NCBI GenBank assembly: GCA_027600665.1
Contig: JADGJL010000007.1
Coordinates: 124,001-188,000 of the forward strand
Reading direction: 5' to 3'
DNA: 64,000 bases
DNA from: Irineochytrium annulatum
Taxonomy: Eukaryota; Chytridiomycota; Chytridiomycetes; Chytridiales; Chytridiaceae
A model generated the notes under the pieces. That model had not been told where the DNA came from and searched no databases. It saw only the letters and a list, made by a program, of their open reading frames with translations. Shown one piece after another: positions 1 to 64,000 of this stretch; the first letter of the stretch is position 1, and each line of letters starts with the position of its first letter. Made by a program: the position numbers and the translations under genes.

Positions 1-660
1 CCTGCACATATTTTCTACGAATGTATTGATGGTTGTGTGTGCTGAATTCTTATTGTTCAATATCTCATGATTACCGGGGGCCTCTAGCGCATATTCCCAA
101 AAGTAGTCTGGCATCTTTACGTGTTCCGAAGTCATGCATGACCATTTAAATTCTGAAAATGGCAGAGCATATTGTCTGTATTCTGTAATATCATCAACCG
201 TATATATCTCCTCGTTCGTCAGATTGAAGCCATAGACAAAAACAGGATGCAGTCCATGTTTTTGGTTATAGTAAAAGTCTCTCCCGCGTTGATAAAATAA
301 ATCAATAAATATGGAAATCGGATGACCACTAGAAATAGAATTGATGATCTCATCTTGTAACGTATCTAGTGCAGGGGATTTTTTACGAATAGAGATCCCC
401 ATTTCCTCAAGGATCTGATCTCCCTCCTGAAGATCCAACACCTCTAACTTGAAATATCCTCTTGTTTGTATTTTTTGTTTATCAAATCTATAAATAGTAA
501 TGACATTATTCAAAATCGACAGCTCATCTTTTTTAAAATACCTGGCAAGCGTTAATAACAAATTGTAGCCGCAATTAAAATAAGGAAAATTATGATGAGG
601 AAACATTTTCGTCATGCCGTCGAAGGGCTGAAAGGTGTCCAGGGAAATAATTTCTTCCAT
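1..660 (-). CDS. BtrH-like acyltransferase / C39-like protein, partial (C-terminus outside window)
   Basis: The gene runs off the left edge; 220 codons are present from the ATG at 658-660, which has an AGGAG ribosome site just upstream. Residue Cys30-Gly31 opens a hydrophobic helix, His138 sits in LHPVFVYGF and Asp156/157 in YTVDD. This is the order and spacing of a papain-fold Cys-His-Asp centre as in the BtrH family, which moves acyl groups from a carrier protein to an acceptor in butirosin assembly. A second, distantly similar protein lies at 11798-12853. The gene is AT-rich (37% GC at 181-240), unlike the genes immediately upstream. A MITE-like element (681-840) separates it from the methyltransferase gene. 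The family call is from motif pattern only; a protease-like role is the alternative. Confidence 0.6.
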   Translation of the reverse strand, partial: MEEIISLDTFQPFDGMTKMFPHHNFPYFNCGYNLLLTLARYFKKDELSILNNVITIYRFDKQKIQTRGYFKLEVLDLQEGDQILEEMGISIRKKSPALDTLQDEIINSISSGHPISIFIDLFYQRGRDFYYNQKHGLHPVFVYGFNLTNEEIYTVDDITEYRQYALPFSEFKWSCMTSEHVKMPDYFWEYALEAPGNHEILNNKNSAHTTINTFVENMCR

Positions 661-680
661 AAAATATTTCTCCTAACCTA

Positions 681-840
681 GGACGTGTCTTGAAACCTAC
701 TGAAGTGCATCTTTTACCGCCTTTTCGCCCCCTGCTACGTCAATTTCCCTTGACGTGCCCCGGCACGCCTGCGGAAAACTTCCTGGCTTGGAACGAAAAT
801 TCAGCAAAATCTGCCGCCTTCAGAGTTTTCAGACACGCCC
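681..840. repeat. MITE-like element with imperfect terminal inverted repeats
   Basis: The left end (681-705) starts GGACGTGTCTTGAAACC and reads on to CTGAAG. The right end (818-840) is its near reverse complement, from CTTCAG to GACACGCCC. The 160-bp body encodes nothing convincing, contains a small TACGTCAA/TTGACGT palindrome, and fills the gap between the methyltransferase and the BtrH-like gene. Size, inverted ends and lack of a transposase fit a non-autonomous element. No clear target duplication is visible. Confidence 0.6.
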
Positions 841-868
841 AAAAATTATTGTTGATATCACGGCTATA

Positions 869-1822
869 TTACCTCTTAACAAGGTTCATCATACGGTATT
901 GCCGCGTTCCAGCCTTCATCTCTTCATATTTCTTCGAGCCGGGCAATGCGATGAATTCATGGATATCTCCAATGTTCGTGCTTGAATTGGCGTTATTCGC
1001 AATTCCTTGTGTGCCAGTACGCTGCTTCGCACTCTCATCACATGATAGAAGAACATTCGAAGTCACATCCTGATTGCGGATTACAGACAGGCCTGCTTCC
1101 TCTAACAGCCTGACGTTTTGCGCTACTTGATCTCCCAGCATCAGCTCCGTATACAGAAATACGCCGCCAACTCTCATGATCCGGTATACCTCTTCATAGA
1201 ATCGTGATCGGTTCGGATAGGCATGTGCGGATTCTATATTTAACACCACATCGAAGCTCTCGTCAGCAAACGGTATATTCTCCGCATCGCCGACGAGATA
1301 CAAAGATTCACCCAATCGGGATTTGGCATTGCAAAAGGCAATATTCGCCGGGCAGATGTCGAGACCCACAATAGACAGCGGCTTGAAATATTTAGACAGA
1401 GCCGCTATGTTCCCTCCCCTGCCGCATCCGATGTCGATCACCTGCCGCTCCCGAATCGCCGTCTTGCCCACTGTCTCAAGCAGCAGCTTGACCGAGTTTC
1501 TATTCCATGCATCGCCCGGCTCGAGCACCGCATGTTGCTCATTCTCGTGCGGGACGTAACCATAGTTCAAGAAGGTGGCGAATCGGCCTATACCGGACAG
1601 CGCAAGGGAGTGCGAAATCTCGCTATAATCCCGAATTTCAGCCTCTTTTCGGTTCCATTCGGAAGGGTGGACAAACTGCTCTCGCCGGTCGAGCATCGAT
1701 AAGTAACGATCATCGTTCGTATATACCGCATCGCAGCTGCAGCATTGCAGCACTGCTTCCAACTGCTCCAGCTCGCCCTTGCAGCTGGAGCATACCAACC
1801 TTGCATGCAGATGCTGTAACAT
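869..1822 (-). CDS. Class I SAM-dependent methyltransferase with N-terminal zinc-ribbon-like motif
   Basis: The protein has 317 residues. A CxxC...CxxC pair (Cys11, Cys14, Cys27, Cys30) suggests a small zinc ribbon, as found ahead of methyltransferase domains in some antibiotic clusters. The SAM-binding glycine motif DIGCGRG is at 130-136, followed by GLD (strand 2) and GDAENIPFADESFDVV, typical of the UbiE/COQ5-like Methyltransf_11 fold. The ATG at 1820-1822 lies two bases after the stop of the FkbM gene, so the two are translated from one message. The substrate is unknown; from context it is an intermediate or product of this cluster. The C-terminal 70 residues are not recognised. Confidence 0.8.
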   Translation of the reverse strand: MLQHLHARLVCSSCKGELEQLEAVLQCCSCDAVYTNDDRYLSMLDRREQFVHPSEWNRKEAEIRDYSEISHSLALSGIGRFATFLNYGYVPHENEQHAVLEPGDAWNRNSVKLLLETVGKTAIRERQVIDIGCGRGGNIAALSKYFKPLSIVGLDICPANIAFCNAKSRLGESLYLVGDAENIPFADESFDVVLNIESAHAYPNRSRFYEEVYRIMRVGGVFLYTELMLGDQVAQNVRLLEEAGLSVIRNQDVTSNVLLSCDESAKQRTGTQGIANNANSSTNIGDIHEFIALPGSKKYEEMKAGTRQYRMMNLVKR

Positions 1823-1824
1823 GA

Positions 1825-2736
1825 CTATCGCCCAGCCGACGTATGCATTTGATTCAACGCGTACACATTATAGTAATTTGGGATATTCAAATCTTCGTAA
1901 TAATCGATCACGGCATAGAAGCCGTTGGTTTGGAAGATGTTCTCGAGCCTGCTGATCTGCTCTCCGTCCAGTCCGTGTACCTCCATTACAATTTGCCTGA
2001 TTTTGCCCCAATCTTCCGGCTCTATGCCATCCAGCACCTCGAACTCACTTTTTTCCACATCGATTTTGAGCAGATCAATTTGGTTCAGACCGTAAAAGCG
2101 GATCATTTCAGAGATCGTAGTTAGCTTGCAACGATAGATTTGTTCATTCAGAAGCTTCGGCGACATAAGATGATCGACAAAGCGGTTTAGCATTCGCGGG
2201 TCAGCGAAATTATCTTCGTAATGGTTGATTAACCCGTATCGGAGATCTTGATCGTGGTTCTCCCTGTATTTGATCTGGACAGAGTCCGTGGACATCGTAG
2301 GAAAATAGGCAAACTCCGCTTCCTTGATCTCATTGGAAAGCCCGACATTAACCGTCGTTACGCGAGGCAGCGAACTCGTATTCATCTTCAAGAGATTAAA
2401 AGTCGGCGGCAGTGGCTCAAAAGCATATACCCTGCAGTCGCTCTTGCTGCTGACATACAGGCTGAACATGCCGATATTAGCCCCAACGTCCATGACCGTG
2501 CCATGATCCGGGAGTGTAATACCGTGCTTGAAATACATCTCCTTGTGGAAAATCTCGTTGTAGAGGAACTCGGTCTCGCCTTCGTTGTTTTGATAGATTT
2601 CGATCCCGTTGTGCAGCCGTTTCTTTTCGATAGCCTTTGTCTGCAACGGATGGCTCTCATGCTCCGTCCTGCTCATTCGATTCACCTTCTCAACAATTTG
2701 TTTTTTGGGCATTTCTCTAACTGCTGGCGCTTTCAT
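1825..2736 (-). CDS. FkbM-family SAM-dependent methyltransferase
   Basis: The protein has 303 residues from the upstream ATG, which overlaps the permease stop by 20 bases; an in-frame ATG eight codons later is also possible. Motif I DVGANIG is at 83-89, followed by VYAFEPLPPTFNLL and the family's C-terminal block IDLLKIDVEKSEFEVLDGI. FkbM-type enzymes usually O-methylate sugars or polyketide oxygens in secondary metabolism. Translational coupling to the exporter genes upstream and the second methyltransferase downstream places it in the biosynthetic operon. Confidence 0.85.
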   Translation of the reverse strand: MKAPAVREMPKKQIVEKVNRMSRTEHESHPLQTKAIEKKRLHNGIEIYQNNEGETEFLYNEIFHKEMYFKHGITLPDHGTVMDVGANIGMFSLYVSSKSDCRVYAFEPLPPTFNLLKMNTSSLPRVTTVNVGLSNEIKEAEFAYFPTMSTDSVQIKYRENHDQDLRYGLINHYEDNFADPRMLNRFVDHLMSPKLLNEQIYRCKLTTISEMIRFYGLNQIDLLKIDVEKSEFEVLDGIEPEDWGKIRQIVMEVHGLDGEQISRLENIFQTNGFYAVIDYYEDLNIPNYYNVYALNQMHTSAGR

Positions 2737-3529
2737 AGCGTTTGACGGCCAGCTTCCAGAACAGCCTGACCACGATAAGCGATATAACGGGAGCTACAAA
2801 AATCCATATCCCAAGGAACAAGTCCAATCGATCGATCAAATAAACCGACGGCATGTTGGTGATGAACAAGATCGGCACAACATACAGCCCTATTCTCCGC
2901 AGCCATTTGGGGTATATGTACATCGGCATATTGTTTAAATCCCAACATTTGTCGAGTATTTCGAAGATCGAACCGGACTTCACCGTCCAGAAGGCAAGAA
3001 TTTGCGGAAGTAGAAGCACCGAATAGGTCACGATCGTGCTACTCAAGATCACGCCGATATATCCGGCCACGTGGATAAAGCTTGGCTCGATGTCAAGACG
3101 CCGCCAAGCCAGTACGATCATCGTGATCCCGGCGATCAGGTTCGGGATCGGAAACGCGAAGTTAACGTGCCGAAATGAAATCATGAACTGCAGCGAAAGC
3201 GGCTTCGTCATATACAAGTCCAGCGTCCCGTTGCGGATATGGCCGGCGAATCTATAAAAGTTATCCATAAACAGTCCTGTATAGATCGCGATCATAATCG
3301 TATAGGTTCCGGTGAAGATCATCATCTGGTCAGGAGAAATGCCATTGATTTCGATCCCGAGCTGGAAAACGAACAAGATATAGATCAGCTTGGAAAACAG
3401 AAATACAGTCTCCATGATCAAACCGGAGTAGAAATTCGCTTTGTATTCCATGTAACCGACCAAGCTGTTCTTTGCGAAAATAAAGAACATACGTACATGC
3501 TTCCGAAACTCCGTCAAGCTGATACTCAC
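2717..3529 (-). CDS. ABC-2 type exporter permease (second permease)
   Basis: A hydrophobic protein with about six membrane segments and the organisation of the ABC-2 permeases that pair with a NatA-like ATPase (COG3694 type). I place the start at the GTG at 3527-3529, because GGAGG lies eight bases upstream; a TTG start five codons earlier would overlap that site. The ribosome site lies at the 3' end of the preceding permease gene, whose stop is at 3534. It probably forms the membrane half of a heteromeric exporter with the gene at 3534-4343. The cargo is presumably the cluster product; the sequence itself does not show it. Confidence 0.8.
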   Translation of the reverse strand: MSISLTEFRKHVRMFFIFAKNSLVGYMEYKANFYSGLIMETVFLFSKLIYILFVFQLGIEINGISPDQMMIFTGTYTIMIAIYTGLFMDNFYRFAGHIRNGTLDLYMTKPLSLQFMISFRHVNFAFPIPNLIAGITMIVLAWRRLDIEPSFIHVAGYIGVILSSTIVTYSVLLLPQILAFWTVKSGSIFEILDKCWDLNNMPMYIYPKWLRRIGLYVVPILFITNMPSVYLIDRLDLFLGIWIFVAPVISLIVVRLFWKLAVKRYESASS

Positions 3530-3533
3530 AGAT

Positions 3534-4343
3534 CTAACCTCCAACGGCTACATATTTCCTCATCCCGGAATCCCACGACAACTTCGAAATTATCATAAGC
3601 GCAATTACCCAGACCACCTGTAAGAGAAGCCCGCGCACGATTTCATGAATCGCCATGCTCCCATTGATGATGTTAACCGGGAAGAATACGACATATTGAA
3701 ACGGTAAGTAGCTGGAGATTCTGGCAAACGTATCTCCGAAAATATTAAGCGGAAAGATGGCACCACTGAGCAGATAGACGCCTTGGTTGAACGCGATATA
3801 AACGCCCCAAACCTCGGTAATGATGAACGCGAGAGCACTAATCGAATAAAAAAGCAGGAAGTTGATGAGCAGTCCGAACAGAATGCTGACCAGGAACATA
3901 ACGATCTGCACCCCTCTAAGGTGAAACCCCCAAATCTGAGTAAAAACGATCATCAGTATGACGAATAAGACAAGGACGACCCCGATCTGAACCGTTTTCC
4001 CACCGAAAAAATTGCATATCCGATAGCTGAAATAATGAATGGGCTGAGCGATAAATTTGCTCAGTCCACCCGTCTTGATATCATTCGCGATTTCCCCTTC
4101 GAAGCCGGCAGAAACCAGCTTGGAGACAACGCCAGACAACACGGAATAAATGATGATCTGTGAATACGTATAGCCGTTAATAATCTCTTGCGGCGAACTG
4201 CGAAACACGGCCGTCCAGAGGAAGCATTGGACGAGAATGATGAAGCCGCCGCTGATAATACTCATAAAGAAATCGGTCCGATACTCCATCGCATTCTGAA
4301 GTGCAAGAATGTACGTCCTTTTATACTTCTGCAAGGCTTTCAT
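3534..4343 (-). CDS. ABC-2 type exporter permease (first permease)
   Basis: This integral membrane protein of about 269 residues opens with the basic segment KALQKYKRTYILALQNAMEYR and then alternates long hydrophobic segments, as in COG4587-type ABC-2 permeases. The ATG at 4341-4343 has GGGGT about six bases upstream and is preferred over an ATG four codons earlier. The gene overlaps the ATPase gene by 23 bases, the tight coupling expected of subunits made in fixed ratio. With the ATPase and the next gene it makes a complete three-gene exporter, likely for product efflux or self-protection. Confidence 0.8.
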   Translation of the reverse strand: MKALQKYKRTYILALQNAMEYRTDFFMSIISGGFIILVQCFLWTAVFRSSPQEIINGYTYSQIIIYSVLSGVVSKLVSAGFEGEIANDIKTGGLSKFIAQPIHYFSYRICNFFGGKTVQIGVVLVLFVILMIVFTQIWGFHLRGVQIVMFLVSILFGLLINFLLFYSISALAFIITEVWGVYIAFNQGVYLLSGAIFPLNIFGDTFARISSYLPFQYVVFFPVNIINGSMAIHEIVRGLLLQVVWVIALMIISKLSWDSGMRKYVAVGG

Positions 4344-5325
4344 GTTTGACCCCATCTTTCTGATACAAGCTTTCGATGCCTCGCTCGACAGGTATATCTT
4401 CCACTGTGAAATCGAGGATCGGGAACCGGTCCAGCATCATCTTGGAAAGCCGCTGGAGGTCATGCTTATCGATCTCCATGACCGCATTCATGCCGTCATG
4501 TTCCATAATAGCGCCATAGTCGCTTAGCGCCTGCCTCGGCACTTCGTCCGTAAATTGCAGCTTGATGATCTTTTTTGCATGAAACAATTCGTTCACACGC
4601 CGAAGATCGCCATCGTATACGATCTTCCCTTGATTGATGATGATCGTGCGTTTGCATAAATCCTCAATATCCGCCATGTAGTGGCTTGTCAGAATGACCG
4701 TTGCTTTCGTCTGCTGGTTATAATACTTCAGGAACTCCCGAATGCGCTTCTGCGAAATCAGATCGAGTCCGATTGTAGGCTCATCCAGGAAAATCACCTT
4801 AGGCCGGTGGATGAGCGACGCAATTAGCTCCATCTTCATCCGTTCCCCCAGCGAAAGCCTGCGCACCTGAATATTGAGCAGATCTTTAACACCAAGCATC
4901 TCCGTAAGCTCATCCAGGACAAGGTTGTAGGGCTTATCCTCGACCTCATAAATGCATTTGTTCAGGTACAACGATTCGTTCGCCGGTAAATCCCACCACA
5001 ACTGCGATTTCTGCCCCATCACGATCGAGAACTGCATCTTGAATTCTTTTTTTCGCTCCCAAGGGATATAGCCTAATACCGTCGCTTGCCCGCTTGTCGG
5101 ATACAAGATGCCGGACAGCATCTTAAGCGTAGTCGTTTTGCCGGAACCGTTCGGGCCTAAGAACCCGACCATCTCGCCTTGCTCGATGACAAGTGATATT
5201 TCGCTAACCGCTTCTTTGATCAGTGATTTCCGCTTCACTAAATTTTTCAGCGATTTTTTGAACCCCAATTCTTTTTCGTAGTAATTGAAGCTTTTGGATA
5301 AGCGTTCCACTTGGATAATGCTCAC
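4321..5325 (-). CDS. ABC transporter ATP-binding protein (ABC-2 exporter, NatA-like)
   Basis: The protein has 334 residues with a full nucleotide-binding domain: Walker A GPNGSGKT at 57-64, signature LSLGERMKME, Walker B VIFLDEPTIGLD and a switch histidine in LTSHYMADIE. The N-terminus has the extra basic helix (KSLKNLVKRKSLIKEAV) seen in the COG4586 group. The roughly 90-residue tail after the ATPase core resembles the regulatory tail of drug-type ABC-2 exporters. It lies first in the three-gene exporter set and 32 bases after the radical SAM gene. Confidence 0.9.
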   Translation of the reverse strand: MSIIQVERLSKSFNYYEKELGFKKSLKNLVKRKSLIKEAVSEISLVIEQGEMVGFLGPNGSGKTTTLKMLSGILYPTSGQATVLGYIPWERKKEFKMQFSIVMGQKSQLWWDLPANESLYLNKCIYEVEDKPYNLVLDELTEMLGVKDLLNIQVRRLSLGERMKMELIASLIHRPKVIFLDEPTIGLDLISQKRIREFLKYYNQQTKATVILTSHYMADIEDLCKRTIIINQGKIVYDGDLRRVNELFHAKKIIKLQFTDEVPRQALSDYGAIMEHDGMNAVMEIDKHDLQRLSKMMLDRFPILDFTVEDIPVERGIESLYQKDGVKHESLAEV

Positions 5326-5357
5326 TGATTCACCTCATTTATGCTCATGTAGAATAG

Positions 5358-6536
5358 TTAAACACCGTGCAAATGCAAGACACTGCACTTGGAACATGCC
5401 GGTGTCAGTCGTTCATCCATCATTTCCCTTATCCTTCTGTAGGTCATGCCGTGCCATAATTCCTGTACGGACGCTTCATTTAAATTGCCGATCTCGAACT
5501 CCTTGAAAAATTTGCACGCAACAATCGTTCCATCGGGCGTAATGTCCATCCGGTTCGAGAGAGCCAGGCACTTCTTGTTCATCGTGCCTTTACTCCTCAC
5601 CTCTTTGCCGAGCACGAAATCTTCGATCTGGTCATAATCCAGATTCGGCTGGTAGCGTAAACGCATTTTCCAGACCCGATTATTCACCCGGTCCAACTCG
5701 CTCATCAAAGCAGGGATACGCTCCGGATCGAGCTTGTAGTTAAAGGCGTGCCAGCTTCGTTCGCCCTTGTGCTCGCTCGCCGGAAGGAAGTCGAACTTCT
5801 GGTCAAAATAATCGTCCATTCCCTGCGTGCATTCGTCCGAGATGTACCACGGGAAGCAGACCATGACCATATCTACACCGACGCCCTCCAGAAAGTCCAA
5901 CAAATCATAAAGCTTGTCGGTCATCCCATCGTTAACGACGGTATGGATCGTAATTTTGCCCCTGAATCGGTTTTCCTTGCGCAGCTCGACTAGCATCCGA
6001 ATAGCATCTATCGCCTTGTTAAATACCCCTTTGCCGCGAAGCGCATCATTCTCTTCTTCGAATCCATCAAGTGCAATGAGCAGCTCCAGGTTGTCGGAGA
6101 TTCTCAGCAAGGTGTCCAGCTTTCGCTCGATCAGCATCGCGTTCGTACAGATCGTCGTCTCGCGAGGATGGGCTTCAAGCAAATCGGCCAAACGGTCGAA
6201 ATGGCTGTATACGAGCGGCTCGCCGCCCCAGATATAGAGTCTCGACTTGGCTGGTTCCGTCTCAAGGATCAGCTTCTCCAGCAGCCCGTAGTCGAGCTGC
6301 TCCCGCTGCTGCTCCGGTGTCATAAAGTGATGGTAGCCCGTGTCGTTCCATTGATAACAATGCTTGCAGCGCAAGTTGCATTGGTTCGTCAGTTTAATCC
6401 CGACCGACTCTGGCAACGGTGTCGCGTAACCCGCTATTTTTTCCATGTTCCGCTTGGTTTCCACCGTATTCTTGATCGTACGTTTCAATATTTGCAAATC
6501 CTTTGGGGAACGTTTAATCTCTGATTTCGGATTCAT
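5358..6536 (-). CDS. Radical SAM/SPASM protein (second of a related pair)
   Basis: The protein has 392 residues. The radical SAM cluster motif is Cys53-x3-Cys57-x2-Cys60 (CNLRCKHC), followed by the GGEP motif in YIWGGEPLVY. The C-terminal SPASM region shows spaced cysteines in NKKCLALSN, GTIVACKFF and PACSKCSVLHLHGV, consistent with at least one auxiliary iron-sulfur cluster. It is clearly related to the radical SAM protein upstream (43 bases away). Members of this superfamily in butirosin and similar clusters (BtrN) oxidise sugar carbons, while others modify peptides. No precursor peptide gene is visible, so a small-molecule or carrier-bound substrate is the better guess. Confidence 0.85.
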   Translation of the reverse strand: MNPKSEIKRSPKDLQILKRTIKNTVETKRNMEKIAGYATPLPESVGIKLTNQCNLRCKHCYQWNDTGYHHFMTPEQQREQLDYGLLEKLILETEPAKSRLYIWGGEPLVYSHFDRLADLLEAHPRETTICTNAMLIERKLDTLLRISDNLELLIALDGFEEENDALRGKGVFNKAIDAIRMLVELRKENRFRGKITIHTVVNDGMTDKLYDLLDFLEGVGVDMVMVCFPWYISDECTQGMDDYFDQKFDFLPASEHKGERSWHAFNYKLDPERIPALMSELDRVNNRVWKMRLRYQPNLDYDQIEDFVLGKEVRSKGTMNKKCLALSNRMDITPDGTIVACKFFKEFEIGNLNEASVQELWHGMTYRRIREMMDERLTPACSKCSVLHLHGV

Positions 6537-6579
6537 ATCAACACCACCCCTCTTAAACCTATTAGGTCATTCACATGAA

Positions 6580-7674
6580 TCAATAGATATAATACCTTGA
6601 ACAAGCCGTGCAGATCGGAAGCATATTTTTTTTCATATACGCGCGATAATCTTTGTACTTGTCACTACTCCAGATATCCATCAAGCTCTCTTCGTTCACG
6701 TTGCCAAAGGTCAAATCATAGAAGGCATGGCAGGGCGAAACGTCGCCCCTTGCTGTAATCTCTGCATAAACCCATGGAAGGGAGCAGCGATTTCGTTTAT
6801 CAGCCATCTGATGGAATTGCCCCGAGAAATAGTTGCTCAAATTTTGCTCATCTATCGTTTTCGGATAGGTGATCACATGAATGCTGTTTTTCAAGCAATA
6901 CGCTTTAACATTATTGAGCTGTCTCGTCAATTCCGGAATATCGATCTGGCTGAACGAACTGGTGTCCCGCCACACCATCCCCTTGGCATAAGGAGCTTCA
7001 TGCACGTCGAATTTGTCACTAAGAACCTCCACATATTGGGCATACTGCTCTTCCGTTGCGTAGAGCTGCACTTCCATGCTGATATGGTCCAACATCGACA
7101 AGTCGATATGCTTAAAGAAAAATTCCTCAACGTACATATAGTTCAAGGGCGTAATGATAAAGGATACACCCATTTTCGGAAATTGCTTGCCCTTGCTTTC
7201 CCGAAGCTCATAAAGCTTCTCGATCCCCTTGATTACTTTCTTGAATACGCCTTTGCCTCTCTGCTTATCGTTGATTTCCTCAGGGCCGTCGAGAGACATC
7301 CAGATCTTATTTGGAGCAGTCTCGACAAGCATCTCGGCATGCTGCTCAAGCAATGTGCCGTTCGTGGGGAAATCTGCTTTACTTCCATAGTGATTGATCA
7401 TGGCGAGAATGTCGCCCAGCCAAGGGTACATCAGTGGCTCGCCACCGAAGAAATCGTAATATGGCTTGCCCGGGCTGCACTCGACGATGATCTTTTTAAT
7501 GAGATCCGGATCCAGATGCGCTAACGTTTTTTTGCTTTTGTACGGCCCTTCGAGTCCCCACTCATAGCACATCTTGCATCGTAAATTACACTCCTCCAAC
7601 AGCTGCATGACAATCCATCTCGGATAGCTTGTCATTGTCTTATCTTGGACGACACTCAATTTGTTTACGCTCAT
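6580..7674 (-). CDS. Radical SAM/SPASM protein (first of a related pair)
   Basis: The protein has 364 residues. Cys29-x3-Cys33-x2-Cys36 (CNLRCKMC) binds the radical SAM cluster, with GGEP in DFFGGEPLMYPW. A SPASM-type C-terminus carries cysteines in RNRCSLPW, VSPCHAFYD and PICTACSRYYIY. The FGNVNEESLMDIWSS segment matches the GN...LxxIWxS signature common in SPASM proteins. The ATG at 7674 follows an AGGGGT site. It lies between the glycosyltransferase-like gene and its paralogue. The reaction cannot be read from the sequence; candidates are C-H oxidation, epimerisation or C-C bond formation. Confidence 0.85.
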   Translation of the reverse strand: MSVNKLSVVQDKTMTSYPRWIVMQLLEECNLRCKMCYEWGLEGPYKSKKTLAHLDPDLIKKIIVECSPGKPYYDFFGGEPLMYPWLGDILAMINHYGSKADFPTNGTLLEQHAEMLVETAPNKIWMSLDGPEEINDKQRGKGVFKKVIKGIEKLYELRESKGKQFPKMGVSFIITPLNYMYVEEFFFKHIDLSMLDHISMEVQLYATEEQYAQYVEVLSDKFDVHEAPYAKGMVWRDTSSFSQIDIPELTRQLNNVKAYCLKNSIHVITYPKTIDEQNLSNYFSGQFHQMADKRNRCSLPWVYAEITARGDVSPCHAFYDLTFGNVNEESLMDIWSSDKYKDYRAYMKKNMLPICTACSRYYIY

Positions 7675-7701
7675 CGCATAACCCCTTTTGCCATTGAAAT
7701 G

Positions 7702-8817
7702 TTACCCCTTCGTTAACGCGACTCTCGCACAATAATGATCCACATAATTCGTTCGTTCTCCGGGTCTGTTCATGATCGCTTGATGCATCTCCTTAAGGAC
7801 CTCTACGGAAAAATCCATCTCCCGCCACTTCTCGTAGCGGATTCCGAACCCCAGAGACTCCCACAATTCCAAATTGCTAAGCTCGTGACTTCCGAACGGC
7901 TCCAGCAAAATAAGAGGGGTACCGGATGCAAGCGAGTCGATTAATGTGCCCGCTCCCGGCTTGGCCACGATAGCCATCGCCTCCGAAGCGATATCGAATA
8001 ACCAATGATGATCAACCTCAGCGGCGTATGACTTCGTGCCTTCTCCCGTTATTTCGATGTATGGCGGAAACTCGTGCAGGCCGTTCGCACTCTTCACCCA
8101 TGCACACCATTCCGGATCATTCATCCAATATCGGTGATCGGGATCGGGCTTCGCTTCCTTCCAATCGTAAGCTACGATATCAAGCCCGTAGCTATGGCCG
8201 GCAAGCTCTGGAATTGTACTTTGATAAGTGCCCATCCCCCAGCCGCCGCCATGAACAACAAGCCGCCGCTTCCTTGAGTCGAAGGGCATTGGCGTACGAT
8301 GAAGAACCGGGATTTCGCATCGAATCTCCATCTTGTCGGTGTCATAGAGACAAGCATTGTAATAATACTCGTCGTAGTGAGGATGAAACTTCTTCAAGCT
8401 CTTCCAGGACGGGGCCAGATCTGAATCGACGTAGAGCAGGTCTACATGAATTCGATTCGGCAGCATCTTCTCCCTATACAAATCAAGAATATAGATCCAG
8501 TGTCCGGATAGCGATATGAATTCGTATCGGTCTTCCGCTTTCCACGCCTCCAGCAACAGCTCGACCAGGGCATAATCAATGCTGCCCCGGATATCCATCG
8601 GCATTCGGGCCGATAGATTGGCAAGTGCGAAATTATTGTGATAAGCCCTTCTGCTGTCTACAATATGATCCATCTTGTCTTGCTCCAAATAGCTTTCGAA
8701 CACGAGTACTTCCGTCGCGATATCCCTTTTCTCGAAATCACTTGCAGCTAACAGACCGGGAATATAGAAACCCAGACCGAAACCCGAGCATAGAATCGTC
8801 ACTTTCCGCTTACCCAT
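7702..8817 (-). CDS. GT-B-fold glycosyltransferase-like protein
   Basis: I start it at the ATG at 8815-8817, preceded by GGAGGA. A longer frame from 8862 (TGATG overlap with the ATP-grasp gene) lacks a good ribosome site. The N-terminal VTILCSGFGLGFYIPGLL resembles the first beta-alpha unit of nucleotide-sugar glycosyltransferases. The C-terminal AKPGAGTLIDSLASGTPLILLEPFGSHELSN resembles the donor-binding loop of MurG/UGT-type GT-B enzymes. The middle is divergent. With a UXS-like enzyme encoded nearby, transfer of a pentose or modified sugar is a reasonable guess, but donor and acceptor are unproven. Confidence 0.6.
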   Translation of the reverse strand: MGKRKVTILCSGFGLGFYIPGLLAASDFEKRDIATEVLVFESYLEQDKMDHIVDSRRAYHNNFALANLSARMPMDIRGSIDYALVELLLEAWKAEDRYEFISLSGHWIYILDLYREKMLPNRIHVDLLYVDSDLAPSWKSLKKFHPHYDEYYYNACLYDTDKMEIRCEIPVLHRTPMPFDSRKRRLVVHGGGWGMGTYQSTIPELAGHSYGLDIVAYDWKEAKPDPDHRYWMNDPEWCAWVKSANGLHEFPPYIEITGEGTKSYAAEVDHHWLFDIASEAMAIVAKPGAGTLIDSLASGTPLILLEPFGSHELSNLELWESLGFGIRYEKWREMDFSVEVLKEMHQAIMNRPGERTNYVDHYCARVALTKG

Positions 8818-8861
8818 AAAATTTCTTCCTCCATTCATGGCTTCAAGCGCTTCGGACTGCA

Positions 8862-10220
8862 TCAGCGGGCGATCTTGAAGGATAACGACGACAGCACCTC
8901 CTTAACCTTAGCGATCAATCGTTCGTTATCCCATTCCCCTTCAATCAACGAATAATATAATCTGCCTTTCACCTGCTTATTCCGGATCCCCTTGCACTCA
9001 TTGATGACTTTGTTAATAAGGAGCGTATTCGCGCTTAACGGTAAAATACCGAATCCTCGATCAGGCTTATATAGAACACCCTCGCGGTCCAGCGATTCAA
9101 GCAATTGATCGAATGATACATCGCAGGCAAACTGTAAATTCACATGCGTCATGCTCCCTGCCGTGTCGTGCTTCTTCAGGTAGCGGTCAACGTAATGCTT
9201 GATCAGACTCATCGATCTTCTGGCATTCACCTCAACAATCGGAACGATGCGGCCGTCTGTCAACAGCATGGAATCGACGCATACGTCGCCGTGATAACCC
9301 GACCGATAAAGCTCGCGAGCCGCCCGTTTCATTACATCAAAATACTTCGCTTCCTGCAGCATATGAAGCAACCTATCGTCTGCTGTATAGGAGCCTTGGT
9401 AAGCGAAATTGTGATTGACCAACTGCTGCACTGAGATATGTCGATAAGTACCGTCCGGATCGATGTGGAATTGGCAAGAAAAATCCAATTCCTTGCGGAG
9501 GAACGGCTCAACAATAAACCGAACCGTTTTTCCCTTGCTGCACTGATCGGCGACATAGGATGTGACTCGCCGCAAAATCGCTTCCGACTCGATCAACAAA
9601 TTCCCTTTCCCCGATACCCCAAACTCATCTTTGATCAGGAAGGGTCCTTGATTCAGCAAAGTCAAGCCGCTTGCCAGCAGCTCTTCGGGAGAATAGACCG
9701 TCTGGCTGTCACACTGAAGATCAAGGCGACGGTTCAATTCGGTTGAATACAGCTTCGAATTGACAGTCTGAACCGTTTCGATAGCTGGAAAATCCTGTTC
9801 CAGCCCGTAACGCGCTGCAGTACGATCCGCCCCCGGAATGATTGCAAAGGGCGACAACCGGGCGCCATCCAGCAAGTAGAGATCCATGTCCCCCATTCGA
9901 TCGGCTGATGTGAGCAGGTCGAATATATTGGCGGTTCTGCCTGCGCTTCCTACATCAGGACTCTCGAGATCGGTTGAATTAGAAAGAAATTTAAATCCGA
10001 TCTCATGCAAATACGCTTTATGGCAAACGTTCATTCGATAGCGAGTAATGAGCCTATCCGGCGCCTCGCAAAATGGGAAGAGCAACTCATCCATGGCCAT
10101 CACGATATTCTCCATTTCAGGATCGTGAAACGACGGCAGTTTGGCTAGATTAGGGTCGCGCCAGAAGCGTTCCGCATCAAATGTCCCGATAATGAGCTCG
10201 AACTTGCGTCTATCGTTCAT
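8862..10220 (-). CDS. ATP-grasp ligase, BtrJ-like (amino acid to carrier protein?)
   Basis: The protein has 452 residues. The central region shows ATP-grasp features: PFLIKDEFGVSGKGNLLI as the nucleotide-binding lysine and glycine loop, VRFIVEPFLRKELDFS, and the metal-binding block VPIVEVNARRSMSLI. The order matches BtrJ-type ligases, which attach an amino acid to the phosphopantetheine thiol of an ACP. The gene directly follows a carrier-protein gene, overlapping its stop by four bases, which supports that pairing. The N-terminal 150 residues are variable. Alternatives are a peptide ligase or an amide-forming ligase acting on a free intermediate. Confidence 0.7.
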   Translation of the reverse strand: MNDRRKFELIIGTFDAERFWRDPNLAKLPSFHDPEMENIVMAMDELLFPFCEAPDRLITRYRMNVCHKAYLHEIGFKFLSNSTDLESPDVGSAGRTANIFDLLTSADRMGDMDLYLLDGARLSPFAIIPGADRTAARYGLEQDFPAIETVQTVNSKLYSTELNRRLDLQCDSQTVYSPEELLASGLTLLNQGPFLIKDEFGVSGKGNLLIESEAILRRVTSYVADQCSKGKTVRFIVEPFLRKELDFSCQFHIDPDGTYRHISVQQLVNHNFAYQGSYTADDRLLHMLQEAKYFDVMKRAARELYRSGYHGDVCVDSMLLTDGRIVPIVEVNARRSMSLIKHYVDRYLKKHDTAGSMTHVNLQFACDVSFDQLLESLDREGVLYKPDRGFGILPLSANTLLINKVINECKGIRNKQVKGRLYYSLIEGEWDNERLIAKVKEVLSSLSFKIAR

Positions 10221-10468
10221 ACAGGCGCTGTCTTCTGTAGCTCCGAGATATAATTGCAGAAGGTCGTTACCGACTCCATAAGATCGAAGTCGAATTGTTC
10301 AAAATCGATCTCAATACCGAAACGCTCTTCCACATTTAATACAAAAGTAATTAGCTGTAGGGAGTCCAATCCCCCGTCTTCCATGATGTTGGAATGCTCG
10401 TTCAAACGGTTTGCCAGCTCAGCGTCTTCCTTGATTTCGCTTATCATCGCTATGATCTGTTCTTGCAT
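10217..10468 (-). CDS. Acyl/aminoacyl carrier protein (second carrier)
   Basis: The protein has 83 residues. The ATG at 10466-10468 is chosen because GGGAGG lies six bases upstream; the frame continues further upstream but into the preceding gene. Ser36 in GGLDSLQLITFV is the expected phosphopantetheine site, followed by VEERFGIEIDFEQFDF and a short terminal helix, the usual ACP fold. It overlaps the ATP-grasp gene by four bases, so that ligase is its likely loading enzyme. The cluster has another carrier at 14392-14634 paired with an AMP-forming ligase. Confidence 0.88.
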   Translation of the reverse strand: MQEQIIAMISEIKEDAELANRLNEHSNIMEDGGLDSLQLITFVLNVEERFGIEIDFEQFDFDLMESVTTFCNYISELQKTAPV

Positions 10469-10481
10469 AGGTACCTCCCGT

Positions 10482-11429
10482 TTAATGGATATATTGACCC
10501 TGGTAATAATGGATCGTTTTAGCGAGTGCATCATGTAAACTGATCGCCGGTTCCCAGTTCATAATCGTCCTTGAAATGGTAATATCCGGCTTCCTTCTCC
10601 TTGGATCGTCTTCCGGCAGCGGGAGAAACTCTAACTGCGCGTTGGACTTCATTAACTCCTTCAATATTTGGGCGACTTCAAGTATGGTGACTTCCTCCGG
10701 ATTCCCCAAATTGACTGGCTGTTCATACGTGGTGCTCATCAGTCTCACAATCCCTTCCAGCAAATCGTCGATATACTGAAAGCTTCTCGTCTGTCTGCCG
10801 TCGCCATAAATCGTAAGGTTTTGCTTGGACATGATTTCATTAATGAAATTGGTAATGACGCGTCCGTCATGTAGATCCATCTTCGGGCCGAATGTATTGA
10901 AGATCCGAATGACCCTTACCGGTATACCGTATTTCCTGTTCATCCAGTAGGTGATCGCCTCTGCATAGCGCTTCGCTTCGTTGTAGCAGCTTCTTGCTCC
11001 AATCGAATTCACGTTGCCATAGTAGCTCTCCGGCTGAGGGTGAACAGTTGGGTTACCGTAGATCTCGCTTGTTGAAGCCAAGAAGAAGGCAGCCTGCTTT
11101 TCTTTGGCCAGATACAGCAGATGCATCGTCCCTTCGCTGTTGACCCTCATCGTTTCGATCGGATAGGACAAATATTTAGGCGGACTGGCAGGGCTTGCAA
11201 AATGCATCACCCAATCGACAGGGCCTTCAATTGAGAGCGGATAAATGACGTCATGCTCGATAAACTTGAAATTTGGCGACCGTAAGAGATTGTCTATGTT
11301 GACAGTAGACCCGGTCAGAAAATTATCGACGCCGATAACGGAATGGCCTTCCCGCAGCAGCCTCTCGGCAAGGTTGGAACCGATGAAACCTGCAACTCCT
11401 GTTAATACAATGAATATTATGATCCCCAC
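10482..11429 (-). CDS. NAD-dependent sugar epimerase/decarboxylase, UDP-xylose synthase-like
   Basis: A short-chain dehydrogenase of the extended class, about 315 residues. The NAD loop is Gly11-x2-Gly14-x2-Gly17 (TGVAGFIGSN), the catalytic pair Tyr149/Lys153 lies in CYNEAKRYAE, and NTFGPKMDLHDGRV with RSFQYIDDL are typical of UDP-glucuronate decarboxylases. These convert UDP-glucuronate to UDP-xylose or the 4-keto intermediate. The start is uncertain: GTG at 11427-11429 opens the frame, but AGGGTGGGGAT looks like a ribosome site for a start a few codons later (ATA or ATT codons). It could supply an unusual sugar to the glycosyltransferase-like protein. Confidence 0.8.
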   Translation of the reverse strand: MGIIIFIVLTGVAGFIGSNLAERLLREGHSVIGVDNFLTGSTVNIDNLLRSPNFKFIEHDVIYPLSIEGPVDWVMHFASPASPPKYLSYPIETMRVNSEGTMHLLYLAKEKQAAFFLASTSEIYGNPTVHPQPESYYGNVNSIGARSCYNEAKRYAEAITYWMNRKYGIPVRVIRIFNTFGPKMDLHDGRVITNFINEIMSKQNLTIYGDGRQTRSFQYIDDLLEGIVRLMSTTYEQPVNLGNPEEVTILEVAQILKELMKSNAQLEFLPLPEDDPRRRKPDITISRTIMNWEPAISLHDALAKTIHYYQGQYIH

Positions 11430-11797
11430 CCTTGCTTAAGGTTTGTGAAACCACTATTAATTCAATCGAACAGGTATAATGCTATGCATGAATCACAAGA
11501 TGTCGGGTCAAATAAAAGGAGAGATTCTTGAGGTGAGCTGATTCGCTGTGGTTGTGCCGGAAAAAAGCGCTTGAAGCAATGCGGATCGTTGAAAGACAAG
11601 AAGGCGATAGGCTGTCAGCAAACGGAATCGTTAAGACAAGAGCAACGTTCGGCTTACTCCATACGCTGTATCGCAACGATTATAATCCCGGCATCACTCC
11701 CTCCATAAATATGCCCGGATCACCACGGGCTTCGGGCTAAGTTCTATTCGGGTGCAAGAAGAGATATCCAAAACTGAGATCATCTGCTCCCTCAACA
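11430..11797. other. Gene-free gap inside the cluster; possible weak minus-strand promoter near its left end
   Basis: These 368 bases separate the AT-rich block upstream from the GC-richer block downstream. The open frames here are short and resemble nothing I recognise. On the minus strand TTGACC (about 11497-11502) is followed 17 bases later by TGCATA, a weak sigma-A-like promoter that could start a separate transcript for the genes from 11429 down. No terminator is evident. Confidence 0.4.
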
Positions 11798-12853
11798 TTA
11801 CTGAATGTCTACCTTCTTCAACCATCGTTTAAAGAATATGGATTCTTCATTTTCTATATTCGTAATCAGCGTTTGTAAACTTTCGGAAATACTCGTATCC
11901 TTTGTCAAATTATATTTAATCGCTAGATTCACAAGGATTTTTGCTTTAATTTCAATAGCTGTGAATTCATCTATATGCTCTTGATTTAATTCAATTAAAT
12001 GCTGATTATCGTACAAGTACTTGAATCTTAGCGTCATTATCTTCTTATGATCATAAAGTAAATGAAAGGGTCTTATATCAAGCATAGCCTTATGTTCCGA
12101 TGTCTCTTTCGCATAATTAAATAGAGTTGTGTATATTTGCATGCCGAAGTCAAGATTTTGCCTGTCGCCCCCGTAGTTAAACATCTCCCAATACTCCGGC
12201 GTTTTCTTAGTGAAATAATTTCTTATCGAATTCACTAGGGTATCTGCACTGAATTTATCCTGATAATGATCATTGAATGTATACAGGTAAACCATTTCTT
12301 TTAGATAATCATGATTCGTTGTTAGATGATTCTTTTCGAACGCAACATTGAAATCAGTAAATGATATCTCAGCCTGACTATACACCCCGTTCTTAAAAAA
12401 ATCGGAAACATACAATATCTCTCTATCCAAATCATAGCCGTAAACAAATATGTCATGATGCAATTGAAGTTTATTGTAGCGATCGCTTAAGGGCACGTAG
12501 AAATAATTGATCATGGTATGGACATAGTTATTGGCATTAATATTTTCTACAATAAAATGAATAACAGAGTCCCATTTCGTTGTTACAGTATCTCTATGTA
12601 GCTTTTGAGTAGTAATCCATTTGCACGCATCCGAAGGTCTCAGCTCATAAGTCAGAGGGAAATAAAAATCTCCCCAATGGTGTTTATAATCTTTGTTAAT
12701 AAATAATTGAATATAATTGCTATATATCCATGGGTGTGCGCACTCGTAATGAGTAAGGATCGACAAGAGATGAGCATGTTGCGTATAGGTTGTAATCATC
12801 GGATAACTGACCGGCAATATTTTTCTGCCCAATGTTTGAGTTGAATTCTTCAA
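11798..12853 (-). CDS. BtrH-like acyltransferase / C39-like protein
   Basis: The protein has 351 residues with a TTG start at 12851-12853 after an AGGGGTGA site. Cys38 lies in HYECAHPW, His132/His133 in LHHDIFVYGYDL and Asp151 in YVSDFF, the Cys-His-Asp order of the papain-like BtrH family. A roughly 150-residue helical C-terminal part follows. Directly upstream are an AMP-forming ligase and a carrier protein, so the likely role is moving a carrier-bound acyl group onto an acceptor. The gene is strongly AT-rich (32% GC at 12001-12060). A partial relative lies at 1-660. Function is inferred from motifs and context, not from a strong match. Confidence 0.6.
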   Translation of the reverse strand: MKNSTQTLGRKILPVSYPMITTYTQHAHLLSILTHYECAHPWIYSNYIQLFINKDYKHHWGDFYFPLTYELRPSDACKWITTQKLHRDTVTTKWDSVIHFIVENINANNYVHTMINYFYVPLSDRYNKLQLHHDIFVYGYDLDREILYVSDFFKNGVYSQAEISFTDFNVAFEKNHLTTNHDYLKEMVYLYTFNDHYQDKFSADTLVNSIRNYFTKKTPEYWEMFNYGGDRQNLDFGMQIYTTLFNYAKETSEHKAMLDIRPFHLLYDHKKIMTLRFKYLYDNQHLIELNQEHIDEFTAIEIKAKILVNLAIKYNLTKDTSISESLQTLITNIENEESIFFKRWLKKVDIQ

Positions 12854-12901
12854 CCTTCGTTCACCCCTGGTTATTTGGTTAAATGGCTTAAGGATTCCGA
12901 A

Positions 12902-14395
12902 TCAGTATATCTCATTTAGCAATAAGCGCTTCGTACTTGCTCTGTCCAGTTTTCCTGTCTTTGTTTTTGGAATGTTATCTACAATCCTCCATTGTCTAGG
13001 CACTTTATACGATGACAAATGCAATTTGCAATGTCGTGTCAGTGCATCTATATCAACCAGGCAATCATTAAAGACTTTCAGAAATGCGATGGGCACTTCA
13101 CCTAACAAATTATCGTGTACACCAACAACCATGACCTCCTCCACTTCTTTCAAGCCGTACAAAAATTCCTCGATTTCTTCTGGATAGATATTGATACCGC
13201 CGGATATAATGATATTCTTCTTTCGGCCTGTGAGTATAAGACATCCTGATTCATTCCGATATCCCAAATCTCCTGTCTTTAACCAACCCTCAACAATGGT
13301 AGCGTTCGTTAACTCCGGATTTTTGTAATAACCGAGCATCACATTCGGGCCCTTGACCCAAATTTCTCCGATAGCTGCTCCTTCAACCTCATTCTCTTCT
13401 TCGTCAACAAGACGAATAGAAACGTCATTGATGGGTGATCCACAGGATAAGCTGCGCTCTCCCCGTTCCATCATGCTCACCCGCGGAGAAGCTTCGGTCA
13501 ATCCATAGGTTTGAATAATGTCCGCGTGAGGAAATACAGTCTGGAGATGGTCTACTAATTTCGCGGGAATCGCCGCACCGCTAATTACAATAAATTCAAT
13601 TGAATCAAAGGCACTCCAGTTCTTTGTCTGATGGAAATCGGAAACAAAGTGCATCAATTGCGTAGGCACCGCTGAGAATGCCGTGACCGCCTTATTCTGA
13701 AACAGTTTAAACGCTGTGCGCGGCAGCAAAGGCAAGCTGATAAGTTTAATTCGGGTTCCATATAGCATGCAAGAAATCAATTGCGTGACAATCGTAGAAC
13801 TGAAATGAACGGGCATCGTTACAAGAAACGAATCTTGATCCGTATACCCCACCTTTCCGCCATGTGCCAACGCATTCGTTAATACATTCCAATGGGATAA
13901 CATAACGATTTTAGATTTTCCGGTTGTGCCTGATGTAGGAAGGAGAATCGCACATTGATTGGGATCGGACTGATTGGTTAACGAGATCGATTCGAACGAA
14001 GGCATTAGTTCTTGCGATATATCCTGAGCGGTAACCCAAGGAATGTCGCAATTTAAATGCGCAGGCTGTGCAGATTTGCTGATAACCAATTTGGCGTCAC
14101 TGGCATTTAAAATATTTTTAATTTCAGTATTGGATGCCGAATAAGGAACCGGTATTAACACATAACCGCAGAATTGAATGCCAAGCGCCGCAAAAATGAA
14201 GAAGGGCTCATTATTTGTGTATAATGCAAGATGACTTCCGGACTCAAGCTCAAAATTTTTGTGGATGTATAAAGCAATCAAATAAGCTTCTGTCATCACC
14301 TCTGCGTAAGTCCATTGCTGCTTTAGATCTTCAAGGATAATATGATCTTGGCGATCAGAGGCCTCCAGAAATAGACGCTGAATGATCGTCATCAT
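12902..14395 (-). CDS. AMP-forming acyl-CoA/acyl-ACP ligase (ANL superfamily)
   Basis: The protein has 497 residues, the normal length for a stand-alone adenylation enzyme. ATP loop TSGTTGKSK is at 154-162, then TYGLTEASP, GWLKTGDLGY, and GRKKNIIISGGINIYPEEIE at the hinge. The catalytic lysine lies in KTKTGKLDR near residue 482. The start overlaps the carrier-protein stop by four bases, so it most likely adenylates an acid and loads it on that carrier. SGAAIPAKLV resembles the acyl or aryl acid ligases rather than amino-acid adenylation domains, but the substrate cannot be fixed by eye. Confidence 0.88.
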   Translation of the reverse strand: MMTIIQRLFLEASDRQDHIILEDLKQQWTYAEVMTEAYLIALYIHKNFELESGSHLALYTNNEPFFIFAALGIQFCGYVLIPVPYSASNTEIKNILNASDAKLVISKSAQPAHLNCDIPWVTAQDISQELMPSFESISLTNQSDPNQCAILLPTSGTTGKSKIVMLSHWNVLTNALAHGGKVGYTDQDSFLVTMPVHFSSTIVTQLISCMLYGTRIKLISLPLLPRTAFKLFQNKAVTAFSAVPTQLMHFVSDFHQTKNWSAFDSIEFIVISGAAIPAKLVDHLQTVFPHADIIQTYGLTEASPRVSMMERGERSLSCGSPINDVSIRLVDEEENEVEGAAIGEIWVKGPNVMLGYYKNPELTNATIVEGWLKTGDLGYRNESGCLILTGRKKNIIISGGINIYPEEIEEFLYGLKEVEEVMVVGVHDNLLGEVPIAFLKVFNDCLVDIDALTRHCKLHLSSYKVPRQWRIVDNIPKTKTGKLDRASTKRLLLNEIY

Positions 14396-14634
14396 AGCGT
14401 TTTCTCTGTCAAATAATTAAGGATTAATTCAGTCGTGGAGAACTTCTCAAATAACAGATCTTCATCAGGGATCGAGATGTTAAACTTCGATTCCACTAAA
14501 ACAATAAGCTTGATGAAGCCTACTGAATCGATCCCTTGTTCCAACAAACGGGTATCGTGGTCATCCGAATACTCGATGTCCAGCTCAGCAAAAATTTCAT
14601 CTCTCAAGATCGATTCTATTGATTTAGACATCAT
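14392..14634 (-). CDS. Acyl carrier protein (first carrier, first gene of the cluster)
   Basis: The protein has 80 residues starting at ATGATG behind a GGGGGAA site; either ATG may be used. Ser37 in QGIDSVGFIKLIV is the phosphopantetheine site, followed by ESKFNISIPDEDLLFEKF and a final short helix. The four-base overlap with the AMP ligase marks its partner. It is the promoter-proximal gene of the cluster. The nearest good promoter (15124-15152) is almost 500 bases upstream, across a dead transposase. Confidence 0.9.
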   Translation of the reverse strand: MMSKSIESILRDEIFAELDIEYSDDHDTRLLEQGIDSVGFIKLIVLVESKFNISIPDEDLLFEKFSTTELILNYLTEKTL

Positions 14635-14744
14635 ATTCCCCCGTTAGATAATCTTTAGAAAGGCTGATTAAAGAGGATAGTATACGTGATGAGCAAGTGA
14701 AAGTAATTGTGCAGAAGAATGAGTCCATAATGATGGACAAGGTG

Positions 14745-15060
14745 AATTTGCACTGAAAGAGTTGTTTGCATAGTTGTATGCAGAGATTCTGCAATTCATG
14801 CTGGAGGCGGAGTATGACACGATGCAGGACATAAAAAGCTTGATGCGAAGAGTACAACGACGGAAGTACTTGAGGGTTCCTTCGTCAACATCGCAAAGCC
14901 TAAAGAAAAAAGCATTTTCCCAAGCAATGAAGCGTTGCTGAAAATGCTCTACAAAACTACGATGAATGTCACTCGTAAATGGACAGTGCGTGTACAAAAC
15001 CGGGAATAAGTACACCATCAAATCTCCATTTTCTTCCTCGGCGGAATTGAACTATATTGC
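14745..15060 (+). pseudogene. Decayed IS256-family transposase remnant
   Basis: On the plus strand, 14890-15006 encodes a run ending in SNEALLKMLYKTTMNVTRKW, then TVRVQN, the conserved C-terminal end of IS256-family transposases. A stop at 15007 is followed in the same frame by further recognisable terminal residues (HHQISIFF). About 70 bases upstream, 14745-14820 encodes ALKELFA, a stop, then LYAEILQFMLEAE, resembling the family's N-terminal region. The roughly 300 residues between are missing. It is an internally deleted, stop-containing remnant in the leader of the biosynthetic operon, antisense to its transcription. Confidence 0.75.
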
Positions 15061-15123
15061 GTAAAGTTTTGCTTGGTAGCGTTTACACTAGTAGTTTTAC
15101 AGCACCAAGTGCCTGATATATTA

Positions 15124-15152
15124 AATATAATTACATATATGCCAATTGTCAA
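15124..15152 (-). promoter_or_regulatory. Strong sigma-A-type promoter for the biosynthetic cluster
   Basis: On the minus strand TTGACA (15147-15152) is followed after 17 bases by TATATT (15124-15129), near consensus, with an AT-rich extension downstream. The expected start is near 15117. The first coding sequence on this strand is the carrier protein at 14634, giving a leader of roughly 480 bases that crosses the IS256 remnant. It lies just beyond the terminator of the upstream rRNA methyltransferase gene. Confidence 0.6.
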
Positions 15153-15223
15153 CAGTTTCGAAAAGCCCGTTGATGTCCTCTGGAATTCCATTGTCATCTG
15201 GTTGTTTCTAGTATTATAGGGTA

Positions 15224-15253
15224 CAAAAAAAGACACGGAAGAACAACTCCGTG
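15224..15253 (-). terminator. Intrinsic terminator of the 23S rRNA methyltransferase gene
   Basis: Minus-strand stem CACGGA / TCCGTG (15234-15253) is followed by seven T residues. It lies about 95 bases past the stop at 15348 and insulates that gene from the cluster promoter. Confidence 0.75.
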
Positions 15254-15347
15254 CCTATATAAAGCAAGACGGTTCAATCAAAGCCATACATTACATATTT
15301 CCAATCCTCAATTCATAAGGAAGTTGGAACAACGAGAGGCGTAGGAA

Positions 15348-17081
15348 TTAGTCCTGCCCCTTCCATTTGAGCATCGCCACCGACTCCACATGCACCGTGT
15401 GTGGGAACATATCCACTGGCGTTACCTCAACCGTGCGATACCCGCCATCCTCCAGCACACGTAGATCACGTGCCAGCGTACTCGGATTACAACTGACGTA
15501 CACCACGCGCTCCGGCTTCATCTCAAGGATTGTATCCAGCAAACGTGGATCGCAGCCCTTACGCGGAGGATCGACAACGATCACGTCAGCTTCGATGCCT
15601 TGTTCTTTCCAGCGTGGAATAACGTCCTCGGATGCGCCAACTTCAAACTTCACGTTACGCATCTCGTTCAAGAGTGCATTGCTGCGAGCATCCTCAATCG
15701 CTTCAGGTACAATCTCGACCCCATACACCTGATCCGCATGTTGCGCGAGGAAAAGAGAAATCGTCCCGATACCGCAATAGGCATCAATTACGGTTTCTTT
15801 GCCGGTCAGTCCGGCGTACTCTACTGTCTTCCCGTACAGCACTTCCGTCTGCACCGGATTCACTTGGTAGAACGAACGCGGAGAGATCGCAAACTGTACA
15901 TCGCCAATAAAGTCATAGATTACATCACGTCCCCAGAGAACGCGGGTCTCATCGCCAAAGATAACGTTGGTCTGTTTCTTGTTCACGTTCTGGCAGATGC
16001 TCGCGACATGCGGAATCGCTTCACGGATACTGCCAATCCATTCGTCTTTGTACGGAATATCTCGACCATTCGTAACCAGAACAAGCATCATCTCACCTGT
16101 ACGGAACGCCTTCTTCACAACCACATGGCGCAGCAGGCCGCGACCTGTCTCTTCGTTATATGCACTGATTCCAAAATGACTGCCGATCTCTTTCACCTTC
16201 GCAACCACTTCATCATTGTGCTCATGCTGAATAAGACAGCTCTCCATATCGATGATCCGATGGCTTCCTTTGGCGTAAAATCCTCCTACCAGGCCACCCT
16301 CGGTCACACCAATGGGCACCTGTGCCTTATTCCGATAGCGCCATGGCTCGTCCATACCCATCGTAGGCAGTACACGAATGCCCTGCTCCGTATCTTCTTC
16401 GTTCATGACACCTTCAAGGCGAAGTCGAATACGATTGCTACCATTCATTTGTACTTCAGAAGTAGCCAGTCCAGTTGTCTGATTCGCATCACCAACTGAA
16501 GCGTTATCCTGCACGTTGGATGCCAACGTCTCTGCATCCTCCACCATCACGTTCAACTTGCCAATCCGCTGCAAATTATCGACTACCAACTGGCGTTTCC
16601 ACGCAAGCTGTCCGGCATAGCTCATATGCTGGATCTGGCAGCCTCCGCACTGATCATAGATCGGGCAAGGCGCGGATACACGATCCGGGCTGGCGTTCAC
16701 GATCTCCAGTAACTTGGCGTAGCCATACTGCTTCTTGGTTTTTATCACGCGCACGCGTACGGTTTCACCTGGAAGCGCACCCTGCACAAAGAGCGTGTAT
16801 CCATTCGCACGACCTACGCCCTCACCGTCATGGTTCATACCAATGATGTCGATGACGGTCTCTTCATTTTTGCTAACGGGCAGCCCTTCGATTGGTGCAG
16901 ATTCACGCGCTCTCCCCTTTGGACGAACGGCAGAAAGAGATGCGCCTTGTGGCCGCACCTCTTTTCCTTGCTGACGTGATGATTGACTTGGCTGACGGGA
17001 CGCTGAAGCGTTCCCTTGCCCCTGAGAGGCAGCCGAATTCCGGCGGTTTTTTCCACGACCGCTGCGGTTCGTATTAGACAA
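15348..17081 (-). CDS. rlmCD: 23S rRNA (uracil-C5)-methyltransferase, RlmCD/RlmD type
   Basis: The protein has 577 residues. An N-terminal basic low-complexity tail (1-65) precedes a TRAM domain (about 72-134). Cys139, Cys145 and Cys148 in [10 protein letters not shown] begin the iron-sulfur binding set. The C-terminal methyltransferase has [22 protein letters not shown] and the catalytic cysteine in [12 protein letters not shown]. Enzymes of this family add the methyl at U747 and/or U1939 of 23S rRNA; in Bacillus one protein does both. A 35-residue polar insertion near 182-218 and the long tail make it longer than the usual 450-460 residues. The start is TTG (17079-17081); no better upstream start exists. 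Confidence 0.88.
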
Positions 17082-17160
17082 CGTACATTCACTTCTTTCT
17101 TCTTATATAGTACCCTGCCTGTGCAGGCGAGGGAAAAATCTCATTTTTCATTTTGTTCCT

Positions 17161-17313
17161 GATTCTAACGAATCTGGCATACCTTATTCACATCAAAAAT
17201 AACGTTCCGAATTTCTAATGAACTTCAGAAACGTTATATCAACCTCGGATGGTGTTTTACGACCTTTTTCGGGCATTTTCTCCAAAATAACGATGCTGAG
17301 ATTCGTTAGATTC
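17161..17313. repeat. Intergenic inverted-repeat element
   Basis: In the 493-base gap 17082-17574, GATTCTAACGAATC (17161-17174) is repeated inverted with one mismatch as GATTCGTTAGATTC (17300-17313). Nested between them is a second imperfect inverted pair, ATAACGTTCCGAATTTC and GAACTTCAGAAACGTTAT (17199-17237). The arrangement suggests a small non-coding repeat element. The rest of the gap shows no gene I can support. Confidence 0.45.
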
Positions 17314-17574
17314 GCAGCTTCGGTGATTTCGCCACATTAAGGCTTTCTGAGTTCGTTAAGCTCAGACGCATGGTGACCACATGAGATTATACGCGATCCC
17401 ACCCTACACGGCAACTGGAAAATCCACTTCCATCTTGCCTTACCGCAGAACTGAATCATACTCTCCTCAACAGTTATGCGATACTGTGCAACTACTGCTG
17501 CAGCATCTAGCTTTTCTGAGGCAATTAACATTGCTTTTCGCAATCGATCCACATTGCCCCCAGCATCCACATTT

Positions 17575-18456
17575 TTAACGATACAATTGCAGATGATGCT
17601 TGAGGTTCGTAAATGTGGCTGGCAGCGTGCCGCCCAACTCTCCATCGAGGTTCAGTTGCACATAGCCTGGCGACGTAACTTCCATATGACTTGTCTGGAA
17701 ATGAACCACTTTCTTATCGTTCAGATGCTCCCCACGCAGCGCGAGCGTGACGAGGCGGATCATATCAGCCAGATTACATTTGCGGACACCGATCACATCG
17801 AACAGACCATCGTCAATGGTTGCACCTGGAGCCAACTTCTCGAAGCCCCCGACCGAATTGGTATTGGCGATGAGGAATAACATGAATTCATCATGAATCT
17901 CTTCCTGACCGTCGGCGCGAATAATCAGCTCCTGAGGAGACAGGCTCGCCATTTTCTCAATACCCTTCATATAATAGGCCAGTTGCCCAATCATCGTTTT
18001 CAGACGACTCGGTACTTCATAGGTCAGTTCAGTTAATGATCCGCCACCGGCGATGTTGATAAAATATTTATCATTCGCTTTGCCCAGATCGAGCGGACGA
18101 AGCTGCTGGTTAATGACCAGATCCACGTAATCTTCCCACTGTCTCGGAATGCCGAGTGCACGCGCAAAATCATTCGTTGTTCCCAAAGGAAACACACCCA
18201 GCGGAGGACGGTTCTCCCGCTCGGCCATACCGTTGATGACTTCGTACAATGTACCATCGCCACCAGCAGCAATAATCATGTCATAGCCGCGTTCAATTGC
18301 GAGTTCAGCTTCGCGGGTTGCGTCGCCTTCACCCGTTGTTGCGTGACATGAAGCTTCAATACCACCTTGATCCAAACGCTGCAAAATATCAGCCAGACGT
18401 TTCTTCATTTCTTCCCGGCCTGAGGTCGGATTATATATTAAGCGAGCTTTTTTCAT
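17575..18456 (-). CDS. dgkB: Diacylglycerol kinase (lipid kinase, DgkB type)
   Basis: The protein has about 293 residues. The ATG at 18454-18456 has AGGTGG eight bases upstream and is preferred to a GTG four codons earlier. NPTSGR at the N-terminus and GGDGT at 65-69 (IIAAGGDGTLYEVINGM) are the catalytic-domain signatures. PLGTTNDFARALG is the conserved second block. DgkB returns diacylglycerol from lipoteichoic acid synthesis to phosphatidic acid at the membrane. Length matches the Bacillus enzyme. It stands alone. Confidence 0.9.
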   Translation of the reverse strand: MKKARLIYNPTSGREEMKKRLADILQRLDQGGIEASCHATTGEGDATREAELAIERGYDMIIAAGGDGTLYEVINGMAERENRPPLGVFPLGTTNDFARALGIPRQWEDYVDLVINQQLRPLDLGKANDKYFINIAGGGSLTELTYEVPSRLKTMIGQLAYYMKGIEKMASLSPQELIIRADGQEEIHDEFMLFLIANTNSVGGFEKLAPGATIDDGLFDVIGVRKCNLADMIRLVTLALRGEHLNDKKVVHFQTSHMEVTSPGYVQLNLDGELGGTLPATFTNLKHHLQLYR

Positions 18457-18979
18457 CTCATACGCCACCTATTCCACATTATCCATGAGTCTATACGACC
18501 TCATAATCTTACCTTGCATCAGTCCACAAAAGGGCAAAACTTTAACACAACAATGAACTTCCGTTCATTCTGCTCTAATCTTTCGTCTTACCTATATCTA
18601 TGCATCAGGAATTCCGTCTCATTCCAAAGCCTTTAACTCCTATCATATCATCAAATGTAAAGATGTCCTAGCCTATAATCTATAAGTATATTTTTTCATA
18701 TATGTACCCACTAATCCATCTAATACCCAATAAACATCCTGCACCAGTCCTGAATCTTTCCCACTGCCTTTTATGTAAAATAGTCTCATTATTCAACCAT
18801 TCTGCCCGCTTGCACAGGAATTAGTCTTCGGTTTCGATACCTTCATCTGATTATGACATGGATATACTACAAATTTACAAATCTTAAGATAAAAAGATAA
18901 ATAATATAAACCTTTTTCCACTATAGTCTTAGTGCACCCTCCCCCAGCATCACACCTTATCAGCGAAGGAGAATTAGGA
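18457..18979. other. Intergenic region without a recognised gene
   Basis: This region lies between divergent dgkB (minus) and the NLP gene (plus). It is AT-rich towards the right, with candidate promoter-like A/T tracts at 18870-18920, but no convincing -35/-10 pair, RNA gene or repeat stands out. Open frames are short and lack ribosome sites. Confidence 0.5.
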
Positions 18980-19696
18980 ATGAAAAAAAATGTGTTAATG
19001 TTCCTGGCCTTTCTTATGGCATGTGTTCCTTGGGTCACCGTTGTTGAAGCAGCGGAGATTAATCATGATCAGGTTGTCGGATTTCAGGAAATCTCACCCG
19101 TTACCGTGACACAACAAGCAGCCAAGCGTTTTCAGCCTTTTTTGAAAGTCTATCATGGTTGTGTACCTTTCCCCGCAGTGGATCAACAGGGCAATACCAG
19201 TGCTGGCTTGAATACGTCCGGGTCATCGAATGGAAACTGTAGCTCAAGTACAGGGCAGATCTACTCACGCTCGGCATGGCATAATGGGGTGTGGGCTATC
19301 ATGTATTCGTGGTACTTTCCCAAAGACTCCCCTTCCCCCGGACTCGGCCATCGTCATGATTGGGAAGGTATCGTCGTGTGGGTAGATAATCCGGCAGCAG
19401 CCAATCCTCAGATCCTCTCCATCGCATATTCCGGTCACGGACAGTTCACCAACGTCTCACCGAGCAATACCAATACACAAGGTAGCCATCCGTTAATTTC
19501 CTATAATAGCACCTGGCCGCTAAACCATGAACTAGGCGTCACCAACGTTGTTGGGGGAACACAACCTTTAATCGGATGGGACGACCTGACTTCTGCGGCA
19601 CGAAATGCGCTTAATACTACGGACTTTGGCAGCGCCAACGTACCTTTTAACGATAACAATTTCACGAACAATCTGAACAAGGCTTGGTTTAGGTAA
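18980..19696 (+). CDS. Secreted NLP-family protein (necrosis- and ethylene-inducing-like, NPP1 domain)
   Basis: The protein has 238 residues. The ATG at 18980 follows GAAGGAG; a longer frame from 18932 lacks a ribosome site. Residues 1-24 are a signal peptide with a lysine pair, a hydrophobic core and an AxA-like end before AEINHDQ. GHRHDWE at 123-129 is the family's hallmark heptapeptide, which holds the metal-binding pocket. Two cysteines (61 and 87) fit the two-cysteine class. Family members are secreted cytolysins acting on plant sphingolipids in dicots, known from oomycetes, fungi and some soil bacteria including Bacillales. It is a single gene followed by a terminator. Activity is not shown by sequence alone. 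Confidence 0.88.
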   Translation: MKKNVLMFLAFLMACVPWVTVVEAAEINHDQVVGFQEISPVTVTQQAAKRFQPFLKVYHGCVPFPAVDQQGNTSAGLNTSGSSNGNCSSSTGQIYSRSAWHNGVWAIMYSWYFPKDSPSPGLGHRHDWEGIVVWVDNPAAANPQILSIAYSGHGQFTNVSPSNTNTQGSHPLISYNSTWPLNHELGVTNVVGGTQPLIGWDDLTSAARNALNTTDFGSANVPFNDNNFTNNLNKAWFR

Positions 19697-19697
19697 A

Positions 19698-19736
19698 AAA
19701 ATCCCCTTCAAGTGAACGGTTCACTTGAAGGGGATT
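19698..19736. terminator. Bidirectional terminator
   Basis: An uninterrupted stem AAATCCCCTTCAAGTGAA pairs with its exact complement across a three-base loop. T-rich flanks are better on the minus strand, so it may end both the NLP gene and the DUF4395 gene. Confidence 0.85.
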
Positions 19737-19873
19737 TCATGATGAAGTGATCGTATCACGATCGCTATAGGTTCAGCTGATACTTGCCGCAAGAAAACTC
19801 CTCGAAGTATAGCTCTCTTTACTCGAAGTATCGGGCGTTCTCTTCATCGTATCTTCGTCTCACTTCAGCCACC

Positions 19874-20290
19874 TCAAAATCCAATTTTTCTGCCTGCTCG
19901 CAATTGTTTGTACCAGAAGTATACGGTGCAGCCCACACAATAGCCCACCAGGGCGGCACTTGCAGCTGCAAGAAGCATCACAGCAAATAGATAACCTGCG
20001 ACCGTCCAGCCGAGTGAAAATGAAATGATCGCCAGAGACAGGAAGAGCACAGCCAGAATATTGTTGAATCGCTGCAGCTCCACGGCCTGCGTTTCTGTCC
20101 CTTTATCGATCAACACAACTTTCCCAATTTGCACAAACAGATTAAGCTTTCCACCGGAAGCCAGACCAACCACCTGAATGCTCCACAGCGCGCCCAGAAC
20201 TACAAGTGGATTGAACACAAAAGAAAGTAAAACAAACAACACAATACCGACCTGATTCGCTTTCACATAGCGCATGGGCACTACTCGCAT
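19874..20290 (-). CDS. DUF4395-family membrane protein
   Basis: The protein has 138 residues and four predicted membrane segments, with an ATG at 20290 behind AGGTGAT. VKANQVGIVLF at the start, QRFNNILAVLFL in the middle and the C-terminal GYCVGCTVYFWYKQLR with a CxxC pair fit DUF4395. Members are small membrane proteins of unknown function, some near thioredoxin or sulfur-transfer genes. Nothing in the neighbourhood reveals a role here. Confidence 0.7.
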   Translation of the reverse strand: MRVVPMRYVKANQVGIVLFVLLSFVFNPLVVLGALWSIQVVGLASGGKLNLFVQIGKVVLIDKGTETQAVELQRFNNILAVLFLSLAIISFSLGWTVAGYLFAVMLLAAASAALVGYCVGCTVYFWYKQLRAGRKIGF

Positions 20291-20366
20291 CAGAATATCA
20301 CCTTATTCCTATTTTATTAGTTGGTTTTATTGTAGTCGGTATTGGGTTAATGAGCAAGAGTACACT

Positions 20367-21293
20367 TTATTTAAGGGGAGTAAAATCTCTTTTCAGCACG
20401 TCCCAATGGGGTGTCGGGATGCCTGTTGTCTTTTTCCAATCGTTAAATACATTATTTAGTGCCTCAATCTCTCCAAAAGAACCCGCAATCAGCTTATGGA
20501 TTGGAAGCACACTGTAGATCTTCAACAGAAGGTACAACGTCCGTTGATGCTTACGAATCATTTTAGCCTGAATCTCCGGTATAATCGTTATGCCCATTGC
20601 CTCAAGTACGCTGAAGCCCTCATCCATCGCCCTAATCATATGATGAATTTGCTTTCTGTTCCCGTCCAACTTGATCAACTCAAACTTCTCATTAAAGCTC
20701 ACTGCATTCAGCATCAGAATGGGCACAATATGGCTTTTCAACCAGGCATCAATATCGCTTATAACATTCAACTTGTATTTCACATGTTGGAAAGCTTGAT
20801 CCAGCAAAGGTTTAAATTTGATATCACCGTCGAGACTGCCAATCACCATTTGTCCGCTGCCTCCACCGATCGATAACATGCGGCCTTTTTCACGCTTCCC
20901 TCCACTCACGTGGAATCCAAACGCAATCTGTTTTGCCTCCTTGCTGTTTGCCTCCAAAAAGTTTTGCATGCTTCGTGCATCCGCGTTGTTACCTACGATT
21001 ACAATATTGCTGCTCTGATTGTCTGCCAGAATAGGTAATATTGAAGGAAAATCATTATATTTCATCACAACAAAAATCAGATCATATTGGTCATCCACCT
21101 CCAACGTTCTGGTGACCCGAACCGGATCAACTGTCGTTTTGAATTGAAACATATGCCGGATGACGACTCCATCCTTCTCCAACTCCTCTGCTCGGTTCCC
21201 TCTAGCCAGAATTGTGACATCATTGCCACCGCGCACCAGGACGTGCGCCAGTTGACTCCCCAGAACCCCCGCACCATACACTAATATTTTCAT
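20367..21293 (-). CDS. Ketopantoate reductase-like (PanE/ApbA family) oxidoreductase
   Basis: The protein has 308 residues. The N-terminal NADP-binding GAGVLGSQLA and LARGNRAEEL are typical of the PanE/ApbA fold. The conserved lysine of the family may be in VVMKYND. It is more divergent than housekeeping PanE and is transcribed divergently from a TetR-type regulator, with palindromes in between. A regulated reductase of unknown substrate is more likely than the vitamin B5 enzyme. The ATG follows GAGGGATA. Confidence 0.75.
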   Translation of the reverse strand: MKILVYGAGVLGSQLAHVLVRGGNDVTILARGNRAEELEKDGVVIRHMFQFKTTVDPVRVTRTLEVDDQYDLIFVVMKYNDFPSILPILADNQSSNIVIVGNNADARSMQNFLEANSKEAKQIAFGFHVSGGKREKGRMLSIGGGSGQMVIGSLDGDIKFKPLLDQAFQHVKYKLNVISDIDAWLKSHIVPILMLNAVSFNEKFELIKLDGNRKQIHHMIRAMDEGFSVLEAMGITIIPEIQAKMIRKHQRTLYLLLKIYSVLPIHKLIAGSFGEIEALNNVFNDWKKTTGIPTPHWDVLKRDFTPLK

Positions 21294-21332
21294 TGGTTAT
21301 CCCTCAATTTCATATTTTATGAATAATCGTTG

Positions 21333-21421
21333 TTTTATCAACATTTGTTGATAAAATAAGAGTAACAAAGCACCTACTATGCTTCAATCGTTAAAATATC
21401 CGCTTTTGTTGAATAATCAAC
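21333..21421. promoter_or_regulatory. Inverted-repeat operators between panE-like and tetR-like genes
   Basis: A perfect inverted repeat, TTTTATCAAC / GTTGATAAAA with a four-base centre, occupies 21333-21356. A shorter one with the same core, GTTGA-ATAA-TCAAC, is at 21408-21421. A shared GTTGA/TCAAC half-site in the divergent promoter region is what an autoregulating TetR protein would bind. Confidence 0.6.
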
Positions 21422-21463
21422 GAATGTTTCCTTATTGTTGAAAAACCATCTATAGGAGGGGCC

Positions 21464-22033
21464 ATGGACAGACGAGTACTCAAAACACGAAAGGCGATAA
21501 TCGAAGCTTTTGTCGGGTTACTGGAGGAACAGGATTTCGAGCAAATTACGATAAACGATATTGCTGATCGGGCTAACGTAAACCGAGGAACCATCTATTT
21601 GCATTACGCTGACAAGTTCGACCTGTTGGATCAATGCATTGAGACCTATTTGCAAAAGTTGTTGGATGCCTGCATGATCGAAAGCTCTACTACAACACCT
21701 GTTACGGCCAAGGATGCGCTGCTCAGAACTTTCCGTTATCTGGAACAGTATGCCTCTACCTATACTACACTTCTAACTAAAAAAGGTATTCCGGCATTCC
21801 GTAGTAAGTTGATGACATTGTTGGTCCAGGGAGTACAGGATCAGATGGATGCCTGTGGCATCCAGGAAGGTATGAAAAAAGAGATTACCATACAGTTTCT
21901 TGCTTCCGCTGCTGTAGGCCTCCTGGAGTGGTGGATTATGAATGCCATGCCTTATCCGGCCGAGGAGATCGTTGACCAATTAATAGATCTACTGGAACTA
22001 CATCTGAATTTGCACGCTCCCATAAGTGGGTAA
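21464..22033 (+). CDS. TetR/AcrR-family transcriptional regulator
   Basis: The protein has 189 residues. The N-terminal helix-turn-helix runs from TRKAIIEAFVGLL to INDIADRANVNRGTIYLHYADKFDLLDQ, the standard TetR DNA-binding signature. The C-terminal ligand domain resembles the TetR_C group with MNAMPYPAEEIVDQLIDLL. It is divergent from the PanE-like gene and probably represses it and itself through the GTTGA/TCAAC repeats. The ligand is unknown. Confidence 0.88.
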   Translation: MDRRVLKTRKAIIEAFVGLLEEQDFEQITINDIADRANVNRGTIYLHYADKFDLLDQCIETYLQKLLDACMIESSTTTPVTAKDALLRTFRYLEQYASTYTTLLTKKGIPAFRSKLMTLLVQGVQDQMDACGIQEGMKKEITIQFLASAAVGLLEWWIMNAMPYPAEEIVDQLIDLLELHLNLHAPISG

Positions 22034-22075
22034 CCTGGGCCCTCGTTTGAGTGTTCGAGTGGTCTACAACAAATA

Positions 22076-22104
22076 AAAAAACCACGTCCTTGGACGTGGT
22101 TTTG
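22076..22104. terminator. Bidirectional terminator between tetR-like and cbiX
   Basis: Stem AAAACCACGTCC / GGACGTGGTTTT with a short loop is flanked by A and T runs on both sides. It lies between the convergent ends of the TetR gene and cbiX. Confidence 0.85.
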
Positions 22105-22111
22105 ATATACT

Positions 22112-22897
22112 TCAAGAAGAAGCCCCAACCTCATTACATCTCTCCAACAAAATCTGGATCTGGCGCTCCAGCCACTGCCCAAGCAGTGGGTGAGGCAACA
22201 GCGTCTCACCACTATACTCATAATCCAGTTCCTTCAATCGGTCCGGGATTACGTTCCTCGTGAAGTAACCGGCACTCAAAAACAGCGGCGCCACAATAAC
22301 CCGGTTCCCCCGCTCTTCGCTCCAGTACTTCACTTTGTCATACACACTCTCCGGATTCAACAACGCATAATCCGTATGGGCTACACCACTAACTTCCTGC
22401 ACAAGCTCTGCAAGAGAAGAGATTCCGGCTTCCCAACGCTCGCGAAAACCATCATGAATACTCCCATGTCCCACCAGCAGAATCGTTTCCTGCTCAGGCT
22501 GCTGCGAGAGTGACTTGACCTTATCCCACACCATAACGGCAATATCCGGATCGTTATCTACTGGATAACCGAAGTGAACCCGAGCCTTGACATGGAACGG
22601 TTCCAGATCCGTTTCGCGATCAGGTGTTTCCTTTGCACCAATGGCATATTCAATTTCATCCACATGTGTACTCCCGGATGAAACAAATAGAGGTACGACC
22701 AGAATATCGGTTACGCCTTGTGCTTCCAGTCGGTCGATACCGTCCTGGATTAAGCGTCCTTCCACTAGTTCAAGAAAACCAGCTTCAACGGGCAATGGAA
22801 TAGGCAGATTCAACCGGGAGATCGCGTCATCGACGGATTCCACCCAGGTCTGCTCCTGTGAACCGTGACTGATGATGAGTACGCCCGGCTTCTTCAT
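22112..22897 (-). CDS. cbiX: Sirohydrochlorin chelatase (CbiX/SirB family)
   Basis: The protein has 261 residues made of two related halves. The first starts GVLIISHGSQ and the second LLVGHGSIHDGF, each with the metal-site histidine. VPLFVSSGSTHVDEI and VAPLFLSAGYFTRNVIPD are the matching second blocks. Such enzymes insert iron or cobalt into sirohydrochlorin for siroheme or cobalamin. The ATG starts one base after the yerC stop, so both are co-transcribed. Iron versus cobalt cannot be decided here. Confidence 0.85.
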   Translation of the reverse strand: MKKPGVLIISHGSQEQTWVESVDDAISRLNLPIPLPVEAGFLELVEGRLIQDGIDRLEAQGVTDILVVPLFVSSGSTHVDEIEYAIGAKETPDRETDLEPFHVKARVHFGYPVDNDPDIAVMVWDKVKSLSQQPEQETILLVGHGSIHDGFRERWEAGISSLAELVQEVSGVAHTDYALLNPESVYDKVKYWSEERGNRVIVAPLFLSAGYFTRNVIPDRLKELDYEYSGETLLPHPLLGQWLERQIQILLERCNEVGASS

Positions 22898-22898
22898 G

Positions 22899-23189
22899 TT
22901 AGCGTCCCAGGCGTTCCAGCGTCATTTTATAACCATCATTTCCGTAATTCAGGCAGCGTTTGACACGTGAGATTGTAGCTGTGCTCGCACCTGTCTCTGC
23001 TTCAATCTGGTTATACGTATTGCCTTTACCCAACATACGAGCCACTTCCAGCCGTTGGGACATGGATTGGATCTCGTTTACTGTGCAGAGGTCATCAAAG
23101 AAAACATAACACTCTTCAATATCTTTTAACGTCAAAATAGCCTCAAATAGTTGTTCAATGCTTTTATCATTTAGCTTTTTCAGCTGCAT
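22899..23189 (-). CDS. yerC: YerC/YecD family TrpR-like DNA-binding protein
   Basis: The protein has 96 residues. It contains the TrpR-like repressor region LCTVNEIQSMSQRLEVARMLGKG followed by the recognition part TYNQIEAETGASTATISRVKRCLNYG. The family is widespread in Firmicutes and poorly characterised. It is coupled to cbiX with a one-base gap and has its own promoter (23226-23254), in which a small palindrome may mediate autoregulation. Confidence 0.85.
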   Translation of the reverse strand: MQLKKLNDKSIEQLFEAILTLKDIEECYVFFDDLCTVNEIQSMSQRLEVARMLGKGNTYNQIEAETGASTATISRVKRCLNYGNDGYKMTLERLGR

Positions 23190-23225
23190 TTCATCATCAT
23201 CCCCTAGCGGTTACTGTGTACCTAC

Positions 23226-23254
23226 ATTGTACTCACACTGAGTTGGTATTTCAA
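23226..23254 (-). promoter_or_regulatory. Promoter of yerC-cbiX
   Basis: On the minus strand TTGAAA (23249-23254), 17 bases, then TACAAT (23226-23231). The palindrome ACTCA-CAC-TGAGT (23231-23243) sits in the spacer touching the -10 box, a plausible operator. Confidence 0.65.
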
Positions 23255-23641
23255 GCGTTACCGATTTCACGCACTACAGAATAAAAATACATGTTACCGC
23301 TTACAAAAGGTACTATTGTCCTCCCCTCGCGCACATCAGATGAAATTACCCCGCTATTTCCCAGTTTTCACCTGTATATATCCGATTACTTATGTAGGAT
23401 TTCAACCCGTTAAATTGTGACAATTTTGTGTCTAAACTACATTTTACTCTTTGACAACCTGCCATCATGCCATGCGCCCAAATCCGCAAATATCCCGTTT
23501 TCCGGGATACCCGCCTACGCCGTCTCTCCGCGAATGACATACAGTATAACAAAAGGGAGTTCCACTACCGCATATGATGTACACTGTCATGAAACTTGTG
23601 GAACGCAATTCCGAAATCCAATAGAAGGAACGTGATCGTTC
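23255..23641. other. Intergenic region without a recognised gene
   Basis: Between the yerC promoter and the YqfQ-like gene I see no credible coding sequence. TTGACA at about 23453 and several T-rich tracts may belong to the plus-strand promoter, but no matching -10 box at normal spacing was found. Confidence 0.45.
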
Positions 23642-24277
23642 ATGCCACAGCATTATTATCACCGCCAGCCAGCACAAGGGCACCGACCGTCTTCTCATGC
23701 ACATCGGCAGGCACATACTTCTGCCTATGTGCAGCCCGGTATGGTTCAGCGGTCTTTAAATGAAACTCAGATTCAACCGATGTACCCTGGAGTAGAGCCC
23801 CATTACCCGGGCTTCGGTGAAGTCGAAGCATCTGCAGTCGTACCCTATGGGCAAGGTGTAGCTGGAGGGAACTTATACGGAGGTGCAGCACAGGTTGTTG
23901 CCCCAGCTCCGGTACCGACACCTGCTTCTGGCAGTTCAGGCTTTTCATTAGCTAACATCGGTGAGTTAAAAGGAATGATCGACCGTTTCGGCGGTATTGA
24001 TGGAATCATGAGTGGAATAGGCAAAATGCAAAAGGTCGTCGGCGGCATCCAGCAGATGGCTCCGATGATGAAACTCGTTATGGGCATTCTGCCTTTTGGA
24101 AAAGGTAAAAGTAATAACAGCGCGGCTGACGCAGACTATGAAGAATATACGCCGCCCCGGAGACGGAAACGCAAGCGGACGAATAAACAAACGAGCACTC
24201 CACGTCGTCGCAACACAACTCCAGTCCGCCGCAAATCCAATTCCACGAAGCGCCGTCCCAAAAGTCGCAAACGTTAA
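23642..24277 (+). CDS. VrrA/YqfQ-like protein
   Basis: The protein has 211 residues in three parts. An N-terminal His/Gln/Pro-rich low-complexity region covers 1-100. A central amphipathic-hydrophobic segment (about 100-155) reads IGELKGMIDRFGGIDGIMSGIGKMQKVVGGIQQMAPMM in parts. The tail (165-211) is very basic and Arg/Lys-rich. The central block resembles YqfQ/VrrA proteins of Bacillales, whose role is unknown; VrrA is known for variable repeats. The basic tail could bind nucleic acid or surface polymers. Confidence 0.6.
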   Translation: MPQHYYHRQPAQGHRPSSHAHRQAHTSAYVQPGMVQRSLNETQIQPMYPGVEPHYPGFGEVEASAVVPYGQGVAGGNLYGGAAQVVAPAPVPTPASGSSGFSLANIGELKGMIDRFGGIDGIMSGIGKMQKVVGGIQQMAPMMKLVMGILPFGKGKSNNSAADADYEEYTPPRRRKRKRTNKQTSTPRRRNTTPVRRKSNSTKRRPKSRKR

Positions 24278-24285
24278 ACTCATCC

Positions 24286-24314
24286 AGGCACCCCCATACA
24301 GAAGGTGGGTGCCT
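24286..24314 (+). terminator. Hairpin after the YqfQ-like gene
   Basis: Stem AGGCACCC / GGGTGCCT begins nine bases after the stop. The following T run is weak (TTAACC), so termination may be partial. Confidence 0.55.
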
Positions 24315-24412
24315 TAACCGCGTTCATCACTACACACATAAAATTTCAGGAACCTATGTTCTTATTTCTGCAACTTTGAGGTATACTGGATAGTAACTAA
24401 AGGAGGCGGACC

Positions 24413-25501
24413 ATGGAACTTTTCAAAGACAAATACACGCCCGCACTAATCGATCGGACAGGCGAACTGTTGCATCAATTCTACCCAGAGCTGGATACAC
24501 ATCTATTTCATGAATTGGTTTTCGCTGAAGGCTGGGAACAGTTGGAATTCAAAGGGCGCATTCGCCGAATCACACTAGCGTTGACCGAAGTGCTGCCCAA
24601 TAATTATGAAGAAGCGTTACATATTATCGAACAAGCCGCTCCGAATATGAGAGGTGTTGAATATCTGTTTGTACCGGATTTTATCGAAGTGAACGGACTT
24701 GAGCCGGAGAATTACGAATTATCCATGAAGTATCTGACCCTCTTCACACCTTATTCCAGCTCCGAGTTTGCGGTACGCCCGTTTATTGAACGTTATCCCA
24801 TGCAAACGATGAAACATATGATGGCGTGGGCAGATAGCCACAATGAGCATATCCGCAGACTTGCCAGTGAGGGGAGTAGGCCACGTTTGCCATGGGGCGC
24901 CAAACTTCAGAACTTTATCACTGATCCAACACCTGTACTTCCGATTCTGCACGCATTGAAACAGGACGAGTCCCTCTATGTGCGCAAAAGTGTTGCCAAT
25001 CATCTGAATGACATCTCCAAAGACCACCCCGAACTGGTCCTGGATCTGGCCACCACCTGGTATGGACAACATGCCCACACAGATTGGATTGTCCGGCATG
25101 CCAGCAGGTCCTTACTGAAGAAAGGACATCCCAAAGCACTAAGTCTTTTTGGTTATAACGAGCAGGATTCCATTCACATTGAGCAGCTTCAGCTTGTACA
25201 AGATACGATTGCCATTGGCGAGGATCTTCATTTTTCATTTGATGTTGTTAATGAGAGTGGTGAGTCACAGATGCTGCGAATTGAATATGAGATGGGTTAT
25301 ATGAAGGCAAACGGCAAGCAGGCTCCCAAACGATTCAAATGCTCTGATAAAATGTATCCGACAGGCAGAACCAAGGTAGCCACCAAACAGTCGTTCAAAA
25401 TCATTACAACGAGAAAATACTATGCCGGACTACATACGCTAACGATTGTAGTGAATGGTCAAGCGGCAGCAACAACTTCTTTTGTTCTTGAAATGGAGTA
25501 A
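24413..25501 (+). CDS. alkC: AlkC-type DNA alkylation repair glycosylase
   Basis: The protein has 362 residues. Residues 1-245 are helical HEAT-like repeats with the family blocks FVPDFIEVNGL, ASEGSRPRLPWG and DESLYVRKSVANHLNDISKDHP, as in the AlkC/AlkD superfamily. The last 110 residues are beta-rich (LHFSFDVVNES...LTIVVNGQ), matching the Ig-like domain that marks one AlkC class. These enzymes excise 3-methyladenine and 3-methylcytosine from DNA without base flipping. AGGAGG lies upstream of the ATG at 24413. It is monocistronic. Confidence 0.8.
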   Translation: MELFKDKYTPALIDRTGELLHQFYPELDTHLFHELVFAEGWEQLEFKGRIRRITLALTEVLPNNYEEALHIIEQAAPNMRGVEYLFVPDFIEVNGLEPENYELSMKYLTLFTPYSSSEFAVRPFIERYPMQTMKHMMAWADSHNEHIRRLASEGSRPRLPWGAKLQNFITDPTPVLPILHALKQDESLYVRKSVANHLNDISKDHPELVLDLATTWYGQHAHTDWIVRHASRSLLKKGHPKALSLFGYNEQDSIHIEQLQLVQDTIAIGEDLHFSFDVVNESGESQMLRIEYEMGYMKANGKQAPKRFKCSDKMYPTGRTKVATKQSFKIITTRKYYAGLHTLTIVVNGQAAATTSFVLEME

Positions 25502-25595
25502 CAGGAAGCAATCGTAAGTTATACACATCTCACTCCAAAGAAATACTTATTCACATGTGGATAGAATATTTCTAGCATATCTATAGCAGCATCAG

Positions 25596-25658
25596 AAAGG
25601 CCACCTGGCAAACATCATCTTATTTCTGCCCGAGATCATGACCCAGTGGCCTTTTTTA
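25596..25658 (+). terminator. Terminator after alkC (long-loop hairpin)
   Basis: AAGGCCAC pairs with GTGGCCTT, which is followed by TTTTTAT; the loop is about 45 bases. It may also serve corA on the other strand, although the minus-strand T run is short. Confidence 0.55.
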
Positions 25659-25719
25659 TATGTAATTCTAACTGCAATTCCCCTTACCTACCCTCACCGC
25701 TATCCAAATGTAACACGTT

Positions 25720-26679
25720 CTACTTAAACCATCCACGCTTCACAAACCAGGCCACCATACTTCCGCCAAGCACAAACATCAACAGCAGCACCGCCCCATA
25801 CCCAAACTTCCATTGAAGCTCAGGCATATAGGCAAAGTTCATGCCATAAATACCCGCGATCAGCGTGAGCGGCATAAATACAGTCGTAATCACCGTAAGT
25901 GTCTTCATGATCTGATTCATCCGGTTGGAGTTCAGGGAAATATAACTGTCGCGCAGGTCGGCCGTCATCTCCCGATCGGCTTCAATCATGTCCGTCAGCT
26001 TCAATAAATGGTCATAGATATCGGTAAAATAAGCCGTATGTTCGCCTGTTCGCTGCACATGCTGGGAGTTCACCACTCGATAGAGCAGATCCCGCATCGG
26101 TACAACCGTTCTTCTGAGCTTCAGCAACCGGCTTCGCAAGTCAAACACCTGATTCATCAGGTCTTCAACGGACTCTTGTCCACCCCGGTTCTCCAGTTCA
26201 GCCAGTTCATCCTCAATGGCAAATAGGGACGGAAAATAATGATCGACCAGCTTGTCCATCACCGTATAGGCCGCTGCCACCGGACCCCGGGCCCAGATCG
26301 TACGTTCATGTGCATGATGCAATAATCGCTCCCACGCTTCATCCACTTCCTCCAGTACACCATGATGAAAGGATACAAGGAAGTTCGCTCCGAGAAACAA
26401 GTCAACCTCCTCGGCTTCCAGTGTGGACGGGTTCAGTGCATGCAGTACAAGAAACTGCAGATTTTCATAATAATCAAGCTTTGGCCGCTGCAACACATGC
26501 AGACAGTCCTCAATAGCTAAGGGGTGAAAATGAAAATATGTATCCAGCAAACGGCTTTCCTTTTCCGTTGGCTGGTTAAAATCCGCCCATACCCAGGCGT
26601 AATCGTTCAGATCCAGCTGTGTAAGCGGTACGTTCACGGAGACTTGATGTTCTCGTGTAATGGCGAGTGTACGAATCAT
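25720..26679 (-). CDS. corA: CorA-family magnesium/divalent cation channel
   Basis: The protein has 319 residues, the usual CorA length. A long soluble alpha/beta N-terminal part precedes two C-terminal membrane helices. The signature YGMNF follows the first helix (LIAGIYGMNFAYMPELQWKFGYG), and the last helix ends in a basic GWFK tail. It forms pentameric inner-membrane channels for magnesium uptake. Single gene; the promoter is probably in the DnaA-box-rich gap upstream. Confidence 0.92.
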   Translation of the reverse strand: MIRTLAITREHQVSVNVPLTQLDLNDYAWVWADFNQPTEKESRLLDTYFHFHPLAIEDCLHVLQRPKLDYYENLQFLVLHALNPSTLEAEEVDLFLGANFLVSFHHGVLEEVDEAWERLLHHAHERTIWARGPVAAAYTVMDKLVDHYFPSLFAIEDELAELENRGGQESVEDLMNQVFDLRSRLLKLRRTVVPMRDLLYRVVNSQHVQRTGEHTAYFTDIYDHLLKLTDMIEADREMTADLRDSYISLNSNRMNQIMKTLTVITTVFMPLTLIAGIYGMNFAYMPELQWKFGYGAVLLLMFVLGGSMVAWFVKRGWFK

Positions 26680-26758
26680 AATCAGACCACGTCCTTGTCC
26701 TGTATCTTTACGTCATTGTACAACGTTAACCATAGACACGTCTCCCACGTGTCCCCAA

Positions 26759-26985
26759 ATATCCACAGACACCTACAAACTCGACAACAAAAAAAGCCAA
26801 CCCTGTTGGCTTCTCTCATTTCCCTATCCACAGTTCCCTGTATCCACAGGAATATCTTCTTTTGGTTTATCATTCCACGGATGGCTATCCACATATCCAG
26901 CCTGTCCACACGTTCATGCACAGGCGTCTCTTGATTTTGGTTGTATAATTGTCCACATATCCCGATATTCACACAGTTATGAACA
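26759..26985 (+). promoter_or_regulatory. Cluster of DnaA-box-like 9-mers
   Basis: Eight sites in one orientation resemble TTATCCACA: ATATCCACA 26759, CTATCCACA 26824, GTATCCACA 26840, CTATCCACA 26885, CTGTCCACA 26902, TTGTCCACA 26949, ATATTCACA 26965, TTATGAACA 26977. The 8-mer TATCCACA occurs four times within 135 bases. The sites fill the corA-pit gap around the pit terminator. No origin genes are nearby, so a DnaA-binding (titration or regulatory) cluster is the suggestion. Confidence 0.5.
26787..26812 (-). terminator. Terminator of the DUF47-pit operon
   Basis: Minus-strand stem AAGCCAAC / GTTGGCTT with a three-base loop is followed by a seven-T run. It sits about 215 bases beyond the pit stop. 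Confidence 0.8.
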
Positions 26986-27028
26986 GTTTGTCTGGTAACC
27001 CCGGATTCGTACGGGATCACTTCTCTTT

Positions 27029-28018
27029 TTAGAAAATAATCCAGTACAGCAATCCTGCCAGTCCAGCAGTGATTGGAATCGTAATGAACCACGTAATAAT
27101 GATACGTCCAGCAAGTCCCCATTTCACAGCAGAGAAACGTTTTGCGGAACCCACACCCAGAATAGCTGATGTGATCGCGTGCGTTGTACTAACTGGAAGG
27201 TGAAGCAACGTTGCTGTGAAAATAACGGAAGCAGCTGACAGATCGGCGGCAAAACCGTTAATCGGTTCAATTTTAAAGATTTTGGTACCCATCGTTTTGA
27301 TGATTTTCCAACCACCAATGGATGTACCCAGAGCCATCGCGGTTGCTGCTGAGATTTTAACCCACAGCGGCACTTCCAGATGATCTTGTACACCTGCTGC
27401 AACCAAAGCAAACGTAATAATACCCATTGCTTTCTGTGCATCATTCGTACCATGTGTGAAAGCTTGCAGTGCTGCCGTGAAAATCTGTACCGTACGGAAA
27501 CCTTTATTCACGTTATGCGGACTGCGTTTGGCAAAAATGTATTTGAGAATCGTCATGACCACATAACCGATGGCAAATGCGATTAGAGGTGATAATAGCA
27601 AACCTCCGACAATATCAATGAACCCGCTCCACTTCACTTTATCGGAACCTGCGCCAACGAGCACGGCACCAGCAAGGGCTCCAATCAATGCGTGTGATGA
27701 AGAAGACGGAATACCAAACCACCATGTAACCAGGTTCCAGATAATCGCAGCGATCAAGGTGACTATGACGACCTCGATCCCGTTATCTAGCGTGGTGGGG
27801 TCGGTTACACTCCCCCCAATCGTCTTCGCGACGCCTGTAAACATCATCGCACCGACAAAGTTCATTACCGCTGCCAAAAGGATCGCGCGACGTGGCGTTA
27901 GTGCCCGTGTCGATACTGAAGTAGCAATGGCATTGGCCGTGTCGTGAAAACCGTTGATGAAGTCAAACGCCAGTGCAAGGAAGACGACTATACCTAATAC
28001 CCAAATCGTTGTTTCCAT
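27029..28018 (-). CDS. pit: Inorganic phosphate transporter, PiT family
   Basis: The protein has 329 residues with about ten hydrophobic segments. The duplicated PiT signatures are FINGFHDTANAIATSVSTRAL near the N-terminus and FTHGTNDAQKAMGIITFAL in the second half. It is a low-affinity phosphate:cation symporter in the membrane. The ATG has AAGGAG upstream and lies 14 bases after the DUF47 stop; this DUF47-pit pair is a standard Bacillales operon. Confidence 0.93.
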   Translation of the reverse strand: METTIWVLGIVVFLALAFDFINGFHDTANAIATSVSTRALTPRRAILLAAVMNFVGAMMFTGVAKTIGGSVTDPTTLDNGIEVVIVTLIAAIIWNLVTWWFGIPSSSSHALIGALAGAVLVGAGSDKVKWSGFIDIVGGLLLSPLIAFAIGYVVMTILKYIFAKRSPHNVNKGFRTVQIFTAALQAFTHGTNDAQKAMGIITFALVAAGVQDHLEVPLWVKISAATAMALGTSIGGWKIIKTMGTKIFKIEPINGFAADLSAASVIFTATLLHLPVSTTHAITSAILGVGSAKRFSAVKWGLAGRIIITWFITIPITAGLAGLLYWIIF

Positions 28019-28032
28019 TATTCTCTGGCTCC

Positions 28033-28650
28033 TTAAGAATTACGCATGATGATGGATTCGAGCACATTTGCTACGTGTTCACAAGCATCCGTTGTTGTCT
28101 CAAGACGTTCGTAAATTTCCTTACGTTTGATCAATTCAATCGGATCAGGAACGGTAGCGAAAAGGTTCTTGATACACATGCGCAACACTTCATCACCCTG
28201 ATTTTCCAGATCATTCAATCGAATCGTGTACTCACGAATCGCCAGCAATTTTTTCTGAGACAGCAAATGAATAGCCTTCTGAATTTCGTAAGCCGATTGG
28301 CGCAAAATTTCAGCAAATTGCACGATATATTCGTCAGGATCCGTCAGTTGGTACATATAGAAACGGGAAGCCGTTGCTTCGAGTCCGTCCAATACGTCAT
28401 CAAGTGTTGTTGTCAGCTCCATAATATCATCGCGTTCGATCGGCGTGATAAACGTTTTGTTGAGTTCCGTAATGATTGTGTGCACATAGTCATCACATTG
28501 GGACTCGTACTTCTTCATTTCATTGGCAAAAAGAGTCACATCCTGAAGGTTGGAAACATGCTGGGAGAAATAATCTGCCGCTTGAACAACCGTATCTGCC
28601 ATGTTCTCCAGTGTCTCAAAAAATATATCCTTCTTCTTCTTAAGCTTCAT
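28033..28650 (-). CDS. DUF47/PhoU-like Pit accessory protein
   Basis: The protein has 205 residues from the ATG at 28648-28650, which is preceded by AAAGGGGATAGG; a 25-codon extension upstream has no ribosome site. It is all-helical. FETLENMADTVVQAADYF, the acidic LTTTLDDVLDGLEATASRF and DACEHVANVLESIIMRNS are typical of DUF47 proteins with metal-binding Asp/Glu clusters. It is thought to control the adjacent Pit transporter, by analogy with PhoU. Confidence 0.88.
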   Translation of the reverse strand: MKLKKKKDIFFETLENMADTVVQAADYFSQHVSNLQDVTLFANEMKKYESQCDDYVHTIITELNKTFITPIERDDIMELTTTLDDVLDGLEATASRFYMYQLTDPDEYIVQFAEILRQSAYEIQKAIHLLSQKKLLAIREYTIRLNDLENQGDEVLRMCIKNLFATVPDPIELIKRKEIYERLETTTDACEHVANVLESIIMRNS

Positions 28651-28966
28651 AGCCCTATCCCCTTTACGGAAAAAATTGCCGATAACCGATGAAACATGAA
28701 ATGACAACCTTTGATATCTTATCATATTTGTTTCATGGTTTGTACAAAAGGTGTGATCCTTTTTTATATTCTTATCACATTAATCTGAAATGAATCTTAA
28801 TTATTTGGAATAATGGTAAATTCAAGTCAAGATTTTACACTGCGTTTACAATTCGACATCCAAAGACAGAATCGACACGATTCTATTTTTCACGCTAAGA
28901 TACAATATAACGCCTTTTCGATAACAAAATGCATACCTGTTTCATTGTTTTCTTTCATTACATCCT

Positions 28967-30043
28967 TCATTGCTGCACAGCCAGCTTCACATGACTGGAG
29001 AATTCCGGTTGATTGGGAACAATGCTGATAAAGGTTTTACCCGGCACAAGAGCCACTTCACTGCCATCCTGAACAAACCGGATAATATCCCCCTGTTTCT
29101 TCAACCACTGCCCACGAATCATTTTGCCCTTCTGGAACAACATGGCTTCCCCGCCCTGTTCCAAATTGACGGACAACCGACCTACACTATCGAGCACCTT
29201 GTGATCTGCACCTGCCACAATGATATTCGCTGCGCCAAGTGCAGTCCCATTATCCAGATCCTGATCTGCTTTACCATTCACCATTCTCATATATCGTCCG
29301 CTAACTTCATCATAATCATACGTCACCCGGTAACTATCCAATAAATAATGGATGTCGAATTGCTTCACTGCCTCTCCTGCGGATGTCGCGCCTTCTTCGT
29401 TATAGATGTAAACGGGGGATTTAAACTCATGGCTGTAACCCTTGATGTCTGCCCCTTCTCTTAATTTGTCCGCTGAAGTATACAGATTGTGTGGCGCTTT
29501 ACGATCCTTGGAACGCCAGAAGTAAGGTCCACCATTCGAGATTTCATCCATATGCTGTTTCTGCTGCCTTTGCAAAATCGAATATGCCTCCGGACTGCCT
29601 CCGGCATGAACAAGCACCCCATCATAACTCTCGCCAAGCTCAATCAGATATGGACGTATACTGCGAACCGGTCCAACCGTCTCAGCACCGCCTTCACTCT
29701 GGAAGATGGCTATAAACCGGGTAATGCCTCCCTCTGCGAGGACTTCAAGAATGATATCGGCGGAACTCAGACCCGATTGGGGCCGAGCCGCTGGTGCATT
29801 ATTAATCATGACGGCAAGGGGACGACGCGTAATCGCTTCATCTACAGGCAGACCTGTAAGAGGTGCTGTGTAGAGAGAAGCGTTGGACTCCTCCACAGTC
29901 TGTTCTTCTTGTACAGGTGCAGGTGTCGGTTCTGGCTGAAGTGGCATCTGGGAAGCCTCCTGATTTTGGCAGGCAACAAGACTCAATGAGAGAATTAACA
30001 GGGATGCAGCCGATGCTGCTTTGTTCCATTTAAAAAGCTTCAA
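28967..30043 (-). CDS. YerB-like DUF3048 lipoprotein
   Basis: The protein has about 358 residues from a TTG at 30041-30043, chosen because AGGAGG (30051-30056) lies seven bases upstream; the open frame extends 66 codons further without support. The start gives KLFKWNKAASAASLL and then a lipobox LVAC, so it is a membrane-anchored lipoprotein. Pro/Glu-rich linker residues lead into the DUF3048 domain (LTGLPVDEA, RPLAVMINNAPAARPQSGL, VGPVRSIRPY). Role unknown; B. subtilis YerB is the known relative. Confidence 0.82.
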   Translation of the reverse strand: MKLFKWNKAASAASLLILSLSLVACQNQEASQMPLQPEPTPAPVQEEQTVEESNASLYTAPLTGLPVDEAITRRPLAVMINNAPAARPQSGLSSADIILEVLAEGGITRFIAIFQSEGGAETVGPVRSIRPYLIELGESYDGVLVHAGGSPEAYSILQRQQKQHMDEISNGGPYFWRSKDRKAPHNLYTSADKLREGADIKGYSHEFKSPVYIYNEEGATSAGEAVKQFDIHYLLDSYRVTYDYDEVSGRYMRMVNGKADQDLDNGTALGAANIIVAGADHKVLDSVGRLSVNLEQGGEAMLFQKGKMIRGQWLKKQGDIIRFVQDGSEVALVPGKTFISIVPNQPEFSSHVKLAVQQ

Positions 30044-30265
30044 TATAGGACCTCCTGAACGATATGGCCTGGTTCTAAGTTGTGATATATGTCTCATGTG
30101 GGCAACCATTTCACGTATTTCTTTCCATTTAATCACACCCCATCCGATTTGTCTGCGCCCTGAAGGCCTTGATACAGCGTGAAATTCACATTTGAAACAG
30201 TGAATAGCGAGAAAAATATGTCCTAAATGTGAACTTCTCAAACCTTACTTAAAATTTGAACTAGA

Positions 30266-30309
30266 TTGTGATTTTAATCACAAACAAAACGACTTTTGGA
30301 CTATACAAT
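30266..30309 (+). promoter_or_regulatory. FNR/CRP- or Rex-type site in the doxX promoter
   Basis: TTGTGATTTTAATCACAA at 30266-30283 contains TGTGA-N6-TCACA. A -10 box TACAAT lies at 30304-30309, predicting a start near 30316, which puts the palindrome centre at -41.5. That is the class II activator position used by FNR/CRP proteins. No good -35 box is present. Rex binds nearly the same sequence, so the regulator is not settled. Confidence 0.65.
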
Positions 30310-30381
30310 AAAGACATCAAAGGTGATCACTTAGAAAAAACAAAAACAACACACACTAGATTCCATGAAGGAGTGGTTCAT

Positions 30382-30921
30382 ATGTTCAGCTTCAACCAAT
30401 GGCTTAGAGAAAACAAAGTGGCAATGTGGATTTTGACAGTACTTCGGGTGTATATCGGTTACGATTGGATGACTCACGGATGGGGCAAATTGACTGGCGG
30501 ATTCCAAGCTGGCGGGTTCCTCGCCGGGGCAGTCGGTAAAGCAACGGGTGAAAATCCAACAGTTCAAGCATGGTGGGGAACGTTCCTTGAGAAATTCGCA
30601 GTACCAAACGCAGGATTGTTCGACTTCATCATTCCGCTTGGTGAATTCCTTGTAGGTGTAGGACTCATTCTCGGATGCTTCACAACACTGGCTGCGCTGA
30701 TGGCTCTCGTGATGAACTTCGCGTTCCTCTTCTCGGGTACAGTAAGCACGAACGCTCAACTGGTTCTGATGCAAATCTTCCTAGTAGTTGCTGGTGCAAA
30801 TGCAGGTAAAATCGGTCTGGATCACTGGGTACTGCCTTACCTTCGCGGATTGATCACTCGTAACAAAGGTAATCACCCAAAAGACACACCAACGATTAGC
30901 CCAACTCATAAAACAGCTTAA
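30382..30921 (+). CDS. DoxX-family membrane protein
   Basis: The protein has 179 residues. The ATG at 30382 has GAAGGAG upstream; the open frame extends 38 codons further but without a ribosome site. Four hydrophobic segments are visible, with LRVYIGYDWMTHGWGKLTGGF at the first and FIIPLGEFLVGVGLILGCFTTLAAL in the middle, as in DoxX/YfiD-type proteins linked to redox and thiol stress. The upstream palindrome suggests oxygen- or NADH-responsive control. Confidence 0.8.
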   Translation: MFSFNQWLRENKVAMWILTVLRVYIGYDWMTHGWGKLTGGFQAGGFLAGAVGKATGENPTVQAWWGTFLEKFAVPNAGLFDFIIPLGEFLVGVGLILGCFTTLAALMALVMNFAFLFSGTVSTNAQLVLMQIFLVVAGANAGKIGLDHWVLPYLRGLITRNKGNHPKDTPTISPTHKTA

Positions 30922-30941
30922 ACAATAATCAACAACGCTGC

Positions 30942-30985
30942 CGCCCTGCTCTCCATCCCCCGGAGAGCAGGGCTTTTTGCTTTTC
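30942..30985 (+). terminator. Terminator of doxX
   Basis: Stem CCCTGCTCTCC / GGAGAGCAGGG with a seven-base loop is followed by CTTTTTGCTTTT. Confidence 0.88.
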
Positions 30986-31075
30986 AAGATATCCTGAATG
31001 TCCTGACTGACTTGCCCATCCACAGAAAATCATATTATGATGAACATAAAGTTGAACTTTAAAGGAGTACACGAT

Positions 31076-31288
31076 ATGCCGACCCAGCGACGTCTTGAGA
31101 CCGATGCAGACTTCCAGGAAGCCATGAATATGAAGTATAAGGTTCGAGTTTTTAAAGATAATCACCAGATTGACTCGGGTGGCATTATTATCCGTTTTGA
31201 CAGCAATACCGTAGTTGTACAATCCAGTGTCAGTGAACTAGCTTATCATTCGCGTACAGACTGTGAATTGTTCGAAATTCGCAAATAA
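31076..31288 (+). CDS. Small conserved-looking hypothetical protein (70 aa)
   Basis: The ATG at 31076 has AAAGGAG upstream at normal spacing; thirteen further codons upstream are not supported. The product is hydrophilic, with an alternating beta-like pattern (KYKVRVFKDNHQIDSGGIIIRFDSNTVVVQ seen in pieces). It has no signal or membrane segment and no family I recognise. A good ribosome site and a following terminator make it a real gene. Confidence 0.65.
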   Translation: MPTQRRLETDADFQEAMNMKYKVRVFKDNHQIDSGGIIIRFDSNTVVVQSSVSELAYHSRTDCELFEIRK

Positions 31289-31321
31289 AGATCCATTGCA
31301 TGCATAAGTCCTCGTATTGAA

Positions 31322-31368
31322 AAAAGGTTCCTTTAGCCCATCAAGGGTCTAAAGGAACCTTCTTTTAT
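31322..31368. terminator. Bidirectional terminator
   Basis: Stem AAAGGTTCCTTTAG / CTAAAGGAACCTT with A and T runs on both flanks lies between the 70-residue gene and the convergent dioxygenase gene. Confidence 0.85.
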
Positions 31369-31455
31369 TTATATATTGTGATGGTATACATTAACACATG
31401 TTATCCGTACCCAACTGGTTTCTGACACCATATTCAGGCTGTTGTCTGTTCCAAG

Positions 31456-32241
31456 TTACACGCCGTCTCCAAACTGCCAGCAGTTCAAACTGAGCGTTCC
31501 ATAAGGGTAAGACTGGAATAGGCGCTTCGCTGATCGGGACATATCCGCTGTACCCATCGCGTAGAACAAAGGCGCAAGGTGTTCTGTCCCATACGACGGC
31601 ACTGCCGTACGTGCATGAGGGGCTTTTTTCTCATATTGAAACAGTTCTCTTGTGTTCCACTGCTCCAAGCGATCCCCAATCCAGTTATCAAATTCCACCG
31701 CCCACTCCTGCGGTTCATCCGTATCGCCCAGCATACGTAAATTGTGAACCGTTCCACCGCTGCCAATGATCAGCACATCATCATGGCGCAGCTGTTCCAG
31801 CATTCGGCCAATATCATACTGTTCCTGCGGCGTACGCAGCGAGTCTACAGATACAGCGATCACAGGGATATTAGCCTCAGGATACATATGGAGCAACGGT
31901 ACCCATACGCCATGATCCAACCCTCGGCCTCGAATCGGCTGATGCGCAAGATTGCTGCGGGTGAACAAAGCACATATCTCGTTCGCCAGATCTGGCTGCC
32001 CGGATGCAGGGTATTCCATCGTATACATCGTAGAAGGAAATCCATAAAAATCATGCAAGGTCTGATGTGTTTCATCCATCGTCACGGACGGTTCAGGACA
32101 ATCCCAATGCGCCGTAAATACGACAATGGCTTTCGGAGCCGGCAGCCTGTCTCCAAGCTGGTTCAAGAAGTGAGTGTAGTCATTGCTCTCCACCGCCAGA
32201 GCGGGAGAACCATGCGCAATGAAAAGTGCGGGTAATGTCAT
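31456..32241 (-). CDS. ygiD: Extradiol ring-cleavage dioxygenase, LigB/YgiD (DODA) family
   Basis: The protein has about 261 residues. The ATG at 32239-32241 has GGAGG upstream; a TTG three codons earlier would abut that site. LFIAHGSPALAVESNDY supplies the first metal histidine, FTAHWDCPEPSV the second and GRGLDHGVWVPLLHMYPEA the conserved core of class III extradiol dioxygenases of the 4,5-DOPA type. These open catechol rings using a divalent metal. The physiological substrate in bacteria is unclear. Confidence 0.85.
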   Translation of the reverse strand: MTLPALFIAHGSPALAVESNDYTHFLNQLGDRLPAPKAIVVFTAHWDCPEPSVTMDETHQTLHDFYGFPSTMYTMEYPASGQPDLANEICALFTRSNLAHQPIRGRGLDHGVWVPLLHMYPEANIPVIAVSVDSLRTPQEQYDIGRMLEQLRHDDVLIIGSGGTVHNLRMLGDTDEPQEWAVEFDNWIGDRLEQWNTRELFQYEKKAPHARTAVPSYGTEHLAPLFYAMGTADMSRSAKRLFQSYPYGTLSLNCWQFGDGV

Positions 32242-32344
32242 TGCTGCCAACCTCCAGACACGGATAGAATGCTTACTCTTCTATTTTACCCCTAAGAAGG
32301 CGCTTTTCCAAGCTGACATCCCCAAACCGTTGCAATCCTGCCAT

Positions 32345-33175
32345 TTATATCATCCAGTGCTGCCAATCCTGCTCGATCTTCTGACGTTCACCCAGCCACT
32401 CTCTGGTACGCGTAATTAGCTGTTCCCGCTCTTTACCTGAAGAGAAGGTATGATCGCCCTGGAAGATGATCTCCTTGTCGCAACGCCCTTCCTGACGCAT
32501 CCAGAATACCTTTTGATACAGGAATGCGTAGTCTACAGGAATAATCTCATCTGACGTGCCATGCATGACGAGAACATCACCGCTAAACTTGACTGCTTCC
32601 TGGAATGGTTGATGTTCAGCGAGAGATTCGAAGAAGGTAGGTGTGAATTTGTATCCAAGATAATCAGCCGCACCCAGTTTCACGCCTTCATCGTAGACTT
32701 CCCGTCCCGTAATCTTCACGATATCATTGAATGGATAACCCACGGAGGACCACATCACCAGATTCTTGACACGTTTATCGCGCACAGCTGTTAGTAATGC
32801 AACGGCACCACCCAGACTATGACCAATCAGCGTTACGCGTGTAGGATCTACATCACTGCAATTCACCGCGTAATCCAGCACCGAGCGTGTCTGCAGCACC
32901 ATGGACTCCAGTCCCTCCGCTCCATACTCCCCACTGCTCTCTCCGCAACCGATATAATCAAAACGCAGAACCAGATAACCGTCTTCAGCCAGCTCACGGG
33001 CAGTCTTTACAAACAAACGGTCCACACCGATCCGACTACCCACGAAACCGTGGCAGATGACTGCCAAAGGTACGCGCTGCTGACTCTTCTCCTCCTTGAT
33101 ATCTTTCACAACCGGATAGTGAATCGTGGCTGTTAATTCTTCCTGTCCATGACGGATACTGATCTGACGTTCCAT
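32345..33175 (-). CDS. Alpha/beta hydrolase
   Basis: The protein has 276 residues with an ATG behind AAAGGGGAAAT. VICHGFVGS provides the oxyanion region, the nucleophile serine is in GHSLGGAV, the acid is likely Asp in HGTSDEIIPVD and the histidine is in GDHTFSS. The tight single-domain fold resembles esterases of the serine aminopeptidase/acyl-peptidase type. Substrate unknown. No terminator is evident before the dioxygenase gene, so the two may be co-transcribed. Confidence 0.82.
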   Translation of the reverse strand: MERQISIRHGQEELTATIHYPVVKDIKEEKSQQRVPLAVICHGFVGSRIGVDRLFVKTARELAEDGYLVLRFDYIGCGESSGEYGAEGLESMVLQTRSVLDYAVNCSDVDPTRVTLIGHSLGGAVALLTAVRDKRVKNLVMWSSVGYPFNDIVKITGREVYDEGVKLGAADYLGYKFTPTFFESLAEHQPFQEAVKFSGDVLVMHGTSDEIIPVDYAFLYQKVFWMRQEGRCDKEIIFQGDHTFSSGKEREQLITRTREWLGERQKIEQDWQHWMI

Positions 33176-33437
33176 ACCGATTTCCCCTTTCCACGCTTAG
33201 CCTGTTAAGTTTCATTTATTAAATATATATAATCCGATAAGTTTAGTGTGTATTAAGATGTTATTCATATATTATCATCCCGTAACCTGCAAGTCAACGT
33301 AAGTAAGAACCCTTTCTACGTTGAATGCTAGTCTTCATTTTATCGGATGATAGGCGCAAAAAAATGAGCCATGCTGATGACAGCTGGCCCGGATATCTTT
33401 TATCTTTTTGGAATTCAAACCAAGGGTTGCAGGATCG

Positions 33438-33671
33438 TTATTCGTAGCTTCTGCGGAACATCTCGTGGGTCTCCACCCGTCCATTCCACTCATGCTCATG
33501 ACCCGAATCACTGTTGTCCCAGAAACTTCTTCCCCTCAAATTCCCATCTGTCAGTTCTTCTGCATACTCCGTGTCCTCCAGATTCTCCTCAAAGGATACA
33601 ACCTCGTCCACAACTCCACGGGAGTTGCTGTTCAGTAGCAGCTTACGTGTCAAATCTGTTTGTTTGTCCAT
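33438..33671 (-). CDS. Small acidic hypothetical protein (77 aa)
   Basis: The frame from the ATG at 33669-33671 encodes an acidic, Glu- and Asn-rich product (DLTRKLLLNSNSRGVVDEVV at the start) with no membrane segment. A GGAG lies 11 bases upstream, on the long side. The composition is protein-like while the overlapping plus-strand frames look random. No family recognised; it could be spurious. Confidence 0.45.
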   Translation of the reverse strand: MDKQTDLTRKLLLNSNSRGVVDEVVSFEENLEDTEYAEELTDGNLRGRSFWDNSDSGHEHEWNGRVETHEMFRRSYE

Positions 33672-33866
33672 AACAAGCACACTCCAATCTTGGATTTCTG
33701 TTGGAAATGCTACTATTGTGATGGAATTGGCTGCTCTTTATGCATACTTCACACAATCGTTAGATCTGTGATGCCTGAGGTATTTTTTCACATGAATGGG
33801 GGAAAATAAACGAACAATCATTGGCAGCATATGCCTCGGAATCCTTCTGCCGAAAGGAATGAATTC

Positions 33867-33986
33867 ATGGAACATTTATTGGAATGGATTCAACAACACG
33901 GTAAACTGGTACTGTTATGCACCTGTGTCATTCTGGCCTGTGTGGGCATCTGGGCCAACCATGAGCAGCTTTTTAATAAGGAATGA
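33867..33986 (+). CDS. Very small single-span membrane protein (39 aa)
   Basis: The ATG at 33867 has AAAGGA eight bases upstream. The 39 residues start MEHLLEWIQQHGK and continue into one strongly hydrophobic segment, LVLLCTCVILACVGIWA, then a polar end ANHEQLFNKE. The ribosome site and the clear membrane segment support translation. It lies 96 bases before the DUF1129-like membrane protein gene and could be co-transcribed with it. Function unknown. Confidence 0.5.
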   Translation: MEHLLEWIQQHGKLVLLCTCVILACVGIWANHEQLFNKE

Positions 33987-34082
33987 CTTTGCGAAACGAG
34001 AGCCCTTCCCGTATACTAAAATACCGTCAGGGTCTTCAGATAACTGGAAGATCAGAACGTGTGTAGACAGGGGGAGCAATCA

Positions 34083-34895
34083 TTGGGGATTTCCTATAAG
34101 AAACTGAAAGAAATACAGAATCGGCAAATAACCGAGATGAGTCGTATGACACCTGAACATGTGAAATTGTATGACGAGATCAGCACCATTGCGCGTCATG
34201 CACCAGCGGACGAGAGAACACAGGAAGAATGGATTCTCTCCGCAGGAAAAGCAATCGTGCAGGCTCAGCGGGATAACAAACCCGCACGCGAGCTATACGG
34301 ACCTGATCTGGAACAAGACATCCATGCACAGCTCGGGATAACAGATACAGCACCGAAGAAGACGGCTGCCACTGAGGTGGGTACATCCACTCCAACCCGT
34401 GGTCAGAATGCATCAGCTTCATCGAAAAAGAAAGCCAACGATGCTGAACCACAGCCAGCGGAGAATGCCGAGCCAGCGAAACGGACACCAAAGTGGTATG
34501 CCATGATCGCATGGGCCGCACTGTCTTTTGTCATGCTGATCCAAGGATGTGCAGGATTGTTCGTGGGTTGGAATGGTGGAGATACGGAACCATTCCAACA
34601 CATCAGTCTGTTCTCTCTGATCGTTGCAGCCGTTGGCGGAATCGCATTGGTAGAGATGCTCCGCCGCCTTGCTGAGCGACCAGACGATGAAGGAGCGGAC
34701 CGAAATAAGGTACCTAAGCTCAATATTCGGGGGATCGTCATCTACATCGTAGTCGTGGTACTCGTGCTGTTTGTCGGGTATCCGCTCCGTGATAAACTTC
34801 CGGTATTTGCACTAGCTCCATGGGTGAGTGCAGTGATCGGCATTGTGGGGCTTGCTACGTTACGGCCTTTATTCGGTCAAAAGAAAACAGCATAA
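34083..34895 (+). CDS. DUF1129-like membrane protein
   Basis: The protein has about 270 residues with a TTG start at 34083, chosen because GGGGGAG lies six bases upstream. An N-terminal helical part (LYDEISTIARHAPADERTQE, then the block ending ARELYGPDLEQD) is followed by an Ala/Lys/Thr-rich linker at about 85-135. Four membrane segments then run to the C-terminus. The layout fits DUF1129-type proteins of Firmicutes, whose function is not known. It is followed by a terminator. Confidence 0.65.
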   Translation: MGISYKKLKEIQNRQITEMSRMTPEHVKLYDEISTIARHAPADERTQEEWILSAGKAIVQAQRDNKPARELYGPDLEQDIHAQLGITDTAPKKTAATEVGTSTPTRGQNASASSKKKANDAEPQPAENAEPAKRTPKWYAMIAWAALSFVMLIQGCAGLFVGWNGGDTEPFQHISLFSLIVAAVGGIALVEMLRRLAERPDDEGADRNKVPKLNIRGIVIYIVVVVLVLFVGYPLRDKLPVFALAPWVSAVIGIVGLATLRPLFGQKKTA

Positions 34896-34913
34896 CACGT
34901 TATATCATGGATT

Positions 34914-34939
34914 AAGGGGCCTTAGGGGTCCCTTTTTCA
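34914..34939 (+). terminator. Terminator of the DUF1129-like gene
   Basis: Stem AGGGGCC / GGTCCCT (one G-T pair) is followed by TTTTTC, about 20 bases after the stop. Confidence 0.7.
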
Positions 34940-34999
34940 TGTTCTGACGAAATAACGCTTCTGACTAATAGATACACGTAAAAGGGTCACGGGAACACT

Positions 35000-35905
35000 T
35001 TACGAATTCGTGAGGTCTTTTTCCATTTGGAGCTGGTGCCGATGTTTGATTCCTTTGCCTGGTGTTTCTCCAAACTCCCGCTTGAACATCCGGATAAAAT
35101 AGTTCACTTCCATGCCGATGTTCTCTGCCGCCTCTCGCACGCTTGCACTTGGATGCTTGTTCAACCAGTCCGAAGCCTTCTGCAACCGCAATCGCTGCAT
35201 ATATTGATGTCCTGTCACGCCATAATGATGATGAAACAATCGATTGAGATGCTGCACCGAATAACCCACTGCGTCAGCGACATGCCTCAATAACAGGTCA
35301 TCCTGATAATGTGTATGCATCAATGCTACTGCCCGGATGAGTGCCTCCTTGCCCATATCGGACTCCCGATTCGAACGGGTTACTATCTCCTCCTGCACCA
35401 TAGATGATCCAATATCCACACGACCGACATCCGATGCAATTTTTGATTGTGCTATATCCAAAATGAGCTGGTAGATCAGGGTTGATATGTTCCACATCTC
35501 CGTTGCTCCTTGATCCAGCGCGTGCCAGAGATTTGCTAACCGCGACCAGATGAATTCAAAACTGGAGATGGGATACGGCTCGTTCTGAAGCAAACCTGCG
35601 CTATGAAGTACCGATCCAGCAGATGCACCGCCAATACCGATATAACCAAGTTCACCTTTGGATGTGGCATGAGGCACATACTCATGCGCAATCCCGGGCT
35701 CCACAATGAATAACTGCCCTGCTCCCATCGTCCACGTCCCTTTTCCCGGAATCCTGAACTGTCCCTCACCACCCCGTGACAAAAACAACTGATACACCGG
35801 AAATCCATCCGGTCTATGCAGAACTTTCGCTTCCTGCGTGCCCACACAATACAGGTACAGTGGCAACCGGGAATCCGGCTGGCCCGTCAAACGAAACGCA
35901 AGCAT
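35000..35905 (-). CDS. AraC-family transcriptional regulator
   Basis: The protein has 301 residues. The N-terminal cupin-like sensor includes GQLFIVEPGIAHEYVP, as in AraC_binding domains. The C-terminal double helix-turn-helix spans LLLRHVADAVGYSVQHLNRLFHHHYGVTGHQYMQRLRL and VREAAENIGMEVNYFIRMFKREFGETPGK (read in pieces). It is likely a sugar- or metabolite-responsive activator. No obvious partner gene is adjacent, since both neighbours point away or belong to other transcripts. Confidence 0.9.
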   Translation of the reverse strand: MLAFRLTGQPDSRLPLYLYCVGTQEAKVLHRPDGFPVYQLFLSRGGEGQFRIPGKGTWTMGAGQLFIVEPGIAHEYVPHATSKGELGYIGIGGASAGSVLHSAGLLQNEPYPISSFEFIWSRLANLWHALDQGATEMWNISTLIYQLILDIAQSKIASDVGRVDIGSSMVQEEIVTRSNRESDMGKEALIRAVALMHTHYQDDLLLRHVADAVGYSVQHLNRLFHHHYGVTGHQYMQRLRLQKASDWLNKHPSASVREAAENIGMEVNYFIRMFKREFGETPGKGIKHRHQLQMEKDLTNS

Positions 35906-36022
35906 TCCATCATTCCTTTCGGCTCATAGGCTTCTAGCTTATTCCTTCTATTATCCATCGGCTTGTCCTATTGTAGCAATGGTCTAAGGAACCTTTTTGG
36001 CGACAAGATTTTCAATATGGTA

Positions 36023-36058
36023 ATAAAAAAACTCCCCTTCTCTATTGGAAAGGGAGTT
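36023..36058 (-). terminator. Terminator on the minus strand, probably for the FN3-repeat protein gene
   Basis: Minus-strand stem AACTCCC / GGGAGTT, extendable through CTTTC/GAAGG, is followed by seven T residues. It lies 250 bases past the stop of the large gene, beyond a copy of the long-hairpin repeat. Confidence 0.7.
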
Positions 36059-36100
36059 AACATGTTACTTTACCAAAAATAGATTGCGCTTCTCTGAGTG

Positions 36101-36245
36101 GCCGTTCCGGTCACGGATCGTTCTTGCGATCGCTGTTGTCTCCAAATTTCTTGATTAACCTGTAAAAGGTAGTAATTCGGAGACAAAGGCGAACGCTGAC
36201 GCTTCTTCAGAATCGATTCCGTGCCCTTCACTACCTCTGTCACTT
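36101..36245. repeat. Long-hairpin intergenic repeat, copy 1
   Basis: The left arm has GGATCGTTCTTGCGATCGCTG then TTGTCTCC; the right arm has GGAGACAAAGGCGAACGC then GCTTCTTCAGAATCGATTCC. The arms pair imperfectly around a roughly 40-base centre. Other copies, recognised by the same CGATCGCTGTT and AAAGGCGAACGC blocks, are near 49.8, 55.1, 56.9, 62.2, 62.4 and 63.5 kb. No coding capacity. Confidence 0.7.
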
Positions 36246-36306
36246 ATCCAGATTATGCATCCAAGTATTAAAATTTGTTTGTTTTATGAGGTATCTCAAG
36301 CTGATA

Positions 36307-39300
36307 CTAAATACCACTACCACCAGAGGCACTTGCATCGGTATCCTGATTAGAGGATGTACCTGTATTGTCGGCTCCCTGATCAGTACCAGAAGAAGAT
36401 GGCGGAATGGTCAAAGTCCCTTCAGAAGTGACGGATGTATTTAACGATGTGTCACTCGCCACTGCGACTACCAAAACCCGGTATTTTCCTGCTCCAAAAT
36501 CTACATTATCTGAATCCTTAGCTGTAATACCCACTGTTGCTGTCCATGGAGCAGTACCCGTAATTACTGTGGCTAGAACTGTACCAGAAGTACCTGTACC
36601 GCCCCCTTCTTTAACAATGTACACATCGTAACGAGCAATGCCTGCCTCATTAATCGGCTTAGTGAAACTTACATTGATGGAATTATCAGTTACCGTTGCA
36701 TTTACACCCGTTACCTTCTCAACAGGTGTTGGTGCCTGCTTTTTGGCGTTAATCGTGAAAACAGGGGAAGATGCCAAATTGGATTCCCGCTTACTATCTG
36801 ATGATTCCGATAGTATATATACCTTGTATGAAACTCCTGCTTTGATATCAACGCCATTACTGTCCTTCAATGAAAGCGGCAAGTCTGTAGGACTAGTATT
36901 AACAACTGTTGCAAAACTTGAATTTGCAGTTGTTTTGGCCGCATTCAGATCAAATGCCGTTGAGGCAGGTACAACCATTAGCACATACCGCTTAATGCCA
37001 GTATCGGTACTAGGCTTCGTAAATGTAACTGTTACATCAGTTACATTGCCTGAGGCTTGCGATGCATCTTTAACAGTCGCTTCTAATTTGCTCACCGCTG
37101 CTACAGTGACATTCGAGGATAATGTGATTGCGACGGAAGGCGATGACAATGCATTTGCCAGAGAAGCATTGTTATTCACGGCCATTACATATACTTGGTA
37201 GGCCACATCATTAAGAATCGGCTCGTTATTCACTGTTCTCGAAGTACTTGTAAAATTAACAGTCTGATTAGCTACCGTTTTACTGACGGTTCTGTAATAC
37301 GCGCTGTTCACACCATTCGCTATGTTCAGATTAAACGTGCTACCCGCCTTCACTACAAACACCCGATAATGATTTACATTTGTCTCATCCGCAGATTTAT
37401 TAAACGTCACACGCAGATCACTACCATTTCCAGCATCCCCAATATCAGATGGCACCACATTGCTCGGAGCCGTTATAGCCGCGTTCTGTGTCAGCGTAAT
37501 TTGGGAAGAGTAACCAGACAACGCATTCTGACTGGAGTTTCCGTTGTTATTCACCGACAGCACGAATACCCGATAAGCAACGTTATTGGTAATCGTGTAA
37601 CCATTAGTGTCTACCGCATAGTTCGGAAGCGTAAAGGACAGGTTACCACCCGTTTTGTTCACCTGTGTGTAGTTGCTTGACGCATTAGCTGCGCTCAACG
37701 TAAAGCTGCCCACATTAGCGGAACGAACGACATATACACGGTAGGCAGAGATTCTGGATTCATCCGCAGCTTTGTTGAACGAAACCCGCAGATCACGACC
37801 ATCACCGTAGTCACTAATATCCGCAACAGCCAGGTTGCTGATAACTCCCGCATTACCGTTCGTTGTAAGTCTCAGCACAGTGGAGGAAGCTGACAGCGCA
37901 TTGGTGTATCCATTTTGCTGATTGCCCACTGCCATTACGTAGATGCGATAATCTTGCAGATTCGTTACGTTATAACCACTTGTATCCTTCATGGATGAAG
38001 GCAATGTCGTGGTAATGTTGTTGCCTGTTTTGTTCACCGTATAATACAGACTGGAGGACAGATTGCTTGCTGTCGTCAGATTGAAGCTGCTGGCAACCGA
38101 GTTGCGCACCACGAAGACGCGATAGTTCGCTACCTTGGACTCATCTGATGAACGGTTGAAACTCACTTGAATGTCACGACCATCTCCATAATCCGAGTTG
38201 TCTCTCACCTGCGTAATTACCGGAGAAGTTGCTGTGTTCACGGACAATGTAAGTGAAGAGGATGCCGCGGACAGCTTGCTGTCTGTTGTTGTATTTGTGC
38301 TTACAGACAAGATGTATACTACATATGCAGTACCGCTCTTGATCAATTCGCCGGACGTATCCCGAGTCGAAGAAGTCAGCTGACTTTTGACCGCAGCGGT
38401 GTTGCCTTTGTATATAATCGTGGAGTTTGCACTGGACACTTTGTTCGCTGCAGCCAGATTGAATGCAGAAGAATCCTTCGCTTTAACAACAAATGCACGA
38501 TAATACGTAATGTTCGATGTCGTGCTCGGCTGTGTGAAGTTGATCTCCAGATCGCGGCCATCGCCATAGTCACTAATATCTGCGGCACGCAGACTTGTAA
38601 CTGCCTGTACTGTGGATTTCACAATATTGAGCTTCAATGCCTGGGAAGACCAGTTCAATGCATTTTTATAATTATTGCTGCTGTTACCAACAGTCAGTAC
38701 ATACAGGCGATACGTTTCATTGCTATTGAGCAAATCCCCGTTTACGTCACGCGTCTGTGCATTAAGCGTCAGTTTCGGGTTGCTGCCATTCGGTGTTACA
38801 GATGTATAGTTCGCAGAAGGTACGGCCGATGCTGCCGACTCCGTGAAGGTATTCACATCGCGTGTTTTCACCAACATAATCCGGTAAGCAGAGACCGCCT
38901 TCTCCGACGTTGGACGTGTGAAGCTCACGGTCAGGTCACGACCATCCCCGTTACTTCCGGATACCGAACCATAGATGTTCCATGCAGCATATTGTGTCTC
39001 GTCCACTGGTGGCGTTGCCGTTGTTTTGATATCTACACGCTGATTGCGCGAGTTCCAGAATACTTTCTCTCCAAAAGCTTCACTGACAAAACGAATCGGA
39101 ACCATCGTGTTGCCCTTAATCGTGTTTGCAGGTACATCCAGCGATATCGCTTCCCCGTTGATGTATGCCGTTTTGGAACCGAGTGTCAATGTAACTTCCT
39201 GATCGTCGCGAGTTGCAACAATCGTTTTGGTTCTGTTCGTGTACTGTACCTTCGCATCCAATCCTTCAAAAATCGAACGCAGCGGAACCAGTACACGTCC

Positions 39301-39444
39301 ACCTTTCATCACAGGTGCCTGAGCAGATGATAACTCTGCATCATTAATATATATGCTGATCCTCGCAGCTGCATCCATAACCGACGTTGGAAGTGCGGAC
39401 ATCAGCATGGCCGATACAGCCAGCGCTGACATTACCTTCTTCAC
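36307..39444 (-). CDS. Secreted protein with copper-amine-oxidase N-terminal domain and about seven FN3-like repeats
   Basis: The protein has about 1045 residues. I start it at the GTG at 39442-39444, seven bases after GGGAGG, which gives a clean signal peptide (KKVMSALAVSAMLMSALPTS). Residues about 28-140 form the stalk-like domain of PF07833 (VLVPLRSIFEGL, TMVPIRFVSEAFG). Seven or so repeats of about 105 residues follow. The first four carry the motif GDGRDL or GDGRDI before a beta strand (VSFNR, INFTQ); later ones have degenerate forms (GNGSDL, SGNVTDV). The tail is Ser/Gly/Asp-rich. It is probably a cell-surface or extracellular protein of unknown function; such proteins are abundant in Paenibacillus. 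Confidence 0.8.
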   Translation of the reverse strand: MKKVMSALAVSAMLMSALPTSVMDAAARISIYINDAELSSAQAPVMKGGRVLVPLRSIFEGLDAKVQYTNRTKTIVATRDDQEVTLTLGSKTAYINGEAISLDVPANTIKGNTMVPIRFVSEAFGEKVFWNSRNQRVDIKTTATPPVDETQYAAWNIYGSVSGSNGDGRDLTVSFTRPTSEKAVSAYRIMLVKTRDVNTFTESAASAVPSANYTSVTPNGSNPKLTLNAQTRDVNGDLLNSNETYRLYVLTVGNSSNNYKNALNWSSQALKLNIVKSTVQAVTSLRAADISDYGDGRDLEINFTQPSTTSNITYYRAFVVKAKDSSAFNLAAANKVSSANSTIIYKGNTAAVKSQLTSSTRDTSGELIKSGTAYVVYILSVSTNTTTDSKLSAASSSLTLSVNTATSPVITQVRDNSDYGDGRDIQVSFNRSSDESKVANYRVFVVRNSVASSFNLTTASNLSSSLYYTVNKTGNNITTTLPSSMKDTSGYNVTNLQDYRIYVMAVGNQQNGYTNALSASSTVLRLTTNGNAGVISNLAVADISDYGDGRDLRVSFNKAADESRISAYRVYVVRSANVGSFTLSAANASSNYTQVNKTGGNLSFTLPNYAVDTNGYTITNNVAYRVFVLSVNNNGNSSQNALSGYSSQITLTQNAAITAPSNVVPSDIGDAGNGSDLRVTFNKSADETNVNHYRVFVVKAGSTFNLNIANGVNSAYYRTVSKTVANQTVNFTSTSRTVNNEPILNDVAYQVYVMAVNNNASLANALSSPSVAITLSSNVTVAAVSKLEATVKDASQASGNVTDVTVTFTKPSTDTGIKRYVLMVVPASTAFDLNAAKTTANSSFATVVNTSPTDLPLSLKDSNGVDIKAGVSYKVYILSESSDSKRESNLASSPVFTINAKKQAPTPVEKVTGVNATVTDNSINVSFTKPINEAGIARYDVYIVKEGGGTGTSGTVLATVITGTAPWTATVGITAKDSDNVDFGAGKYRVLVVAVASDTSLNTSVTSEGTLTIPPSSSGTDQGADNTGTSSNQDTDASASGGSGI

Positions 39445-39760
39445 TTGTGTTCCTCCCGCTTTCCTCATATCCCATATCCCCATTCTCGCATGTAGTTAAC
39501 ATCGAAATAGATTCGTTGTTCTTTTCATTCATTCCTGTATTTACCTGTGCACAACTAAGACGTTCAGATCAGCTCAAAAGTTTCCAGTTGTACAAAAAAT
39601 ATTTTCGCAGAAATCTTCCTCTATCTTCCACCCTCCAAAAGTTAAAAATAACAGAAGAATTTGTCACTATTCCGCAACCTCATCCTGCCCCAATTGCGTT
39701 AATGTATAGTGACTAGTGAACAACGCCTATCATTTTCTTAACTACGGGAGGTTCATATCT
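39445..39760. other. Divergent promoter region, no gene
   Basis: This gap separates the starts of the FN3-repeat protein (minus) and the secreted helical protein (plus). TATAGT at about 39705 is a possible plus-strand -10 box but has no clear -35 partner. No repeat or RNA feature was seen. Confidence 0.4.
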
Positions 39761-40729
39761 ATGACATCATCGTTCCAATCTGCCAAACGTAAAGGCATGC
39801 GTACTTTTATTACTGCAACCGCCGTCCTTATGCTGCTCCAATCGGCTGTCGCTCCATTATCCGGAGTTGCTTCTGCCGCTTCTTCCAGTACAGATTCCAA
39901 AGTCACAACTGCCAGTTCAACAACCATATATCAAACATTTCAATCCATACTCTACAAAAAGAACGGCCTGCCTGCCGCGGATACTTATCTCGAATCTCAT
40001 ATCAAAAAAGTAACAAAATATCACGCCACCCTGATGGTGCTTCAATTGGAGAATGCCCGCCTGAAGGCGCTGAGTGCCATGACGGACCGCCTGCTCGTTC
40101 CTAACGTTCAGGACAAGATGCTCAAGGCATACAAGATGAATGATAGCTTCACCAAACTCATAGAGCGTACCCAGGACTCCGATCTGCGTGCACTGCTAAA
40201 AGAAGCCCGTGACAGTGGCTACCGCCTCGTCATGCTCGAAGGCTCCCTCTATCCCATAATGAATTATGCGGCATTCGTGAAATATTCATCTGATATTACA
40301 GCAGATATCTCAAGCTATATCAGTATCATGACGAAGGAAACGAAAAAATTGCCTGCGGATGACGGAGCTCTAATCATTGGCTATCAGGAAATTCTCCTTC
40401 GAGCACTCAGCCAGGAAAATTTTTTGGAACTCTATCCGAAATCAAATCGGGCCAAGCAGGTGCATAATCTGTTAAACAGTTATACCCTGTATACTTTTTA
40501 TGGGCTGAATAACACACCGCTGTTTGATTATGACACGAACAAAATGGTGGCGAATGCTCAAAGAGGTTACAATGGCGTCTTGCAGCGTCTTGCATCTGTC
40601 GATAGCGAATTCCTCGACAAACTGGATGCCTTTATGGATGTGGTGAAAGAATCGAAGTATGAGAAAACGGCTGAAGTCGAGAAATGGCTGGAGCAGCATG
40701 TGCCGGTCAGCGATTATGCCAATTATTGA
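39761..40729 (+). CDS. Secreted helical protein of unknown function
   Basis: The protein has 322 residues from the ATG at 39761, nine bases after GGGAGG; the open frame extends 15 codons further without a ribosome site. Residues 1-40 form a signal peptide: basic AKRKGMRTF, hydrophobic TATAVLMLLQSAV, AxA near residue 38. The rest is mainly helical with coiled-coil-like stretches (TLMVLQLENARLKALSAM). There are no cysteines in the mature part and no family I recognise. It is divergent from the large FN3-repeat secreted protein. Confidence 0.65.
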   Translation: MTSSFQSAKRKGMRTFITATAVLMLLQSAVAPLSGVASAASSSTDSKVTTASSTTIYQTFQSILYKKNGLPAADTYLESHIKKVTKYHATLMVLQLENARLKALSAMTDRLLVPNVQDKMLKAYKMNDSFTKLIERTQDSDLRALLKEARDSGYRLVMLEGSLYPIMNYAAFVKYSSDITADISSYISIMTKETKKLPADDGALIIGYQEILLRALSQENFLELYPKSNRAKQVHNLLNSYTLYTFYGLNNTPLFDYDTNKMVANAQRGYNGVLQRLASVDSEFLDKLDAFMDVVKESKYEKTAEVEKWLEQHVPVSDYANY

Positions 40730-40803
40730 GTTAATCTGTTCCTTGCCACATTAACATTGAGGCCTAAATACTTAGGCTACGTTACAACATATCATTACGA
40801 CAA

Positions 40804-40836
40804 AAAACCGCCACAGGGTCTCACCTGTAGCGGTTT
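40804..40836. terminator. Terminator between the secreted protein and the GNAT gene
   Basis: Stem AAACCGC-ACAGG / CCTGT-GCGGTTT with single bulges is flanked by an A run and a T-rich stretch; it is usable from both sides. Confidence 0.75.
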
Positions 40837-40853
40837 CTTCTTGGTTTCTTACT

Positions 40854-41441
40854 CTATTGAAGTGGCTTGACCATATGATTATACTCATGTCCTGCGATGA
40901 CAATGACATCGTCTTTGACATATCCCTGCCGTTCATAGAGCATTAGCGCACGGCCGTTGTCCCGTTCTACAATCAGGGATACCTGCGAGTGACCCAGATC
41001 TCTGCCCTGCTGCTCAAAAGCAGCCATCAGTGCCCGGCCGATGCCCTGCCCCTGATAAGCTTCACTTACCGAGAGAGTATCCAGATAATACTCACCCGGG
41101 CGGGTTTCTTTAACCAAAGCATACTTCTCATCCCGACTTCGTCCAGGGCGATTCAGAATCGGCTGGTCCAGACGATCCGCTTCACCGCCATCATAGGCTA
41201 CGAGAATTCCCGCCACAAGTCCATCCTGCTCCATCACTGTCACATGACGATAGCTAATCCGATTGTCTTCGTGTACATAGAACGCCTGCAAAATCTGCAT
41301 TGCCTTCTCATGATCCGCCTCACCCGCCAGCGCGTAAGCAATATCTCCTATCGCCTGGTACAGCAACGGAATGACTTGATCAGCATCTTCTATGCGCCCT
41401 GGTCTGATTAGAGGAGATGTTTCTTGGTGATCTGATTGCAT
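40854..41441 (-). CDS. GNAT-family N-acetyltransferase
   Basis: The protein has 195 residues with an ATG behind GGAGGTGAAAT. IRPGRIEDADQVIPLL begins the fold. LDTLSVSEAYQGQGIGRALMAAFEQQG is the acetyl-CoA binding motif A, with GQGIGRAL as the pyrophosphate loop. LIVERDNGRALMLYERQGY is motif B. Substrate unknown. It follows ilvA by 50 bases and may share its transcript. Confidence 0.9.
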   Translation of the reverse strand: MQSDHQETSPLIRPGRIEDADQVIPLLYQAIGDIAYALAGEADHEKAMQILQAFYVHEDNRISYRHVTVMEQDGLVAGILVAYDGGEADRLDQPILNRPGRSRDEKYALVKETRPGEYYLDTLSVSEAYQGQGIGRALMAAFEQQGRDLGHSQVSLIVERDNGRALMLYERQGYVKDDVIVIAGHEYNHMVKPLQ

Positions 41442-41491
41442 ACTTCATTTCACCTCCGACTGCATGTCTGACTGCCTTCTTGAATAATTCA

Positions 41492-42784
41492 TCAGATTAA
41501 CATGTTGAACAGATTCAGGTTTTTGTTCAGCTCAGTATAGGCGATACCTTTGCGGTTCATACGTTCAATGAGCGGTTGGTAATCTTCTTTGTACATCAGC
41601 TCAATGCCCACCAGGGCAGGGCCATTTTCCTTATCATGCTTCTTCGTATATTCAAAACGGGTGATATCATCATTCTTCCCTAGAACTTCCTCCAGGAATT
41701 CACGTAAAGCTCCTGCACGCTGTGGGAAATTAACCATGAAATAATACTTCAAACCTTCGTAGATGAGAGAACGTTCTTTGATCTCCTGCATCCGGTCAAT
41801 ATCGTTGTTCCCGCCACTAATGACACAGACCACCGTCTTGCCCACAATTTGCTCACGATACTGCTCCAGCGCCGCAACTGCCAAGGAACCGGCAGGCTCA
41901 ACCACGATTGCATTTTCATTATAGAGCTCCAGAATGGTTGTGCAAGCTTTGCCTTCCGGCACTTTCACAATGTCATCAAGTATACTGCTGCAGATATCAT
42001 AGGTCAGGTCGCCAACTCGCTTCACCGCTGCGCCATCCACGAATTTATCAATATCATCCAGCGTTACAACCTGTTTGCGGAACATCGCCTCACTCATGGA
42101 AGCTGCCCCAAGTGGCTCAACACCAATGATTCGTGTCTCCGGACTCACGGTTTTCATGTAGGTTCCCACACCGGCCGCCAGCCCTCCGCCACCAATCGTC
42201 ACGAACACATAGTCGGCATTCTCATCGAGACTTTCCATGATTTCCATCGCTACTGTACCATTACCTGCAATAATCTTCGGTTGATCAAAAGGATGGATGA
42301 ACGTCATGCCCTGTTCGTCACATGCACGCATCGCTTCAGCATACGCATCATCATACGTATCCCCGATCAGCACCACTTCAACGTTGTCACCACCAAAACG
42401 TCTTACCTGTTTCACCTTTTGGTTCGGGGTTGTACTCGGCATGAAGATTTTGCCGTTAATTCCAAGGGCATTACAGCTAAAAGCGACGCCTTGGGCATGG
42501 TTGCCCGCACTTGCACAGACAATCCCCTTCTCCATCTCGGCTGGTGTCAGACTGCGAATCATATTATAGGCACCCCGAATTTTGAACGAGCGCACCACTT
42601 GAAGGTCTTCCCTTTTCAGATACACATTACAGTTATATTTGGCCGACAATACAGCGTCCCGCTGCAACGGCGTTCTTACAATGACCTCACGCAGCACATG
42701 ATGTGCACGCACGATATCTTCCATGCCAACACTGGCACGGCCGGGATTTGTGGTTCCCGTTGGTTCTTGTTCAACTGGTTTCAT
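41492..42784 (-). CDS. ilvA: Threonine dehydratase (deaminase), biosynthetic
   Basis: The protein has 430 residues, close to the Bacillus IlvA length. PLP-binding Lys68 lies in RSFKIRGAYN, GGGGLAAGVGTY is the phosphate loop and SAGNHAQGVAFSC the substrate loop. A C-terminal ACT-like regulatory domain (about 340-430, YYFMVNFPQRAGALREFL) accounts for isoleucine feedback in this family. It converts threonine to 2-oxobutanoate, the first step to isoleucine. There is no T-box leader in the short upstream gap. Confidence 0.93.
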   Translation of the reverse strand: MKPVEQEPTGTTNPGRASVGMEDIVRAHHVLREVIVRTPLQRDAVLSAKYNCNVYLKREDLQVVRSFKIRGAYNMIRSLTPAEMEKGIVCASAGNHAQGVAFSCNALGINGKIFMPSTTPNQKVKQVRRFGGDNVEVVLIGDTYDDAYAEAMRACDEQGMTFIHPFDQPKIIAGNGTVAMEIMESLDENADYVFVTIGGGGLAAGVGTYMKTVSPETRIIGVEPLGAASMSEAMFRKQVVTLDDIDKFVDGAAVKRVGDLTYDICSSILDDIVKVPEGKACTTILELYNENAIVVEPAGSLAVAALEQYREQIVGKTVVCVISGGNNDIDRMQEIKERSLIYEGLKYYFMVNFPQRAGALREFLEEVLGKNDDITRFEYTKKHDKENGPALVGIELMYKEDYQPLIERMNRKGIAYTELNKNLNLFNMLI

Positions 42785-42847
42785 GTTGTCTCCACACTCC
42801 GCTTTTATGGTCTAGCAATGTCGCGCACTGCTTTTCTTTGTATTGTA

Positions 42848-43738
42848 TCACTTTTGTTCTGTTCTTGCGCTTGAGCTTACATCATTTATCATTCGTACAA
42901 TTTCATCGATAATGACCTGAGGGTCTGTATATATAACCATATGTCCCGATTGATCTGCCCCAATCCATCTTGCATTGGATAGCTTGCTCACCGTCTGGCG
43001 ATGCGCCTTGATGAGTGCAGGTCTGATTTTCCCCTCTCCCTTACCCGGTTTCGTACCCGAGATCACGCTGACTTCCAGATCACCCAGAGCCGGAGGATGT
43101 TCCAGCAGCGCTGCCATGTCAGTCAGAAATGTTTTGCCCTCCGCAAGCATCGTGCTGGCTGCTCGTAAAGTAAAATCTTCCTTGAGGTGATCCGCCGCCA
43201 CATCGTCAGGCTGAATGCTTCCCGCTTTGCTGCCGAGCAACCTATATAAACCCGTACGTGCCACGATTGGAATAAGGAAACCATTGAAGGCGAAGCTCAT
43301 CTTAGTAAGTTTGGAAAAATACATTTCGCAATGCTCGTCTGATGGGTCCACCAGAATAATGCCACGTAATCGAGACAGATGTGCAGCCGCCGCAGCCCGT
43401 ACGATCGGACCTCCCCAGCTATGTCCAACCAGAATGAAAGGCCCCGGACCCAGCGCAGTCAGCAGTTCCCCAAGATCCCCTGCAATGCGCTCAAGGCTAC
43501 GGGGAGCCGCGTCTACATCACTTCGTCCCGCCCCTGCCCTGTCATACACGACGGCGCGTGCATGCTCAGCAATGGCTGGTGCAACTAATCCCCAGTTCGA
43601 TCTGGAGGCACCCATGCCGGATTCAAATACAACCGTAAGTTCTCCTGTTCCCCTGGACATATAATGTAATTTGCGACCATCACGGGTCTGAACAAACGCA
43701 CTTGAGCCAAACGTATGTGAGCTAGAGTTAGGATTCAT
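42848..43738 (-). CDS. Alpha/beta hydrolase under probable Fur control
   Basis: The protein has about 296 residues. The ATG at 43736-43738 follows GGAGGGGAAT; twelve codons upstream are unsupported. VFESGMGASRSNW is the oxyanion loop, Ser in GHSWGGPIV the nucleophile, LVDPSDEHCE follows, and the late His in QSGHMVIYTDPQVI completes the triad. The fold is the haloperoxidase/epoxide-hydrolase-like group. A Fur box overlaps its promoter, suggesting a role under iron limitation such as handling a siderophore or other iron ligand, but the substrate is not evident. Confidence 0.82.
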   Translation of the reverse strand: MNPNSSSHTFGSSAFVQTRDGRKLHYMSRGTGELTVVFESGMGASRSNWGLVAPAIAEHARAVVYDRAGAGRSDVDAAPRSLERIAGDLGELLTALGPGPFILVGHSWGGPIVRAAAAAHLSRLRGIILVDPSDEHCEMYFSKLTKMSFAFNGFLIPIVARTGLYRLLGSKAGSIQPDDVAADHLKEDFTLRAASTMLAEGKTFLTDMAALLEHPPALGDLEVSVISGTKPGKGEGKIRPALIKAHRQTVSKLSNARWIGADQSGHMVIYTDPQVIIDEIVRMINDVSSSARTEQK

Positions 43739-43783
43739 ATTCCCCTCCTGATTACAAGCATAATCATCTTTCACCGATCTAAT

Positions 43784-43835
43784 TGAAAATCATTATCAAT
43801 TACTCCATTATAGAATACTCCATCCTTTACCACAA
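43784..43835 (-). promoter_or_regulatory. Promoter with overlapping Fur box
   Basis: On the minus strand TTGTGG (43830-43835), 17 bases, TATAAT (43807-43812). TGAAAATCATTATCA at 43784-43798 (plus-strand reading) matches the 7-1-7 Fur consensus at 14 of 15 positions. It lies just downstream of the -10 box across the predicted start, a repressing position. Confidence 0.75.
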
Positions 43836-43954
43836 CCATGTTGATTCATCAATGTTACAGCCGTCCTGTCGTTTCTATCACCTTCTGTTGCGTTGCATGG
43901 ATTATCCCCTATCCCACCGTTCCTTTCTCCCTCTTTTCCCTTATGCAAAAAGAA

Positions 43955-43980
43955 AACCCGATCCACAATCGGATCGGGTA
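43955..43980 (-). terminator. Terminator of the GH3 gene
   Basis: Minus-strand stem CCCGATCC / GGATCGGG with a six-base loop is followed by TTTTCTTTTT, about 130 bases past the stop at 44109. Confidence 0.85.
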
Positions 43981-44108
43981 ACTGTACCAGCCACTATGCG
44001 GCCGGTCCTCACATACACCTTCTTGTTGCTTCGTGCGCAGTTCCTGCACGGATTGCACATTCGCTTAATCCAAGGATGGTTGAATACTCGGTTTAAGGCT
44101 ACTGCCCC

Positions 44109-46400
44109 TTATCCCCGAATACCATGATCCTTGTTGTTCAGCTGCTCCAGAAGCTCGTTCATCGCTTCTTCCGTCATGGCCCCACCGCTAAACGCAACCA
44201 GTGCACGCAGTGGCATATATTTCATCATTGCATCCATCATATCTGCATGATCACCCGCATCCTCGCCACCGAACCCGCTGGCTTCCTGGAATTGTTGCAA
44301 AGCCTGTTCGAGCAGCTTTTTATGGGCCGGATCACGCTGGATATCCCCCAATGTGCTGTTACGCGTATAGGTTGGAAGGAATGTCGCTGTAGACTCTACA
44401 TTCACCCGTGTTTGCACATGGATGTCCCGTGAGGAACTGCCCACTTGAATCTCGAACTCTCCAGTCTCCACATGCCAGTCCTTCATATCTACATTGTAAT
44501 AGGCGAATGAACGCTTGTTTAGTGTAAAGCTCACTACTTTTGACTCTCCCGATTCAAGCGCTACTTTGGCAAAAGCCTTCAGTTCTTTGACTGGACGAAT
44601 AACTGTGCTCTCTACGTCGCTGACATATAGTTGTACAATCTCCTTGCCCGCTCTGTCTCCGGTATTAGTGACCCGAACTTGCACATTCACCTCATCCTGA
44701 TCGGTCAGTTCCGTGCGATCTACCTTCAGGTCGGCATATTCAAATGTTGTATAACTCAGTCCATAACCAAACGGGAACAGGGGCTCCAGCTCTTTTTTGT
44801 CATAATAGCGGTAACCCACAAAGATACCTTCCCGATAATCGACACGATTCCCTTCGCCCGGGAAGTTCAGATAAGATGGATTATGGCTGAGTTTGGCAGG
44901 GAATGTCTCTGCCAGTTTGCCGGACGGATTCACCTCTCCGTACAACAGATCGGCTATCGCTCCACCAACCGCCTGTCCACCAAGATACGCTTCGAGCACC
45001 GCTTGCACCTTCGGCAGCCAAGGCATCTCCACTGGAGATCCGTTGCTCAGCACAACGACGACGCGTGATTGAACCTTCGCAATCTCTTCAATCAGCCGGA
45101 TATGATTGTCAGGCAGGCGCAGATGGGAACGATCATACCCTTCGGATTCATAACGATCCGGCAATCCAACGAACACTACAGCGGTATCCGCTGATTGCGC
45201 TGTCTGGACAGCCTCATGCATCAATGTCTCATCCACATCATCCGCTTCAATCCGATAACCTGGGGCATAGGAGAAGGTTACACCTTCGCCAGCCACCTGT
45301 GTCATCTCTTCCACAATATCATCCACTTTGGTCGGATTAATGTGGGAACTTCCACCGCCCTGGAAGCGGGGTTTATGCGCAAATGCTCCGATTAACGCCA
45401 CTTTTCCTTCACGCCCCAGCGGCAGAAGACCTTCTTCATTTTTCAGCAAAACCATACTCTCGGCTGCCACCTTGCGCGCAAGTTGGTGATGCTCATCCTT
45501 GTTATATGTAGCCCCTTCTTTCTTTTGATCAACGGCATTGAAGATCAGCGTAAGCAGACGCTCCACCGCTCGATCCAGCTTGTCCAGCGGCAATTGTCCG
45601 CTCTCTACGGCATCAATCACTTTACGTTCACCAATTCCACCACTTGTTGGCATCTCTAGTTCCAGTCCTGCCGCAAGGGCGTCTGCACGTTCATTGACCG
45701 CGCCCCAGTCGGATACCACAAGACCTTCGTGTCCCCATTCGTCTTTCAGGATGTCGGTAAGCAACCATTCATTCTCACCAGCATACGTACCGTTCACCTT
45801 ATTGTAGGAACACATCACCGTCCACGGCTGTCCATCAATCACCGCACCTTCGAAGCTCGCAAGATAGATCTCACGTAGCGTCCGTTCATCTACTACCGCA
45901 TCAATCGACATGCGTCGTTCTTCCTGATTATTGACTGCAAAGTGTTTGAGAGACGTACCCACGCCCTGACTCTGTACACCCTGAATATGACCTGTAGCCA
46001 TCTGCGTGGATAACAACGGATCTTCGGAAAAGTATTCAAAATTACGTCCGCCCAGTGGGGAACGTTTAATATTCACACCCGGCCCAAGCAATACCGCTAC
46101 ATCCTCAGCCTGGCATTCCTCACCCAAGGCTACTCCGACCTGACGCGCCAGATCCTTGTCCCATGAACTAGCCAGTCCTGCCGCAGACGGGAAACAGGTT
46201 GCGGGCACGCTCGACGTCAGACCGAGATGATCTGCACTGCCATCCTGCTTGCGTAGCCCATGAGGTCCGTCCGTCACCATGATGGAAGGAATGCCAAGAC
46301 GCTCCACCCCTTTCAGATGCCAAAAGTCCAGCCCCGAGCACATACCCGCTTTCTCCTCCAGTGTCATCCGCTGTACCAGTTCCTTGATGTTACGTTCCAC
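44109..46400 (-). CDS. Glycoside hydrolase family 3 beta-glucosidase
   Basis: The protein has 763 residues with a GTG start behind GGAGG. GH3 N-domain: [10 protein letters not shown], the [10 protein letters not shown] block (Lys152-His153) and the nucleophile Asp231 in VVSDWGAV. The C-domain spans about 310-540 ([31 protein letters not shown]). A fibronectin-III-like domain follows ([20 protein letters not shown]). There is no signal peptide, so it acts on imported oligosaccharides, probably beta-glucosides. The last 90 residues (after [13 protein letters not shown]) extend beyond the core, as in some Firmicute homologues. Confidence 0.92.
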
Positions 46401-46634
46401 ATTAACCCCTCCAGTTCATGATGTTCGTGCAATTCTTACTTCACTCCGATGAAAGAACACTTCGTTTCTTCAAGTTTTTTCTGTATTTTCCGTTGTCATG
46501 TAAATCTTTAGTTGGATTTAAGTAATATAACAAGAATACATCTTCAACTATTGATTATTCAAATGTTTACCCCATTCGTCACGCTTACATAACAGCAACT
46601 CTTCGTTTGCTTCACAAGCCAAAAATAAAATAAA

Positions 46635-46668
46635 AAACAGCCCGATCTCAATTTCATCAGGGCTGTTA
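46635..46668 (-). terminator. Terminator of the mhqE-mhqD operon
   Basis: Minus-strand stem AACAGCCC / GGGCTGTT with a 14-base loop is followed by TTTTTTATTTT. The rest of the 335-base gap 46401-46735 is AT-rich and shows only a likely promoter region for the GH3 gene. Confidence 0.8.
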
Positions 46669-46735
46669 TTAACTGCTTTAGCTTCACAATATTTTGGATT
46701 AATCATACCGCTCATTCAATAAGAAAATACCCAAC

Positions 46736-47359
46736 TTACGCCTGTGTCTTAAACCAAGCTGCCGCAGCTTCTGCCTCGGTACGAGTCAACTGATGACCCT
46801 GACGCTCCCAATACGTGTTTACATCGGCACCTGCACCACTGAGCAGCGAAGCAAGTTCCTCAGTTTCACGTCTTGGTACAATCGGATCGTTCTCGCCTGC
46901 ACCGATGAACACAGGCAGACCTTTCAGATCTGGCAATTCCAGACCACGCAGCGGTACCATTGGATGATGTAGAATTGCACCTTTGAATACATCCGCTTGA
47001 TGGAAGATCAGGCTTGCCGCAATGTTGGCACCGTTAGAGTAGCCCAGTGCATACACGTTGGACCGATCGAAACCATACTCCACTGCAGCTGCATCTACAA
47101 AAGATCCCAGCTCTGCCGTACGAGCAATCAGATCTTCTTCATCAAAAATACCTTCGGCCAAGCGGCGGAAGAAACGGGGCATCCCGTTCTCCGATACGTT
47201 ACCTCGCACCCCAAGTATGCCAGCTCCTGGCGCGATCATCTCGGCAAGACCGATCAGATCGTTCTCGGTTCCGCCTGTGCCATGAAGCAACAGAATTGTT
47301 GGGGCATCCGGCTGGGCACCTGCTTTATAGATATGTTTCATTGTATTAGTTGTGGTCAT
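46736..47359 (-). CDS. mhqD: Carboxylesterase/hydrolase, MhqD-like
   Basis: The protein has 207 residues with an ATG at 47357-47359 overlapping the dioxygenase stop as ATGA, with AAAGGAG upstream. LLHGTGGTENDLIGLAEM, Ser in GYSNGANIAASL, Asp in GAGENDPIVP and His in RQGHQLT give the alpha/beta hydrolase triad of the phospholipase/carboxylesterase group. In B. subtilis the homologous pair (yodE-yodD, mhqED) is induced by quinones. The coupling here supports that identity. Confidence 0.8.
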   Translation of the reverse strand: MTTTNTMKHIYKAGAQPDAPTILLLHGTGGTENDLIGLAEMIAPGAGILGVRGNVSENGMPRFFRRLAEGIFDEEDLIARTAELGSFVDAAAVEYGFDRSNVYALGYSNGANIAASLIFHQADVFKGAILHHPMVPLRGLELPDLKGLPVFIGAGENDPIVPRRETEELASLLSGAGADVNTYWERQGHQLTRTEAEAAAAWFKTQA

Positions 47360-48306
47360 GATTTGGACTCTCCTTTCCATTCACGTACTTCAATTCGTGG
47401 CAACAATTGTTCAATCTGTTCGCGCTGTGGTTCATACCATTCAGGCAACATCAGTTTCTCACCCATGCTCTCTGCGGGTTCATCCCGTGCAAATCCCGGA
47501 GGATCGGTAGCCAATTCGAACAGTATGCCTCCCGGCTCCCGGAAATACACAGCGTTGAAGTATTGACGGTCAATGACTGGTGTTGGATGATACCCGGATT
47601 GTTCAAGATCCTGCTGAATTTGCTCATGCTCCGTGTAGTCTTTGGCACGCCATGCAATATGGTGAACCGTTCCGGCTCCGCCAATCCCGCGTTGAATGCC
47701 TGTAGACTGAATGTCAATGATCTGGCCAATATCGCCGCTTGCCTGTAGACGAAGGAGTCCGTTCTCTTCACCAACCTGCTCCAGACCCAGTTTGCTCACC
47801 AGTACATCCATAGTTTTCTCAGGAACGTGGCTGAACAATACCGCACCGCCAAATCCTTTGATGGCATGTTCCGGTGTCACACCGTTGAAACTCCAGCTGC
47901 TTGGCTGACCACCTTCGCGCTCAACCAGTTCAAGCAACAGGCCACCTTTATCGAAGAAACGAATGTACTGCTCACCGAATCTCGTTTTATCTTCATACGG
48001 AATGTCGAAGGAAGTAAGACGTTCTTTCCAGAAAGGCAAGCTTCCTACAGGTACCGCATATACGGTAACTCCAGTCTGACCTGAACCAATAACACCTCTT
48101 CTTGAATTCTGCTGTGGGAAGAAGGTGATGATTGTTCCTGGTGCACCCTGCTCATTCCCATAATACAAGTGATACACGTCTGGTGCATCAAAGTTAATTG
48201 TTTTTTTCACCAGTCTGAGCGCCAACACGCCTGCGTAAAAATCAACGTTTTTCTGTGCATCGTCTACAAAAGCTGTAATGTGATGAATGCCTGAAGTTCT
48301 GAACAT
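47356..48306 (-). CDS. VOC-family ring-cleaving dioxygenase, MhqE/MhqO/MhqA type
   Basis: The protein has 316 residues. The ATG at 48304-48306 has GGGAGTGGAG upstream. Two glyoxalase/bleomycin-resistance-type halves are visible. The first has GIHHITAFVDDAQKNVDFYAG and RFFDKGGLLLELVE, the second TVHHIAWRAKD and YFREPGGILFELATDPPGF, with His and Glu metal ligands. The homologous B. subtilis proteins are proposed to open hydroquinone rings in quinone detoxification under MhqR. It is coupled to the hydrolase gene. Confidence 0.85.
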   Translation of the reverse strand: MFRTSGIHHITAFVDDAQKNVDFYAGVLALRLVKKTINFDAPDVYHLYYGNEQGAPGTIITFFPQQNSRRGVIGSGQTGVTVYAVPVGSLPFWKERLTSFDIPYEDKTRFGEQYIRFFDKGGLLLELVEREGGQPSSWSFNGVTPEHAIKGFGGAVLFSHVPEKTMDVLVSKLGLEQVGEENGLLRLQASGDIGQIIDIQSTGIQRGIGGAGTVHHIAWRAKDYTEHEQIQQDLEQSGYHPTPVIDRQYFNAVYFREPGGILFELATDPPGFARDEPAESMGEKLMLPEWYEPQREQIEQLLPRIEVREWKGESKS

Positions 48307-48382
48307 AATCTCCACTCCCTTGGTTTTAGTAATATCATAAGTTAGATGCGCTTCTTTTATTTATCGTATTGCTTTTGTTATT

Positions 48383-48399
48383 TATCTTTAAATTAAGAT
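48383..48399. promoter_or_regulatory. MhqR-like operator upstream of the dioxygenase gene
   Basis: TATCTTTAAATTAAGAT keeps the ATCT-N8-AGAT arms of the B. subtilis MhqR box and lies 77 bases before the start codon. The region is very AT-rich, so chance similarity is possible. No mhqR gene is in the window. Confidence 0.4.
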
Positions 48400-48471
48400 T
48401 CTTTAAATTTATATTAATCCATTGAACTACAATATGCAAGCATTTATTTTAAAATTAAGATGTAAACCAAA

Positions 48472-48503
48472 AAACAGGCCCCGATGACACCGGGAACCTG
48501 TTT
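48472..48503 (-). terminator. Terminator of the shorter CNNM/CBS gene
   Basis: Minus-strand stem AAACAGG-TCCCGGT / ATCGGGGCCTGTTT, with small internal mismatches, is followed by six T residues. It lies 70 bases past the stop at 48574. Confidence 0.75.
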
Positions 48504-48573
48504 ATCTTTAGAACAATTAAGTCGCTTCACTTCAATACTTCGTTAGTGCTGTAATTCTTTTGAACACTGCTGC

Positions 48574-49656
48574 TTAAACCAATTTCATTCTTTTGGGAGG
48601 ATTCACCAAATCTTTGTGCTCGTATTCATCCTTGATATCTCCGACAATCTCTTCAAGGATATCCTCCATCGTAACCATACCTACCGTAACACCTGCCTCG
48701 TTTTTCACGGTTGCAATGTGTACACGGCTTTGCTGCATCTGAATCAGCACGTCCTTGATCGGAGAACGCTCAGAGAAACTCGGCGTATTATGGACAAATG
48801 TCTCCATATTAAAGGCACGGCCTGCAGCCACACTTGTCAGCATTTCTTTCGTGTTGATGAAACCAACAAAATGCGTCTGATCTCCATTTGCAATAACAGG
48901 ATATCTCGTGTATTCGTGTCGATTCAACGTCTCAATGATCTGATCAAGCGGCATTTCTTTATTCAAGGTAACGATTTTATCTTTTGGAATCATAATCTCC
49001 TGAAGCAAACGCTCATCAAAAGCAAAAATGTTCTTCAGATAGTCCAGCTCCGTCTGGTTGATCTCGCCACTCTCATAGCTCTGTGCCATAATCAGCTTCA
49101 GCTCTTCTTCCGAGTGAACGGTATCATGCCCAGCAGGTTTTACACCAAATATGCCAAGCAACAGACGAGCAGCTCCATTCAGCGCGTAGATGAACGGATT
49201 CATGATTTTACCGAACCAGTACAGTGGTGGTGCCAGCAGCAGCGTCATTCTCTCTGCAAACTGAATCGCCAGTGTTTTCGGTGCCAATTCACCAATAACC
49301 ACGTGCAGGAACGTAATAATCGCGAGAGCAATACCATAGGAAAGCACGGTAGACAACGCCGCTGGCACTTCCAAGCGCTCAAATAGCGGGTGTAGCATTT
49401 TCTCAACGGTAGGTTCACCCAAGGCTCCCAATACGAGCGCCGTAATGGTAATCCCCAACTGACATGCCGACAGATAATAATCCAGGTTGTGTGCCACTTT
49501 TTTGGCCAGTACTGCCTTTTTGTTGCCTTCCGAGATCAGTTGATCGATTCGGGACATCCGTACTTTAAGAATTGCAAATTCGGCTCCAACGAAAAAGGCT
49601 GTCAGACCTATAAATACGGCTACTAAAAATAAATTCAAGGCTATTATTCCGTCCAA
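48574..49656 (-). CDS. CNNM/CBS-domain membrane protein (hemolysin-like, HlyC/CorC family), short form
   Basis: The protein has 360 residues with a TTG start at 49654-49656. The N-terminal DUF21/CNNM membrane domain (about 1-190) contains ALKTLAIQFAER-like [16 protein letters not shown] pair (about 205-335) follows, with ILIPKDKIVTL-type IMIPKDKIVTL and [15 protein letters not shown]. Unlike the neighbouring paralogue it ends right after the CBS pair and lacks the C-terminal CorC_HlyC domain. Relatives are linked to magnesium or other cation efflux and resistance; true hemolysin activity is not implied. An unusual SD-hairpin leader precedes it. Confidence 0.88.
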   Translation of the reverse strand: MDGIIALNLFLVAVFIGLTAFFVGAEFAILKVRMSRIDQLISEGNKKAVLAKKVAHNLDYYLSACQLGITITALVLGALGEPTVEKMLHPLFERLEVPAALSTVLSYGIALAIITFLHVVIGELAPKTLAIQFAERMTLLLAPPLYWFGKIMNPFIYALNGAARLLLGIFGVKPAGHDTVHSEEELKLIMAQSYESGEINQTELDYLKNIFAFDERLLQEIMIPKDKIVTLNKEMPLDQIIETLNRHEYTRYPVIANGDQTHFVGFINTKEMLTSVAAGRAFNMETFVHNTPSFSERSPIKDVLIQMQQSRVHIATVKNEAGVTVGMVTMEDILEEIVGDIKDEYEHKDLVNPPKRMKLV

Positions 49657-49687
49657 TGATTTCCCTCAGGTTGAGGGATTCACCTCC
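49654..49687 (-). promoter_or_regulatory. Hairpin between ribosome site and TTG start, copy 1
   Basis: Minus-strand order: GGAGGTGAAT, hairpin CCCTCA-ACC-TGAGGG (49663-49677), AAATCA, TTG start. The same layout precedes the paralogue, where stem bases differ but pairing is kept. The GGAGG lies 26 bases from the start unless the hairpin folds; the 3' arm GAGGG could itself act as a ribosome site. Confidence 0.65.
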
Positions 49688-49717
49688 ATTAAAATTTAAA
49701 ATAAGCTTGCACGAGTG

Positions 49718-49846
49718 AAGTTCCGGTGACGGCTCGTTCTTCCAATCGCCATTGCCTCCCAATTTCGCTGATTGTTGTTTTCAGTGGTTTAAAATTGGTT
49801 TGCAAACGCGAACGCTGCGCTTCTTCAGAATCGATTCCGTCCCCTA
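49718..49846. repeat. Long-hairpin intergenic repeat, copy 2
   Basis: Left arm ACGGCTCGTTCTTCCAATCGCC then TTGCCTCC; right arm GCAAACGCGAACGCTGCG then CTTCTTCAGAATCGATTCC. It fills the gap between the two CNNM genes and is among the more diverged copies. Confidence 0.6.
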
Positions 49847-49897
49847 CACAGCTACGTTGTCAAAGTATTTGAAGTTTCACAAGATTTTCGGCTAAGA

Positions 49898-51235
49898 TCA
49901 CGCCAGATCGCTTGCACCTTCCTCAACTTCAGCGCCGTTCACTCGTTCCAGAAGAACTTGCTTGATGTGATAATTTTCGGCATCGACAACGGTCCAGACA
50001 TAATCACCGTGTTCTACCGTGTCTCCTTTTTCCACACCTACACCCTTCTGGTATTGAATCCATCCGGCCACCGTATCCATCTCTTCATTTCCTTCAAAGC
50101 TAAGCCCAAACTGCCGCTCCACTTCATCCAAAAGGACCCGACCATTAATGAGATATTGATTCTCTCCGGTCTCCTGAATATCAGCCACCTCATCGGCATC
50201 GAATTCATCACGAATCTCACCGACCAGCTCCTCCAGAATATCCTCCATCGTAATGATTCCCGAAGTACCGCCGTATTCATCCACGACCACGGCCATGTGT
50301 ACACGTTCCTGCTGCATTTTAATCATCGCATCCTGGATACGTGTAACTTCAGAAACGAATGGGATCTCGCGAACGAACTCGCTCAGTTGATACGATCTTG
50401 CAGCAACCATATCCGGCAAAATCTTCTTCACATTCACGACGCCGATAATGCGGTCCTTGTCCCCATCCTCGATGACAGGGTAACGTGAATAGTTATGTTC
50501 ATCCAATATAGGAATAATATCGTCATAGGTCATATCCTGATCTAATGTCACCAGTTCCGTACGTGGTACCATGATGTCTTTGGCATCACGTTCGTCGAAT
50601 ACAAATACATTTTCCAGATAAGAAAGCTTGGTCTTGTTGTTCTCGTCACCTTCATAACTCTGGTTCATGATGATCTTGATCTCGTCTTCCGAGTAGGCTT
50701 GATCATGTTCGGCAGGCTTCACACCGAATCCCCGCAGAATAACACGTGAGGCTCCATTAAGTGCCCAGATGAACGGATACATGATTTTACCAAACCAATA
50801 TAAAGGCGGCGAGAGCAATAACGTCAGTTTTTCCGAAAACTGAATCGCCAATGTTTTGGGTGCCATCTCACCAACAACCACATGCAAGAATGTGACGAGG
50901 ATAAAGGCAATTGCATATGAGGCAATGGATGAGATTGAAGCAGGCACATCTAAATAATTGAATACCGGGTATAACAATCTCTCAACCGTCGGTTTTCCGA
51001 GTGCTCCCAGTCCCAGAGCGGTAACTGTAATACCGAGCTGACAGGCTGACAGATAATAATCCAGGTCCGAGACAACTTTTTTGGCAAGTACGGCCTTTTT
51101 ATTGCCCTCGGCAACCAGTTGATCCACTCTTGATGTACGAATTTTGACTACAGCGAACTCCGATGCTACGAAAAATGCAGTCAATGCAATCAAGATAATA
51201 AGTAAAGCGATATTCAATATGGTAATTATGTCCAA
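49898..51235 (-). CDS. CNNM/CBS-domain membrane protein with CorC_HlyC domain, long form
   Basis: The protein has 445 residues, TTG start at 51233-51235. The CNNM membrane domain (1-195) contains [12 protein letters not shown], the CBS pair (about 205-340) contains [11 protein letters not shown] and [19 protein letters not shown], and the CorC_HlyC domain (about 355-435) contains [18 protein letters not shown] and [10 protein letters not shown]. It is strongly similar to the shorter protein encoded downstream, so the two arose by duplication. The role is probably divalent cation homeostasis. Confidence 0.9.
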
Positions 51236-51266
51236 TGATTTCCCCGATTCTCAGGGATTCACCTCC
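51233..51266 (-). promoter_or_regulatory. Hairpin between ribosome site and TTG start, copy 2
   Basis: Minus-strand order: GGAGGTGAAT, hairpin CCCTGA-GAA-TCGGGG (51242-51256), AAATCA, TTG. Compared with copy 1 the fifth stem pair changes from C-G to G-C and the fourth from T-A to T-G, so base pairing is conserved while sequence is not. The flanks are identical. Confidence 0.65.
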
Positions 51267-51369
51267 AGAGATAGTTACAGCGTGATCCGTTAACTGTGTT
51301 AACCGTTCATCCGCTGTTAGTCTTTCAACACGACGTCTGCCTTATATAAAATCGATTTCAATGATAATT

Positions 51370-51398
51370 TTTATAAGTCTTACGTTTTGACCTTGTAA
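51370..51398 (-). promoter_or_regulatory. Candidate promoter of the long CNNM/CBS gene
   Basis: On the minus strand TTACAA (51393-51398), 17 bases, TATAAA (51370-51375), which would give a leader of about 130 bases. The remaining gap (51399-51888) holds no gene I can support; it has several AT-rich and G-rich tracts but no riboswitch I could recognise. Confidence 0.45.
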
Positions 51399-51888
51399 AA
51401 TTACAAAACAGGAATTCAAGATGAAGTCAATGACTTGCAGAAACTTCTTCATTCAAATCGGGTTACCCCTCATGCTGTCAATTGTTCCTCGCTTAACTCC
51501 ACCTAGATTCGCCATTTGGACAATTTACAATATCGCCTACCCAATAGATATCCACCTCCCCTCGTACTCATTCCTGTTTCCGAAAAGTATACCATGTTTC
51601 CCTCTCAACCATCCAGTTGCACGTTATGGTTTGGAACAAGGTTACAGTATAATGTTCACAAATTAGTCTCTATGTATGTTACGTACTTTATATAATATGA
51701 TTAATATGGCCTTATAATGTGATATTGTTCACAAGTTTAGTATAGTCCAATTTCTAAAAATACTACCCTGTACCTCTGGGCATTAAACATACCTGAACAT
51801 CCAGGTTTAATCCTGTTTCGTCTCTTTCCCCTATCTTTCACCTATGGACAAGTCCGATCGTTTACACAAGATACATCTATATACGAAG

Positions 51889-51944
51889 CAAAGAGCCCGC
51901 AGGATGCAAATACCTTTCCGGTACACATCTTTACGGACTCTTTG
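51889..51944 (-). terminator. Inverted repeat after purD, possible end of the purine operon
   Basis: CAAAGAGCCCG (51889-51899) and CGGACTCTTTG (51934-51944) pair with one mismatch across a 34-base loop, directly beyond the purD stop. The downstream T run is weak, so termination efficiency is uncertain. Confidence 0.45.
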
Positions 51945-51950
51945 TTCATT

Positions 51951-53216
51951 CTATACCAGTGCTTTAGCAGCAATATCCGTCCGCTGATGTTTGCCATCGA
52001 ATTGGATATGCTCCGCCTGTGCATAGGCTTTGTTTCTAGCTTCGGCAATATCAGCACCAAGGCCCACAACGCCCAGAATCCGTCCACCGTTGGTGACCCA
52101 GTCTCCTGCTTCATTACGCGATGTACCTGCGTGGAATACCACCGCATCATCCACATGATCCAGTCCTTCAATGACCACACCTTTGGCATAAGGACCCGGA
52201 TATCCGCCTGAAGCAAGTACCACACATACAGCAGCTTCATCGCTCCATTCAATCTCAATGTCAGCCAGCTTGCCATGGACAGTTGCCCAGAAGATATCAA
52301 ACAAATCACTCTTCAGACGCGGCAAAACAACCTGTGTTTCGGGATCACCAAAACGTGCATTGAACTCAATCGTTTTGGGTTTGCCATCGGGCGAGATCAT
52401 CAGTCCGGCAAACAATACACCCTGGAATGGACGTCCCTCGGACACCATTGCTTTAGCCGTTGGTTTGATGATCGTTTCCACAGCCTCCTCAATAATGGAA
52501 GCCGGGATATGAGGCAATGGCGAGTATGTACCCATACCGCCTGTGTTTGGCCCCTGATCATTGTCGAATACAGGTTTGTGATCCTGTGCTGCGGCCATCG
52601 GACGAACGGTCTCCCCATCGACAAAAGCCAGAATGGACATTTCCTGCCCTGCAAGGAATTCCTCGATGATCACTTTCGCTCCCGCTTCACCAAACACTTT
52701 ATCCACCATGATGCTGCGAAGTGCCTGATCAGCCTCATCACGGGAATAAGCTACCGTCACACCTTTGCCCGCTGCCAGTCCATCTGCCTTGATGACAACT
52801 GGAATGGTTTGTTCATTCAGGTAGGCTTGAGCCTGTTCATAGTTATCGAATTTCTCATAAGCTGCCGTTGGAATGTTGTATTTGTGCAGCAGATCCTTCA
52901 TGAACGTTTTACTTCCCTCGATCTCTGCTGCATTGCGACGAGGTCCGAATACCGGAATACCAGTGGAGTCAAATGCATCCACGATCCCATCCGCCAGCGG
53001 ATCATCCGGACCAATAACCACTAATCCTACTTGAAGCTCTACAGCAAGAGCCGTTAGTTTATCGAATTCATTCACTGCAATCGCATGACACTCAGCGAGC
53101 TGAGCAATACCTGCATTTCCCGGTGCACAGTGAATCTTGCCTACCTTTGGACTCTTCGCCAGCGCCCAGATGATTGCGTGCTCCCGGCCACCGCCGCCTA
53201 CTACCAGAATATCCAT
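51951..53216 (-). CDS. purD: Phosphoribosylamine-glycine ligase
   Basis: The protein has 421 residues, the family norm, from the ATG at 53214-53216 (MDILVVGGGGREHAI), with GGAGGGGG upstream. It is an ATP-grasp enzyme: VVIKADGLAAGKGV is the nucleotide lysine loop, GGMGTYSPLPHIP the substrate loop and FNARFGDPETQ the metal site. It joins phosphoribosylamine and glycine to GAR, step 2 of purine synthesis. It is the last gene of the operon, separated from purH by a terminator-like hairpin. Confidence 0.96.
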   Translation of the reverse strand: MDILVVGGGGREHAIIWALAKSPKVGKIHCAPGNAGIAQLAECHAIAVNEFDKLTALAVELQVGLVVIGPDDPLADGIVDAFDSTGIPVFGPRRNAAEIEGSKTFMKDLLHKYNIPTAAYEKFDNYEQAQAYLNEQTIPVVIKADGLAAGKGVTVAYSRDEADQALRSIMVDKVFGEAGAKVIIEEFLAGQEMSILAFVDGETVRPMAAAQDHKPVFDNDQGPNTGGMGTYSPLPHIPASIIEEAVETIIKPTAKAMVSEGRPFQGVLFAGLMISPDGKPKTIEFNARFGDPETQVVLPRLKSDLFDIFWATVHGKLADIEIEWSDEAAVCVVLASGGYPGPYAKGVVIEGLDHVDDAVVFHAGTSRNEAGDWVTNGGRILGVVGLGADIAEARNKAYAQAEHIQFDGKHQRTDIAAKALV

Positions 53217-53277
53217 TCGCTCTGTTTCCCCCTCCGTGCATAACATTGTTTGTTACGCTACTGCGTATTGAACAACT

Positions 53278-53332
53278 AAAAAATAGGGGGTGTACCATAA
53301 GTCATAAGTATGACTGGCGACACCCCTTATTT
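53278..53332 (-). terminator. Terminator-like hairpin between purH and purD
   Basis: A 12-bp stem, AATAAGGGGTGT / ACACCCCCTATT with one mismatch on the minus strand, encloses a second hairpin AGTCAT / ATGACT. It is followed by a run of T residues. It has the form of an intrinsic terminator or attenuator inside the operon and could lower purD expression. Confidence 0.65.
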
Positions 53333-53346
53333 GAACCTTTTACGCT

Positions 53347-54894
53347 CTAGTGTTTGAAGTGACGAACGCCTGTGAAGACCATGGCAATTCCGTATTCATT
53401 GGCTACTTTGATGGATTCTTCATCTTTGATCGAACCGCCCGGTTGAATTACTGCTGTAATGCCGGCTTTTGCTGCCAGTTCCAGCGTATCACCCATTGGG
53501 AAGAATGCATCTGATGCCAGAATAGCGCCTTTTGCTTGCTCGCCTGCTTGTTCAATGGCAATTTTGGCTGCACCCACACGATTCATTTGTCCAGCGCCCA
53601 CACCTACTGTCATGTCATTCGAAGCCAGTACAATCGCGTTGGATTTCACGTGTTTAACTACTTTCCAGCCAAACAACAGCTGTTTCAGTTCTTCTTCCGA
53701 TGGTGCACGATCCGTTACCACGTTCAGTTCGCTCGCTTCGATGGAATGTACATCGGACTGTTGTACGATCATACCACCGTCGATGGAAGTTACCACGAAT
53801 TGGCTCTCCCGTTTACGAGCAGCGTTCAGTTCACCCGTTTTGAGCAAACGAATGTTTTTCTTCTTCGTCAGGATATCGAGTGCCTCTTGCGTAAAGTCAG
53901 GAGCAAGCACGATTTCCAGGAAAATCTCGCTCAATTTGCCCGCTGTATCGCTATCGATAATGCGGTTGGCTGCCACAATTCCACCAAAGATGGACGTTGG
54001 ATCTGCAGCATATGCCTTGCTGTAAGCTTCATAGATACTTGCGCCAATGCCTACGCCGCATGGGTTCATATGTTTAACCGCGACAACCGCAGGCTCTTCA
54101 AATTCTTTCACAATCTGCAATGCTGCGTTCGCATCGTTGATGTTATTGTAAGACAACTCTTTGCCATGCAATTGCTCGGCTGTTGTCAACGTATCTTGAG
54201 CAGCCAGCGGTTTGCGGTAGAATGCCGCCTGCTGGTGTGGATTTTCGCCGTAACGCAAATCCTGGAGTTTTTCGTAAGTAACCGTCAGACGCTCTGGCAG
54301 TGGATCACCATTCAGGTTGGAGAGATAGTCAGAAATAACTGCATCGTAAGCCGCTGTATGGCGGAACACTTTTGCCGCAAGCCGTTTGCGTGTTTCGAGA
54401 GTGGTATCGCCATTACTGCGAACTTCTTCAAGCACCTTGCTGTAATCTGCTGTGTCAACAACGACACTAACAAAAGCATGGTTTTTGGCAGCAGAACGAA
54501 GCATGGTAGGACCACCGATATCAATGTTCTCGATCGCGTCTTCGTATGTTACGTCGGGTTTAGCGATAGTATCTTGGAAGGGATACAGGTTCACGACAAC
54601 GAGGTCGATATAATCCAGTCCGTTCTCTTCCATCTGGCGCTTATGCTCTTCGCTGTCACGAACAGCCAGCAACCCACCATGCACTGCCGGATGCAATGTT
54701 TTGACACGTCCGTCCATAATTTCCGGGAATCCGGTCACATCCGAAATTCCGATGACAGGTACGCCTTCCTTCGACAACAAGCTGCTTGTACCTCCTGTCG
54801 AAATAATCTCCACACCCATTTGCGACAGCTCGCGGCAAAAGTCCACGATGCCTGTTTTATCCCATACGCTGACCAGCGCTCTTTTGATACTCAC
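53347..54894 (-). CDS. purH: Bifunctional AICAR formyltransferase / IMP cyclohydrolase
   Basis: The protein has 515 residues with a GTG start at 54892-54894, seven bases after AAGGAGGAG; the 17 codons upstream are spurious. The N-terminal IMP cyclohydrolase domain (1-190) starts [12 protein letters not shown] with [10 protein letters not shown], and [20 protein letters not shown] residues follow. The C-terminal transformylase domain has [30 protein letters not shown] and the late [12 protein letters not shown] block. It carries out the last two steps to IMP. Confidence 0.96.
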
Positions 54895-55040
54895 AATATG
54901 CTCCTCCTTTAATGTCCCATAGCTTCGCGTTTCTTGACGAAACACAGCCGATTTATTTCCCGAGAAATATCACAAAATGCGTACCAATATTCGACTTCTG
55001 TTATATAGTCTATAAATGGATTTTCACACTTAAACACTAC

Positions 55041-55176
55041 GAGTTCAGAACAATCTTTCGATCGCTGTTATTCCTAGATTTTTTTGAACAATTTCTCAAT
55101 GGTAAAAATCCATTAATAAAGGCGAGCGCTCCGCTTCTCCAGCTTATTTCTGTCCTCTACGTTATTGTGTGAACCA
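55041..55176. repeat. Long-hairpin intergenic repeat, copy 3
   Basis: Left arm CAGAACAATCTTTCGATCGC then TGTTATTCC; right arm ATAAAGGCGAGCGCTCCGC then TTCTCCAG. It occupies most of the 295-base gap between purN and purH and closely resembles the copy near 63.5 kb. Confidence 0.7.
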
Positions 55177-55189
55177 GTTTAGAACTATA

Positions 55190-55807
55190 TCAAACCGGTT
55201 TGTTAACAGTGACATGACGCCCATCCAATTGAACCAGACCTTGAGCGAACCAAGATACCACTTCAGGATATAGCTGCTGTTCGGCCGCATGAATGGCTTT
55301 GCTGATCGTTTCAGGCGTATCCTCTGGCAGAATGGGAACCGGATGCTGGGCAATAATCGGGCCAGTATCCATACCTCCATCTACGAAATGCACAGTCACA
55401 CCAGTCACTTTCACACCATACTCAAGTGCTTGTCCAATCGCATCCTTGCCTGCAAACGCCGGCAGTAAGGACGGATGAATGTTAATCAATCGCCCTGCGT
55501 AACGATCCACCACAACCGAAGTCAACAATCTCATATATCCGGCAAGAACGACCAAGTCGATCTCTTTGGATTCTAGCACTTCCACGATCTCAGCCTCATA
55601 GGCTTCACGGGAAGCATAATTTTTCGGAGTAAACAGATGACAATCCACGCCTGCATCTTGTGCCCGCTGCACAACACGTGCAGACGGTTTATCACACACG
55701 AGCAGATCTACGGATGCATTCAGCCCACCGTTCCGTACTGCATCGACCAATGACTGAAAGTTAGTCCCTTCACCCGAGGCAAATACAGCTATGCGGTAGT
55801 TCGCCAT
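55190..55807 (-). CDS. purN: Phosphoribosylglycinamide formyltransferase
   Basis: The protein has 205 residues. RIAVFASGEGTNFQSLVDAV starts the fold. The catalytic set is in INIHPSLLPAFAG and HFVDGGMDTGPIIAQ (Asn, His, Asp). It formylates GAR with 10-formyltetrahydrofolate, step 3. The ATG overlaps the purM stop as TAATG, so the pair is translationally coupled. Confidence 0.95.
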   Translation of the reverse strand: MANYRIAVFASGEGTNFQSLVDAVRNGGLNASVDLLVCDKPSARVVQRAQDAGVDCHLFTPKNYASREAYEAEIVEVLESKEIDLVVLAGYMRLLTSVVVDRYAGRLINIHPSLLPAFAGKDAIGQALEYGVKVTGVTVHFVDGGMDTGPIIAQHPVPILPEDTPETISKAIHAAEQQLYPEVVSWFAQGLVQLDGRHVTVNKPV

Positions 55808-56847
55808 TAAACATCCGCTCCCGTGAAGGTTACTCGCGCGTCTCCTTCAGTAACACGTCCAATGATGTACGCTTCTTCACCAGATGCTTTCAGTTGTTGC
55901 AGTGCTTCCGTTGCATCTGCTTCATTAACGACCAGTACAAGCCCAACACCCATGTTAAAGGTGGTGAACATGTCACGGTTCGAGACAGATCCTTTTTCCT
56001 GTAACAGGTTGAAAATCGGCAGGATCGGCCAAGAGCCGTAGTTAATATCCACATTCACGTTGCTCGGCAACATACGTGGGATATTCTCGATGAAGCCACC
56101 ACCTGTAATGTGTGCCATGCCTTTTACTTTTACCTTTTCCAGCAGGGACAACAGGGGTTTAACATAGATCTTCGTAGGTTCCAGCAGGGAATCCCCCAGC
56201 TTACCGCCCAGTTCCGCTACTTCATCATGCAGATCAAGTCCCGCATCTTCCAACAAAAGTCTGCGTACCAGCGAGAATCCGTTACTGTGTACACCGCTAG
56301 AGGCCAATCCAATCACAGTGTCGCCAGGGGCGATGGTTGTGCCGTTGATGATCTTCGCTTTGTCCACGATACCTACCGTGAATCCGGCAATATCGTATTC
56401 GCCTTCACTGTACATGCCCGGCATCTCTGCCGTCTCGCCACCAATCAGCGCACAACCCGATTGATGACAGCCTTCAGCGATACCCGCAACAATAGCTTCG
56501 ATCTTCTCAGGGATAACTTTGTCACAAGCCAGATAGTCAAGGAAGAAGAGTGGTTCTGCACCCTGTACCACAATGTCGTTCACACACATGGCTACCGCGT
56601 CGATTCCGATCGTGTCATGACGATCCATCGCAAATGCAATCTTCAGCTTGGTGCCTACGCCATCCGTACCCGATACAAGCACTGGCTCATCGTATTTATC
56701 TTTGTTCAAACCGAACAGGGCACCGAATCCACCCAGATCTGTCATCACTTCCGGACGGAAGGTACGCTTCACGTGTTTTTTCATCCGTTCAACCGCTTCA
56801 TTACCTGCCGCGATATCGACGCCGGCCTTTTTATATGCTTCGGACAC
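55807..56847 (-). CDS. purM: Phosphoribosylformylglycinamidine cyclo-ligase (AIR synthetase)
   Basis: The protein has 346 residues from a GTG at 56845-56847, matching the [14 protein letters not shown] start of Bacillus PurM, with AAGGG about eight bases upstream. An ATG two codons earlier is also possible, and the frame opens six codons upstream. [15 protein letters not shown] is the ATP-binding block, [11 protein letters not shown] and [18 protein letters not shown] are family signatures. It forms AIR, step 5 of purine synthesis. Confidence 0.95.
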
Positions 56848-56910
56848 AACCATCACACCCTTCATATCTTATAAAATTGAACCAGCGTATTAACACGTAC
56901 CCCTTCGATG

Positions 56911-56950
56911 ACTGGACAACCTTTCGATTGCCGTTATCTCCAGATTTTAT
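56911..56950. repeat. Long-hairpin intergenic repeat, partial copy 4
   Basis: Only the left arm is present: GGACAACCTTTCGATTGCCG then TTATCTCCAGATTTT. The right arm is missing, so this is a truncated or decaying copy between purM and the Imm26-like gene. Confidence 0.5.
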
Positions 56951-56975
56951 CGTGTCAATGTTAAGTCCAACCTAC

Positions 56976-57419
56976 CTATCCTTGCTCCATCTCTAACAGA
57001 TGGTTTTGTACCAATTCAAATCCGGCTACGCCGAGCGTATTAAACTGACTATACTCTTCTATCGGGAGGTTACGAATGTACTCGTCACCGCAGTATAAAT
57101 GTCCGGCACACTGAAACACTTTCAGCTTTTCCTTTTCGGGCGTCAAAGGTGTGTTACCCACGATCCTCCACGATCCGTTTCGGATATTGGCCGGAGAAGT
57201 AAATATGATGTTGCTTCTACGCTTCCCAAAGGAATAGAAGAGAAAATCGCCATCTTCCAAACTTACGGTTTCGTCACGCTGAATGCTCATCACGCCGAAC
57301 GAAAATGCCTTTTTGAAACGGCCTTTAAGTGCGCATACCACCTGGCATACCGCAAATCGGCCGTCCTTCATCGGAATCAGGAACACGTCACCTTCGTTAT
57401 AACTCTTTCTCATCCGCAT
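56976..57419 (-). CDS. Imm26-like protein inside the purine operon
   Basis: The protein has 147 residues and starts three bases after the purF stop (ATG 57417-57419; another ATG two codons later). The opening SYNEGDVFLIPMKDGRFAVC and the middle NGSWRIVGNTPLTPEKEKL fit the Imm26 fold, named for predicted immunity proteins of polymorphic toxin systems but also found alone. No toxin gene is nearby. Its place between purF and purM suggests it is simply carried by, or works with, the operon. There is no signal or membrane segment. Whether it has any immunity role is unknown. Confidence 0.65.
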   Translation of the reverse strand: MRMRKSYNEGDVFLIPMKDGRFAVCQVVCALKGRFKKAFSFGVMSIQRDETVSLEDGDFLFYSFGKRRSNIIFTSPANIRNGSWRIVGNTPLTPEKEKLKVFQCAGHLYCGDEYIRNLPIEEYSQFNTLGVAGFELVQNHLLEMEQG

Positions 57420-57422
57420 GGA

Positions 57423-58901
57423 TTAACAGCTGCAGCCGAATTTCTCTTCGCCGCCAAAGTCGAGACGGGTTGGGTAATCATTATCAAAACATGCGAGGCA
57501 AAGCCCGCCCTTGGGATCATCCTGATTATCTCCCTGAATGGATGCAATCAGTCCATCCGGACTGAGGAATGACAGGGAATCCGCATTTATTTCACGACAG
57601 ATCTCTTCCACCGATAGCTGTGAAGCAATCAATTCGCGGCTGTCTGGTGTATCGATACCATAGAAACAAGGGTTTTTGAAAGGTGGCGATGTAATGCGTA
57701 CATGAACTTCCGTTGCTCCTGCATCACGCAGCATGTTCACGATCCGACGGGAGGTCGTTCCCCGTACAATCGAGTCGTCAATCATGACCACACGTTTGCC
57801 TTCGACAACACGACGCACAGCGCTCAGCTTCATCTTCACGCCCTGCTCCCGCAATTCCTGGCTTGGTTGGATAAACGTACGTCCGGTGTATTTGTTCTTG
57901 ATCATACCCATCTCATACGGAATACCCGTTTGCTCCGCATAACCAATGGCCGCTGAGATACTGGAATCTGGTACCCCCGTAACCAAGTCCGCATCTACAA
58001 ACGACTCAATCGCCATCCGGCTTCCCATCCGTTTACGGGCAGCATGTTGGTTCGCACCGTTCATATCACTATCTGGACGAGCAAAATATATATATTCCAT
58101 CGCGCATAAAGCCTTCCGGTGTTTGTGATGATCAAAGCGATCTTCGTGCAGACCATCTGCATCCAGCACAAGCAGTTCACCGGGTTCAATATCACGAATT
58201 AACTCTGCGCCGATTGTTTCCAGTGCACAAGTCTCGGATGCAAACAGATACGCATCTCCCAGCTTACCCATCGTCAGCGGACGTAGTCCGTGTGGATCGG
58301 AAGCCACGAGCAACTTGTCGTTGGTCATGATCAGAAACGCATAACCGCCGACAATGCGCTGGAATGCCTCTTTTGCTGCTTCCACAAGCCCTTTGGAGGA
58401 ACGTGCAATCAGATGCGCAATAACCTCGGTATCACTTGTTGTTTGGAAAATGGAACCGCTCTGCTCCAGCTCACGCCGGATCGTTGGTGCATTTACAATG
58501 TTACCGTTAGTCGCTACTGCCAAATCGCCATCACGGTATTTGAATACCAATGGCTGTGCGTTCGTCAGTTTACTGTCACCGCTTGTTGAATACCGGACAT
58601 GTCCAATGGAAATATCTCCGGTTAACGTCTGCATCAGGTCTTTGGTGAATACTTCTTTCACCAGACCCATGCCACGATGATAGTTAAACTGGCCGCCATC
58701 ACTCACACACATGCCCGCACTTTCTTCTCCCCGATGTTGCAGCGCATGCAGTCCATAATAGGAGAGCGAAGCCGCGTCAGGGTGTCTGAACACCCCGAAC
58801 ACGCCGCATTCTTCCTTCAATTTGTCGAGTCCTTCCTTGCCGGACCCTTCATTATAATAATCGCCTGTCCACAACGGTCCTGTCATCAGTTCATGAGACA
58901 T
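57423..58901 (-). CDS. purF: Amidophosphoribosyltransferase
   Basis: The protein has 492 residues. The N-terminal nucleophile is Cys32 (EECGVFGV), so a 31-residue propeptide must be removed; the B. subtilis propeptide is 11 residues. The glutaminase domain has [11 protein letters not shown]. The PRPP site is [19 protein letters not shown]-terminal cysteines in [10 protein letters not shown] belong to the iron-sulfur set of the Bacillus-type enzyme. It starts the pathway by making phosphoribosylamine. GGGAGG precedes the ATG within the end of purL, which it overlaps by 16 bases. Confidence 0.96.
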
Positions 58902-61129
58902 GGAATCGCATCCTCCCAGACCTGAGCCAAACCTCCTACAGGTTCGCTCACGGCTGATGTTCCGTTCAGTTCAATCGTCAGGTTACTTCCTTCTACACGT
59001 CCAATCACAGCTACAGGTACACCACGCTCACGTACAAATGCTTCAAGTTTACCCGCTTGCTCTGGCGTAGCCGACAACAAGATACGGGATTGGCTCTCAC
59101 TGAACAGGGCGTGATCTGCACGCAGTGCAGTCTCCACATTCACCTGTGCGCCTACATTACCGCTGATACAAGATTCTGCGAGTGCTACAGCCAGGCCACC
59201 TTCAGACAAGTCATGTGCCGAGCGAACAAGACCGGATTGAATAGCTTCCAGCACGGTGCTGAGCAACGCTTTTTCCGTTTGCAAGTTCAGTTCTGGCGGA
59301 CGACCTTCCGTCTGACCATGAACCGCGTATTGCAGCTCGCTGCCGCCGAGTTCAGCTTTGGTTTCACCGAGGAGAATGATGACATCTCCTTCGGATTTGA
59401 AAGCTTGTGTCGTGATATGATCCGTATCATGAACGAGACCTACCATACCGACTACTGGCGTTGGATAGATGGAGCCTTTGGCGTTTTCATTGTAAAGACT
59501 TACGTTACCACCGATGACCGGCGTATCCAGCACACGGCAAGCTTCTGCCATACCGTCTACCGCTTTCTCCATTTGCCAGAAAATATCCGGCTTCTCGGGG
59601 TTACCGAAGTTCAGGTTGTCCGTAATTGCCAGGGGCTCTGCACCAGAACATACAATGTTACGCGCAGCTTCACTCACGGCAATCCGTCCGCCAACTTCAG
59701 GATCAAGGTATACATAACGTCCATTACAGTCCGTTGTCATCGCAAGACCTTTGCGTGTTCCACGAATGGTAACTACGGCTGCATCCGAACCTGGACGAAC
59801 GGCAGTGCTTGTACGCACCATGTAATCATATTGATCATACACCCATTTCTTACTTGCAACCGTTGGGGAAGCCAGTACTTGTTTCAGCGCTCCGCCGAGA
59901 TCCGACACTTCGTCGTAACGAAGCGTGTCGATGGAAGCACTTTGCTCATAGTACGCAGGTACAGAAGATGGTTTGTCATACACTGGGCACTCGTCAACTA
60001 GTGCTGTTACTGGCATGTCGCCAACCACTTCACCGTGGTGGATCAGTTTCAGACGACCGTCATCCGTTACTTTACCAACTTTGGCACAGATTACGCCCCA
60101 GCGTTCAAAGATTTCCATCGCCTGCGCCTCATCCTTGGGTTCAACGACGAACAACATACGCTCCTGAGACTCGGACAGCATCATCTCGTAAGGTGTCATA
60201 CCTTCTTCACGTTGTGGCACCTGATCCAGATACAATTCCAGACCGTTACCCGCTTTACTTGCCATCTCTGCACTTGAGCATGTCAGACCCGCAGCGCCCA
60301 TATCCTGAATTCCGAGCACAATTCCCGTGTCGATCAATTCCAGACAGGATTCCATGACCAGTTTCTCCATGAACGGATCACCAACCTGAACCGCTGTCCG
60401 TTGGGACTCGGATTCTTCTGTCAGCTCAACGGATGCAAACGTTGCACCGTGGATACCGTCACGACCTGTTGGTGGGCCCACGTAATACACCGGGTTACCT
60501 ACACCTTTGGCTACACCGCGCTGAATCTTGTCATGATCAATCAGACCCACACACATGGCATTAACCAGTGGGTTACCTTCGTAGCTCTCGTCAAACATGA
60601 CTTCACCCGCAACCGTAGGAATACCGATACAGTTACCATATCCCGCAATACCGGCTACGACATGCTCAAACAAATATTTAACACGATCGCTCTCCAACTT
60701 ACCGAAACGAAGAGAGTTCAGAAGTGCTACCGGTCTTGCGCCCATGGAGAAAATATCACGGATAATGCCGCCCACACCTGTTGCCGCGCCTTGATAAGGC
60801 TCTACTGCGGAAGGGTGGTTATGGCTTTCAATTTTGAATACAACGGCCTGGTTGTCACCGATATCCACGATTCCGGCACCTTCACCTGGTCCCATCAGGA
60901 CACGAGGGCCACTTGTCGGGAAACGACGCAAGAGCGGCTTGGAGTTTTTGTATGCGCAGTGCTCAGACCACATGACACTGAATACACCGATTTCCGTGTA
61001 ATTTGGCTTGCGGCCCATGAACTCACAGATCAGCTCATACTCGCTGTCAGACACGCCCATCTGTGCGTAAAGTTTATGTTCTGCGACCTGTTCTGCTGTC
61101 GGTTCCTTAGCGGATAGCTGCTGCGTCAT
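58886..61129 (-). CDS. purL: Phosphoribosylformylglycinamidine synthase, large subunit (small type)
   Basis: The protein has 747 residues, the length of the Bacillus three-component type. [20 protein letters not shown] is the conserved N-terminal block. [25 protein letters not shown] and [18 protein letters not shown] hold ATP and substrate residues, repeated in a second half ([25 protein letters not shown]). It works with PurQ and PurS to make FGAM, step 4. It overlaps both neighbours (purQ by 23 bases, purF by 16). Confidence 0.96.
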
Positions 61130-61796
61130 GCCGATCCCTCCATGCTTTCAAAATAGATGTAAACATACGTTTGCCGTCTTCCGAACCAAACAGTGAATCC
61201 ACTGCACGCTCTGGGTGCGGCATCATGCCGACTACGTTTCCACCCTCGTTGCAGATTCCCGCGATATCACCCAGGGAACCATTCGGGTTCGTACCATACG
61301 TAAATACGATCTGGTTGTTCGCTTGCAGACTCGCGAGCGTCTCCTCGTCGCAATAATAGTTACCTTCACCGTGAGCAATTGGGATGACAATCTCTTCGCC
61401 CGGTGCATAGTCACGTGTAAATGGTGTATCTGCGTTTGCCACTTTCAATACCGTATCGTGACAACGGAATTTCAGGGAAGTATTACGAATCAATGCACCT
61501 GGAAGCAATCCCGCTTCCGTCAGGATCTGGAATCCGTTGCAAATACCCAAAATATATTTACCTTGTTCAGCAGCTTTCGCTACCTCGTTCATTACCGGTG
61601 CAAAGCGAGAAATCGCTCCGCAACGCAGGTAGTCCCCGTAAGAAAAACCACCCGGAACCAAAATACAATCATAAGCCGAAAGATCTGTAGCCGTGTGCCA
61701 TACATAATCAACCTCTTGTCCAATCGCATCTTCCACTGCCTTGTAACAGTCGATGTCGCAGTTGGAGCCAGGGAACACAAGAACTGCAAATTTCAT
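61107..61796 (-). CDS. purQ: Phosphoribosylformylglycinamidine synthase, glutaminase subunit
   Basis: The protein has 229 residues. The ATG at 61794-61796 has GGAGG nine bases upstream; the longer frame is unsupported. It is a class I glutamine amidotransferase: the oxyanion loop is [14 protein letters not shown], the nucleophile Cys lies in [11 protein letters not shown], and His/Glu in MPHPERAVD. It delivers ammonia to PurL. It starts five bases after purS ends. Confidence 0.96.
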
Positions 61797-61800
61797 GAGA

Positions 61801-62046
61801 TTAACCCTCCAATTCGTAGCGGTAATCTTCAACAACGGTGTTGGCCAGCAGCTTTTCACACATGACTTTCAATCGTTTCTCCGCTTCCGCACGATCTGTT
61901 GTATCCAGGTTGAGTTCCATGACTTTACCGATCCGTACACTTTCCACTTCGTTGAATCCCATGGAATGCAGGGCTCCTTGAACAGCTACGCCTTGCGGGT
62001 CGAGTACGCTTTGCTTAATAGTGACATATACGGTTGCTTTGATCAT
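61801..62046 (-). CDS. purS: Phosphoribosylformylglycinamidine synthase subunit PurS
   Basis: The protein has 81 residues from the ATG at 62044-62046, preceded by GAGGAGGAACATAAGGA. The open frame runs 54 codons further upstream, but that part is the intergenic repeat translated. [20 protein letters not shown] and MELNLDT with [13 protein letters not shown] are typical of PurS. It bridges PurL and PurQ in the complex. Confidence 0.95.
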
Positions 62047-62113
62047 GATCCTTATGTTCCTCCTCAGTAATGAACGGGATAAATGCTTTACGCTGTTAAA
62101 AATGGGGTGTGGA

Positions 62114-62312
62114 GCTTGCTCCGGGGCGGATTGTTCTTCCGGTCGCTTGTTGTCCCCAGGTTTTTTTTGATTGTTTTGGCCCGTTGTGCGGTCAAAACCC
62201 GGGGACAAAGGCGAACGCTATCGCTCCTTTAAGAACAATTCCGCCCCTCCGCTAGTCCATGCGACGTTTTTTAAAGGCCTAAACCTTTTACGTTGCACGG
62301 TGTGTAATGGTC
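62114..62312. repeat. Long-hairpin intergenic repeat, copy 5 (first of a tandem pair)
   Basis: Outer arms GGGGCGGATTGTTCTT and AAGAACAATTCCGCCCC pair almost perfectly. Inner arms GTTGTCCCC and GGGGACAA close around a centre containing GGCCC and a T run. After the hairpin comes a 70-base tail to GTGTGTAATGGTC. The next copy starts five bases further, nearly identical over about 200 bases. Confidence 0.85.
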
Positions 62313-62316
62313 TAGT

Positions 62317-62516
62317 GCTTGCTCCCAGGCGGATTGTTCTTTCTGGTCGCTTGTTGTCCCCAGGTTTTTTTGGATTGTTTTGGCCCGCTCTGCGGTCAAA
62401 ACCCGGGGACAAAGGCGAACGCTATCGCTCCTTTAAGAACAATTCCGCCCCTACGCTAGTCCATGCGACGTTTTTTAAAGGCCTAAACCTTTTACGTTGC
62501 ACGGTGTGTAATGGTC
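62317..62516. repeat. Long-hairpin intergenic repeat, copy 6 (second of a tandem pair)
   Basis: A near-identical repeat of 62114-62312, shifted by 203-204 bases with a few substitutions (such as CTCCCAGG for CTCCGGGG, and one T fewer in the central run). The pair fills the 501-base gap between purC and purS and points to a recent tandem duplication. No open frame in it has a ribosome site. Confidence 0.85.
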
Positions 62517-62547
62517 GAGACTGACCATTACGTGAAAACAATTAAAT

Positions 62548-63423
62548 TTATTGTGCCGTTAAACGGTTATAAATATCGACGTATCTGGCGGTTGTTGCTT
62601 CAACTACGGCTTGCGGGAGTGGATCCGGTTTGCTGTTCTTGTCCCAATCCGTTCCAGCAAGATAGGTGCGCACTGGCTCTTTATCCATGCTATCGATCTC
62701 GATGTCGAGTTCATAATTCTCTTTGGCCCAGAAGCGTGAAGCATCTGGGGTGAAGATTTCGTCAATCAGGATGACCTTGCCATCCACAATGCCGAACTCG
62801 AATTTGCAGTCTGCCAGAATGATGCCACGCTGATCACAGTAATCACGAGCGAATTCGTACAGGCGCAGGCTTTTTTCCTGAAGCTCCATTGCAAGTCCGT
62901 CGCCCACCAGTTCTTTCATGCGATCCATCGAAATGTCCTCGTCATGCCCTACATCATTTTTGGCTGCCGGGGTGAAAATGGGAACTTCGAGTTTGGCGTT
63001 CTTGCGCAGCCCTTCAGGCAGTTTAATGCCATTTACTTCACCGCTCGTCTCGTATTGTCTCCATCCACCACCAGTGATGTATCCACGCACGACACATTCA
63101 ATATCAATGCGTTCTGCTTTGCGGGTTACCATGATGCGGTCTTTGAGCAATTCTGGGTCTGTGACGAGATCACCCAATTTGTTCACATCGGTATGAATCA
63201 CGTGATTCTCCATCATGCTGCCTGTCAGTTCAAACCAGAAACTGCTGAGCTTGTTCAGTACGTTTCCTTTCTCGGGAACTGCCGGGTCCAGCACATAATC
63301 AAATGCCGAGATTCGGTCGGTAACCACGATCAGAAAATGTTCACCCAGATCGTACAATTCACGTACTTTTCCTTTATATAACAGAGGTGCTTTAACGAGA
63401 TCTGCCGCAGTGGACAGTGCCAT
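62548..63423 (-). CDS. purC: Phosphoribosylaminoimidazole-succinocarboxamide synthase
   Basis: The protein has 291 residues from the ATG at 63421-63423, six bases after AAGGTGA; 21 upstream codons run into the repeat. LLYKGKVRELYDLGEHFLIVVTDRISAFD carries the ATP lysine and substrate residues. RIDIECVVRGYITGGGW, CKFEFGIVDGK and LIDEIFTPDASRFW are signatures. It couples aspartate to CAIR, step 7. It is longer than the roughly 240-residue Bacillus form, in the range of the larger PurC class. Confidence 0.95.
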   Translation of the reverse strand: MALSTAADLVKAPLLYKGKVRELYDLGEHFLIVVTDRISAFDYVLDPAVPEKGNVLNKLSSFWFELTGSMMENHVIHTDVNKLGDLVTDPELLKDRIMVTRKAERIDIECVVRGYITGGGWRQYETSGEVNGIKLPEGLRKNAKLEVPIFTPAAKNDVGHDEDISMDRMKELVGDGLAMELQEKSLRLYEFARDYCDQRGIILADCKFEFGIVDGKVILIDEIFTPDASRFWAKENYELDIEIDSMDKEPVRTYLAGTDWDKNSKPDPLPQAVVEATTARYVDIYNRLTAQ

Positions 63424-63489
63424 GGGTTCACCTTCTTTCAGGAGATGTAAAGTATACGTCCAATTCCCCTCATCACGCGGGGCCACTCC

Positions 63490-63622
63490 GAATACAGAAC
63501 AACCTTCCGATCGCTGTTATCCCCGGATTTTTCTGATCCCCTTTCTCAAGGGGAAAATCCTGTGATAAAGGCGAGCGCTTTGCTTCTTCAGGTTTTTTCT
63601 GCCTTCTCCGTTCCAGCGTGAA
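63490..63622. repeat. Long-hairpin intergenic repeat, copy 7
   Basis: Left arm CAGAACAACCTTCCGATCGC then TGTTATCCCCGGATTTT; right arm AAAATCCTGTGATAAAGGC then GAGCGCTTTGCTTCTTCAGG. The centre CCCTTTCTCAAGGGG is itself a hairpin. It lies between purB and purC. Confidence 0.75.
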
Positions 63623-63675
63623 CACATAATTAACCTATACTTTTAGGGAGTAGACTAATTCAAAGCCTTAATATA

Positions 63676-64000
63676 TTAGTCGTTCAAACCTAGTTTTTTG
63701 AAGATGGTGTCTACGTGCTTCAAGTGCCATGACGGGTTGAACGCATCTGCGATTTCCTCTTCGTTCAGTACTTCCGTGATTTCCGGAGTGGATTTCACGA
63801 TATCTTGGAACTGACGTTGTTCTTCCCATGCTTGCATCGCACGTGGTTGAACGGTATCGTATGCTTGCTCACGGCTGAAGCCTTTGTCGATCAGCTTCGT
63901 CATTACACGGCCAGAGAATGGCACGCCGAAGGTGCGCTCCATGTTGCGTTTCATGTTCTCAGGGAATACCGTCAGGTTCTTCACGATGTTACCAAAACGG
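63676..64000 (-). CDS. purB: Adenylosuccinate lyase, partial (3' part only)
   Basis: The last 108 codons are present; the gene continues beyond the right edge. RFGNIVKNLTVFPENMKRNM, SGRVMTKLIDKGFSREQAYD, and the C-terminal NPSWHLKHVDTIFKKLGL match the helical C-terminal domain of Bacillus PurB. The enzyme cleaves SAICAR and adenylosuccinate. An apparent start at 63984 is an internal GTG, not the gene start. Confidence 0.92.
   Translation of the reverse strand, partial: RFGNIVKNLTVFPENMKRNMERTFGVPFSGRVMTKLIDKGFSREQAYDTVQPRAMQAWEEQRQFQDIVKSTPEITEVLNEEEIADAFNPSWHLKHVDTIFKKLGLND

What the first reader, a model, noticed from the sequence alone, without database searches (positions are those of the whole stretch)
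1..14634. Unmatched biosynthetic cluster combining butirosin-type carrier chemistry, sugar enzymes and two radical SAM proteins
One strand carries two carrier proteins, an AMP ligase, an ATP-grasp ligase, two BtrH-like acyltransferases, a UXS-like sugar enzyme, a glycosyltransferase-like protein, two SPASM radical SAM enzymes, two methyltransferases and a dedicated ABC-2 exporter. I see no 2-deoxystreptamine genes, PKS, NRPS modules or RiPP precursor. The butirosin-style logic (BtrI/BtrJ/BtrH) is known; its use with this tailoring set is not something I can match. An acylated glycosylated small molecule is inferred.
Basis: partly seen in the sequence, partly recalled or inferred. Interest (0 to 1): 0.85.

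Follow-up and report, generated by a model that had tools for sequence, protein, structure and literature searches.

The report
Carrier-protein cluster making an unknown glycoconjugate
A Paenibacillus gene cluster appears to build an unidentified molecule from an amino acid, an acyl group and a sugar, with its intermediates held on small carrier proteins; four of its genes form a cassette that recurs in distant bacterial phyla without any product we could name.

Summary
Fifteen same-strand genes span 15.0 kb, from window 14634 to 387 bases beyond window base 1. They encode two carrier proteins, an AMP ligase, an ATP-grasp ligase, two papain-fold (CcbD/CtaG/BtrH type) transferases, a UXS-type enzyme, a GT-B glycosyltransferase, two radical SAM enzymes, two methyltransferases and an ABC-2 exporter. 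Ten Paenibacillus loci keep this gene order (five without UXS, one with transferase 2 split).

The new result is the core. Of 80 loci chosen only by the ATP-grasp protein, 78 have the carrier protein, 79 the glycosyltransferase and 71 a radical SAM enzyme, across five phyla by record title; two Streptomyces plasmids add a sixth. The cluster thus joins closthioamide-like two-carrier loading to a mitomycin-like carrier/glycosyltransferase/radical-SAM trio. Most likely an aminoacyl-carrier thioester is glycosylated and remodelled on the carrier, acylated, methylated and exported.

The parts
14392..14634 (-). carrier protein 1 (ACP1, 80 aa)
   Evidence: PP-binding 34.7 bits; Ser37 kept in 13 of 13 aligned
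12902..14395 (-). acyl-AMP ligase (497 aa), predicted loader of ACP1
   Evidence: AMP-binding 217.5 bits; at E up to 1e-40 the PDB chains are 2-succinylbenzoate-CoA ligases, a fatty-acyl-CoA synthase and a feruloyl-CoA synthetase; overlaps ACP1 by 4 nt
11798..12853 (-). transferase 1, CcbD/CtaG/AziU fold without Cys nucleophile (351 aa)
10482..11429 (-). UDP-glucuronate decarboxylase (UXS)-type SDR (315 aa; start codon uncertain)
   Evidence: human UXS1 4gll 354.8 bits, next family 123.6 bits; Tyr149 and Lys153 kept in 20 of 20 aligned
10217..10534 (-). carrier protein 2 (ACP2); true start probably the ATG at 10468 (83 aa)
   Evidence: PP-binding 31.8 bits; Ser58 (GLDSLQ) kept in 77 of 77 aligned
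8862..10220 (-). ATP-grasp ligase (452 aa), predicted aminoacyl:ACP2 ligase
   Evidence: 477 homologues at E up to 1e-3; PDB 8ynd; KDxxGVSGKGN and ExNAR invariant in 18 of 18 aligned
7702..8862 (-). GT-B glycosyltransferase (386 aa)
   Evidence: model pLDDT 90.6; Foldseek SnogD, MurG, CalG3, MGD1; within 200 bp of the ATP-grasp gene on the same strand in 72 of 78 measured loci
6580..7674 (-). radical SAM enzyme 1 (364 aa), CxxxCxxC plus 4 conserved auxiliary Cys
   Evidence: Pfam; 7 Cys kept in 72 of 72 aligned; PDB hits 5wgg, BtrN, cytosylglucuronate decarboxylase
5358..6536 (-). radical SAM enzyme 2 (392 aa), CxxxCxxC plus 4 conserved auxiliary Cys and invariant Cys130
   Evidence: Pfam; 8 Cys kept in 72 of 72 aligned; PDB hits 5wgg, SkfB, BtrN
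4321..5325 (-). ABC exporter ATPase (334 aa), DrrA-like
   Evidence: ABC_tran; TIGR01188 drrA 194 bits, below its cut-off of 312
3534..4355 (-). ABC-2 permease 1 (273 aa)
   Evidence: ABC2_membrane_6 78.5 bits
2717..3544 (-). ABC-2 permease 2 (275 aa)
   Evidence: ABC2_membrane_6 138.7 bits
1825..2736 (-). FkbM-family methyltransferase (303 aa)
   Evidence: PF05050 64.1 bits, TIGR01444 88.2 bits
869..1822 (-). class I methyltransferase (317 aa), nearest to lipid O-methyltransferase models
   Evidence: Methyltransf_11 77 bits; NF045823 and NF045825 about 155 bits, below their cut-offs
1..660 (-). transferase 2 (first 220 of 348 aa; the rest lies up to 387 bases left of the window, L006:614-1660)
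   Evidence: Cys30 and His138 invariant in 8 of 8 aligned, including a BtrH_N-family member; hhalign to transferase 1, prob 97.7%, over residues 95-351

Best explanation
A complete NRPS-independent biosynthetic cluster with two loading arms. Arm 1: the AMP ligase loads a carboxylic acid on ACP1. Arm 2: the ATP-grasp ligase loads an amino acid (or several) on ACP2. The UXS-type enzyme makes UDP-xylose (or a related pentose) from the host's UDP-glucuronate, and the GT-B enzyme transfers this sugar to the ACP2-bound aminoacyl unit. The two radical SAM enzymes then oxidise, epimerise or cross-link the sugar or the sugar-amino acid joint, as MitD is proposed to do in mitomycin. The CcbD/CtaG-fold transferases move the ACP1 acyl group onto the amine and release the product. 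The two methyltransferases cap it and the ABC-2 pump exports it. Shown here: gene content, predicted folds, conserved catalytic residues, co-conservation. Inferred from families: the carrier, ligase, GT and transferase roles. Hypothesis only: that glycosylation happens on the carrier, the xylose donor, the radical SAM chemistry, the order of steps, and all substrates.
For: Unit: genes A-O stay in order in ten relatives, L007-L015 and L017 (L011-L014 and L017 without UXS; L007 with transferase 2 split), and D-O in L016; the two genes upstream of the cluster (families f27, f29) are shared only by L007-L009 and L011-L014, so the cluster travels apart from its flank. Core: of 80 ATP-grasp loci, ACP2 78, GT 79, any rSAM 71, ABC ATPase 53; ATP-grasp to GT under 200 bp on the same strand in 72 of 78, ACP2 to ATP-grasp under 150 bp in 64 of 77. 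Streptomyces plasmid loci L087 and L088 carry GT (335 and 348 bits), rSAM and ACP2 homologues. Sugar link: UXS/UGD genes in 18 of 23 loci with rSAM1 against 1 of 57 without; the distant L021 enzyme is also UXS-like. Transferase 1 fold: CcbD and CtaG, carrier-dependent amide formers (papers). Precedents.
Against: Seven relatives (L070, L073-L075, L077, L082, L084; one tree clade) have no rSAM in the fetched stretch. Five close relatives lack UXS, so its product must come from elsewhere or is not essential. The rSAM1-UXS link rests on few independent events: 2 on starred branches, sign test not significant. Transferase 1 lacks the cysteine that CcbD uses. L019's ATP-grasp frame is broken. Nothing shows that the GT acts on the carrier rather than on a free acceptor. 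19 of 80 loci show no BtrH/CcbD-type transferase in the fetched stretch.
Confidence: 0.55

Rival explanations
1. Butirosin order of events: GT, UXS and radical SAM enzymes build a free glycoside or aminosugar first; ATP-grasp/ACP2 and AMP ligase/ACP1 make side chains that the BtrH-type enzymes attach at the end.
For: CcbD acylates an amino sugar (PMC12945683, passages) and BtrH is an ACP:aminoglycoside acyltransferase (PMC10318531, passages); 13 of 80 related loci add a gene of the Orn/DAP/Arg-decarboxylase family cluster (one representative scanned by Pfam; count); rSAM1's PDB hits include BtrN and cytosylglucuronate decarboxylase, which act on small sugars (substrates recalled).
Against: The tightest conserved block is ACP2-ATP-grasp-GT, not GT plus sugar genes; UXS is dispensable and sugar-nucleotide genes vary while ACP2 stays.
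Confidence: 0.3
2. The cluster decorates a cell-envelope lipid or glycan rather than making a diffusible compound; the ABC-2 pair flips a glycolipid.
For: GT fold matches include MurG and galactolipid synthase MGD1; weak hits to diglucosyl diacylglycerol synthase, about 15 bits; methyltransferase nearest to lipid methyltransferase models.
Against: Patchy presence (42 of 75 genomes of one genus at E 1e-60, 12 of 75 at window-type scores); two carriers and condensing-type transferases are typical of specialised metabolism (general knowledge); accessory genes differ strongly between loci.
Confidence: 0.1
3. The genes are unrelated neighbours.
For: The first three genes (ACP1, AMP ligase, transferase 1) are absent from L016, L018 and L019, so that part is separable.
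Against: Overlapping or near-touching reading frames, one strand, and joint conservation across differing upstream flanks.
Confidence: 0.03

Closest known systems
Closthioamide (cta) assembly, Ruminiclostridium cellulolyticum
   Same: ATP-grasp ligase for one carrier, acyl ligase for a second carrier, CtaG transferase between them (PMC6772006, passages); fold of transferase 1
   Different: no AANH thioamide enzyme among the proteins scanned by Pfam; here GT, UXS, two radical SAM enzymes and methyltransferases are present
Mitomycin early steps (MitE, MmcB, MitB, MitD)
   Same: acyl-carrier loading, a glycosyltransferase and a radical SAM enzyme; MitB glycosylates carrier-bound AHBA (PMC8621148, PMC9570651, passages)
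   Different: mitomycin uses an AMP ligase and AHBA; here an ATP-grasp ligase; homology of GT or radical SAM enzymes to MitB or MitD was not tested
Butirosin side-chain genes (BtrI, BtrJ, BtrK, BtrH)
   Same: ACP, ATP-grasp loader and papain-fold acyltransferase (roles of BtrI and BtrJ recalled; BtrH in PMC10318531, passages)
   Different: no 2-deoxystreptamine genes and no BtrK-like decarboxylase in this cluster; BtrH_N score below cut-off
Lincosamide condensing enzyme CcbD/LmbD
   Different: CcbD uses a Cys-His-Glu triad; transferase 1 has no Cys there; only 8% identity
Predicted ACP/BtrH/ATP-grasp operons around a paralogous methionyl-tRNA synthetase (2010 survey)
   Same: computational prediction of non-ribosomal operons holding ACP, BtrH-type papain-fold transacylases and ATP-grasp ligases (PMC2922099, passages)
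   Different: the passages describe a core of tRNA synthetase paralogue, cupin and lysine monooxygenase, not GT and radical SAM

Membership tests
Butirosin-type cluster | 2-deoxystreptamine biosynthesis genes (2-deoxy-scyllo-inosose synthase etc.; recalled) | tested here: not met
   none among the 15 cluster proteins (Pfam; transferase 2 by Pfam only as its window part, in full by NCBIfam)
Butirosin-type cluster | ACP plus ATP-grasp aminoacyl:ACP ligase (BtrI/BtrJ-like) | tested here: inconclusive
   ACP2 clear; ligase by the 8ynd hit and a homologue's name only; no BtrJ sequence was at hand
Butirosin-type cluster | BtrK-like PLP decarboxylase | tested here: not met
   absent from the 15 genes; such a family in 13 of 80 related loci
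BtrH/CtaG/CcbD transferases (transferase 1) | overall fold | tested here: met
BtrH/CtaG/CcbD transferases (transferase 1) | catalytic Cys | tested here: not met
   window protein has no Cys at residues 17-32; of 31 aligned rows only L086 (pos. 23) and L067 (pos. 24) have one there
BtrH/CtaG/CcbD transferases (transferase 2) | conserved Cys and His | tested here: met
   Cys30 and His138 invariant in 8 of 8; sequence only, no model made
Closthioamide-type two-carrier system | two free carriers with ATP-grasp and acyl-AMP loaders plus CtaG-fold enzyme | tested here: met
   (by family and fold; pairing of loader and carrier is inferred from gene order)
Closthioamide-type two-carrier system | AANH thioamidation enzyme | tested here: not met
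   no such Pfam hit
Radical SAM/SPASM enzymes | CxxxCxxC motif and SPASM domain | tested here: met
   Pfam over cut-off; motif invariant in 72 of 72 aligned
Radical SAM/SPASM enzymes | seven-Cys SPASM with two auxiliary clusters (recalled definition) | tested here: not met
   four conserved auxiliary Cys in each; the window proteins' other Cys (66, 260; 227, 236) lie outside the SPASM match
UDP-glucuronate decarboxylase (UXS) | closest to UXS, with Tyr-Lys dyad | tested here: met
   354.8 bits to UXS1 against 123.6 for the next family; Tyr149, Lys153; activity not tested
Mitomycin-type on-carrier glycosylation | GT acts on carrier-bound acyl group | not testable with these tools
   needs enzyme assay

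The most novel reading that the evidence does not exclude
ACP2-ATP-grasp-GT(-radical SAM) is the core of an uncharacterised, multi-phylum class of NRPS-independent clusters. Its common step would be glycosylation of an aminoacyl thioester on a free-standing carrier protein, followed in most lineages by radical remodelling of the sugar or the sugar-amino acid joint. Release would use different acyltransferases in different lineages: Cys-containing or Cys-less CcbD-fold enzymes, with KAS III-like or condensation-domain proteins also encoded in some loci. The Cys-less branch would form amides without an acyl-enzyme intermediate.
Probability: 0.35. Interest if true: 0.8.

Novelty: new variant of a known kind. 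Interest (0 to 1): 0.62.

Why it matters
If right, a small four-gene cassette defines a genome-mining handle for a family of glycosylated amino-acid-derived metabolites that NRPS, PKS and RiPP rules would not key on. ATP-grasp members occur in Paenibacillus (42 of 75 genomes of the genus of the L009 genome), Clostridium, Lachnospiraceae, a Nostoc, Methylococcaceae-type MAGs, Bacteroidota and Streptomyces plasmids. It makes two questions testable: whether on-carrier glycosylation, known to me only from mitomycin, is general, and how a CcbD-fold enzyme without its cysteine works. The P. xylanexedens group carries the full 15 kb version, a convenient size for heterologous expression.

Tried and rejected
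RiPP: of the 25 NCBIfam models shown for each radical SAM enzyme (of 70 and 71 hit) none reached its cut-off, and none of the 15 genes looks like a precursor; no dedicated search for very short genes was made. Housekeeping UXS: rejected as the whole story, because a UXS-like gene also recurs beside rSAM1 in the distant L021-type loci. AziU2/U3-style obligate pair of the two transferases: not supported as a rule, since 20 of 32 loci with a member of transferase 1's family show no member of the Cys-bearing families in the fetched stretch (three of the 20, L067, L072 and L078, score only 103-111 bits, and L067 and L086 have a Cys near the site).

Known product: the paper searches gave none. ATP-grasp/carrier protein/radical SAM/butirosin/gene cluster: 0 papers. 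ATP-grasp/acyl carrier protein/radical SAM/Paenibacillus: 0. ATP-grasp/BtrJ/carrier protein: 0. Closthioamide/ATP-grasp/carrier protein: 2, one opened. Searches (22 listed; 15 of 16 listed) showed nothing whose title or start of abstract matched this gene set; only PMC8621148 was opened from them. One search listed 15 of 30 papers naming butirosin, Paenibacillus and antiSMASH, none opened. One search listed 15 of 22, two opened (PMC10318531, PMC2922099). One search listed 15 of 26, two new ones opened (PMC12945683, PMC9570651). One search failed because CTAG is a DNA word. A 2009 amidoligase survey (recalled) that may mention related ATP-grasp neighbourhoods is not held, so prior description cannot be excluded. 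Rfam at gathering thresholds: no hit in the window. Promoter scan: a good sigma-70-like match at 15152-15124 minus, but 4 found against 2.9 expected, so weak. MIBiG and antiSMASH could not be run.

Rows dropped: one search found 103 relatives and kept 80. L056's contig ends inside its ATP-grasp gene and L045's inside its GT gene; both stay's counts as misses. L015's contig begins just before ACP1, so its upstream flank is unseen. Residue counts use only homologues covering at least 60% of the query's BLAST, the window row included; in the rSAM1 and rSAM2 alignments the single radical SAM of many loci serves in both sets.

Full report
WHAT IS THERE. The window is bases 124001-188000 of a 199 kb contig in a 26.9 Mb, 1082-contig assembly. 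That assembly is too large for one bacterium, while the nearest relatives of the ATP-grasp gene are Paenibacillus of the P. xylanexedens group (96-98% identity); the contig is probably a bacterial one inside a mixed or eukaryotic assembly (inference). On the minus strand fifteen open genes run from 14634 to 387 bases beyond window base 1: ACP1, AMP ligase, transferase 1, UXS, ACP2, ATP-grasp, GT, rSAM1, rSAM2, ABC ATPase, two ABC-2 permeases, FkbM methyltransferase, second methyltransferase, transferase 2. Upstream comes an RNA uracil methyltransferase-like gene (15348-17081); downstream lie frames that read as a reductase and a TetR-like regulator.

IT IS A UNIT. Ten Paenibacillus loci (L007-L015, L017) keep the order, five of them without UXS (L011-L014, L017); in L007 transferase 2 is split over two frames. 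L016 lacks the first three genes. L018 and L019 lack these too and have another BtrH_N-like gene at the end, and L019's ATP-grasp frame is broken. The two genes directly upstream (families f27 and f29) are shared by L007-L009 and L011-L014 but not by L010, L016, L017, L018 or L019 (L015's upstream side is not on its contig). So the cluster, not the chromosome region, is what is conserved. In the genus of the L009 genome 12 of 75 genomes carry an ATP-grasp protein at window-type scores (699-720 bits) and 42 of 75 some member at E 1e-60.

THE CORE IS WIDESPREAD. The 80 best of 103 loci were collected with the ATP-grasp alignment alone. Without having been selected for, ACP2 is found in 78, the GT in 79, a radical SAM enzyme in 71 and the ABC ATPase in 53. 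ATP-grasp and GT lie under 200 bp apart on the same strand in 72 of 78. Record titles name Paenibacillus, Clostridium, Lachnospiraceae and Thermoflavimicrobium (Bacillota), a Margulisbacteria MAG, a Nostoc MAG, two Methylococcaceae-type MAGs and two Bacteroidota; in the Nostoc MAG the radical SAM gene lies about 8 kb off on the other strand. Two of three Streptomyces plasmid hits were opened; both carry GT, radical SAM and ACP2 homologues. Partners vary: MocA-type oxidoreductase, Orn/DAP/Arg decarboxylase, second ATP-grasp and ACP, BtrH_N protein, UDP-glucose dehydrogenase and sugar nucleotidyltransferase, KAS III-like protein, APH-like protein (one representative of each family scanned); in L087 a condensation-domain protein. 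Transferases of the BtrH/CcbD type were found in 61 of 80 loci. Seven loci of one ATP-grasp clade have no radical SAM gene in the fetched stretch; two of them also showed no ACP2.

SUGAR LINK. rSAM1 occurs in 23 of 80 loci, always with rSAM2. UXS-like or UDP-glucose dehydrogenase genes occur in 18 of these 23 and in 1 of the other 57 (Fisher p 1.7e-12, but loci are related). On the ATP-grasp tree the two-rSAM state lies at several places, yet only 2 independent pairs rest on well-supported branches, so the sign test cannot be significant (quick tree). The SDR of distant L021 is also closest to UXS. I read this as a hint that rSAM1 works on a UDP-glucuronate-derived sugar.

MECHANISM. Two precedents cover the two halves. 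Closthioamide: ATP-grasp CtaD and ligase CtaI are predicted to load carriers CtaE and CtaH, and CtaG to join the acyl groups (PMC6772006, passages). Mitomycin: MitE and MmcB present AHBA to the ACP-dependent glycosyltransferase MitB, then MitF and MitD act; MitD is proposed for C-C bond formation (PMC8621148, abstract and passages; PMC9570651, passages). The window joins both halves. Operons with ACP, BtrH-type and ATP-grasp genes were already predicted in another setting (PMC2922099, passages). My confidence that this is an NRPS-independent carrier-protein glycoconjugate pathway is higher (about 0.8) than in on-carrier glycosylation (about 0.45).

LIMITS. No product, substrate or expression evidence; structures are predictions; no MIBiG or antiSMASH; literature limited to open-licence PMC papers, of which I saw abstracts and passages only.

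Noticed in passing
window 18932-19696 (+): A gene of the NPP1/necrosis-inducing-protein family (Pfam NPP1, 252 bits) lies upstream of the cluster on the opposite strand.
   Followed up: no
whole assembly (G000): The window's assembly is 26.9 Mb in 1082 contigs and shows only two SPASM matches, both in this cluster, so only part of a Paenibacillus genome may be present; a related ATP-grasp protein is recorded under the fungus Hortaea werneckii (P0119), which suggests similar contamination elsewhere.
   Followed up: partly
L036, L039, L043, L047, L049, L058, L059, L066, L068: Paenibacillus loci (P. nuruki, P. brasilensis, P. terrae and others) carry a related cluster with two ATP-grasp genes, a BtrH_N-family transferase and an Orn/DAP/Arg-decarboxylase-family gene, as in butirosin side-chain synthesis.
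   Followed up: partly
L070, L073-L075, L077, L082, L084: A Paenibacillus clade (P. ehimensis, P. tyrfis, P. tianmuensis and others) keeps ATP-grasp, GT and a transferase-1-family gene but has no radical SAM gene in the fetched stretch.
   Followed up: no
L007:19559-20592: Transferase 2 is split over two overlapping frames in Paenibacillus sp. PCH8, a frameshift or sequencing error.
   Followed up: no
L019:9829-11700: The ATP-grasp reading frame of Paenibacillus sp. 598K is in short pieces while the rest of the core is open.
   Followed up: no
window 5358-6536 (-), residue Cys130: An extra cysteine before the TN(G/A) motif of rSAM2 is invariant in all 72 aligned sequences; role unknown.
   Followed up: no
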